Assembly (NCBI GenBank): GCA_027604185.1 | Contig: JADGKB010000128.1 | Coordinates: forward strand, 1-34,664 | From: Boothiomyces macroporosus | Taxonomy: Eukaryota; Chytridiomycota; Chytridiomycetes; Rhizophydiales; Terramycetaceae | DNA length: 34,664 nt | Direction of reading: 5' to 3' | Part shown: piece by piece, positions 1 to 34,664 of the stretch | Numbering within the stretch: position 1 is the first letter of the stretch | Layout: each line of letters opens with the position of its first letter | Program-made: the position numbers and the translations under genes | The notes under the pieces: model-generated | Told to the model about the DNA's origin: nothing | Databases searched by the model: none | The model's input: only the letters and a program-made list of their open reading frames with translations

Positions 1-55
1 AATTTATCCGCTATGATATCTAATATCTAAGAGTTAATTTATCCGCTATGATATC
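1..55. repeat. Two direct 20-bp repeats, 35-bp period
   Basis: The 20-mer AATTTATCCGCTATGATATC occurs at 1-20 and again, exactly, at 36-55, separated by 15 bp. It lies just upstream of the first gene and may be the end of a longer tandem array cut by the window edge, or a promoter repeat. Only two copies are visible. Confidence 0.7.
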
Positions 56-118
56 GAATAGTTTATTATGTGGATAAATACCTTAACTCTTTTTTAATTT
101 CGCTTTTTACAGATCTGC

Positions 119-967
119 ATGTCCACAGCGTATGCACAACCGACTGGAACGATACAGATCACTCAACCTGTTGTTCAAAGCTCGATTTCAAATCCAATCT
201 ACTACAGTATAATCATATTCATTTTACTATTGATTGTCCACTTTTTGATTGCCCGGTACTTTATCGTAAAGAAAACGCAAGTGAAATCAACGCTGTCGAT
301 AGTACAAGTAGAAGCAAAAAAACCGGATCCGGAATTAAGACCGAATGTTGTTACCGTAGAGACTGTGCGATCCCATGATATTATAGATTTGGGACCAGTC
401 TTGCCAATTTCTATCCCAGCAGCACCACCGCTATTTAATATTAAAAACCAAAAACATTTATTGTTTTCCACTTCATCACATGGAACTGAAGCCTTTTTTG
501 ACCTGTTGGATCGATACTTGATGCTGACTAATATCAAGACTAGTACCAGCAACTTGCAAGAATTTGAAATCTTGCAGGATTACCAGGACCAGATTCTGAT
601 ACTTCGGCATTTTTACAACGGGTACTGCTACTGTATGATTAATGATGATGTGATGGGAATGGTTCCTTTGGCGAATATCCATCTTCCCAAGGTAGAAATG
701 ACTTTTGTAATGTTCTACGACCCAGATGTTCCACTCAAAGAAACTAGTTATTTCGAACGAATCAAATATTGCCGTAGATGGTATCCCCAAAATGTATTCT
801 TGTATCCGATCGCGGAGTTGGAAACAATCATGCAAGACGGACATTTCTTTCCTGGTGATTTGTTTATAGTTTGTGGTGGTCAAGATTTGGTCAATTACAG
901 CTCTCGGATTTACAAAAAGTATGGTCACAAGATGCAGTACATTCTGCTGAATGACTTGGGTGAATAA
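119..967 (+). CDS. Single-pass membrane protein with SH3-like cytosolic domain
   Basis: 282-aa product. About 26 polar N-terminal residues precede one strong hydrophobic segment (residues ~27-50) followed by a KK-containing stop-transfer, so the C-terminus is probably cytosolic. Residues ~149-188 read like an SH3 fold (FEILQDYQDQILIL, then GYCYCMINDDVMGMVP), including the ALYDY-like start and the G-x-VP near the end. The last ~90 residues (ending GDLFIVCGG...YILLNDLGE) form a second globular region I cannot name. No signal peptide is obvious. A CTTTTTACAG sequence just before the ATG could be a splice acceptor, so an upstream exon is possible. The stop codon overlaps an AATAAA signal (GAATAAATA). 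It neighbours the PAN-protein array on the same strand. Domain naming is by eye. Confidence 0.75.
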   Translation: MSTAYAQPTGTIQITQPVVQSSISNPIYYSIIIFILLLIVHFLIARYFIVKKTQVKSTLSIVQVEAKKPDPELRPNVVTVETVRSHDIIDLGPVLPISIPAAPPLFNIKNQKHLLFSTSSHGTEAFFDLLDRYLMLTNIKTSTSNLQEFEILQDYQDQILILRHFYNGYCYCMINDDVMGMVPLANIHLPKVEMTFVMFYDPDVPLKETSYFERIKYCRRWYPQNVFLYPIAELETIMQDGHFFPGDLFIVCGGQDLVNYSSRIYKKYGHKMQYILLNDLGE

Positions 968-1391
968 ATATTGTCTTTTTTTGAGTTCAAGTCACGTTGG
1001 TCATTGACATTTTTTAGACAGGCTCATTGTGGTTGGCACTTTACTGGTCGGCTAAACTATTCATGAAATCTAATAGTTATCTTGATTACTGCAATCGATA
1101 AAGTGGATATTTCAAACGTATGTTGTGAATCCCTGCGGCGCAGTTTTACAAATGGACAAAACGGGAGTTCCGGGACCCTACCGCTCTTCTTTAGATGAAA
1201 AGACTGCGATAAGAGATAAATTAAACTTGGCATTCTCTTTGCTGAACTCATTCTAACCGTCAATTAAATTCACCGAGAAGCGGTTTCTTTAACGATTCGT
1301 TTTTTAATTTTGCTTTTCCAAAGTCGTGTGGCCAGTCCGCAATTTTCATGGGGAGTGGAATGGTACTTTTTTTAGACAATTAGAAATTAGA
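968..1391. other. Intergenic, one short coding-like segment
   Basis: No confident gene. Plus-strand positions ~1075-1257 stay open for about 58 codons and contain an ATG at 1152 (MDKTGVPGPYRSSL...). An alternative frame is also open and could use a 26-nt GT-AG segment at about 1120-1145. I could not decide between a decayed exon and chance. Confidence 0.35.
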
Positions 1392-2916
1392 ATGAAGCTG
1401 TTGGTTACAGCAGTCTTGGGTTTAGTTTCCGCCCAAATCAATGACTTTGGAGACAGCTCTGAATTTGATGACGGGTTCGACCCGTACATTACTGACACTT
1501 CAACCAACCAGGGATATCAATGTCAACAGTTATGTGCCAGTAAATGGGATTGTAATTTTTACAGTTTTAGGGGCGGACGAAGACAGAATTATTGTTACTT
1601 GTACAACATCAACTATATTACTTTTTCACCTTCCACTTCATTCAACGCCGACATTGGGTACCGAGGTGGTTGTAGTGTAAAGTACGACTCGAGCAATTGG
1701 TTCTGGGGAAGCTCTAATTCTGGATCAATATCATGCCCAAATAACAATCCACCACCGCAACCAACGCAGCCAGCACAAAAACCACCACTCGGACCAGGAC
1801 CTGCAATCCCACAAATACCAAGCAATCCTGCACCTAATCCTACTGCAGGACCTGCAAATCCACCTGCTGTCCAACCTACTCCACTGTAAGTAATCATTGC
1901 TATGCAATACAGCTGCAGATATTTTTGTTCAGATTAACAATAGTGTAAAGCCTCCAAATGCTCTTCCAACGCCAGGTACACCAACTGCTGCAAATGCCCA
2001 AGGAAACGCTGTGCAAGCTAAAATGCCTTCTGCATCAACAACTGCTTCGCCACCTAATGGTACTAATCCAGCAGGTATTACAGTAAACTCTGACAATTCA
2101 AACTCCAACAACTCTCCGCTTCCGCCTCCAGCTACTTCTTCAGACTCGACAACTTCTAGCAGTTCAAACCTCCGAATGATTTTAGGAATCTCTGCTTTAG
2201 GTGTAGTTGTGTTGGTGGGTGCTGGGTTTTTGTTTAATAGAACTTACAAAAAGAGTGATTTAGAAGCACCGCCAGCTAAACCATTTCCAACTCTGGAATT
2301 TTCTCGTCCGCCTCAAACAGTCCCACAAAAAACACTCCAGGAAATATCGCATGTTGGGCAAGTTCCTGTTCGGTTACGTGAGGAACCAGTTAGAGCCCGC
2401 CAGCTTCCTTTAGGTAGTCAGGCATCCCCAGATGCTGATAGTTCTCAAGTAACACCAGAAACGCCTATTGTGCAAGCTACTGAACCTGCTAAAGAAGTAG
2501 TAAAACCAGCTTCTATGGAAGAGCTTGGTACCTCTACTGTTTTAAACCCGGCATCTATGGAAAGGACTTTTGTCAAGACACCTACAGAAAGAATTACGTC
2601 AAGTGTCAAGGCAGCCTCTATGGAAAGACTTTGTGATTCAGCCGTTGTAAAGCCAACCTCTATGGACAGATTAGTATCATCCAACGTCAAGTCAGTGTCC
2701 ATGGATAGATTAGTATCACCAAAAACAGCTGTAAAGCAACATTCAGTGGATACATTGAGCAAGAAACCAAGTGAAAACGTTTTCAACAATGGTAGATTTA
2801 CTGCAGCTTCTACTTTAGGCTTAAACCCAACACGACAAACCTCTCTTTCAAGCGTCTCTTCTAGTAAGACTCAGACCACTCCAATTATCTCTCAAGAAAA
2901 ACCAGACTTGTCTTGA
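1392..2916 (+). CDS. PAN/Apple-like type I membrane protein 1, repeated SMxRL tail
   Basis: Two exons, 1392-1885 and 1944-2916, give a 488-aa protein. The start was chosen at the internal ATG that opens a signal peptide (MKLLVTAVLGLVSAQ); the upstream in-frame ATG at 1326 would bury it. The ectodomain carries the PAN-like pattern CQQLC-x5-C-x-FYSF-x8-CYLYN. A Pro-rich then Ser/Asn-rich stalk leads to a transmembrane helix (residues ~243-263, MILGISALGVVVLVGAGFLF) with a basic stop. The 58-nt intron (1886-1943) is the longest in the window; only the acceptor ATTAACAATAG keeps the frame. The cytosolic tail contains five or six copies of an S-M-[ED]-[RE]-[LT] motif about 16-20 residues apart (2510-2755). 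The stop TGA is followed by AATAAA. Likely a surface adhesion or recognition receptor; ligand unknown. Confidence 0.82.
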
Positions 2917-3270
2917 ATCGAATAAATCCATTCAAACAGACTTTTTCTTTTCACTTTATGGTAGAGAATTTATAGTGATAAACCGCCTATTATTCGAGAT
3001 TGTAGAAAAGTCGAATTCATTTTATCCAAATTCTTTAAGGAAACAGAGATTCAACTTTTGTAAAGTTGTTTTATTATCAAGCGTGTTAATTGCTAATCTA
3101 AAATTTAATCCAAACTCATGTTCACTCGATAAAAAAGATATCAATGACCACATTTTAATACAGTATATTTACCTATGATGGATGAAAATAGTTGTGTTTT
3201 GATCCCGATCTAAAAGTCGGTAACTGTGCCAAATTTGTTTAAAACGTTCTTTTTGAATTTTTTCAAAATA
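2917..3270. other. Intergenic, nothing recognised
   Basis: AT-rich spacer containing the 3' end signal of the previous gene (AATAAATCC at ~2921) and the presumed promoter of the next. A 67-codon open stretch at 2975-3178 lacks an ATG start and any recognisable motif. Confidence 0.5.
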
Positions 3271-3937
3271 ATGAAGCTACTACTGGTTGGGTCGATAGCA
3301 GCTCATTTCATATCACTTCCAAATTGTAAAGTTAAAGAAAGTGGAGTGGACAGCAGGGCGAAAACAGTGGCTCAATGCCAATCACAATGTGAAAAATTGC
3401 TCGCTTGTAACATGTATTCATACAATCCTCATACTCTAATATGTTCTACTTTTATAGCAAATACGCTTAGTTACCTAGATGGGCCAAACCTATGTAGAAT
3501 GAAAAGTGGATGTCGGAACACGGAAAATCGAATTCAATGCAGCAGAAGCTTTCCCAAGAGGTAGTTTAGCATTAATACAAGTCATATATTGTATTTTTCA
3601 CCTAACATAGATTGAAAGCAACGTCAGCAGTTGAAATGAATTCAGAAATACCAAAAAGGTAAGTGATGCTAATAATAGGACGACAGTACAGCCAACTATT
3701 CCTACAGCCACTATCAGTACAGAAAGCTCAAGTATGACAGTAAATACCCAAACAACAGGACTCCCGGTATTTACAGTTACCCAACACACAAGTAAAGGAA
3801 TGCAATCAATTACTAGCACCCAAACTACATTCTACACAAGCGAGACTTTTGTTGCAACAGCAGCAACTAGCAGTCAGACAAGGGCAGCGATTTCTTTAGG
3901 CATGCTGTGTCTAGGAACTAATTTCTTGGTGTATTAG
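3271..3937 (+). CDS. PAN-like secreted protein 2, probably GPI-anchored
   Basis: Exons 3271-3560, 3611-3658 and 3679-3937 give 198 aa. It starts at the ATG of a signal peptide (MKLLLVGSIAAHFIS) rather than the upstream in-frame ATG at 3226. The ectodomain has CQSQC-x5-AC-x-MYSY-x6-C, matching the paralogues on both sides. A Ser/Thr-rich stalk follows, and the chain ends in a hydrophobic stretch (AAISLGMLCLGTNFLVY) with no cytosolic tail, the arrangement of a GPI-attachment signal. Introns are 50 nt (acceptor CCTAACATAG) and 20 nt (GTAAGTGATGCTAATAATAG), both phase 2, flanking a symmetric 48-nt exon. An AATAAA follows the stop. It is the only array member without a typical transmembrane segment and tail. 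Confidence 0.75.
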
Positions 3938-4255
3938 ATAGAAAATAAAGCTTTCAATAAAGTGAGATTTAAAGTAATTTTACCGCTTTAAAGATGTTAC
4001 ACAGATGTTACGCAGACGAGAACGGTCACAAGCCCATCTTCCTTTGGGGAACTTGGCTCGTGCATGAAACAAACTAGAATAAACAATAGCAACAGATCGT
4101 CAGACTCGATACGCAGAAAGTATTTCGAAAAGTACTTTGGAAGAGTATGTTTATCCTCACTTCATAATACAGGGTTTCGTCTGCAATCACCATGAGCCAC
4201 TGGATCCCGACTCACTTCAAAAGGGGAAACGAAAGACGAAAAAACTCTGAATAGA
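3938..4255. other. Intergenic, nothing recognised
   Basis: Spacer between two array genes. An AGATGTTAC(A/G)CAG motif is repeated twice at about 3992-4016. No open frame with coding character and no RNA gene seen. Confidence 0.45.
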
Positions 4256-5679
4256 ATGCAGTTGGGGTTAGCCTTTCTGTTAACCTTTGCATATGCACAG
4301 TTCAAGGACTTGGGAAAATGTACACTCTCTGGAAATGCCAATGCGCAACTAAATACCAACAATGGAGGGGAATGTCAGCAAGCCTGTGGGAACGATGCCC
4401 AGTGTGTTTATTACTCTTTCTACTATGGAACCTGTACATTGTATCATCAGCTGTCCAGTTCAATTTCATACACTTTGATTTTATGGGCTAATGAAGACTG
4501 TGGGTACAAGACTCAATACTGTACGCAAGGCGGATTTGCTTGGCTCTCACTCTCTTGTTCAGCGTAAGATTTATACTAACCATAGACCACCACCTCCTCC
4601 GTAAATTGATTTTTCTAACTGTAGTCCTCCTCCACCACCACCACCTCCGCCAAAACAACCTAGTCCTCCCCCACCACCTCCGTAAGTATTTAGACTAACT
4701 TTAGACCACCACCTCCACCCAAAACTCAACCTAACCCTCCACCGTCAAATCCAGGGTAATTGTTGTTAACTTTAGCACTGCTCCAGGACCTGTAATCCCA
4801 CAAAATCCACCTGTAGCACCTGGAAATACTGGAAGTGGAAACACTGGATCAAATACACCAAACACTTCAGGAGGAAATTCTGGAACTCCATCATCTGGAA
4901 ATAATGGAGGTACTTCAACTGGAAATAGTGGATCAGGCTCAACCGGAAACTCTGGAAATAAAGGTCCAACCGGTGGAAACCCGTCAAATGGTTCTAATGG
5001 AGCCACCAGTTCGAATGGATCTAATGGAAATACTAAAGGTCAAAATAATCCAAATGGATCTACTAGCACTTCCAACTCTGCACAAGGTTCTTCCACTGGT
5101 ACATCTTCTTCATCCTCTTCTTCTTCGTCTGATGCTCCTTTTGGATTCGGCCCTTCACATACCGATACAGATAACAGCAACAACAATGGAGGCACTGCCT
5201 TCAACTGGGGCGGAAATAGCAACGTTAATCCAAACTTTAACAACGGCACTTCTCCAAACTCAAGCGCTGTGTCTTCTGGAACTACTCTTAATTTGCCACT
5301 GATTATTGGAGTTTCAATCGGCGCTGTTGTTTTATTAGTCGGTGCAGCAATTGCAATCACCAAGAGAAACAAAAAGAGCAAGGACGTTGAATCTGCACCT
5401 GCTCCAAAGCTTGCACCAAACACTCCAAGAAATGCTCCTAGCTCGCCAGCACCAGTGAACCCTGCCGTTACGCAAGCTCGAGCCAACTCATCGCACCCTA
5501 GATTCAGTGCAAACAGCGATTCCTCCTTTGTCACTGATAGACCAATGTCAATTGAACAACCACCAAAAGCAAAATCCTCTCCATTGGTCCACAACCAATC
5601 TGTTTCTTACAAGATGGTAGTCAATGAAGACGGAAATATGGTCGCTACCCCAATAGTAGCTGCCAATTCTCCTCAATAA
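4256..5679 (+). CDS. PAN-like type I membrane protein 3 with four mini-introns
   Basis: Exons 4256-4563, 4586-4600, 4625-4681, 4705-4755 and 4776-5679 give 444 aa. A signal peptide (MQLGLAFLLTFAYA) is followed by the PAN-like unit CQQAC-x5-CVYYSFYYGTCTLY and ...CGYKTQYC. The domain-stalk junction is built from tiny polyproline exons (15, 57 and 51 nt) separated by introns of 22, 24, 23 and 20 nt. Every junction is phase 2, and every intron begins G|TAA, so retention would give an immediate stop. After the splice zone comes a Gly/Asn/Ser/Thr-rich stalk of about 160 residues, a transmembrane helix (~318-339), a basic KRNKKSK stop and a roughly 100-residue tail rich in Pro, Ser and Ala. Probable surface protein. 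Confidence 0.82.
4564..4775 (+). other. Cluster of four 20-24-nt introns with polyproline mini-exons
   Basis: Introns 4564-4585 (22), 4601-4624 (24), 4682-4704 (23) and 4756-4775 (20). Each starts GTAA and ends with a CTAAC/TTAAC branch motif followed by -CATAG, -TGTAG, -TTTAG or -TTTAG. Three are preceded by exon bases CC and followed by [AT]CC, so the polyproline coding repeat plus intron looks like a duplicated unit. Splicing all four gives one continuous frame from signal peptide to tail. Confidence 0.85.
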
Positions 5680-5911
5680 ACTGTTTTTAATGAATTTACC
5701 ATTTTTGCTTGATTCGAGTCTTGAAAAAAATCATGGTGACCAACCATAGAAGAGCCAATTGTAAAACAAACTCGCATTTCCAACAAATCCGTTCTTTGAA
5801 AGGACGCTTGAACTGATGTATTACTTTTATTCCACCTGTCTAATTTCATCCCATTCACATTCGGCATTTTGTTTCAAGAAGCCGAATCACCAAAAACATT
5901 CTTTCACTTTG

Positions 5912-7132
5912 ATGCTCATTCTTCTATGTTTAGGATTAGTCTGCTCTGAAATAATTCCAATTCCGTCGTGCGAGGTGCAGAATATTGGAGGTGCGATTCA
6001 ACCACTTGTCCAATCACCGCCAGACTGCCAGCTAGCTTGTCAAACACTCAACTGCAACTATTACAGTTACTTTATCAGTTGTTATTTGTATTTTGATTAT
6101 GGACAGGTGCGTTATGATCAAGTGCCAGACAGTTATTGTGGGTTCAACAATCAAGTTTGTGCCAAATCTGGATTAAACTCCTTTAACTGTGAGCTGTAAT
6201 TGGATAATAACCCTAGACCAAATGTACCTAAAGGACAGCCATCACAAGTGCCAAATATTCCTCTTCAGTGAGTTTAAACTAACATTAGACCTCCGGTTCC
6301 AACAAATAACCCAAATAATAGAGGTGGTCCTGGATCTGGATCCAATGGCGGACCTTCGAGTCCAGGTAATGGAAATACTTTAGGGAATGGTAGTGGAGGA
6401 TCAACAAACAATGGAAATACAAATAATCAATCATCTAATCAAAATACCAATAATGCACCAGGTCCAAACATTCCTACTCAAACTCAAAGTAGCCCTCCTA
6501 GAAACACTTCTTCAGGGCAACAGATTGTAAACGGTGTGTCAGTAAACGCTGATCCTGGCTCTACCGATTCCAATTCAAATGGTTCTGGTGCTCCTCCAAC
6601 AACAACGTCAAATTCTAGCTCATCAAGTTCTTCCTCAAACTTGGCAATTATCTTGGGGGCATCGGCATTCGCAGTAGTTCTATTGTTAGGCACCGTATTA
6701 TATTACAGACATGCAAGAAAAGTTGGTGATGTGGAGGTTGCTTCAGTAGCGCATTCCCATACTGAAGAGTGGTTGAACAACCAAGTTAAAGAAAGACTTA
6801 ATAACCAAGGTTCCTTGCACAGAGCACAATCTGAAAATTTACCTGAACCTCTACCTGAAAATCTACCTAAACATCTACATGAACCTCTACCTGAAAATCT
6901 ACCTAAACATCTACATGAACCTCTACCTGAACCTCTTCCTGAACCCCTTCCTGAAAATCAACCTGAACATGTATCTGTTGAGCTAACCAACAAGGACGTG
7001 TGTGATAATCCAAGCCCTACTCCAAGTTACCCAATGACCGATGATCCTGATTTCCCAATGACGCCAATTCAGAATGCCAGTCAGCTGATTGATGACACTG
7101 AAACCCAGCCTAGATTTCTAATTTCAAAATAA
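5912..7132 (+). CDS. PAN-like type I membrane protein 4, Pro-Glu repeat tail
   Basis: Exons 5912-6195, 6217-6267 and 6289-7132 give 392 aa. The start is the ATG of the signal peptide MLILLCLGLVCS; an upstream in-frame ATG at 5816 would add a polar leader. Ectodomain: CQLACQTLNCNYYSYFISCYLYFDYG and ...CGFNNQVC. Two 21-nt phase-2 introns (6196-6216, 6268-6288) bracket a symmetric 51-nt Pro-containing exon at the same place as the intron cluster of the preceding paralogue. An Asn/Gly/Ser-rich stalk leads to a transmembrane helix (~229-250). The cytosolic tail has a run of L-P-E-[PN] repeats encoded partly by an exact 36-nt duplication. The stop overlaps AATAAA. Confidence 0.82.
6857..6928 (+). 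repeat. Exact 2 x 36-bp tandem repeat in a coding tail
   Basis: Bases 6857-6892 are repeated without change at 6893-6928, encoding two copies of a 12-residue unit with the pattern E-N-L-P-K-H-L-H-E-P-L-P. Degenerate 12-nt CCTGAACCTCTN repeats flank it. The 36-bp length preserves frame and suggests recent slippage. Confidence 0.9.
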
Positions 7133-7234
7133 ACCTGTAAACCGAGTTTTGTTTCATCTTCCGAGTTTCCAAGAATAAAAAAGGAAATACCCGATCCAAG
7201 AACCTTTTCGTCCTTGCAATGAAAAAATTCTTGA

Positions 7235-8137
7235 ATGCTTCTACTAGTAGGATTAGTACTAGCCCAGTCGAATATACAGCAAATTGGAAATAATTGCGAG
7301 TTATCGGGCAACCCATACGCAATTCTTCACCAGCCATCTTCCATTCTATGTATAAATCAATGCTCTACTGACCCCAACTGCTTGTATTATTCATTTCAGA
7401 ATTTAGCAGAAAACTGCTTGTTGTTTAATCAGGCAGATACAAAGTTGATTATTAGTGGGAGCGGATGCGGGTATAAGAAAGACATTTGTGCTCCTGTTGG
7501 GGGCAATGCCATTCATTGTACAATGTCCTCTAATGGAAGCGGAGGATCTACTAGCACTGGCGGCAGTTCAAGTGGTAATGGGAATGGGAATGGTAATACA
7601 AACACGGGAAATGGAAATACAAATAGCGGTAATGGGAATACAAATAGTGGTAATGGAAATAATGGCAACGGGAATCCTGGAACTGGTTCAAATGGAAATC
7701 AAGCTACCGTTTCAGTAAGCAGCACTCCAAACACGAGAACTATTCCCATAGCCACTGGAATACCATCAGTTACCACACATGCTATTGTGCAAGCAACCAC
7801 TCTGTCAACAAGTGTATCTGATAGTACTAATTCGCAAAGGACAGACATATCATCTCCTACCAATACAGTCACATCCGACCAATCTCAACAATCAAATTCA
7901 AACTCCAACCTGATACCAATCGTTCTAATCATCACCGCGACCGTAATAATTATTGCAGGAATAGCCTTTTACTATCGCTCAAAGTACAATTCAAATAGAA
8001 ATTTCCCCAGTAATATCATTCTGCCTAAAGCGTATATCAAGAAAATGCAAGAACAAGAGGGGATTGTTGGCGTGCAGATTGATTCCGCGATGGTAACTTC
8101 CTCAGAGACTGTTCAGAATAGCAAATCCATAGAATAA
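7235..8137 (+). CDS. PAN-like type I membrane protein 5 (intronless)
   Basis: 300 aa in one exon. Short signal peptide (MLLLVGLVLAQS), then CINQC-x5-NCLYYSF-x6-CLLFNQ and ...GCGYKKDIC, the same spacing as the upstream paralogues. The stalk has about 50 residues of Gly-Asn-Thr-Ser repeats (7560-7690) and a Ser/Thr-rich segment. The transmembrane helix is at ~226-247 (LIPIVLIITATVIIIAGIAF), with a short tail. An ATG at 7219 is out of frame and closes early; the frame of 7235 is preceded by a stop. This is the only array member with no intron in the stalk. The stop overlaps AATAAATAT. Confidence 0.82.
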   Translation: MLLLVGLVLAQSNIQQIGNNCELSGNPYAILHQPSSILCINQCSTDPNCLYYSFQNLAENCLLFNQADTKLIISGSGCGYKKDICAPVGGNAIHCTMSSNGSGGSTSTGGSSSGNGNGNGNTNTGNGNTNSGNGNTNSGNGNNGNGNPGTGSNGNQATVSVSSTPNTRTIPIATGIPSVTTHAIVQATTLSTSVSDSTNSQRTDISSPTNTVTSDQSQQSNSNSNLIPIVLIITATVIIIAGIAFYYRSKYNSNRNFPSNIILPKAYIKKMQEQEGIVGVQIDSAMVTSSETVQNSKSIE

Positions 8138-8155
8138 ATATAGAATTAAAAATCC

Positions 8156-8956
8156 ATGTGGCGCAGATACTTTTTTATAAATTTCATGACAAAAGAACGA
8201 GTGTTTCCACAATGGCATAAAGCAGGAAATACAACAATCAGAGTGGAGCGGATGAAACAAATCCATTTTAGCGAGCTTGATCGCCTGCCAGAAATATTTA
8301 AAACAGAAGGATACTGCCTGATTAGAAGTGTATTTGATACTTCCAAAGCGCACCAAGAAATAATAGATAAATTGGTTTCGCTGGGGCACAGTAATGATCA
8401 GCTGGATATAATACCAACAGTGAAGAGAAAGGGGAAAAAGAAAATCAAAGTCAATCCTAGTCCTAGATTGATGGATGATCAAGAATGGATTAGAAATAAT
8501 GACTCGTTAATGTCATTATTAGAGCATGAAAACTTGTGCAAGATAGCAGGGGCTATTTTTGCCACTCCATTCACACTACCATTTAAATGGCTGAGAGCTG
8601 TTGCTCACGATTTATACACTGGATTGCATTGTGACTACACGTATGTCGGCAATATTCATCCCACTATCAAGACTATCTGGATTCCTCTTCAAAAGATAAA
8701 TCTAGAACAAGGCGGAATGGTAATTCTACCAAAATCTCATTTAGACGATGAATGGAAAGAAAGGGTGCGTAGCATCAAGCTTACTAATGGAACTAGTAGT
8801 GGCTGGTTGCCTGTTGAACAAACAGAAGGCTGGGTAGGTGAAGATTATCAAAATGGAGATGTGGTTGTGCTTGATTTGTATACCATGCACATGACATTGA
8901 ACAATACTACTAATCAGTGGCGGATATCTTGTGATACTCGCTGGGTAGAAATATAA
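8156..8956 (+). CDS. Phytanoyl-CoA dioxygenase (PhyH)-like Fe(II)/2-oxoglutarate oxygenase
   Basis: 266 aa. The double-stranded beta-helix metal site is visible: H158-C-D160 (in [10 protein letters not shown]), distal H245 (in YTMHMTLNN) and R256 (RISCDTRW), about eleven residues further, the usual 2-oxoglutarate anchor in the PhyH family. [10 protein letters not shown] is the typical core strand. N-terminal [16 protein letters not shown] resembles the PhyH entry segment. Known members oxidise varied small molecules; the substrate here cannot be inferred. ATGs at 8156, 8186 and 8252 are possible starts; the first is given, the third begins closest to the conserved region. It starts 18 bp after the preceding stop, so the spacing is very tight. 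No intron needed. Confidence 0.85.
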
Positions 8957-9480
8957 TGCTGTAATTTATTTTCGTTGTTATTGTACATGTTATAGTCTGG
9001 AGTATTGAGGAGTCAAGAGCAATTGAACTAGATACTCGCTATTGGATGAGACGATTCATTTGTATATTAAAGAGGTCATGTATTGTGCCAAACATTCTTC
9101 CAAAACAGATAGCAGAACAGCAGAGACTTTAATAACCAGGAATACCTCGCCAAAGCCAGTTCAATTCGACAATTGAAAATACAGAGATTATTAGTCATGA
9201 AACGACGTTTACTTTCGGAGCGTGAACTCTCATTTGATCCTCAACATCAATCAATTGCTACACACTAAAGAATTATCTAATCTCACGCACTGACATTTTG
9301 GAACGTAATACATTTGCTCATTTATAATCGGCACCTAGTTGGTTCCGATCGGTAGTGGAGATTATTACTCTGCTAGATACTGTGGACACACTAACCGAAC
9401 AGAAAGCAATTTCCGATCCGCTAATAGATTCCAACAACAGATCTGCCAAAGACAAATTACAAAAACTAATTACTTTTTAT
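8957..9480 (+). other. Intergenic with disconnected coding-like segments
   Basis: Three plus-strand stretches look coding but do not join by GT-AG splicing that I can find: ~8996-9133 (WSIEESRAIELDTRYWM..., SANT-like in flavour), ~9110-9269 (QEYLAKASSIRQLKIQRLLV...), and ~9355-9480 (EIITLLDTVDTLTEQKAISD...), the last running into the 3' end of the opposite-strand zinc-finger gene. They may be a decayed gene or one with an intron type I missed. Confidence 0.35.
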
Positions 9481-10089
9481 CTATACAGTTTTTTGAATCA
9501 CCTTCTTCATATTAGCCAAAATCTCTTGTTCCTTCAACCCAATCTTTCTCTTTCTTATCGGTAGCAAATTATCAGAATAACTAAACTTGTTTTTAGAGTG
9601 TACTTTGAGCTGATGCGACTTTAGGTTCCCAAGCTGAGTAAAGCTCTTTTCGCAGCTATCGCAAGGAAATGGCTTGATCCCTAAGTGTAACTGCTCATGC
9701 GTTTTCATATTACCCATTTGAGAAAAGGCTTTTCCACATCCTTCAAAAGAACACTTGAAGGGCCTCTCACCTACATTAGTAGCAAAAACCTGTATTAGCA
9801 AAAAATACCTGTATGTCTGCGTTCATGCGTCTTCAAATTCCCCAGCTGAGTAAACGTTTTTGAACATCCCTGGAATCCGCACACATAAGGCCTTTCACCA
9901 GAGTGTTTACGCTTATTAATCAAACAATACTTGGTGGATTTGTAAATGCGCTTGCTGGGTAAATGACTTTTCACAGTCCGGACATTGAAATTGCTTTTGC
10001 TCTTTTTTCAACACTTTGCGTGGTGGTGATTTGATTATACTCTCTGGTGATTGAGTTGAAACAGAGTCTAATAGCTCTGGCACATTCAT
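9481..10089 (-). CDS. C2H2 zinc-finger protein with four fingers
   Basis: Exons on the minus strand 10089-9931, 9911-9809 and 9770-9481 give 183 aa. Four fingers: CPDC...HLQIHQRKH, CGFQGC...[15 protein letters not shown]...NMKTHEQLH and CDSC...[10 protein letters not shown], joined by classical (T/S)GE(R/K)P-type linkers in three cases. The 19-nt intron (9912-9930) falls inside the H-x3-H of finger 1: unspliced, the frame hits TAA; spliced, the second His and linker (KHSGERP) are restored. The second intron (9771-9808, 38 nt) splits the TG-ERPF linker between fingers 2 and 3. A basic C-terminal extension (PIRKRK) may be a nuclear signal. Probably a sequence-specific DNA-binding regulator; targets unknown. 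The ATG at 10089 is preceded by an A/T homopolymer-rich leader. Confidence 0.9.
9771..9808 (-). other. 38-nt intron composed of two abutting 19-nt introns
   Basis: On the minus strand the intron reads GTATTTTTTGCTAATACAG directly followed by GTTTTTGCTACTAATGTAG. Each half begins GT, ends AG and has its own TAAT branch motif, and each is 19 nt. Removing only the first half leaves an in-frame TAA; removing all 38 restores the linker T-G-E-R-P-F. Confidence 0.85.
9912..9930 (-). other. 19-nt intron inside a zinc-finger H-x3-H
   Basis: Minus-strand sequence GTATTGTTTGATTAATAAG. Phase 0. Excision joins ...ATC CAC CAA to CGT AAA CAC, giving H-Q-R-K-H with the exact C2H2 spacing. Read through, it has an in-frame TAA. 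Confidence 0.9.
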
Positions 10090-10436
10090 TCTTTTTTAAA
10101 AAAGAAAAAAAAGCACGCCACAAGTAGATTTTTGAAACTGACATTCGCGTGCATCTATTGCGATTTAATATATCAACAATTCTTAATATTATAGAATTAT
10201 AGTTTACGAAAAGACGTTGGAGTTTTGGTGTCTTTATCGCGTTTTATTACCGTGCGGATAAACTGCTTAATGTCGCATTTTTAAAGAGATCTGAGCTGAG
10301 ATTGAGCAACACGCTACTAACTACTCTTAAGCTGGCAGATATTGATTCATTTTTATTTCTAAAAACTTTAAACAGTTGTTTAAAGAGTTTGTCAGATCGT
10401 ATGCTGTAGGCAAATCAGTTACATTTCATAGATTGA
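10090..10436. other. Intergenic, nothing recognised
   Basis: AT-rich spacer between the zinc-finger gene start and the GPCR remnant. A-rich and T-rich tracts near 10095-10115 are the zinc-finger gene leader. No coding frame similar to the missing 5' part of the GPCR remnant is visible. Confidence 0.45.
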
Positions 10437-10776
10437 GAATTGCAGTTCTGGTTTAAAAAAGGTATTGGAAACTAATGCAGGTATTTTAATGACAATCGCT
10501 CATATTATATCATGGTCATTCACTTCCATACTCTTCATTTACCAGTACAGCACAAATATTTCGGCACCGTACTGGATGGACGTTTCCGCTACTATTCTGT
10601 CAATATGCTCATTGTCGCTTAACCCAATTATTTTCTACATTGTTGACCATAGCACTGCTAAAAAAGCTAAACTCCAATCCAAACTACAAATACAAGAAAA
10701 GGAGCCAAAAACTACTCCTGAATGTGCAGACGTTACTCAACCAATGAAAACCATGGCAATGTCGCAAATAAGCTGA
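10437..10776 (+). pseudogene. 5'-truncated GPCR remnant (TM6-TM7 and tail)
   Basis: Similarity to the two class-A-like GPCRs at 18.4-20.5 kb begins at an E-L-Q codon run at 10437, immediately after an in-frame TGA, and continues through KKG-ILMTIAHIISWSF, YQYSTNISAPYWMDV and LSLNPIIFYIVD to a stop at 10774-10776. A 19-nt GT-AG segment (10462-10480) sits exactly where the paralogue at 19526 has its intron. TM1-TM5 are absent upstream. The 3' exon has no internal stop, so truncation may be recent, or the fragment may have been captured by another transcript. UTP6 starts 34 bp downstream. Confidence 0.75.
10462..10480 (+). other. 19-nt intron at a position shared with a GPCR paralogue
   Basis: GTATTGGAAACTAATGCAG, phase 1, between AAA AAA G and GT ATT TTA ATG. 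Same codon position (KKG|ILM) as the 19-nt intron at 20178-20196; the GPCR at 18435 has no intron there. Confidence 0.8.
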
Positions 10777-10810
10777 CATTCTTTTTTTCTTTTTTTTTCA
10801 AATAAAAAAT

Positions 10811-12721
10811 ATGGCAGACGATGTTCAATATCACTTGGAAAAGATGCTCCCAGAGCTTCAAGATTTGCAAGAGCGACAGGTTTTCACAGCGGTAATTGAA
10901 TCTAATGCAGGCGGAAATAAAACAAATTGTCAAGAAAAGGACAGACTTTGAATACCAAATTCACAGAAAAATTGTAAAGAAGCAGGATTATCTCCGTTAT
11001 ATTGAATTTGAAATGAATTTGGAAAAGCTCCGAAAGAAGCGCAAGGTCAAGTACAGTCTGGATAACGAGGAAACGGGCATTACGCTCTCAGATTATTCGA
11101 TAGTTCGAAGAATTCATTCCCTATATCAGCAAGCTCTGAAAAGGTTCAAGGGAGATGTTTCTCTTTGGATTCAATACTTTGAATGGAGTTTGCTTCAGAA
11201 AAGTTTTAAAACACTTGGTAAACAGTTTGCAACTGCAATTGCTTTGCACCCAACAAAGAGTGTATTTTGGATAATGGCTGCCAAGTACGAATACGAAGAA
11301 AACTCTAATATGACCAGTGCTAGAGTTCTGCTTCAAAGGGCTTTGCGTATAAACCCGCACGACCAGAAAATTTGGCTCGAATACTTTAAGCTAGAATTGC
11401 TCTGGATTCAGAAACTGCTAGACAGAAGAAGAATATTATTCAAAGAAGATGGAGAAATCCAAAAAGAAAAGAAAGCAACTGATTCAGTAGAAGTGGAGAA
11501 TATCAAAGGTGAAGATGAAAAAGCACAAGTAGTAGACCAGGTTCTTTTGAATTCCAAGCAAGATGGAACAAATGAAATGATGCAAAAAGAACTGACTCCA
11601 ATGCAGCAGGCGTTGATCAACCTTTTGATTCCAAAATCAATTTACAAGAACGCAATCAAATCAATTCCAGATCTAGAATTTAGGTTCAAGTTTATTGAAA
11701 TCTATCTTCTTTTCAACCTTGACTCTTCAGAAGCGAGAAAAGAAATCTATGACGGAATAATCAGTGATTTCCCGACAGATGTTCAAGCAATCGACATGTG
11801 GTGCAAAAGATATTTGGATGGATTGGATGTTGAAGACCCAGAGTATCCTCTGGCTATTTCAAAAGCCGTTACTGATTACAATGACTTGGTGAAAAATGTT
11901 CCAAAACTGTGGGCGTATTACAAAGACTTTTTAGTAAGCCAATCAGCAAAAGTAAACGAAGAAAACTTGGTACTTTTTATTTTAATTGCAGATTCAATAT
12001 TTGAACATTTTGCTAAAGAAATGCTTTACTGACGCTGATGAATCTGGCAACGCACCGTTGGAGATGTACCACAGTTGGTACATTTCAGAAAAATCTGCGA
12101 ATGCTTTAGATTTGGGACTTCAAAAGTATCCATGGTCTGGATTACTCTGGAATGAAAAAATAGCAATCGACCCAAGAGAAGAGTTTTTCGAACAAGCATT
12201 AAAAATGGTAAAGAAACAAGAGCAACTATCTATATGGAAGGCATACTTGGAATATGCCATTTCTGAAAACAAGAATGTAGACGGGCTATTTGAAAGGGCA
12301 CTCTCAATCAAGCATTTCTTGAATACTTCTGACGAAGAGCCACTAGTTTTAAGATACTTGGAATGGAAAAAAGGATTTGGGAAGTTTGAATTCAGAAAGC
12401 TGACTGAAAAGTTGCTCTCTGCAAAAGCAAGGTCAGCAAATATCCTATTGGCAATATTGGATGTAGAACAGGAGTTCTTTGACCAATCGGGCAACACCCA
12501 AGATCTTTATCATATCAACAAGTTGTGGGATCTGATTCATCGTGAATCCAATGATATAGGTAATTAATACTCATGTAGATGTGTGGTTGAAACATGTGAA
12601 ATTTGAATTCGATAGAGGTGATGCAACAAGAGCCGCCAAAGTGTACTGGAAGGGAACAAGGTCGGTAAAGGACGTTGAAGAATTTGAACAAAGATATCAG
12701 CAATTAAAGGAGCTTCAATAA
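10811..12721 (+). CDS. UTP6: U3 snoRNA-associated protein 6 (SSU processome)
   Basis: Exons 10811-10891, 10911-11969, 11992-12559 and 12579-12721 give 616 aa, close to the ~600 aa usual for UTP6. UTP6 belongs to the UTP-B subcomplex of the small-subunit processome, which acts on pre-18S rRNA in the nucleolus. The N-terminus is diagnostic: MADDVQYHLEKMLPELQDL, then EIKQIVKKRTDFEYQIHRK and DYLRYIEFEMNLEKLRKKRK. The remainder is HAT/TPR-like helical repeats (WIQYFEWSLLQKS, WIMAAKYEYEE, IWLEYFKLELL, WKAYLEYA). An acidic low-complexity insert lies near 11460-11560. Introns are 19, 22 and 19 nt. The first restores the FT..EI junction at the same length as in animal UTP6, strong evidence that it is spliced. 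The 3' end lies 26 bp from the stop of the convergent gene. Confidence 0.95.
10892..10910 (+). other. 19-nt intron in UTP6
   Basis: GTAATTGAATCTAATGCAG, phase 0. Splicing joins codon 27 of the ATG-bearing first exon to EIKQIVKKR, a contiguous conserved UTP6 block. Without it the conserved N-terminus would be lost from the long downstream frame. Confidence 0.92.
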
Positions 12722-12747
12722 TTTAAAATCAAATATATTCAAATGAT

Positions 12748-13581
12748 TTAGTAATTTCGTACCCATGGTAAATTTCCTTTAAGGACTTTGATTGGATCTT
12801 CTCCGGTGAGCCCAATCACAGCTTCTTGATTAGCGGTAATCATGTTGGACAGCAATTTTGCAGTCGTGCTTTGATCATTGTCTTTTCTTCTTCCATGCTT
12901 GGCAATCACCTTGCTTTTCAGCCCCGCACATTTTTCATCCACGGTAATGCCAGTAATTTGTGGGATATCTACGCATAGGGTAGGATCAAAAGTATTGTTT
13001 TTTTCATACAGTCTTGCAGCTCTAATAGCCAATCGATGCTAGATCAGTCTTGTAGTACTCTAGATTTGGTGTCTTCTTGCAACAGCTTTTTACCAGCTTC
13101 ATTTGGGAGATATTCCAGAGTAATTGGGTTGTAAGAAACACTGCTTGTGCCAATTCTATAGTTTTTTTGTTTAGTTTCCAAGAGATGTTGCTCTTTCCCA
13201 TAGTCAACAGCCATTTGACTCCACCTCTCGTGCTCAATTTGACTCAACCATTCACTGTATTAACAAAACTTACCGTTTCAATGCCATGCGGCTCTGTATT
13301 TTAGTCTTTTTCATATCCTGTCGCTGTTTCTCGATTTGATAGACTGGAATTGATTCAAAACGATCTTTTTCCTTCTCATATCCTTGGCTATTCCCAAATT
13401 TAAATACAATATCTGAATGATTTCTAGTATTCTGGCCTACCCTAGGTACTCTAGGTAAATTTGTCGTTTGGGGAGGTTGAAAAACGGTATTGAATCGGTG
13501 CTCATCTCTTGAAAATTGGTGAGATTCTAAACCAGCAGGTTTATCCAAGTAATGACTTTGGAGGTTGGTATCACCCTTCAT
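12748..13581 (-). CDS. Conserved-looking protein of unknown function
   Basis: Minus-strand exons 13581-13274, 13254-13059 and 13038-12748 give 264 aa. Introns are 19 nt (13255-13273, GTAAGTTTTGTTAATACAG) and 20 nt (13039-13058, GTACTACAAGACTGATCTAG); with them removed three broken frames become one. The N-terminal ~100 residues are polar and Pro/Gln/Arg-rich. The middle is helical and basic (EHERWSQMAVDYGKEQHLLE), followed by YNPITLEYLPNEAGKKLLQE and RHRLAIRAARLYEKNNTFDP, which have the look of a conserved domain. No signal peptide or membrane segment. I do not recognise the family. A flagellum-associated role is conceivable for a zoosporic organism but is only a guess. Confidence 0.75.
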
Positions 13582-13682
13582 TTCTAAAAAGGAAACGTCA
13601 CTTTGGACTATACGCGTTCTTTGTCAAAAAATGATACTAGAAATATATTTGAAATAGAACCGAATAATTTTCATAACTGTTG

Positions 13683-14618
13683 TTAGACCTCAAATCGCTT
13701 TGGTGATGATTTGGTTTCATATGCTCCAAATTCTCTTCTGGGGGTAGAAGCGCCAGAACTAGTTTTCATCAAAGGACTGAACCCATCCATCTCCTGTCGG
13801 ATCCTTGATCTAACTTCGTTTAACTGCTCTATTGAAGATGATTTTTTCATATCTAACTGGGCCTTTGTTTGGTTTTTCTTTTCACTTGATATATCTATCA
13901 TCTTGAGTTGCACCACTTTTAGGAACGCACGTCTGATTCCTTCGTGAAGCATCAAAAACAACACAGGTACCAGTACGCACCTTAGAACGCCTAGCAAGTA
14001 ATGTATCGTTGGGATGTTGGTAAAGTTGAATGCTTGAAATATGTGGAGTGCAGAGTTGCTTACTGAAATGGTGTAATCAAACAAAACGATTGCCAAAAGC
14101 TTCATCATTCCTATTCTTTGTCGGCCAGTTACCTCTCTATTGAAGAATATCAATGAAATCAAGACTTTGAAGGCCAACATCATGGTCAGACCCAAGAACA
14201 GGAGTCTTACTGTTTCGAAACTGAACCAGAAATCCGTTTGATCCAGCCTTGTAATCGAACATGGGTTTCCGTTGAATGTTTGGTAAATCGGTTTGGCTTT
14301 GAATGCATAGTACAAGGAAAATAATGGTGTACAAGAAATGCCAGACCAAACGTAGATTGGAAATTTCTTGCTTGTAATGTACCGGACCACAATACAACAG
14401 AGAAACAATTGCGCAATGAATGTAGATGTCATATTAATCACTGTGGAGTTGGTACAGTCAAATTCTTGGGTGGATAGTGATATTGAAGTGATCATATTTG
14501 CACCGAAATACTGCATCAGCAACAGATTTTCTGTAGAGAACACTGTCTTGGATTGCAGTAATGTAATTATCACTAGTAGATTTAAAATACTGCAAAATAT
14601 TGGGACAACTGACAGCAT
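13683..14618 (-). CDS. Seven-transmembrane receptor-like protein
   Basis: 311 aa, single exon. Seven hydrophobic segments can be counted: the N-terminal LSVVPIFCSILNLLVIITLL, then ~residues 35-55, 65-85, 90-108, 135-160, 170-195 and 205-222. A ~90-residue cytosolic tail rich in Ser, Lys and Arg follows (KKSSSIEQL, SGASTPRREF), with likely phosphorylation sites. It lacks a clear DRY or NPxxY motif, so family assignment is uncertain; it is not closely similar to the two GPCRs further right. The ATG at 14618 lies 67 bp from the start of the divergent glycosyltransferase gene. Confidence 0.78.
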   Translation of the reverse strand: MLSVVPIFCSILNLLVIITLLQSKTVFSTENLLLMQYFGANMITSISLSTQEFDCTNSTVINMTSTFIAQLFLCCIVVRYITSKKFPIYVWSGISCTPLFSLYYAFKAKPIYQTFNGNPCSITRLDQTDFWFSFETVRLLFLGLTMMLAFKVLISLIFFNREVTGRQRIGMMKLLAIVLFDYTISVSNSALHIFQAFNFTNIPTIHYLLGVLRCVLVPVLFLMLHEGIRRAFLKVVQLKMIDISSEKKNQTKAQLDMKKSSSIEQLNEVRSRIRQEMDGFSPLMKTSSGASTPRREFGAYETKSSPKRFEV

Positions 14619-14685
14619 TAGGATTTAATTTGTGGAAAGTCGAACGTGGATATTTGACAGGCGACTTCCTTTGAAATTTTTCCTG
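14619..14685. promoter_or_regulatory. 67-bp divergent promoter interval
   Basis: The only sequence between the start codons of a minus-strand 7TM gene and a plus-strand glycosyltransferase gene. It must hold both 5' leaders and both core promoters, or these overlap the coding regions. No TATA consensus is evident. Confidence 0.45.
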
Positions 14686-15711
14686 ATGAGAAAAACCAGG
14701 CAAATTATATTGATTCTTCTCATTGGGATATGTATTTACTACTACCTCGCGGTCATTGATTTCAAGAGGCCGACAATCAAGACCATGGAATTACTATCGG
14801 CAGATACTGAATATTTGACAAACGGATTCATTAAAAAGAAACTCTCAAATTGCCGGACGGCATTTTTTGAACCAAAACGAGACTTTTATGTGAAGCGGTG
14901 TAGCAAATTCATTACAGAAAACGCAGTTGCAATTCATTCTGAGATTAAGAAAAGTCTGAAAAGTGGGGAGCTGGAGTGGATATCCTTCATCACTAGCTGC
15001 GTAGAAAATACAAATATATTTGCAAAGTCGCTTGAACAAAATGGAATAAAGCTGACTGTTCTTGGACTTGGGACTGTTTGGAAACAGCATTGGGGAAGCA
15101 GGTTGCGAATGCTGCACAACTATTTGCTGCATGTGGATCCTGAAAAAATTATAGTGTGGTCAGATGCAGATGATGTATTGCTAGCACCTGGGTTTGATGA
15201 AAAAGAGATTGTCGCTAGATACCGTATACTGGTGGAAAAGCATAACGGACCCAAGATTTTCTATTCTGCAGAAACAGCTTGCTATCCAGAGGGCCATTTA
15301 GCTGGCAAAAACCCAGAATCACCATATAATCAGCATATTAGATTTTTGAATGCTGGGACTATGGTATCTACAGCTGGCGTTTTAGTAGAGTATCTAAAGT
15401 ACATTTATGGAGGAGATTGTTTTGATGATCAATACTTGGCTGTACATGCATTCCTAGAACCGCTGTATTACTGGGAGACTGATAAACTACATGTTGGAAC
15501 TGCAAGCCAAGCTAAAAAGGAAAAGAAGTTACTCGTCGGGTTGGACTATGACAATGATCTGTTTATAGCAGCTTACGGTTTACATGATCAGATTGTACTT
15601 TCTGAAAAAGGATTGCAGTTTGATGGCAAGATGATTCCAATTGTGCATCAGAATGGCGATAAAAGGACTGTTCATACATTTGATGAAGCAGCAAAGCTAT
15701 GGATTCATTGA
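14686..15711 (+). CDS. PLOD-like glycosyltransferase, type II membrane protein
   Basis: 341 aa starting at ATG 14686; the longer open frame from 14632 has only a GTG. N-terminal RKTR plus one hydrophobic segment (residues ~6-27) indicates a signal anchor for the secretory pathway. The luminal part matches the glycosyltransferase domain of procollagen lysyl hydroxylases: WISFITSCVEN, the long H-W-G-S-R-L-R-M-L block, the DxD-type metal site VWSDADDVLL (~residues 157-166), FYSAETACYP, RFLNAGTMVS, CFDDQYLAVHAFL, LDYDNDLFIAAYG and PIVHQNGDK. These are the expected order and spacing for a UDP-sugar-dependent transferase. Acceptor unknown; collagen itself is not implied. Intronless. Confidence 0.85.
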   Translation: MRKTRQIILILLIGICIYYYLAVIDFKRPTIKTMELLSADTEYLTNGFIKKKLSNCRTAFFEPKRDFYVKRCSKFITENAVAIHSEIKKSLKSGELEWISFITSCVENTNIFAKSLEQNGIKLTVLGLGTVWKQHWGSRLRMLHNYLLHVDPEKIIVWSDADDVLLAPGFDEKEIVARYRILVEKHNGPKIFYSAETACYPEGHLAGKNPESPYNQHIRFLNAGTMVSTAGVLVEYLKYIYGGDCFDDQYLAVHAFLEPLYYWETDKLHVGTASQAKKEKKLLVGLDYDNDLFIAAYGLHDQIVLSEKGLQFDGKMIPIVHQNGDKRTVHTFDEAAKLWIH

Positions 15712-15830
15712 TTTTGGTTTTCAATTATAAAGTTGGTTTTTGTGATTATCTTTGTTGATTGGCGTCAAGTACCTTTGGATAAGTACCAACCAAATAATCC
15801 CAGCAGTTTTAAATCTACAATTTATTTAAA

Positions 15831-16811
15831 CTAGGAGTGATTAAGCTTGGTGGACTGCTTCAATGTTCCATCCGGACTTTTTACTTTGAGCACAATCTCT
15901 GATTTAAGCTCTTTGCGATTCTTTTCATTAAAATACAAGGCTAGTAGATTCAATAGCCCTGGGATTATTTACTCTTACCTCCACTGTTTACACCCATTAT
16001 GCACAAAGTTGATGCCCACACTGGATACATGTCCAAAATTCCCAGTATATTGTATGGTATAACCGGAGTCCTTTTGTTAGCGTTAGCTACCATTGGATAA
16101 AGTAGTTTAGCACAAATGTCAATATCTTCCTGCAAGCTACCAGTGATATTTTATGATGCTTTTCATTTGCTCGGATTCGATCCTGCTCTGCACACCGGAT
16201 GTAGTATATGGAAGATCCGGCAAAAAAAGTAATACCTAGAAATATAAGTCCTTCAGCAACTAGAGACATTATTCCCAAAGATTTGTTTGGGTTATACATG
16301 CTGCATTAATACAATTTACTCTTCATAGCACCAAAACTGACTTGGTCCTGCATTTGGGTATTCTATTATTGCTGAGCAAAGAGATACAGCGAACACGAAC
16401 GCAATCAATTTCCAATCAAATCTGCCTAAATCATAATTCCACCCCCATACAATCTGCAGATAGGTGTGTAGCGTTACTTTTTTAATACAAAGTACCTGCC
16501 AGCACAGTCATCATATTGAGCAATGCTGCAAACCCGAAAAATACTCCAGACATTTTGCACATTTCACCATCCCAGCTTCTTTGATAGATCAGCACGTGTA
16601 ACTGGTCAACCATTGAAGATATATACAGTACGATATCTGTAATCGCCAAATAGAACGGGAATTTTAATGGCATCGGCCAATTTCCCAGTTTTTTCCATTT
16701 TGCGATAGTTTTATAAATTACAATAATATTGCAGATGATTCCAGTGTGCATCAGTATTCCTCCCGGTGTGAAAACGATTGCTAATGTGGACCTTGGTATC
16801 TCTTCTGACAT
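15831..16811 (-). CDS. Seven-transmembrane receptor (cAMP-receptor/class-E-like), five exons
   Basis: Minus-strand exons 16811-16496, 16476-16320, 16300-16091, 16070-15979 and 15958-15831 give 300 aa. Introns are 19, 19, 20 and 20 nt, in phases 1, 2, 2 and 1. Before splicing only two disjoint fragments are visible; after it the protein shows seven membrane segments, a Cys at the top of TM3 (GEMCKMSG), a Cys in the second extracellular loop (FWCYEDMY), a TM6-TM7 block NYFIQWTPVIPYNILGILDM and a short tail. The layout resembles Dictyostelium cAR or fungal Git3/GCR1-like receptors, but I call this from architecture only. It converges with the glycosyltransferase gene; 119 bp separate their stops. 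Confidence 0.82.
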
Positions 16812-16893
16812 GTCGATTACGTAAGTTGTTAAAACTGACCAGACAATATTTGTGGATATACCAGCAGTTTCAGCAAATCTGTTTTATTAAGTG

Positions 16894-17798
16894 TCAAGCT
16901 GTTTGATGGTTAGGGTTTGGTATTTCCCGCAAGTGCTCTTCAGAAACAGATGGGAAATATTGCTCAGAGCCGTCTGGCAGCTCCAAGTAGACTGAGAAAG
17001 AGTCGCGCTTATTCTATGTTAACGAGTATATACTTTTTCGACAGATTTCAATTTGCTGCCCTTTTGAATACAGCTCTTTAGCGTGACTCCTTTGCGAATT
17101 CGAGGGCTGGAGTCTTGGTTTTCGCCCAATGTTTTCTGATCATATTCCTCTGAAGAGATTTCTTTATCGGCAAAGTTGTCTTGTGGATTCTTTGAAGAGT
17201 CTTTCAAATAGTGGGAAGGGCTGGTGTTGGTAAAGACAGACTCGTTGTTCTCCTTGGAAACATGCACCGTGTAGTTGGGGTTTCTTTCATGAGAGTGGTA
17301 TTCAGTGACTTTGTAACCTTGACTTATAGCTGAATCAAAAACCCCTCTGCCTGATCCGATATCATCTCTGGCAGTTGTTTCACTTTGAATTGTATCTGAT
17401 TTCCCACCATGATTAAAAGAGTCTTTTAATTGTGATTCAGTTGTATCCAAAGCTTTGGCTAAATGGCTCGATTTAATATTCGTGAATGTCGCTACTTTGC
17501 CGTTCTTTTCCATGTGAACTGTATAATTTGGGTTTCTTTTATGTGTGTGATATTCAGTGATATTGTAGCCATTGGCAACTGCAGAGTCAAACACACCATC
17601 ATAATACAAGTTGACATCATCCAGATGCACTACCGGAATAGAGCTTTTTTCTACAAATTGCTTGAGTTCTTCAAATGAGACATTGTCCTTTTGTTCTCCA
17701 TCAATTGTGATGGTGTAAACCGCAGTGTCTGGATTGATTGGATGAGACATTGAGAATATTGTTCGGAATTCCTCCGTATTTAAATGCCCAAGATGCAT
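16894..17798 (-). CDS. Internally repeated protein of unknown function
   Basis: Minus-strand exons 17798-17034 and 17013-16894 (20-nt intron GTATATACTCGTTAACATAG, phase 0) give 294 aa. Residues 68-115 and 152-200 are two copies of one ~48-residue module sharing GVFDSA, GY-x-[IV]-TEYH-[TS]-H-[KE]-RNPNYTVH and a following F-T-N. The N-terminal segment (VYTITIDGEQ...FEELKQF) resembles the spliced C-terminal exon (FSVYLELPDGSEQYFP... EEHL), so the repeats may be flanked by a second related pair. Hydrophilic, with no signal or membrane segment. A later ATG at 17750 (MSHPINP) is an alternative start. Family not recognised. Confidence 0.78.
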
Positions 17799-18134
17799 AA
17801 TTTTGGCATTGATGTCAGTCTAGATCGTTGCATTGAAATATATTCTCTGTTGCGGCCTCACTCATGAATCAAGATGCCTCACGGACAATTTCTTTTTATG
17901 TTCAAAAAGCGTGACTGCAACTTGAAGGGGAACTCTTGTGAGATTGCTGCTGATCAAGCATTCGTCCTTTCGCAAGTCTACAAGAAATCGATTCGGAATT
18001 GTACGCACGGCAAAAGACGATATCAAGGATTGATCATAGTCTGTAATGCAAACTATCAGGACCGAACTGTTCCCCAGAAATAACGTTAATCTGGGACCTC
18101 AACTAAAAAGTAGGAAAGAAAAAGGGTGAAGTGT
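17799..18134. other. Intergenic, one doubtful small ORF
   Basis: Between a minus-strand and a plus-strand gene start. A 69-codon ORF at 17874-18083 (MPHGQFLFMFKKRDCNLKGN...) begins with ATG but shows no motif, signal or homologue that I recognise. It could be a small gene or leader sequence. Confidence 0.35.
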
Positions 18135-18338
18135 ATGTTACTTTTTCTGTTGTATACGTATGCGTTAGCAGCAGCAGTCACACCAACGTCAACAGTTGAG
18201 CCATCGCCAGTAGCGCTCGCCTCAGCACCAGGAAATGTAACTTGCGATATTAGATTCAAACAGTGTTGCGAAAGAGTATTTGGACCTGGATATCCACAAT
18301 GCCAGAATCTGCCACCTACTCCGACACCTTCACTGTAA
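18135..18338 (+). CDS. Small secreted cysteine-containing protein
   Basis: 67 aa from ATG 18135; the longer frame at 18126 begins with GTG. Hydrophobic signal peptide MLLFLLYTYALAAA, then a Thr/Ser/Pro/Ala spacer, then CDIRFKQCCERVFGPGYPQC and a Pro/Thr-rich end. Four Cys in C-x6-CC-x11-C spacing could form two disulfides. The stop is followed by AATAAA at ~18363. The C-terminal PTPSL resembles the end of exon 1 of the first PAN-like gene, but no acceptable downstream exon was found. Function unknown. Confidence 0.6.
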   Translation: MLLFLLYTYALAAAVTPTSTVEPSPVALASAPGNVTCDIRFKQCCERVFGPGYPQCQNLPPTPTPSL

Positions 18339-18434
18339 TTTGTATATAGCTATTATTTATTGGGAATAAACACTAATTGAATTGATTGCACGTTAATGTT
18401 TGATTATTAACAAAAGTACGTCACCTTTTCGCTA

Positions 18435-19403
18435 ATGCCAGACTTTGGTCAGTTTGAAGCTTGGCAATTGACGGCCGTAGGATGCATCGCAATTATGGCA
18501 TTCATTTCCATGATCATGAATGGCATTTGGTTCAGGAATATCCTACACAAAAAGCTAGATTTGTTCATTCTGTCTGTTTCAATAATGGACACTACAAGAT
18601 CAATTATAGAATTTACTCTCAACACAGTTCACTTTGTAAATAAGCGCTACAGCACACAGGTAATTGGATGCAATATACAAGGGTATGCCGACAATGCGCT
18701 TTCAGCTATCTCCATTCTGTCATTTCTATGTGTATCTTTTGATCCAATGATTATAGTGATTTTTAGAAAGTCGGCCATAACTACAAGAATGAAAATTATT
18801 ATGCTGGCAAATATATGGATCGGTAGTTTGGTAGTATCAACTTTACCCTTTTGGACTGGAGAAGGGTTTGTTCGCCACTCTTCGGGCATTTACTGCATGA
18901 TTGATTTGCGATCTACCAGTTATAGTAGCTTACTGATAGCTATTCTTGATATCGTTGGCCTGATAGTTACACCTGGAATTATCTTGTGTATTTTCATCAT
19001 GGTCTACAACAAGCTGAAAATTGCCGTAGAGTCGGATGCTGTTTGTTCAGAAACTGCTCAGGAATTGCAATTACTACTAGTTAAAAAAGGAATTCTAATG
19101 TCCTGCTCCCATACTGTTGCTTGGTCTTTTACTGTGATATTGTTCATCTACCAATACGTGACGTCCTTGGAAGCACCATACTGGATGGATGTTACAGCTA
19201 CCGCTACATCTGTCTTGGCTTTATCTTTCAACCCTTTGATTTTCTTTTTGCTGGACAGAAAAATATTTGGTTCTTCCTTCTCATACACCAAACGATGTAC
19301 AAAAGATGAACCTAAAGACACTATAATTATAACCAAACCTATTGAAAATCCTCTAAAAACACGTCTAGCTTCTGGACCGCCATTATCCACTCCTTCGTCT
19401 TAA
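18435..19403 (+). CDS. Class-A-like G-protein-coupled receptor, paralogue 1
   Basis: 322 aa, intronless. Seven membrane segments. Class-A landmarks: a TM1 Asn (MNGIWF), TM2 LFILSVSIMDT, Cys before TM3 (IGCNIQGYADN) paired with Cys in ECL2 (IYCMIDL), TM6 with W and P-less VAWSFTVILFIYQY, and TM7 LSFNPLIFFLLD, an NPxxY variant ending in F. The DRY site is replaced by S-F-D-P. The opsin Schiff-base lysine position before the NP is not Lys, so it is not a retinal pigment. The tail has several Thr/Ser/Lys. About half the residues match the next gene, a tandem paralogue. Confidence 0.85.
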   Translation: MPDFGQFEAWQLTAVGCIAIMAFISMIMNGIWFRNILHKKLDLFILSVSIMDTTRSIIEFTLNTVHFVNKRYSTQVIGCNIQGYADNALSAISILSFLCVSFDPMIIVIFRKSAITTRMKIIMLANIWIGSLVVSTLPFWTGEGFVRHSSGIYCMIDLRSTSYSSLLIAILDIVGLIVTPGIILCIFIMVYNKLKIAVESDAVCSETAQELQLLLVKKGILMSCSHTVAWSFTVILFIYQYVTSLEAPYWMDVTATATSVLALSFNPLIFFLLDRKIFGSSFSYTKRCTKDEPKDTIIITKPIENPLKTRLASGPPLSTPSS

Positions 19404-19525
19404 ACACGGTCAATCAGTTAACATACCCACTTGCAGAAAATCCAATCTTTAAAAGATTAATATTAATTTACTATCATGGGAGTATTCAAAAAGAATAAAA
19501 TGCCATTGAAAACGTCATCATTCGA

Positions 19526-20495
19526 ATGGAATTTGAAGTGTTCACAACCAGTCAGTTCTATGCAGTAGGGTTCCTTGCGCTGTTGTCGCTATGTGGTTTA
19601 GTACTGAATTTGATATGGCTGCGGAATTTGTGGTCCAGAAAGATTGACGTTTTCATGATTTCGATTTCGATTTCCGACACGATTCGTGCAATAACCAATT
19701 TTGTGCTAAATACTGTTCATTTTATATACCAGCGGTATTCCACAGAGCAAATCGGGTGTGATATACAAGGATATGCGGATAACACGCTGTCTGCATGTTC
19801 GGTACTTTCTTTCTTGTGTTTATCGTTGGACCCCACCATGATTGTCCTGTTTCGTAAACCAGCGCTATCTAGGAATACAAAGCTAATGTTCCTAAGCAAT
19901 ATCTGGATAACATGCATAGTGCTGTGCAGCGCGCCATTTTGGAGAAACCAAGGATTTATATTACATAGCGCCAAAATATACTGCATGATTAGATTAGATA
20001 CCCAAAATTATGAAAGCTTAATGATTGGAGTACTGGACACAATTGGTTTAATGTCCACTCCAATAATTCTCCTCACAGTGTTTTACATGGCTTACACAAA
20101 ACTAAAAGCCAGTACTATATCCCACGGAGTAGTTTCTGATACTACAGAGCAGCTGCAGATTTTGCTCATAAAGAAGGGTAATCAATTGTAACATAGGAAT
20201 ACTAATGACTATGTCTCATGTTTTAGCATGGTCGTTTAGTGTCACTGTATTCATCTATCAATATAGCACTGGCAATCTAGTGCCATATTGGATTGACGTA
20301 ACAGCGACGGTCACATCCGTATGCGCACTATCTTTCAACCCATTGATTTTCTTTATGATTGACGGTAAAGTGTTTCTATCAGGCTCAGTATCGCATGAAA
20401 ATACTCCCATAAAGGTGATTACGAATGAGCAATCCTTGCAAAAAGATAGAAATATGCTGACCACAATCAAGATTGCAGCGCGTAGTTCCGTGTGA
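19526..20495 (+). CDS. Class-A-like G-protein-coupled receptor, paralogue 2
   Basis: Exons 19526-20177 and 20197-20495 give 316 aa. The protein aligns end to end with the preceding GPCR (ISISDTIRAITNFVLNTVHF, IGCDIQGYADNTLSA, IYCMIRLD, PYWIDVTATVTSV, LSFNPLIFFMID). A 19-nt phase-1 intron lies at KKG|ILMT, just before TM6; without it the receptor would stop after TM5. The paralogue at 18435 lacks the intron and the remnant at 10437 has it. Plasma-membrane receptor for an unknown ligand. Confidence 0.88.
20178..20196 (+). other. 19-nt intron in GPCR paralogue 2
   Basis: GTAATCAATTGTAACATAG, phase 1, after AAG AAG G. Splicing yields KKGILMTMSHVLAWSF, colinear with the intronless paralogue's KKGILMSCSHTVAWSF. 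Confidence 0.92.
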
Positions 20496-20629
20496 CTAAA
20501 ATTGCGCATTTCAGAGATCATACTTGTTTGAACCAGATTAAAAGATCAATTCTAATATTATAATTTATAACCGAAATTCAATTATTTCAACTAAACTTTT
20601 TCTTTGATTCTGACGTCAGTTCTATTTTA

Positions 20630-21957
20630 ATGATTTACGAATCAAGCTGGATCACTAGCAGTAGTTGCTTAGGACCGCCAACGATAATGAAGAGTTACAC
20701 TATCGATTCACCATCAGTTTTCTATCTATTCGTGCATGGTGAGTACGGAATTGGTTACTGTGGAAAAGATCCTTTTGAAAACCAAGATAATTGTTGTTTC
20801 AGCTCACTAGACACTGGTGCAAAAGGGTCAAATGGGATAACGTCAGGATCGTTATCTTTTAATCCAAATATACCGATTTCTGCGAATCAAAACGAATATT
20901 GCTTAATTAATAATACTTTATTACTATTAGACTCTTGTTATGATGGAATAAAGTGTACTGCGGACCAATTGTACATGTATCAATCCAGTAATTGTTCAGG
21001 AGCCTTTTCATCGAATCCATCCAACTTGATGCTTTTCTCAAACGGCACTACAACTTACAACTGGATCGCATATACACCAAGCAGTTTACTAGTACCTAGC
21101 GGAAACGACTCTGGTGAAGGATTTTCATTAGTGTGTTTCTTTTTTGCAGTGATAGTTCCCGCTGGATACTCGATCCTGTTTCTTTACAAATACATTAAAC
21201 AAAAACGCAAAAAGTACCTAAATAATTCACTCGTACAGATATTTTGGTTTGTAAGATCGGCAGCATTATTCTACTACTCTTACTCTACATTGGATAGTTA
21301 CTCAATGTACGTTTTCCAATCTGTCACTAATTTCCTGCAACTTGGAGAATTTGTAATTACCTTTTTCACTACTTCGCTAATAGCAAGGTAAATATACTTG
21401 ATTGCAGGTTGTTGGACTTGACTTGGGAAAAAAAGCTTCAAACAGCCGTCGGACTTTTACATTTTACATTAATACTACCAAAATACCTACGATTCGTTAG
21501 CCAAGATTTGTCATATTTCTTCACAATGTACTATAATATTGGAGACATTGTGTGGCACATACTACTGTTTATTTATGATTTAGTACCAAGTACCATTATA
21601 TTTACACGGTTAATGTCAACAAAACAATATTCCAAACACAATTTCAAGGTTCAAAACACTCTTATTTACTGCATATTTACTCTACAGAGTCTAGTTACAA
21701 TATTTTACTTTGTCCTAGGATACATTAGATCGAATACTATTTTACTTGGAAACGATCGCGATTGGATAGCAATTGGAGCTGGGGTATTTCAGTACTTGTA
21801 TGTTGTCCAAGCAGCAAATATTATGTTGCTGGATGACAACTTTGCCGCTATCATGAAGAAATTGGCAAAGAAACCTGGTATTCCAAAAGCTGTCGACAAT
21901 GACACTAAAACAGAAATCAGAACCATACCAGTCCAGAATAGTAAAATAAGTGGATAA
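20630..21957 (+). CDS. 7TM protein with ~160-residue Cys-rich ectodomain
   Basis: Exons 20630-21387 and 21408-21957 give 435 aa; the 20-nt intron (GTAAATATACTTGATTGCAG, phase 2) restores the second half. Residues 1-~160 are extracellular in character with paired Cys (SSSC, YCGKDPFENQDNCC, YCLIN, SCYDGIKC, SSNCSG) and several N-x-S/T sites. Seven hydrophobic segments follow from ~165 (SLVCFFFAVIVPAGYSILFL) to ~400 (GAGVFQYLYVVQAANIMLL), with a short charged tail. No signal peptide is seen at this ATG, so a first coding exon may be missing. Large Cys-rich N-terminus plus 7TM suggests a ligand-binding receptor; family not identified. Confidence 0.78.
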
Positions 21958-22260
21958 AATAAACAACAGTCTTTGACTTGTTTTCAAATTACTTTATTGA
22001 AGGAAAACTTTATTGCTGTAGTAGATCACCATCTAGCGCATTCTAAAATAACTTGCGATTAACGGGGATACTCTCAAAACATTAAAAAAGTGATTTAGCT
22101 GATGCAAGGGATTAAAACCAAGAAACTGGCAGTAATTTGCTTTTTTTTGAGAATAGGTTTCCTAGTTTGTCTATGGCAGCTGACGCTGTCTTGTTCATTA
22201 TTAAAGTTAGTGTTGTCTTGAACTAAGTGGCTTTGATTTCCACAGATTTCTTTCCACAAA
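21958..22260. other. Intergenic; 3' signals and possible tiny minus-strand gene
   Basis: Holds AATAAA for the 7TM gene at its left edge, two minus-strand AATAAA motifs near 21995-22015, and the leader of the CRN gene. The minus-strand signals hint at a transcript from the small ORF at 22198-22112. Confidence 0.4.
22112..22198 (-). CDS. Possible 28-aa small protein
   Basis: Minus-strand ATG at 22198 opens MNKTASAAIDKLGNLFSKKS... and ends at TAA 22114-22112. A GT...CAG segment near the end could extend it by a splice. Support is limited to amphipathic coding-like character and the two AATAAA motifs downstream on the same strand. Confidence 0.25.
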   Translation of the reverse strand: MNKTASAAIDKLGNLFSKKSKLLPVSWF

Positions 22261-24429
22261 ATGATAAAATTCATCAACGTTCAATTCAATGATTTATCCA
22301 CTGAAATTGAAATCACTGATTTACAAAGTTTGAGTAAAGTTCAAAGTGCTATCAAGGCATCTCTGACCGACACTTTTGCAAGAGTTGATTCTTCTCAATT
22401 GCAGCTCTTTGATAAGCAAGGGAAGCACATCAACGAATGGGAGTTGCTAAATTCTCTCCCTCCAGAGTACTTTGTGGAAAACGGAACCTTCTTGGCAATC
22501 CGCATAATGCCAACTTTAACTCCGCTAGGTGAAGAATTACCAAAAACCAACAACACTAAAAGCTTTATAGACAATCTGAGTTGTGAGTATACAAAAGATT
22601 CAGTCCGGAATTTGATTTCAGATCTGGAAAAGAGAGTTGATGTAACAAAGCTATCGTTCAACGCAGCTTTCACCAACTTGTGTATGGAATACTCTCTTGA
22701 TAAAAGAGTAACCAAATATGAACTTGATGGCAAGAAAAATGTCAAGCTACTTTTAGGAACAACTGGTGGAGGGAAGACAAGAACACTGCTGGAATTGCTC
22801 CACTCTAATTTTGGATACTATTTCACATTTAGGAATCCCGACAAAGATTTTGGCTCTAAAGATATAACATCCTGCCTGATAGAAGCAAACTGTCTTCCCA
22901 GTGAGGCTGAATTCGTGATCAAAAAGATGTTCTTTACTCGTATCGTTGTTTGCAGGTACTTGATTGAAAAAGGATTCAAGGAACCTTGGCAAATTCTTTT
23001 GGCTCAACTCCACCCAGCGGCATTCTTTGGAAAGGATATCTTTAATGGTTGCTATTTGCGTTATAGTATGCACCCCTTGGTGGATCTACAGAGTCTCAAA
23101 CCGTTCAACATTGCAGCTATAGATGAAGTTCAAACAAGTGTAACATGCACAAAAGATAATCCACTCTTGTTTGGTACCACTTATTGCCCATTCTTTTGTC
23201 CGCTATTGACTTGCTCTCGGAAACTCTTTCCCCACTTGATTCTTGCAGGAAATTATATAGATTTTGATCATTTATACGAATCCACTATCTCATGTTCTAT
23301 CGCTGCAGAGAAAAGCATATCCTGTGAAATTCTGTCTTCTCTCAGTCCCTTATCCAAGAGCGACGTGGAAAAGTATGCAACCAAATATCTGAAATACCAC
23401 CAGGTGCCAGAAGTTGAAAAGTTAGTATCTCGAATTGCTGCGTTTACGTTGTGCCATGGACGACCACGTTTCCTGACAGCCGTCCTTGAATATTACCTGC
23501 ATTACAAAGACATAGATGTGGTAATAGGATATTTTATTCATGCACTATCTTCGATACAAACGTGGAAGTTTTCATTTCGGTACTTGAAGGCGGATATTTA
23601 TGGAGGTGGACCAAAATCAGGGTTTCCTTATGACGGAATGTTGTTTCAAAGAATATTTGACGCTCTTCTGGATGTTATTTGGACAGGGAAAGGGATGCTT
23701 TATGAAACTCGTCAAAATTGTATGAGATTATTAAAGTATGGGCTGGGGTTTGCCCGCGCAGAAGGTGATCGGCTATATTGCATTGAAATAACAGAATTGG
23801 CAATGGTTGAATGTCTCCGTTACCTGTATCCATTTGCATGTATTGCCAAAAGGTTTCCAGAGAAAATCATTCACTCGCCAAAACCAAAGCTGACTGGATA
23901 TCTCATGGAGTATTTGGTCGCTTATGCGTTAGTTTCCAACTATTCCGGAGTTGAAGTAGCTAATCACATAAAGCCCGTTCGGTATCCTGCGGGATGTTGC
24001 TTGGAATACACTGATTCAGAAGAGATTTGTTTTCCCACAAGCATGTGTGGACCAGATATCATTTACAAATGCTCCAAGACTAAAACGGTTTACATTGTTC
24101 AAATTAAGTTTATCGAGGGAATCTCAAAGCAGGAGTTGGTGAATGCATATGACACAACAGACCCAAACCTTTTCTATCGAAAGCGTCACAGTGGAGATAT
24201 CCTGAAACTATTTGAAAAAAATCAATCTAGTTTAATTAAAGCATTGATTAATTTACAAAAAAACGGATATTCCATCCAGCAAATGCTGTTTACTCATCCC
24301 GCAGGAAAACAAACTCCCTTTACTCAACGCGCTGTAGTATTAACCAAGGAAACTGATCCAGACTTTTTCACGTGCATTGGACAAGGTGTTTGGGAGCTCT
24401 TGGAATCTCCTTTGAACAATTTGGAATAA
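22261..24429 (+). CDS. Crinkler (CRN) protein: Ubl header, P-loop NTPase, REase-like nuclease
   Basis: 722 aa, intronless. Residues 1-~95 are the ubiquitin-like CRN header (MIKFINVQFNDLSTEIEITD ... LQLFDKQGK). A P-loop NTPase follows: Walker A G166-T-T-G-G-G-K172-T, Walker B IAAIDEVQ with D288-E289. The C-terminal part fits a PD-(D/E)xK nuclease: upstream E in TGYLMEYLVAYAL, then GPD599 and Q614-x-K616 (IVQIKF). In the CRN scheme the header supports delivery or targeting, the NTPase regulates, and the nuclease is the toxic effector; CRNs occur both as host-directed effectors and in free-living eukaryotes. All key residues are present, so it looks intact. It is the leftmost member of the subtelomeric CRN cluster. 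Confidence 0.88.
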   Translation: MIKFINVQFNDLSTEIEITDLQSLSKVQSAIKASLTDTFARVDSSQLQLFDKQGKHINEWELLNSLPPEYFVENGTFLAIRIMPTLTPLGEELPKTNNTKSFIDNLSCEYTKDSVRNLISDLEKRVDVTKLSFNAAFTNLCMEYSLDKRVTKYELDGKKNVKLLLGTTGGGKTRTLLELLHSNFGYYFTFRNPDKDFGSKDITSCLIEANCLPSEAEFVIKKMFFTRIVVCRYLIEKGFKEPWQILLAQLHPAAFFGKDIFNGCYLRYSMHPLVDLQSLKPFNIAAIDEVQTSVTCTKDNPLLFGTTYCPFFCPLLTCSRKLFPHLILAGNYIDFDHLYESTISCSIAAEKSISCEILSSLSPLSKSDVEKYATKYLKYHQVPEVEKLVSRIAAFTLCHGRPRFLTAVLEYYLHYKDIDVVIGYFIHALSSIQTWKFSFRYLKADIYGGGPKSGFPYDGMLFQRIFDALLDVIWTGKGMLYETRQNCMRLLKYGLGFARAEGDRLYCIEITELAMVECLRYLYPFACIAKRFPEKIIHSPKPKLTGYLMEYLVAYALVSNYSGVEVANHIKPVRYPAGCCLEYTDSEEICFPTSMCGPDIIYKCSKTKTVYIVQIKFIEGISKQELVNAYDTTDPNLFYRKRHSGDILKLFEKNQSSLIKALINLQKNGYSIQQMLFTHPAGKQTPFTQRAVVLTKETDPDFFTCIGQGVWELLESPLNNLE

Positions 24430-25267
24430 AGAGGTTGACGAAATATGAAATTATCGTTGTTTGTGATATCAAGGTGTGTTTAGAGTTGGAATGGTTATTA
24501 CGATCAAAATATTTTCTTTTATAGGTAACGCAGAAATTGATTACCACACAAGTATTTTAATACCACAAACCTGTGGTTAGATTGACTGTTCTTTAATGGT
24601 TGAGGTTTCTTTCAACTTCAGAAGTGTCCAAAGCTTGACATCAACTACTTCTTGATTCGGAAATTCCAAGTTTGCTGTAGACATGGCCCAAAAATCGTCA
24701 CTTGAGGGTATTGCCAAATGTTTCCAGTAGTTTTATCAAGGACCTTGCTTTCAGCATTACTTGTTTTGGTGCCAGTACATCACTTGGTATGAGTTGGGTG
24801 ATATTCAATCAGATTGATTCTTTTTGATTTCCTTAGCAGATAAGCCAGTATAGTTGTATGATTCAAGCACATTGAGAGATTGAAGCATTTCAAAGAGAAT
24901 GCTTTGGCCTTTTAACTGTCTGTTTACTTGACAGTTCCCTTTTTGCCTGGTCAATTCTCTTCAATATCTGCACATATTTAATGTCAATTTGTGATAGTTT
25001 TTCAGGATATTTGCGGTACTTTTTTAACACAGTCAGTATATCGGTTGTAGTCACTCATTTACAGTTGCTGGTACCATTCTTCATAGTGCTATACCGGAAT
25101 ATACGTGATAATAACACAATGTCGCAAACTCTTAAGAGAGATTCTTTATACTTAGCTACAGTGATTGAAAAGTTTATTAGGTGATTCCATAGATCAAGCA
25201 TTTGGTTTTTAGCCTACGCCACATGGAGGTTCCAAAATGTCCCACACTTTTTTTCTTACAAAACAGA
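24430..25267. other. Intergenic with degraded minus-strand coding scraps
   Basis: No intact gene. On the minus strand ~25080-24880 reads VTTTDILTVLKKYRKYPEKL and IKYVQILKRIDQAKREL before a stop; another frame nearby reads GQSILFEMLQSLNVLESYNY; and ~24710-24590 reads AMSTANLEFPNQEVVDVKLW. The frame changes and stops suggest a decayed gene, perhaps another CRN effector domain or a transposon protein. The first two thirds also hold the 3' end of the upstream CRN. Confidence 0.4.
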
Positions 25268-27427
25268 ATGGCCAAACGATTCCTCAACGTTCGATACAAT
25301 GGAGTAAATGCAAGAATTAATGTCACTGAAATGGATGATATCAGTGATGTACAAGATGCTATCAAGGCAACTTTTGGGAATACTTTTGAAAAGATAGATG
25401 CTCCATACCTGCAACTATTCCAACCTCTCGAAAACGGGGAAAAGGAAATTTTGGACTTGGAAGAGATTCCCGAGGACTACTACAGGAAGGTGAAGGAAGG
25501 TGGTCTCTCTCTCGTTATTCGTTGTTCACAACTATCTGTTGCTGGCAATGTGGTTTCTCCAAAAAAAGTTCTCAAAGATTTGCTTGGTTTTGATGTTGAA
25601 GACTCTCAGGTGATTTTCTCCAGACCATCAGTTGTTTTAAGTGGATTCCCAACCAGCGAAATCAGTTACATTGCTCCTTTGATGAACTTTGTTTGCAGGG
25701 ACCAACCTACTCAAATTGTATATAACACTTTGGATGACTATTTGGATTGGAAAGATGTGAGGGTAGGGGAAGCTGAAAAGAATATCAAGTTTGTCACTGT
25801 TGTCGGAACAGCAGGCAAAGGAAAGACAACGTTTGCTCGTCGTTTTCTTGAATTGCCATACACTGGAAAGCATGCTGCTATTATTAATGATTGTCGTGAT
25901 AGTGACAGAAGTTACTGTGTGAGTTGCTGTGATTTTGATTTGTTGAAAGATGGTGAAACCCAACTATCACTACTCGTTTTGTTTGAAGCTTTCAAGTATT
26001 CATTACCTGTCAAAGCGGAATGCCAATCGTTTATCAGAGATTTCTTCAAGTGCTTCCCCAGCTTTAGAGTGTCATTTACAACGACCTTGCAATTTATTAC
26101 TGAAACATTTTGCTTTGAATCAAGTCCTGAGCTTGATAAAAGATTGGTAATTATCAACTTGGATGAAACCAATAATTTACTTACTACTGATGAAGGCCAA
26201 AGGTACCTGAAAGACCTTTTATGTATACTTCGCAGTGCAGCCAGAGGGACCTGCCTTCTTACTATACTCTCTGGCACTCATTCTGATGAATTATTCCAGC
26301 AATTTCAAATTAGCTGCTGCAGATTCGTTGACATTGAGTTATCTTTGATTGGATTGGAAGAAGCAAAGGAGGTGATACTTGAAATGACAACGAATCCAAG
26401 CGAGCATCATATTTCGCCATTTTTGGAGTATCTTTTGACGTTGTGTGGAGGCGTTGGTCGATACTTGGAGTTTGCAATTGTTCAAATGTCTATTATGGGT
26501 TCTGCGGATATGGGTGGTACAGTTATCCAGGGATTCAAGCTGGATGCATACGTACATTTCTTGAAAAACATGCAGACTTCCCAGCACATTGAAACTCTAT
26601 TGGATAAGTTGACCACAGCAGTTGTAGCCTATTACCCGAATGTTTTTAGTAGGTTTTCTGATTTCATTGAATTGTTGTCTTGTTACGCACTTTTCCAATG
26701 GACTGTATCCCGTCAAACTAAAGTCAATCACTTGTCAATTGGTGACCTGGAAAAGGAAGGACTGGTGTTTCTGCAGCCTACTAGCAAACTATCTTATTCT
26801 TACATATGTATAATCCCTTTTATTACCCTCTATTGGGCAATTAAATATTGCAACCAAAGTGTGCAGATTCCGTTTTTGAAAGATATCAAAAGTTATTTCT
26901 CTCCTGATGAATCAGAAAACAATTCTCTGCATATCGTGATGGCGAAATTCTGGGGTTTGTATCGAAAAGACAGCCTACCTGTTGATGCAACTGGAAATTG
27001 CAGGATAAAGCTTTCAGATTTGGTAACCTTGCGTGACGGACAAGTTGATGCTCAAATCAGATTTCGACCCGTATTTACTATTACAGATGCACCTGAAAAG
27101 ATTGAAATGAACAACTACAAACGATACAAGTCTGACCCCGATTCCATTGCCTTTTTGAATGCCAAAGGAGCTACCTTTACCGATGCAGTTATATTTAGTG
27201 AACCAATGATTGGCATAAGGATTTTAAAAGGACTTGAGGAGTTAAATAACCAATCTTTTAAATCTGAAAGGGACAAATTTCCACCTAGTGATATCTTTAT
27301 TTTGATTACAGATGAGAAGCAGGGAGAAATAGTGCTTGGTGACAATGACGTCGTTATTGATTGTGAAAGTTTCAGGGCCTTTGCAGGTCCGCTAATTGCA
27401 TTGCGAAAACTCTACTGTGTGAACTAA
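25268..27427 (+). CDS. Crinkler (CRN) protein with P-loop NTPase, second copy type
   Basis: 719 aa, intronless, starting at ATG 25268 (MAKRFLNVRYNGVNARINV), the conserved header start; the upstream ATG at 25223 would add a non-conserved leader. Header residues 1-~95. NTPase: Walker A G180-T-A-G-K-G-K186-T and Walker B IINLDETNN with D299-E300. A long helical middle and a C-terminal domain with LNAKGATFTDAVIF, which resembles the start of the nuclease core of other CRNs, but the following strand (IGIRIL) lacks the expected Q/E-x-K lysine. So the effector may be inactive or of another type. Regions 25773-27476 are duplicated just downstream. Confidence 0.85.
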   Translation: MAKRFLNVRYNGVNARINVTEMDDISDVQDAIKATFGNTFEKIDAPYLQLFQPLENGEKEILDLEEIPEDYYRKVKEGGLSLVIRCSQLSVAGNVVSPKKVLKDLLGFDVEDSQVIFSRPSVVLSGFPTSEISYIAPLMNFVCRDQPTQIVYNTLDDYLDWKDVRVGEAEKNIKFVTVVGTAGKGKTTFARRFLELPYTGKHAAIINDCRDSDRSYCVSCCDFDLLKDGETQLSLLVLFEAFKYSLPVKAECQSFIRDFFKCFPSFRVSFTTTLQFITETFCFESSPELDKRLVIINLDETNNLLTTDEGQRYLKDLLCILRSAARGTCLLTILSGTHSDELFQQFQISCCRFVDIELSLIGLEEAKEVILEMTTNPSEHHISPFLEYLLTLCGGVGRYLEFAIVQMSIMGSADMGGTVIQGFKLDAYVHFLKNMQTSQHIETLLDKLTTAVVAYYPNVFSRFSDFIELLSCYALFQWTVSRQTKVNHLSIGDLEKEGLVFLQPTSKLSYSYICIIPFITLYWAIKYCNQSVQIPFLKDIKSYFSPDESENNSLHIVMAKFWGLYRKDSLPVDATGNCRIKLSDLVTLRDGQVDAQIRFRPVFTITDAPEKIEMNNYKRYKSDPDSIAFLNAKGATFTDAVIFSEPMIGIRILKGLEELNNQSFKSERDKFPPSDIFILITDEKQGEIVLGDNDVVIDCESFRAFAGPLIALRKLYCVN

Positions 27428-29179
27428 TTGAACCAGAAATTTAAACGAATGAAATTGAAATAAAACGAGTTGTGTCCTGAAAAGAATATCAAGTTTGTCA
27501 CTGTTGTCGGAACAGCAGGCAAAGGAAAGACAACGTTTGCCCGTCGTTTTCTTGAACTGCCATACACAGGAAAGCATGCTGCTATTATTAATGATTGTCG
27601 TGATAGTAACAGAAGTTACTGTGTGAGTTGCTGTGATTTTGATTTGTTGAAAGATGGTGAAACCCAACTATCACTACTTGTTTTGTTTGAAGCTTTCAAG
27701 TATTCATTACCAGCCAAAGCGGAATGCCAATCGTTTATCAGAGATTTCTTCAAGTGCTTCCCCAGCTTTAGAGTGTCATTTACAACGACCTTGCAATTTA
27801 TTACTGAAACCTTTTGCTTTGAATCAAGTCCTGAGCTTGATAAAAGATTGGTAATTATCAACTTGGATGAAACCAATAATTTACTTACTACTGATGAAGG
27901 CCAAAGGTACCTGAAAGACCTTTTATGTATACTTCGCAGTGCAGCCAGAGGGACCTGCCTTCTTACTATACTCTCTGGCACTCATTCTGATGAATTATTC
28001 CAGCAATTTCAAATTAGCTGCTGCAGATTCGTTGACATTGAGTTATCTTTGATTGGATTGGAAGAAGCAAAGGAGGTGATACTTGAAATGACAATGAATC
28101 CAAGAGAGTATCACATTTCGCCATATTTGGAGTATCTTTTGGCATTGTGTGGAGGTGTTGGTCGATACTTGGAGCTTGCAATTGTTCAAATGTCTATTAT
28201 GGGTTCTGCGGATATGGGTGGTACAGTTATCCAGGGATTCAAGCTGGATGCATACGTACATTTCTTGAAAAACATGCAGACTTCCCAGCACATTGAAACT
28301 CTATTGGATAAGTTGACCACAGCAGTTGTAGCCTATTATCCGAATGTTTTTAGTAGGTTTTCTGATTTCATTGAATTGTTGTCTTGTTACGCACTTTTCC
28401 AATGGACTGTATCCCGTCAAACTAAAGTCAATCACTTGTCAATTGGTGACCTGGAAAAGGAAGGACTGGTGTTTCTGCAGCCTACTAGCAAACTATCTTT
28501 TTCTTACATATGTATTATCCCTTTTATTACCCTCTATTGGGCAATTAAATATTGCAACCAAAGTGTGCAGATTCCGTTTTTGAAAGATATCAAAAGTTAT
28601 TTCTCTCCTGATGAATCAGAAAACAATTCTCTGCATATCGTGATGGCGAAATTCTGGGGTTTGTATCGAAAAGACAGCCTACCTGTTGATGCAACTGGAA
28701 ATTGCAGGATAAAGCTTTCAGATTTGGTAACCTTGCGTGACGGACAAGTCAATGTTCAAATCAGATTTCGACCCGTATTTACTATTACAGATGCACCTGA
28801 AAAGATTGAAATGAACAACTACAAACGATGCAAGTCTGACCCCGATTCCATTGCCTTTTTGAATGCCAAAGGAGCTACCTTTACCGATGCAGTTATATTT
28901 AGTGAACCAATGATTGGCATAAGGATTTTAGAAGGACTTGAGGAGTTAAATGAGCAATCTTTTAAAGCTGAAAGGGACAAATTTCCACCTGGCGATATCT
29001 TTATTTTGATTACAGATGCGAAGCAGGGAGAAATAGTGCTTGGTGACAATGACGTCGTTATTGATTGTGAAAGTTTCCAGGCCATTGCAGGTCCGCTAAT
29101 TGCTTTGCGAAAACTCTGTGTTTGAACGAATTGAACCAGAAATTTAAACGAATTAAAGTGAATTGAAATGAGTTGTGTC
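25773..29179 (+). repeat. 1.7-kb tandem duplication inside the CRN locus
   Basis: Bases 25773-27476 recur at 27477-~29179 (offset 1704). The unit runs from the codons for EKNIKFVTVVGTAGKGK to a GAGTTGTGTC motif in the 3' flank. The first unit's end abuts the second unit's start at CCTGAAAAG. Coding parts differ by about 19 residues in ~550 by my count. Confidence 0.9.
27477..29125 (+). pseudogene. Headless CRN copy (NTPase and C-terminal domain only)
   Basis: The reading frame is open from ~27464 to TGA 29123-29125, colinear with residues ~169-719 of the upstream CRN. It has no header and no ATG before the Walker A motif; the first in-frame Met comes about 200 codons in, after Walker B. Walker A (GTAGKGKTT) and Walker B (INLDETNN) are intact and no internal stop has accumulated, so the duplication is recent, or the piece is used through an unseen upstream exon or read-through. 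It shares the upstream gene's frame, but two TAA codons (27425, 27461) separate them. Confidence 0.8.
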
Positions 29180-29563
29180 GCAGTATTTAAATTGTCTGAG
29201 GAATCTTGCTGATATTCAAACTGGTATTGCACTGTTCCTTACTATTAATGTTGGAACAAGTCAAGCCTCAATGCTATCTGTACTGCAGTAGTCAAGTTAC
29301 CTCACTAAAGTGATGCGCATGAATTCTATTCGCATAAGAGCTTTTATCACCAAAGTAATGCTCTTGATTATGTGCTAATCTGGCTTTATAGTTTGATTTC
29401 TCATTCCTAATCACCAAGGTAAGCTTCAAATCTTTGAAGAGTACAAAATGCTTCATTCGGAATATCTTGGTTTTTAATCTTTTACAATGCTGCTTATCCT
29501 TGCATTAAATTAATGCTGTGGATGACATAAATTTGTGATTGACTTTAATTTTTTAGAAATACA
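29126..29563. other. Intergenic, nothing recognised beyond duplicated 3' flank
   Basis: The first ~54 bp are the duplicated 3' flank of the CRN unit. The rest is AT-rich with no coding frame, RNA gene or repeat that I can support. Confidence 0.45.
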
Positions 29564-29765
29564 ATAGTGAGAAGATTCCTCAATGTTGAATATGATCGAG
29601 TGAAAGCGGAAATCAATGTTACAAATGTAGAAAGACTCTGTCAAGTACAACTTGCTATCAAGGCAAAGTGGTATGGATATGGCTGACGTTTGTGCTGCAC
29701 AGAGTCAACTCTTCTAACCTCTCGACAATGAGGAAAAGCATATTGGCAAATTTCAAGGTTAAAGA
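29564..29765 (+). pseudogene. Decayed CRN header, plus strand
   Basis: Frame reads VRRFLNVEYDRVKAEINVTN then RLCQVQLAIKAK, clearly the CRN header, but the start codon position is ATA (29564-29566) instead of ATG, there is a TGA at 29684-29686, and the LFQPLDNEE block needs a frame change. No NTPase follows. It faces a second header on the opposite strand 33 bp away. Confidence 0.8.
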
Positions 29766-29797
29766 TGAGATCTAAACTTCTGGTGTACTACGGATAA

Positions 29798-30040
29798 TTA
29801 ATGAGTGCTTGACTTCTTCAAAGTAATCTTGGGGATAGTATTGAATAGCTTCCAATTGTTTATATGCATTTCCTCACTGTCGAGAGGTTGGAAGAGTTGA
29901 ATTTGTACTTTAACGGCATCCATTACAGGACCATACTTTGCCTTGACAGTAAGTTGTACTTGACCGAGTCTTTCTGCATTCGTAACATTGATTTCCGCTT
30001 TTATTCCATTATATTCAACATTGAGGTATCGTTTGGCCAT
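29798..30040 (-). pseudogene. Isolated CRN header ORF, minus strand
   Basis: 80-codon ORF with intact ATG (30040): MAKRYLNVEYNGIKAEINVT, QVQLTVKAKYG, IQLFQPLDSEE. It covers most of the header and then runs into unrelated residues and a stop; no NTPase or effector follows. About 85% like the decayed plus-strand header at 29564, giving a head-out inverted pair. It could be a header-only gene, but truncation is simpler. Confidence 0.75.
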
Positions 30041-30270
30041 TCTGTTAAAAGTGTAGGACCAGGGATGAAGATACTAGGTTATATAAACTTTGGTATTAAC
30101 AAAAAACCTAATTGACCAGATTTTTACAGTCTTTTTCAATATCGTGCTTAACATTTTTAAATTCAGAAATCAGGGAATCGCAGTGATACAATGGAGGAAT
30201 TATCTTTCAACCTTGATAAAGTCAGTGAACAAACGCAGGACATTGAAGAGCGACCAGAGGATGGATTAAC

Positions 30271-31068
30271 TCAAAAGAAAAGAGGACTGTCACAATCCTC
30301 AATCTGGGATGTTTTTACTGATGTTCCGTCAGAACGCAAAGAAAGCGTGATTCTTTCTACTGGCTTGTCAATTTTGCTTGAGAAACTCTTTGTTTCCCTA
30401 GCAGCGAGAATCTCTTTCATTAGAGGGTGTATTAGCGCTATATTTATCGACCAGAACAAGTAAATCAACTCTTCAGCAGTTGGACTGTTGTAAACTATTG
30501 AAAACACTAATGAAAGCAAGAAACCAATCATGTATATAAATTGGATCGCAATAATTATCCAGAGAGATACTGGGGCATTCCTTCCAATGTGGAACAGCCG
30601 TGTCATTTCCTTAAAGAACCAAGAATGAACTATTGTTTCCTGTACTAGCAAGCCAATATTGGTAATGTCCCAAACAAGAGCAGACACTGATCCTAATTTT
30701 GTGCTGAAATATCCAGCAATTGAAATGACATCAGCTGTGGGATAGAGAATGGGATACACCCACAAAATGTTTGCCACCATTCTTTCTCTATCTGTCATTA
30801 GACAGGATTTTAATCGTATCACATATGCAAATTCCAGTAAACAAGTGTTTACTATATCGCATATATTTCCCAGTATATCCAATGGAATAATTGCACGCTC
30901 ATCTACTCCAGAAGCAAGAACAAGTAAAGAGATGATATATATTGACTGAGCAGTTATAGTTGCCAGTATAAGTAAATTGATGATTCCAGTAAATCCTCGT
31001 CCATAGAATTTGCAATTCGAAAGAGCATAGCCTAGAATAATCAATGCCAAAGAGTAAAAAATCGCCAT
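30271..31068 (-). CDS. Seven-transmembrane protein
   Basis: 265 aa, single exon. Starts at a membrane segment (MAIFYSLALIILGYALSNCK) and has six more (INLLILATITAQSIYIISLL; LGNICDIVNTCLLEFAYVI; VANILWVYPILYPTADVISI; LVWDITNIGLLVQETIVHSW; WIIIAIQFIYMIGFLLSLVF; LIYLFWSINIALIHPLMKEI). The ~40-residue tail has RKT/S-type sites. No long ectodomain, no DRY or NPxxY. The general layout recalls the transmembrane half of the gene at 20630, but without convincing motif identity. A plus-strand ORF (30191-30463) overlapping its tail is treated as a shadow. Confidence 0.75.
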   Translation of the reverse strand: MAIFYSLALIILGYALSNCKFYGRGFTGIINLLILATITAQSIYIISLLVLASGVDERAIIPLDILGNICDIVNTCLLEFAYVIRLKSCLMTDRERMVANILWVYPILYPTADVISIAGYFSTKLGSVSALVWDITNIGLLVQETIVHSWFFKEMTRLFHIGRNAPVSLWIIIAIQFIYMIGFLLSLVFSIVYNSPTAEELIYLFWSINIALIHPLMKEILAARETKSFSSKIDKPVERITLSLRSDGTSVKTSQIEDCDSPLFF

Positions 31069-31738
31069 TTTTGGATACGTGAAAGGTTGAATCTACGCGA
31101 TTTTGACCTTTTCAACTATTGAATCTTTAGCCAAATTACATAGTTTGACTATCATTGTCCTAATTGCACCAGGTTTCAATACAGTTTATTTGAACAAATC
31201 GTGACAGGCAAAGTTAGGTTGATCTCTGTCCATCAATTTAGTCGTTGAACAGTTTTTTATGTTTGCAACTATCCAAAATTAACACACCAGGTTTGGGGTT
31301 TAGAGTGCCATCTCTATCAACTTGTCCTGTAAAAAGACATTATCAAAGCTAACTGGTTAATATTATCACAATTTGCAAATCAAATTAGTTTGACTTTTAC
31401 TGAATTGAATTCCTGTAATAAGCTACCCTGTTCCACACGGTTAATGGCTTTGCAAAAACTCTGTCGCATGGTTAAATGTATCCAAATTCAGAAAACACGG
31501 GACCTAAGCCACCATGACACAAATCTACAATTAATTGTTTCCCACAGAAAGAAAACATCCAAACTCGAATCAAGGCCGCCTGCACGAGTCAAGATGATTT
31601 CATCTTAGCCAGCAACGTCTTGCGAATGATTCCATTCGTTTTTCCCCTCTGGTTACACGTGTAGCAGTCCTTGAGTTTCCTTTTCAGAAAGGTCCCTTCA
31701 TCAAGTCTGTTCAATCAAAAAGCAACTTTTTATTGTGG
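31069..31738. other. Intergenic, weak minus-strand coding scrap
   Basis: No gene called. Minus strand ~31340-31245 reads TGQVDRDGTLNPKPGVLILD then SCKHKKLFND and a stop, which looks like a protein end but lacks a visible beginning. A plus-strand open stretch at 31390-31608 has no ATG start or motif. Confidence 0.4.
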
Positions 31739-32764
31739 ATGGTGAAGCGAAAATCTAAAAAATGGTCGCTAGAAGGCATTCCTCAAAGTATGATTGGCGA
31801 GTTTGAATTCACTACAACTCTAATCAATCAACCCCGTCCCAAATACTTTTTCTATTCATCGAGCAAAACTACAAAGGCATTATCAATGATACCCGGCCAA
31901 TTTACATTTTCGGCTCATGAAGACTATCAGCCTACACCGATAGCATTGGAAACCTTTCATAAACCTATTAAATCAAAATTCTCATACAGAAACACTGAAG
32001 CCGCACCCTCAAAAAGAGCAAGAAAAGCTAGAGTCAATCTTGAGGCCGTACCAAAGGAATACCAAGACTGGAAAACAATGATCTACGATTATCTGTCAAA
32101 TGAACATTCATTTGTTACAGAGGCGTATATACTGGATTTGAAAACAGTGAATCCTGGAATTTATTCTATCGGAACAGACATTAGTTGCGACAAAAGAATT
32201 ACCAAAGGACATACTGGAAGCCCAACTTGCCCTGACCATTTAGGATACCTATTTGTATACGGAGATAACCAATGCACACTAACACTAAACCAAAAGGATA
32301 TTGTTGTCAATCTCATCCCAGGAACTCTTTACAATGTAACTCTAGATTTAAAAATCAAAGTAGGAGAGTCAAAAGTCATGGCTGTAATAGACACCAAGCG
32401 AATGGCGTATATTAACCTCCTAAAAAAGAATATCGACATGTTCTTTCCATACAACCCAGCTATTGTTTTCCGTGGTGAAATGATATCTGAGTCTGTCTTG
32501 CTGATAAAAGTAAATGGTGAAAATCAAGAATTTAAACCAAGCTACTTTCCAGAAGGTCGGTTTTATGAATTGTTCTACATTGACTTGTTGGCTCAAAAAC
32601 AAAATTACATGCAGTGCCGGGTTGTCAAGTTACAGCAACAGGGAAATGAAATGGTGGTTGACTTTAATTATTCATATTCCATTTCGACTGGAAAACACAC
32701 TGGTATTCCTATCAATGAAATAGATTGGGCAGTAGAAGGGGGGATCAACCCAAAGTATTTCTAG
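31739..32764 (+). CDS. Unknown soluble protein with basic N-terminus
   Basis: 341 aa from ATG 31739; the frame opens slightly earlier with TTG. The N-terminus is basic (MVKRKSKKWSLEG) and a second basic patch (SKRARKARVNLEA, ~residues 92-105) could direct nuclear import. The C-terminal ~220 residues alternate hydrophobic and polar residues in a beta-rich pattern (YLFVYGDNQCTLTLNQKDIV, NVTLDLKIKVGESKVMAVID). No signal peptide, membrane helix or catalytic motif seen. Ends with an AATAAA immediately after the stop. I do not recognise the family. Confidence 0.7.
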   Translation: MVKRKSKKWSLEGIPQSMIGEFEFTTTLINQPRPKYFFYSSSKTTKALSMIPGQFTFSAHEDYQPTPIALETFHKPIKSKFSYRNTEAAPSKRARKARVNLEAVPKEYQDWKTMIYDYLSNEHSFVTEAYILDLKTVNPGIYSIGTDISCDKRITKGHTGSPTCPDHLGYLFVYGDNQCTLTLNQKDIVVNLIPGTLYNVTLDLKIKVGESKVMAVIDTKRMAYINLLKKNIDMFFPYNPAIVFRGEMISESVLLIKVNGENQEFKPSYFPEGRFYELFYIDLLAQKQNYMQCRVVKLQQQGNEMVVDFNYSYSISTGKHTGIPINEIDWAVEGGINPKYF

Positions 32765-33557
32765 AATAAAGGTTTTCTACAGTTCAAGTAGATTCTATGA
32801 TCATAAAGCTGTGGAAATGAAGTGATTCCGACTCTATCAGCGGTTGATGGCTGGAATTAAAAGTATTTGTTGAAAGGCTTCTTCGTCTCGGCGAAGCCGA
32901 TTCTAACAATTGCTTGATCATATTCTTTGTCCGATATGATAGTACAAGGAATCGAGAACTCTCAATACCATCATAACGGTAAAACACATTAGACTATGAA
33001 TTCTAAACCACGTAATTTAAACTAGAACTTGCCTTTGAAACTTTTTTTTGAAATGCTTCCAGATGTTTTTGTCTTGTGTCGAGACTATTTGTAACTAAAC
33101 TCATGAGCCTAAATGAACCTTGTCAGAAATGCTGCTCACAGACTAAGTTGTATTTGCTTTGGCTACTCCAGCGACATTAGACGATCTCAACCTGCCTCAT
33201 ATGACAAAGATCCTGAGGGTGGTGGAAGGAAATTCTAGTGTATCTAAAGTTTCACTCTAGATGGATTTAAAATGAGCAAATAAAGAGGTATAATTGTTCA
33301 TTAGTGTTTCCCAAGAGTGTTGTTTGATCGAATCTGTGGAACAAAACTTATCTGCGCATTCACAGTCTTTTTTTAACCATTGGATCTGGATCAATGACGG
33401 ATAGGGCGAGGAACAGGGCCAAGGTGATACTGTTAATCTTTCATTGGGAAGTGGTATTCCAAAATCCTTTCAGTCACCTAAATTCAGAAAATGTCACGAC
33501 ACTACTATTTTGGGAACTACATGTGGCTAAACTTTAAAGCATTTCTCTTGCTTTCTG
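32765..33557. other. Intergenic, mostly featureless
   Basis: Minus strand 32987-32784 is open (YRTKNMIKQLLESASPRRRS ...) and resembles a receptor tail but has no ATG or upstream exon. A small hairpin TCGGC-GAA-GCCGA lies at ~32889. The remainder shows no supported gene and contains the promoter of the ABC transporter gene. Confidence 0.4.
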
Positions 33558-34556
33558 ATGGCCAAAGGAAAATCATCAATATTTAATGCAGTCACACACG
33601 CATGGGCAACCCCATTCATTAGAAAAGCAGCAAGGGAAGAAGTGCAAGCTGAAGTATCTTTATTCTAAATTAGGACACACCAAACCTAGCAATTGCATAC
33701 AGCAAAATAACTGACCAAACTCTAGCATATTTTGAGGAATTGAAATTGTATCTGGATGGAGTAAACCCAAAGCCACCTAGTCTTTACTGGCATTTGTTCA
33801 AGATTTATCAAAAGGAAATGTACATTCATCGTAATCTAGATTTTCAATGACAGTGTTAAACTTGGCTTCGATGATAATTGCCGCTTTTAAACCACTGTTC
33901 ATTGGCCAAGTAGTCTTTTTTAAAATAGTTTATCTCGTATCTAGATTCCTCTGCACCCAGTGAATATTGGTTCAGCAACATTTCAGTTATCCTTATATTG
34001 CTACTCGTAACTTCAATCTGTCCTCCAGCCTTTGATTCATTCGCGAATGGAATTGATGCAACTTTTATATCCAATTTCTACTTGCAAGTGTACTCTATGA
34101 TGTACCAGAAAATACTAAGGCTCAGTGCAATCAGTCGCTTGGTAATCGAGGACTAAAATAGAAATACGAAACCGGAAACTTGATTAAAATGTACGATCGA
34201 GATGCCTACCGAATCTATCGAGGATTAACTATAATCAACAGTTGTATTCTCCCAATTATTCAAATTATTACCAACTTGATTTTCCTGCAGTACTTGATTG
34301 GGCTTACTACACTTTTCACAGCTATCTGGTATTTTACTTTGCTGGTTCCAATTGTTTTGCTGCAACTGAAGCTTCAGAAGTATGCAACCGCTTCAAATAT
34401 TCTTCAGGATAGTAGATTAAACATTCTACGTGAAATTTTTAAAAGTAAAAAGAACTAATAATAGATATCAAGAAAATCAAACTCTCTAATATACAAGAGT
34501 ACTTTTATGAGATGGTCAAAGAGAATATTGACCAAGATATGGATGTAATATACAAG
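33558..34556 (+). CDS. ABCC/MRP-type ABC transporter, truncated by telomere repeats
   Basis: Exons 33558-33653, 33674-33830, 33854-33909, 33929-34141, 34162-34444 and 34465-34556 total exactly 299 codons. Introns are 20, 23, 19, 20 and 20 nt. Spliced, the protein follows the ABCC start: FNAVTHAWATPFIRKAAREE with the W-x2-P core, an ED-x-PNLA block, SLYWHLFKIYQKEM, a first membrane pair (LLNLASMIIAAFKPLFIGQ), SVILILLLVTSICPPAFDSF, the coupling region SMMYQKILRLSAISRL-KYE with TGNLIKMYDRDAYR (family form TGEIVNLMSVDAQR), further helices and DSRLNILREIFKNIKKIKL (family form R-x2-x-NEIL-xx-IK-xx-K). Full members are ~1300 aa, so the rest of TMD1, NBD1, TMD2 and NBD2 are missing. The frame runs directly into TTAGGG at 34557. 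The intron at 33831 has a weak branch site. Confidence 0.87.
33910..33928 (+). other. 19-nt intron in the ABCC gene
   Basis: GTAGTCTTTTTTAAAATAG, phase 0. Splicing turns ...PLFIGQ + VVFFKIVYLVSRF-stop into PLFIGQ-FISYLDSSAP, which continues through a full membrane helix; unspliced, the frame stops within 18 codons. Confidence 0.85.
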
Positions 34557-34609
34557 TTAGGGTTAGGGTTAGGGTTAGGGTTAGGGTTAGGGTTAGGGTT
34601 AGGGTTAGG
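34557..34609 (+). repeat. Telomeric TTAGGG array, 8.8 copies
   Basis: Eight perfect TTAGGG units plus TTAGG. The G-rich strand runs 5' to 3' toward the right, the orientation expected for a right chromosome end. The array starts inside a coding exon without any subtelomeric transition. Confidence 0.97.
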
Positions 34610-34664
34610 CAGCGCATCCGCGAAAGACATAGCCTTCGGGTTAAAGTAAGAGGTCGTCGGCTGG
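34610..34664. other. Non-telomeric sequence distal to the telomere array
   Basis: 55 nt, about 56% G+C by count, clearly richer than the rest of the window. Begins CAGCGCATCCGCGAAAGACA. It contains one degenerate telomere-like TTCGGGTTA and no recognisable gene. It could be an adaptor or assembly artefact, the far side of an interstitial array, or an element inserted in the telomere. Read in the ABCC frame it closes at TAA 34647-34649. Confidence 0.6.

Follow-up and report, generated by a model that had tools for sequence, protein, structure and literature searches.

A narrow class of 19–22-nt introns in the chytrid Boothiomyces macroporosus, probably served by an ordinary-type major spliceosome

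The window analyzed here is a stretch of 34,664 nt from the 15.2 Mb genome assembly of Boothiomyces macroporosus (Rhizophydiales). It contains the UTP6 gene, several receptor-like genes, a putative C2H2 zinc-finger gene and, at its right end, a putative ABC transporter gene, the latter two named after the initial annotation. With positions 22160–30480 masked and intron lengths restricted to 17–27 nt, a gene finder called 30 introns in 12 gene models, namely 8 of 19, 11 of 20, 3 of 21, 3 of 22, 2 of 23 and one each of 24, 18 and 27 nt. The initial annotation had placed 29 introns in twelve loci, 26 of them of 19–24 nt, which is close when totals rather than lists are compared. At this lenient setting, decoys yielded 9 introns each, with 4 and 4 at 19–22 nt as opposed to 25 real ones; hence, several single calls in the window may be false, and four of the 30 (1672–1693, 1886–1912, 20971–20988 and 33831–33853) are doubtful. 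The other calls are given below with the UTP6 gene and one further candidate; "both" denotes introns found by the gene finder and by a separate analysis.

3561–3581, plus strand: 21-nt intron, small secreted receptor-like gene (gene finder only)
3591–3610, plus strand: 20-nt intron, small secreted receptor-like gene (gene finder only)
3659–3678, plus strand: 20-nt intron, small secreted receptor-like gene (both)
4564–4585, plus strand: 22-nt intron, Pro-rich receptor-like gene 4256–5679 (both)
4601–4624, plus strand: 24-nt intron, same gene (both)
4682–4704, plus strand: 23-nt intron, same gene (both)
4756–4775, plus strand: 20-nt intron, same gene (both)
6196–6216, plus strand: 21-nt intron, receptor-like gene 5912–7132 (both)
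6268–6288, plus strand: 21-nt intron with GTG donor, same gene (both)
9790–9808, minus strand: 19-nt intron, putative C2H2 zinc-finger gene (gene finder)
9912–9930, minus strand: 19-nt intron candidate, putative C2H2 zinc-finger gene (separate analysis only)
10811–12721, plus strand: UTP6 gene (U3 snoRNP protein), 616 aa with three introns removed (Pfam U3_assoc_6, 1.3e-28; homologues)
10892–10910, plus strand: UTP6 intron 1, 19 nt, branch A at position 14, 5-nt tail (both)
11970–11991, plus strand: UTP6 intron 2, 22 nt (both; junction matches P0001 and P0002)
12560–12578, plus strand: UTP6 intron 3, 19 nt, branch site not TAA[CT] (gene finder; junction matches P0002)
13039–13058, minus strand: 20-nt intron, branch site not TAA[CT], gene 12748–13581 (gene finder only)
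13255–13273, minus strand: 19-nt intron, gene 12748–13581 (both)
15959–15978, minus strand: 20-nt intron, membrane receptor-like gene 15831–16811 (both)
16071–16090, minus strand: 20-nt intron, same gene (both)
16301–16319, minus strand: 19-nt intron, same gene (both)
16477–16495, minus strand: 19-nt intron, same gene (both)
17014–17033, minus strand: 20-nt intron, gene 16894–17750 (both)
20178–20196, plus strand: 19-nt intron, membrane receptor-like gene ending at 20495 (both)
21388–21407, plus strand: 20-nt intron, branch site not TAA[CT], gene 20687–21957 (gene finder)
33654–33673, plus strand: 20-nt intron, right-end putative ABC transporter gene (both)
33910–33928, plus strand: 19-nt intron, same gene (both)
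34142–34161, plus strand: 20-nt intron, same gene (both)
34445–34464, plus strand: 20-nt intron, same gene (both)

On a larger scale, GT[AG]...TAA[CT]...AG pairs were counted in 235 kb (469,328 strand-bases) and clearly exceed chance at 19–22 nt alone: 115 versus 51 expected at 19 nt, 146 versus 52 at 20 nt, 98 versus 61 at 21 nt and 83 versus 53 at 22 nt. At 18 nt (37 versus 40) and 23 nt (58 versus 56), the counts in the same sequence lie near expectation. Given a flat prior on length, a gene finder places 249 of its 317 introns at 19–22 nt, whereas with decoy motifs only 5 of 108 and 6 of 125 fall there; the candidates used to train its motif models came from this very sequence, a circularity that the flat prior and the decoys reduce without removing. 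The first setting of the finder was strongly overfitted (1189 introns) and was tightened afterwards. At 12–18 nt, no excess of introns over decoys is seen with the flat prior, and the lower limit of intron length at 19 nt is sharp. The modal length of at most about 22 nt and the very narrow range (19–22 nt) are those of ultrashort-intron genomes, with about 1.1 ultrashort introns detected per kb of coding sequence and, by extrapolation, thousands in total. The dominant ultrashort class of the initial annotation is thus borne out by the motif excess, by the gene finder against its decoys and by the homologue junctions described below, while its upper bound of 24 nt is narrowed to 22 nt.

The introns have GT–AG ends as in major (U2-type) introns, and the length class is absent with decoy ends. 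GTA begins about 96% of the GT[AG] candidates; the initial annotation had listed GTA and GTG as starts, and both do occur, although in these very unequal shares. In 251 introns, donor position +4 is A in 60% and +6 is T in 56%, whereas G at +5 is rare (16%). The branch-site consensus is [CT]TAA[CT], mostly with 5–6 nt from the branch A to the intron end. Minor (U12-type) introns carry a strict ATATCC or GTATCC donor and a TTCCTTAAC branch site; the consensus GTA[A].[T] and [CT]TAA[CT] does not correspond to these.

The internal geometry resembles a double ruler, in which the branch A, assigned by motif, occupies position 14–15 and 5–6 nt follow. The four combinations of branch A position and tail comprise 271 pairs versus 19.5 expected: 88 versus 5.2 for (14,5), 69 versus 4.2 for (14,6), 61 versus 5.8 for (15,5) and 53 versus 4.2 for (15,6). 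At position 13, the branch A shows no excess (15 versus 17.75). By motif, the branch point is therefore fixed in position (14–15), as in Stentor. The TAA[CT]-like motif before AG had been recognized in the window from the outset, as had the packing of donor, branch site and acceptor without room for a polypyrimidine tract; both hold, and the fixed position of the motif is added to them. It was considered whether, in a retained intron, the TAA of the branch site acts as a stop codon in frame and thereby ties intron phase to branch position; the phase counts show no such link (50/47/30 with the branch A at 14, 39/32/29 at 15 and 12/8/4 at 16). As a side observation, 41 of 55 introns of 21 nt contain an in-frame stop versus 103 of the 171 that measure 19 or 20 nt, a weak sign of what retention surveillance would favor.

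Removal of the segments restores coding sequence, both in frame tests and in homologue comparisons. When 19-nt candidates are removed, the 90 + 90 nt flank stays open in 63 of 111 cases, compared with 23 and 28 for joints displaced by 1 and 2 nt; for 20-nt candidates, the numbers are 77 of 145 versus 44 and 44. For 21-nt candidates, they are 46 of 94 versus 11 and 22, a figure that is inflated because leaving a multiple-of-three piece in also keeps the frame. At 25–60 nt, frame preference is confined to some multiples of three, where retention keeps the frame too. Among 18 predicted ultrashort junctions in chosen genes, which are no random sample, 17 are free of gaps at that point and bring conserved residues together; the sole exception, a 24-nt intron of SF1, adjoins an alignment gap. 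In UTP6, the residues on both sides of intron 1 match Terramyces P0002, and the GenBank model omits 12 residues there and 6 at intron 3. GenBank models already splice some of the ultrashort segments, yet miss or misplace two of the three UTP6 introns and one of the four U2AF65 introns. In practice, conserved residues are missing around such introns from some current gene models of these fungi (B. macroporosus P0001 and P0083, with P0203 from Boothiomyces sp. JEL0866 as a probable further case).

The only long call that was compared with homologues, an intron of 131 nt in Kap123, is contradicted by them. The stretch may instead hold two introns, a short one and one of 21 nt, with an exon between them. 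The best replacement uses a 26-nt GC..AG intron (score 305) and the runner-up a 20-nt GT..AG intron with canonical geometry (303), both with the same 21-nt GT..AG intron; the 20-nt reading is tentatively preferred for the first intron, and the two replacement introns are not counted among the 18 junctions. The exon that the gene finder skipped is also absent from P0203 of JEL0866, which hints that JEL0866 has these introns too. As to exonic avoidance of decoy introns, 134 long open frames contain the core geometry more often than synonymous shuffles on the sense strand (22 versus 6.7) and less often on the antisense strand (3 versus 9.3); these counts are uninterpretable because real introns probably sit inside the frames.

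The same genome encodes a major spliceosome as judged from the parts sought, that is, U1, U2, U6 and protein factors. U1 snRNA, at 68.8 bits, falls 0.7 short of the gathering score (69.5), and its 5' end is intact and canonical (AUACUUACCUG). U2 gives two matches (142.2 and 135.4 bits) with the canonical GUAGUA, and U6 one of 62.2 bits with the canonical ACAGAGA. All seven proteins sought were detected: SF1, U2AF65, U2AF35, Slu7, Prp18, METTL16 and SNRNP27K, the last with M141. U2AF65, read exon by exon, matches with 230.7 bits, below the curated cut-off of 310.3, and U2AF35 was detected as four collinear pieces. A lost or changed U1 is hence ruled out as the cause of the rare +5 G. In yeast, Slu7 and Prp18 matter for longer branch-to-acceptor distances; their loss owing to the short distances here is likewise ruled out, since both are present. 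The initial annotation had taken the tiny introns to imply a specialized spliceosome and had pointed to U2AF, SF1 and the U1/U6 components; U2AF, SF1 and the U1 and U6 snRNAs are present with nothing lost or obviously altered, and no specialization emerges among the parts sought. These parts make up a small share of the spliceosome, and others, such as Prp8, Cwc25, Yju2, Isy1, SF3B1, U4 or U5, may be specialized.

Taken together, the putative introns are very probably genuine and removed by a major (U2-type) spliceosome that is of the ordinary type in every part sought. Nearly all detected introns would have shrunk to one module of 19–22 nt, which opens with a GTA[A] donor and reaches the branch adenosine of [CT]TAA[CT] after 14 or 15 nt and the AG after 5 or 6 more. 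Recognition may span the intron and take donor and branch site as a single unit, the footprint of U1/U6 (+1 to about +6) almost touching that of U2 (about BP−6 to BP+1), a steric contact that would set the floor of 14. If the distance itself is informative, the donor could lose the +5 G yet keep the +4 A, a pattern that would suit the retained METTL16 and SNRNP27K. The 3' splice site would simply be the AG 5–6 nt beyond the branch point, and deletion bias may have driven the introns down to this functional floor. A bolder and tentative version, to which we give clearly less than even chances, is that distance replaced sequence in this lineage: the rigid module is read as one object, base-pairing of U1 and U6 to the +5 G decayed, longer introns were all but lost, and introns of ordinary length would now be spliced inefficiently, if at all.

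A stronger form of the preferred reading, overlapping with it in probability, holds that the introns are genuine and the spliceosome altered, Cwc25, Yju2, Isy1 and parts of Prp8 having lost elements that clash with a 14-nt lariat loop. The same has been conjectured for Stentor, which has all five major snRNAs and in which the active-site-facing regions of the branching factors are non-conserved (PMC9505925). Among the parts sought here (U1, U2, U6 and the seven proteins) none is lost or obviously altered, and we regard this form as conceivable rather than likely. Somewhat less probable still is the coexistence of the ultrashort class with ordinary longer introns whose signals are invisible to a motif-based search, since training on short introns would leave the models blind to any with different signals. 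A possible 58-nt intron from window position 1886, ending TTAACAATAG (read by eye), would fit such a second population, as would two small excesses: 77 motif pairs versus 59 expected at 43 nt, the biggest deviation outside 19–22 nt, and 471 versus 406 at branch positions 18–39, although by a rough estimate the latter is close to the number expected from GTA occurring by chance upstream of genuine branch sites. Against it, introns of 23–100 nt show no excess over the two decoys (8 versus 7 and 7, 22 versus 43 and 50, 32 versus 49 and 55), a null that rests on one motif and that long introns with different signals escape, and the Kap123 call failed.

Removal by other means, either ciliate-style DNA elimination or bypassing during translation, would also go with uniform short length and precise junctions; it is made very improbable by the GT..AG ends, the branch-site motif at a fixed place, the splicing machinery in the genome and the GenBank models that already splice some segments. 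Assembly indels or gene-prediction artefacts are the least credible source of the segments. The GenBank annotation is indeed inconsistent at some sites, and naive gene finding overcalls, as in the overfitted run and in the window (9 introns in decoys versus 30). However, motif, length and frame behavior are common to hundreds of segments, decoys give 5–6 introns at 19–22 nt versus 249 real ones, and conserved proteins require the removal. The decoy comparison refutes this alternative for the class, while single introns may still be wrong.

For the preferred reading, that of genuine introns and an ordinary-type spliceosome, the lower size limit of the standard splicing machine becomes testable in a fungus, with two separate distances (14–15 and 5–6 nt) available to be altered one at a time. 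The sizes are, as first supposed, near the smallest known and unexpected in a fungus. As far as found in the literature, tiny-intron genomes are new for a fungus, their kind being known from heterotrich ciliates, mikrocytids and nucleomorphs. Among Chytridiomycota, the same phylum and likewise intron-bearing, two species have a mean density of 3.93 introns/kb as opposed to the approximately 1.1/kb detected here, and the passages of that source considered here mention no ultrashort class (PMC8476143). Microsporidia, relatives of fungi, have relatively short introns like this chytrid, but few of them and a reduced spliceosome as described in PMC10245619, in contrast to the density given above. 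The 18–21-nt introns of chlorarachniophyte nucleomorphs (PMC10245619) almost equal the present range; a nucleomorph is, however, a relict endosymbiont nucleus with about 300 genes, and here it is the main nucleus of a fungus. The mikrocytids M. mackini and P. canceri, obligate parasites, share the extremely narrow ultrashort class (16–17 nt), with 224 introns in M. mackini and, for both species, 17–19 spliceosomal proteins and U2, U4 and U6 identified (PMC10245619). Unlike these, the chytrid has thousands of introns by extrapolation and possesses U2AF35/65, SF1 and others; U1, not among the snRNAs identified in mikrocytids, is here with an intact 5' end. Another likeness is with Stentor coeruleus, whose AU-rich introns of 15–16 nt are near-uniform in length, have GT–AG ends, a branch A fixed at 10–11 and a 5-nt tail, and go together with U1 and U2 whose recognition sequences are canonical (PMC9505925); all of these features but the intron length and the branch position recur in the chytrid. 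The chytrid differs by its length of 19–22 nt, by the branch A at 14–15, by a [CT]TAA[CT] consensus where Stentor has no strong one (PMC9505925) and by being a fungus. Set against Stentor, the 5-nt tail is equal and the loop longer by 4 nt, a hint that the two splicing steps may have separate length floors.

The existence of an ultrashort class of spliceosomal introns (19–22 nt) in this genome is very secure. The host is a chytrid of the Rhizophydiales (Terramycetaceae) with a genome of 15,203,306 bases in 216 contigs, of which the window is contig C128; the evidence base is this one genome, at about 2% of its length. The sample has a G+C content of 38%, and the UTP6 protein of the window is 97% identical to a GenBank protein of Boothiomyces macroporosus. 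Independently of any gene model, GT[AG], followed by TAA[CT] and then AG, was counted for each total length of 12–60 nt in the window and in 20 stretches of 10 kb each (together 469,328 bases, both strands) and compared with a first-order Markov sequence. Within this range, a clear excess of motif pairs is confined to 19–22 nt, with 115 versus 51 expected at 19 nt, 146 versus 52 at 20 nt, 98 versus 61 at 21 nt, and 83 versus 53 at 22 nt. The class borders exhibit no excess (37 versus 40 at 18 nt and 58 versus 56 at 23 nt), and the biggest deviation elsewhere lies at 43 nt (77 versus 59).

The class is built from two distances. These were tabulated jointly for GTA donors in 332,921 bases from 50 sources against a second-order null, where cell (14,5) denotes a branch A at intron position 14 followed by 5 nt to the intron end. 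Four cells dominate, namely (14,5) with 88 pairs versus 5.2 expected, (14,6) with 69 versus 4.2, (15,5) with 61 versus 5.8, and (15,6) with 53 versus 4.2, summing to 271 versus 19.5. Minor cells are (15,4), (16,5), (15,7), and (16,6) with 21, 19, 17, and 11 pairs, and the whole block of branch positions 14–16 and tails of 4–7 nt holds 362 pairs versus 54.5. No excess is found for a branch A at position 13 with tails of 4–7 nt (15 versus 17.75) or for cell (14,4) (4 versus 4.8).

Removal of the candidates restores reading frames. Each candidate was cut out, the 90 nt of flank on either side were joined, and the joint was additionally shifted by 1 or 2 bases. The frame is open after removal in 63 of 111 candidates of 19 nt (shifted joints, 23 and 28), 77 of 145 of 20 nt (44 and 44), and 35 of 83 of 22 nt (16 and 18). 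At 21 nt, it is open in 46 of 94 (11 and 22), a figure that in part reflects the same multiple-of-three effect as is seen at 25–60 nt, where the unshifted joint is favored only at some multiples of three and retention also keeps the frame.

A gene finder combining a codon score, donor and branch/acceptor matrices, and a flat length prior of 12–100 nt was run on 324,601 bases, with block 22160–30480 masked. The matrices stem from candidates in the same sequence and contain the branch-to-AG distance, not the donor-to-branch distance. Of 317 introns called, 249 measure 19–22 nt (58, 115, 52, and 24 at 19, 20, 21, and 22 nt). Decoy runs gave 108 introns with complemented matrices and 125 with both end dinucleotides reversed, five and six of them, respectively, at 19–22 nt. 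Outside this range the real model does not exceed the decoys: 6 versus 4 and 7 at 12–18 nt, 8 versus 7 and 7 at 23–30 nt, 22 versus 43 and 50 at 31–60 nt, and 32 versus 49 and 55 at 61–100 nt. With 226 kb of coding sequence in the models, the 249 introns amount to about 1.1 ultrashort introns per kb. Scaling either these 249 introns or the net 307 motif pairs, in 0.32–0.33 Mb, up to the whole genome gives a range of some 11,000–14,000, the sample being partly gene-centered.

For the window, the finder was run more leniently, with lengths restricted to 17–27 nt. It distributed 30 introns over 12 gene models, and 28 have a length of 19–24 nt, close to the 26 of 29 in twelve loci that the initial annotation had read from the sequence. 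Lenient decoys yielded 9 and 9 introns (4 and 4 at 19–22 nt versus 25 real). At this decoy rate, a single window intron that nothing else backs up is less certain than the class as a whole. Four of the 30 look doubtful. In the gene at 1392–2916, a possible intron at 1886–1943 ends by eye in TTAAC and a short tail; it was called as 58 nt in one run and as 27 nt in the lenient run, where 27 nt is the maximum. Searches of the window for tRNAs and for Rfam families at gathering score returned none. Its other features are as follows.

1392–8137, tandem cluster of secreted, cysteine-bearing, Pro- or Ser-rich proteins with one membrane pass each (by eye), the last of which matches the PAN domain weakly (E 0.008, under the cut-off)
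8186–8956, Phytanoyl-CoA dioxygenase family protein (E 1.9e-14)
13683–14618, 18435–19403, 19526–20495, and 30271–31068, receptor-like multi-pass membrane proteins (by appearance); those at 18435 and 19526 resemble each other by eye, and the three scanned (13683, 18435, 30271) have no Pfam match
14785–15711, PLOD glycosyltransferase domain match (E 1.8e-18)
22261–24429, open frame with no Pfam match
25193–29125, two adjoining open frames, near-identical over >500 residues by eye; AAA/NACHT matches of the first are weak and do not reach the cut-off, and the N terminus is Crinkler-like by eye only, with no Crinkler family match
34556–34609, nine perfect telomere repeats of the TTAGGG type; the last 55 bases of the contig (34610–34664) are of other sequence

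The gene model starting at 33558 extends into the telomere repeats; hence, the chromosome end may truncate this gene.

Eighteen ultrashort junctions predicted by the finder in hand-chosen genes were compared with homologous proteins, and 17 agree; the Kap123 start-codon junction, the SNRNP27K junction beyond the homologous part, and the METTL16 junctions stand outside this count. All three UTP6 junctions (19, 22, and 19 nt) are continuous with Terramyces residues and gapless there; the GenBank UTP6 model lacks 12 and 6 residues at the two 19-nt introns. The four U2AF65 junctions (19, 20, 19, and 19 nt) agree with Globomyces. The GenBank U2AF65 model, which appears fused with the adjoining gene, agrees at three introns and misses residues at one. 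Agreement extends to Kap123 (3/3; 19, 20, and 22 nt), glycerol kinase (2/2; 21 and 20 nt, the first four residues ahead of an alignment gap), Slu7 (2/2; 20 and 23 nt), and the one SNRNP27K junction in the homologous part (20 nt, FETTK/NKK). In SF1, the junctions of 22 and 21 nt agree, and the third, of 24 nt, adjoins a small gap. GenBank models already hold some 19–22-nt introns, so such data are already public.

A 131-nt intron called by the finder in Kap123 is contradicted by the homologues and is wrong. The top-scoring replacement (305) has a 26-nt GC..AG intron, and the runner-up (303) a GT..AG intron of 20 nt with canonical geometry. Each comes with an exon of 90 or 84 nt, and a 21-nt GT..AG intron is common to both. 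This shared intron is likely real, and its partner may be either of the other two. The conserved stretch skipped by the finder is also missing from P0203, the GenBank protein of Boothiomyces sp. JEL0866. Small exons between ultrashort introns may be lost from chytrid gene models.

The initial annotation had proposed inspecting U2AF, SF1, and the U1 and U6 components; both U2AF subunits, SF1, and the U1 and U6 snRNAs are detected. U1 reaches 68.8 bits (gathering, 69.5), and its 5' end reads AUACUUACCUG; one U6 copy lies over the cut-off (62.2 bits) with ACAGAGA. U2 is present in two copies (142.2 and 135.4 bits) with GUAGUA; these two genes differ in their 3' halves. U2AF65 was matched exon by exon (230.7 bits; cut-off, 310.3), and its spliced product contains RRM1, RRM2, and the C-terminal domain, as well as KLNYWDQKPKGYE, presumably the U2AF35-binding tryptophan motif. 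U2AF35 is represented by four collinear pieces (C1:324316–324904) spanning residues 3–186 of the human protein, and SF1 by its helix-hairpin and KH regions. Slu7, Prp18, and METTL16 were found as well, as was SNRNP27K (24.8 bits; cut-off, 23.1; 1.7e-8 for the spliced chain against the human one), which aligns with Met at 141. The models of U2AF65, SF1, Slu7, METTL16, and SNRNP27K carry ultrashort introns of their own; that of Prp18 has none. The search set comprised these three snRNAs and seven proteins; Prp8 and the branching factors may be modified, so an unmodified spliceosome is not secure.

Among the 251 introns whose removal leaves just one open frame, the donor shows A at +4 (60%), T at +6 (56%), and G at exon position −1 (48%), and only 16% G versus 44% T at +5. 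In Saccharomycotina, loss of METTL16/SNRNP27K or of M141 accompanies U at +4, according to excerpts of PMC10581693; the retention of all three here is consistent with the preference for A. No change in U1 or U6 accounts for the rare +5 G, for which position information may stand in.

Judging from known pairing, the 14-nt floor would correspond to the combined footprints of donor and branch site: about six donor bases would be held by U1 and then U6, and about six branch-site bases by U2, leaving almost no spacer. Deletion bias shrinks introns down to a threshold in the view expressed in the excerpted PMC10245619. Among the matches listed from open-licence literature, including excerpts of PMC8476143 and PMC11649378, nothing concerns Boothiomyces introns or such introns in any fungus. 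Compared with the 19–22 nt found here, published classes, as excerpted, measure 15–16 nt in heterotrich ciliates (PMC9505925), and 16–17 nt in mikrocytids and 18–21 nt in chlorarachniophyte nucleomorphs (PMC10245619). The passages of PMC9505925 on Stentor describe the same 5-nt tail as here, whereas the branch A occupies mostly position 10 or 11 instead of 14 or 15. Hence, the second distance may represent a floor shared by both organisms, and the first may be set by lineage.
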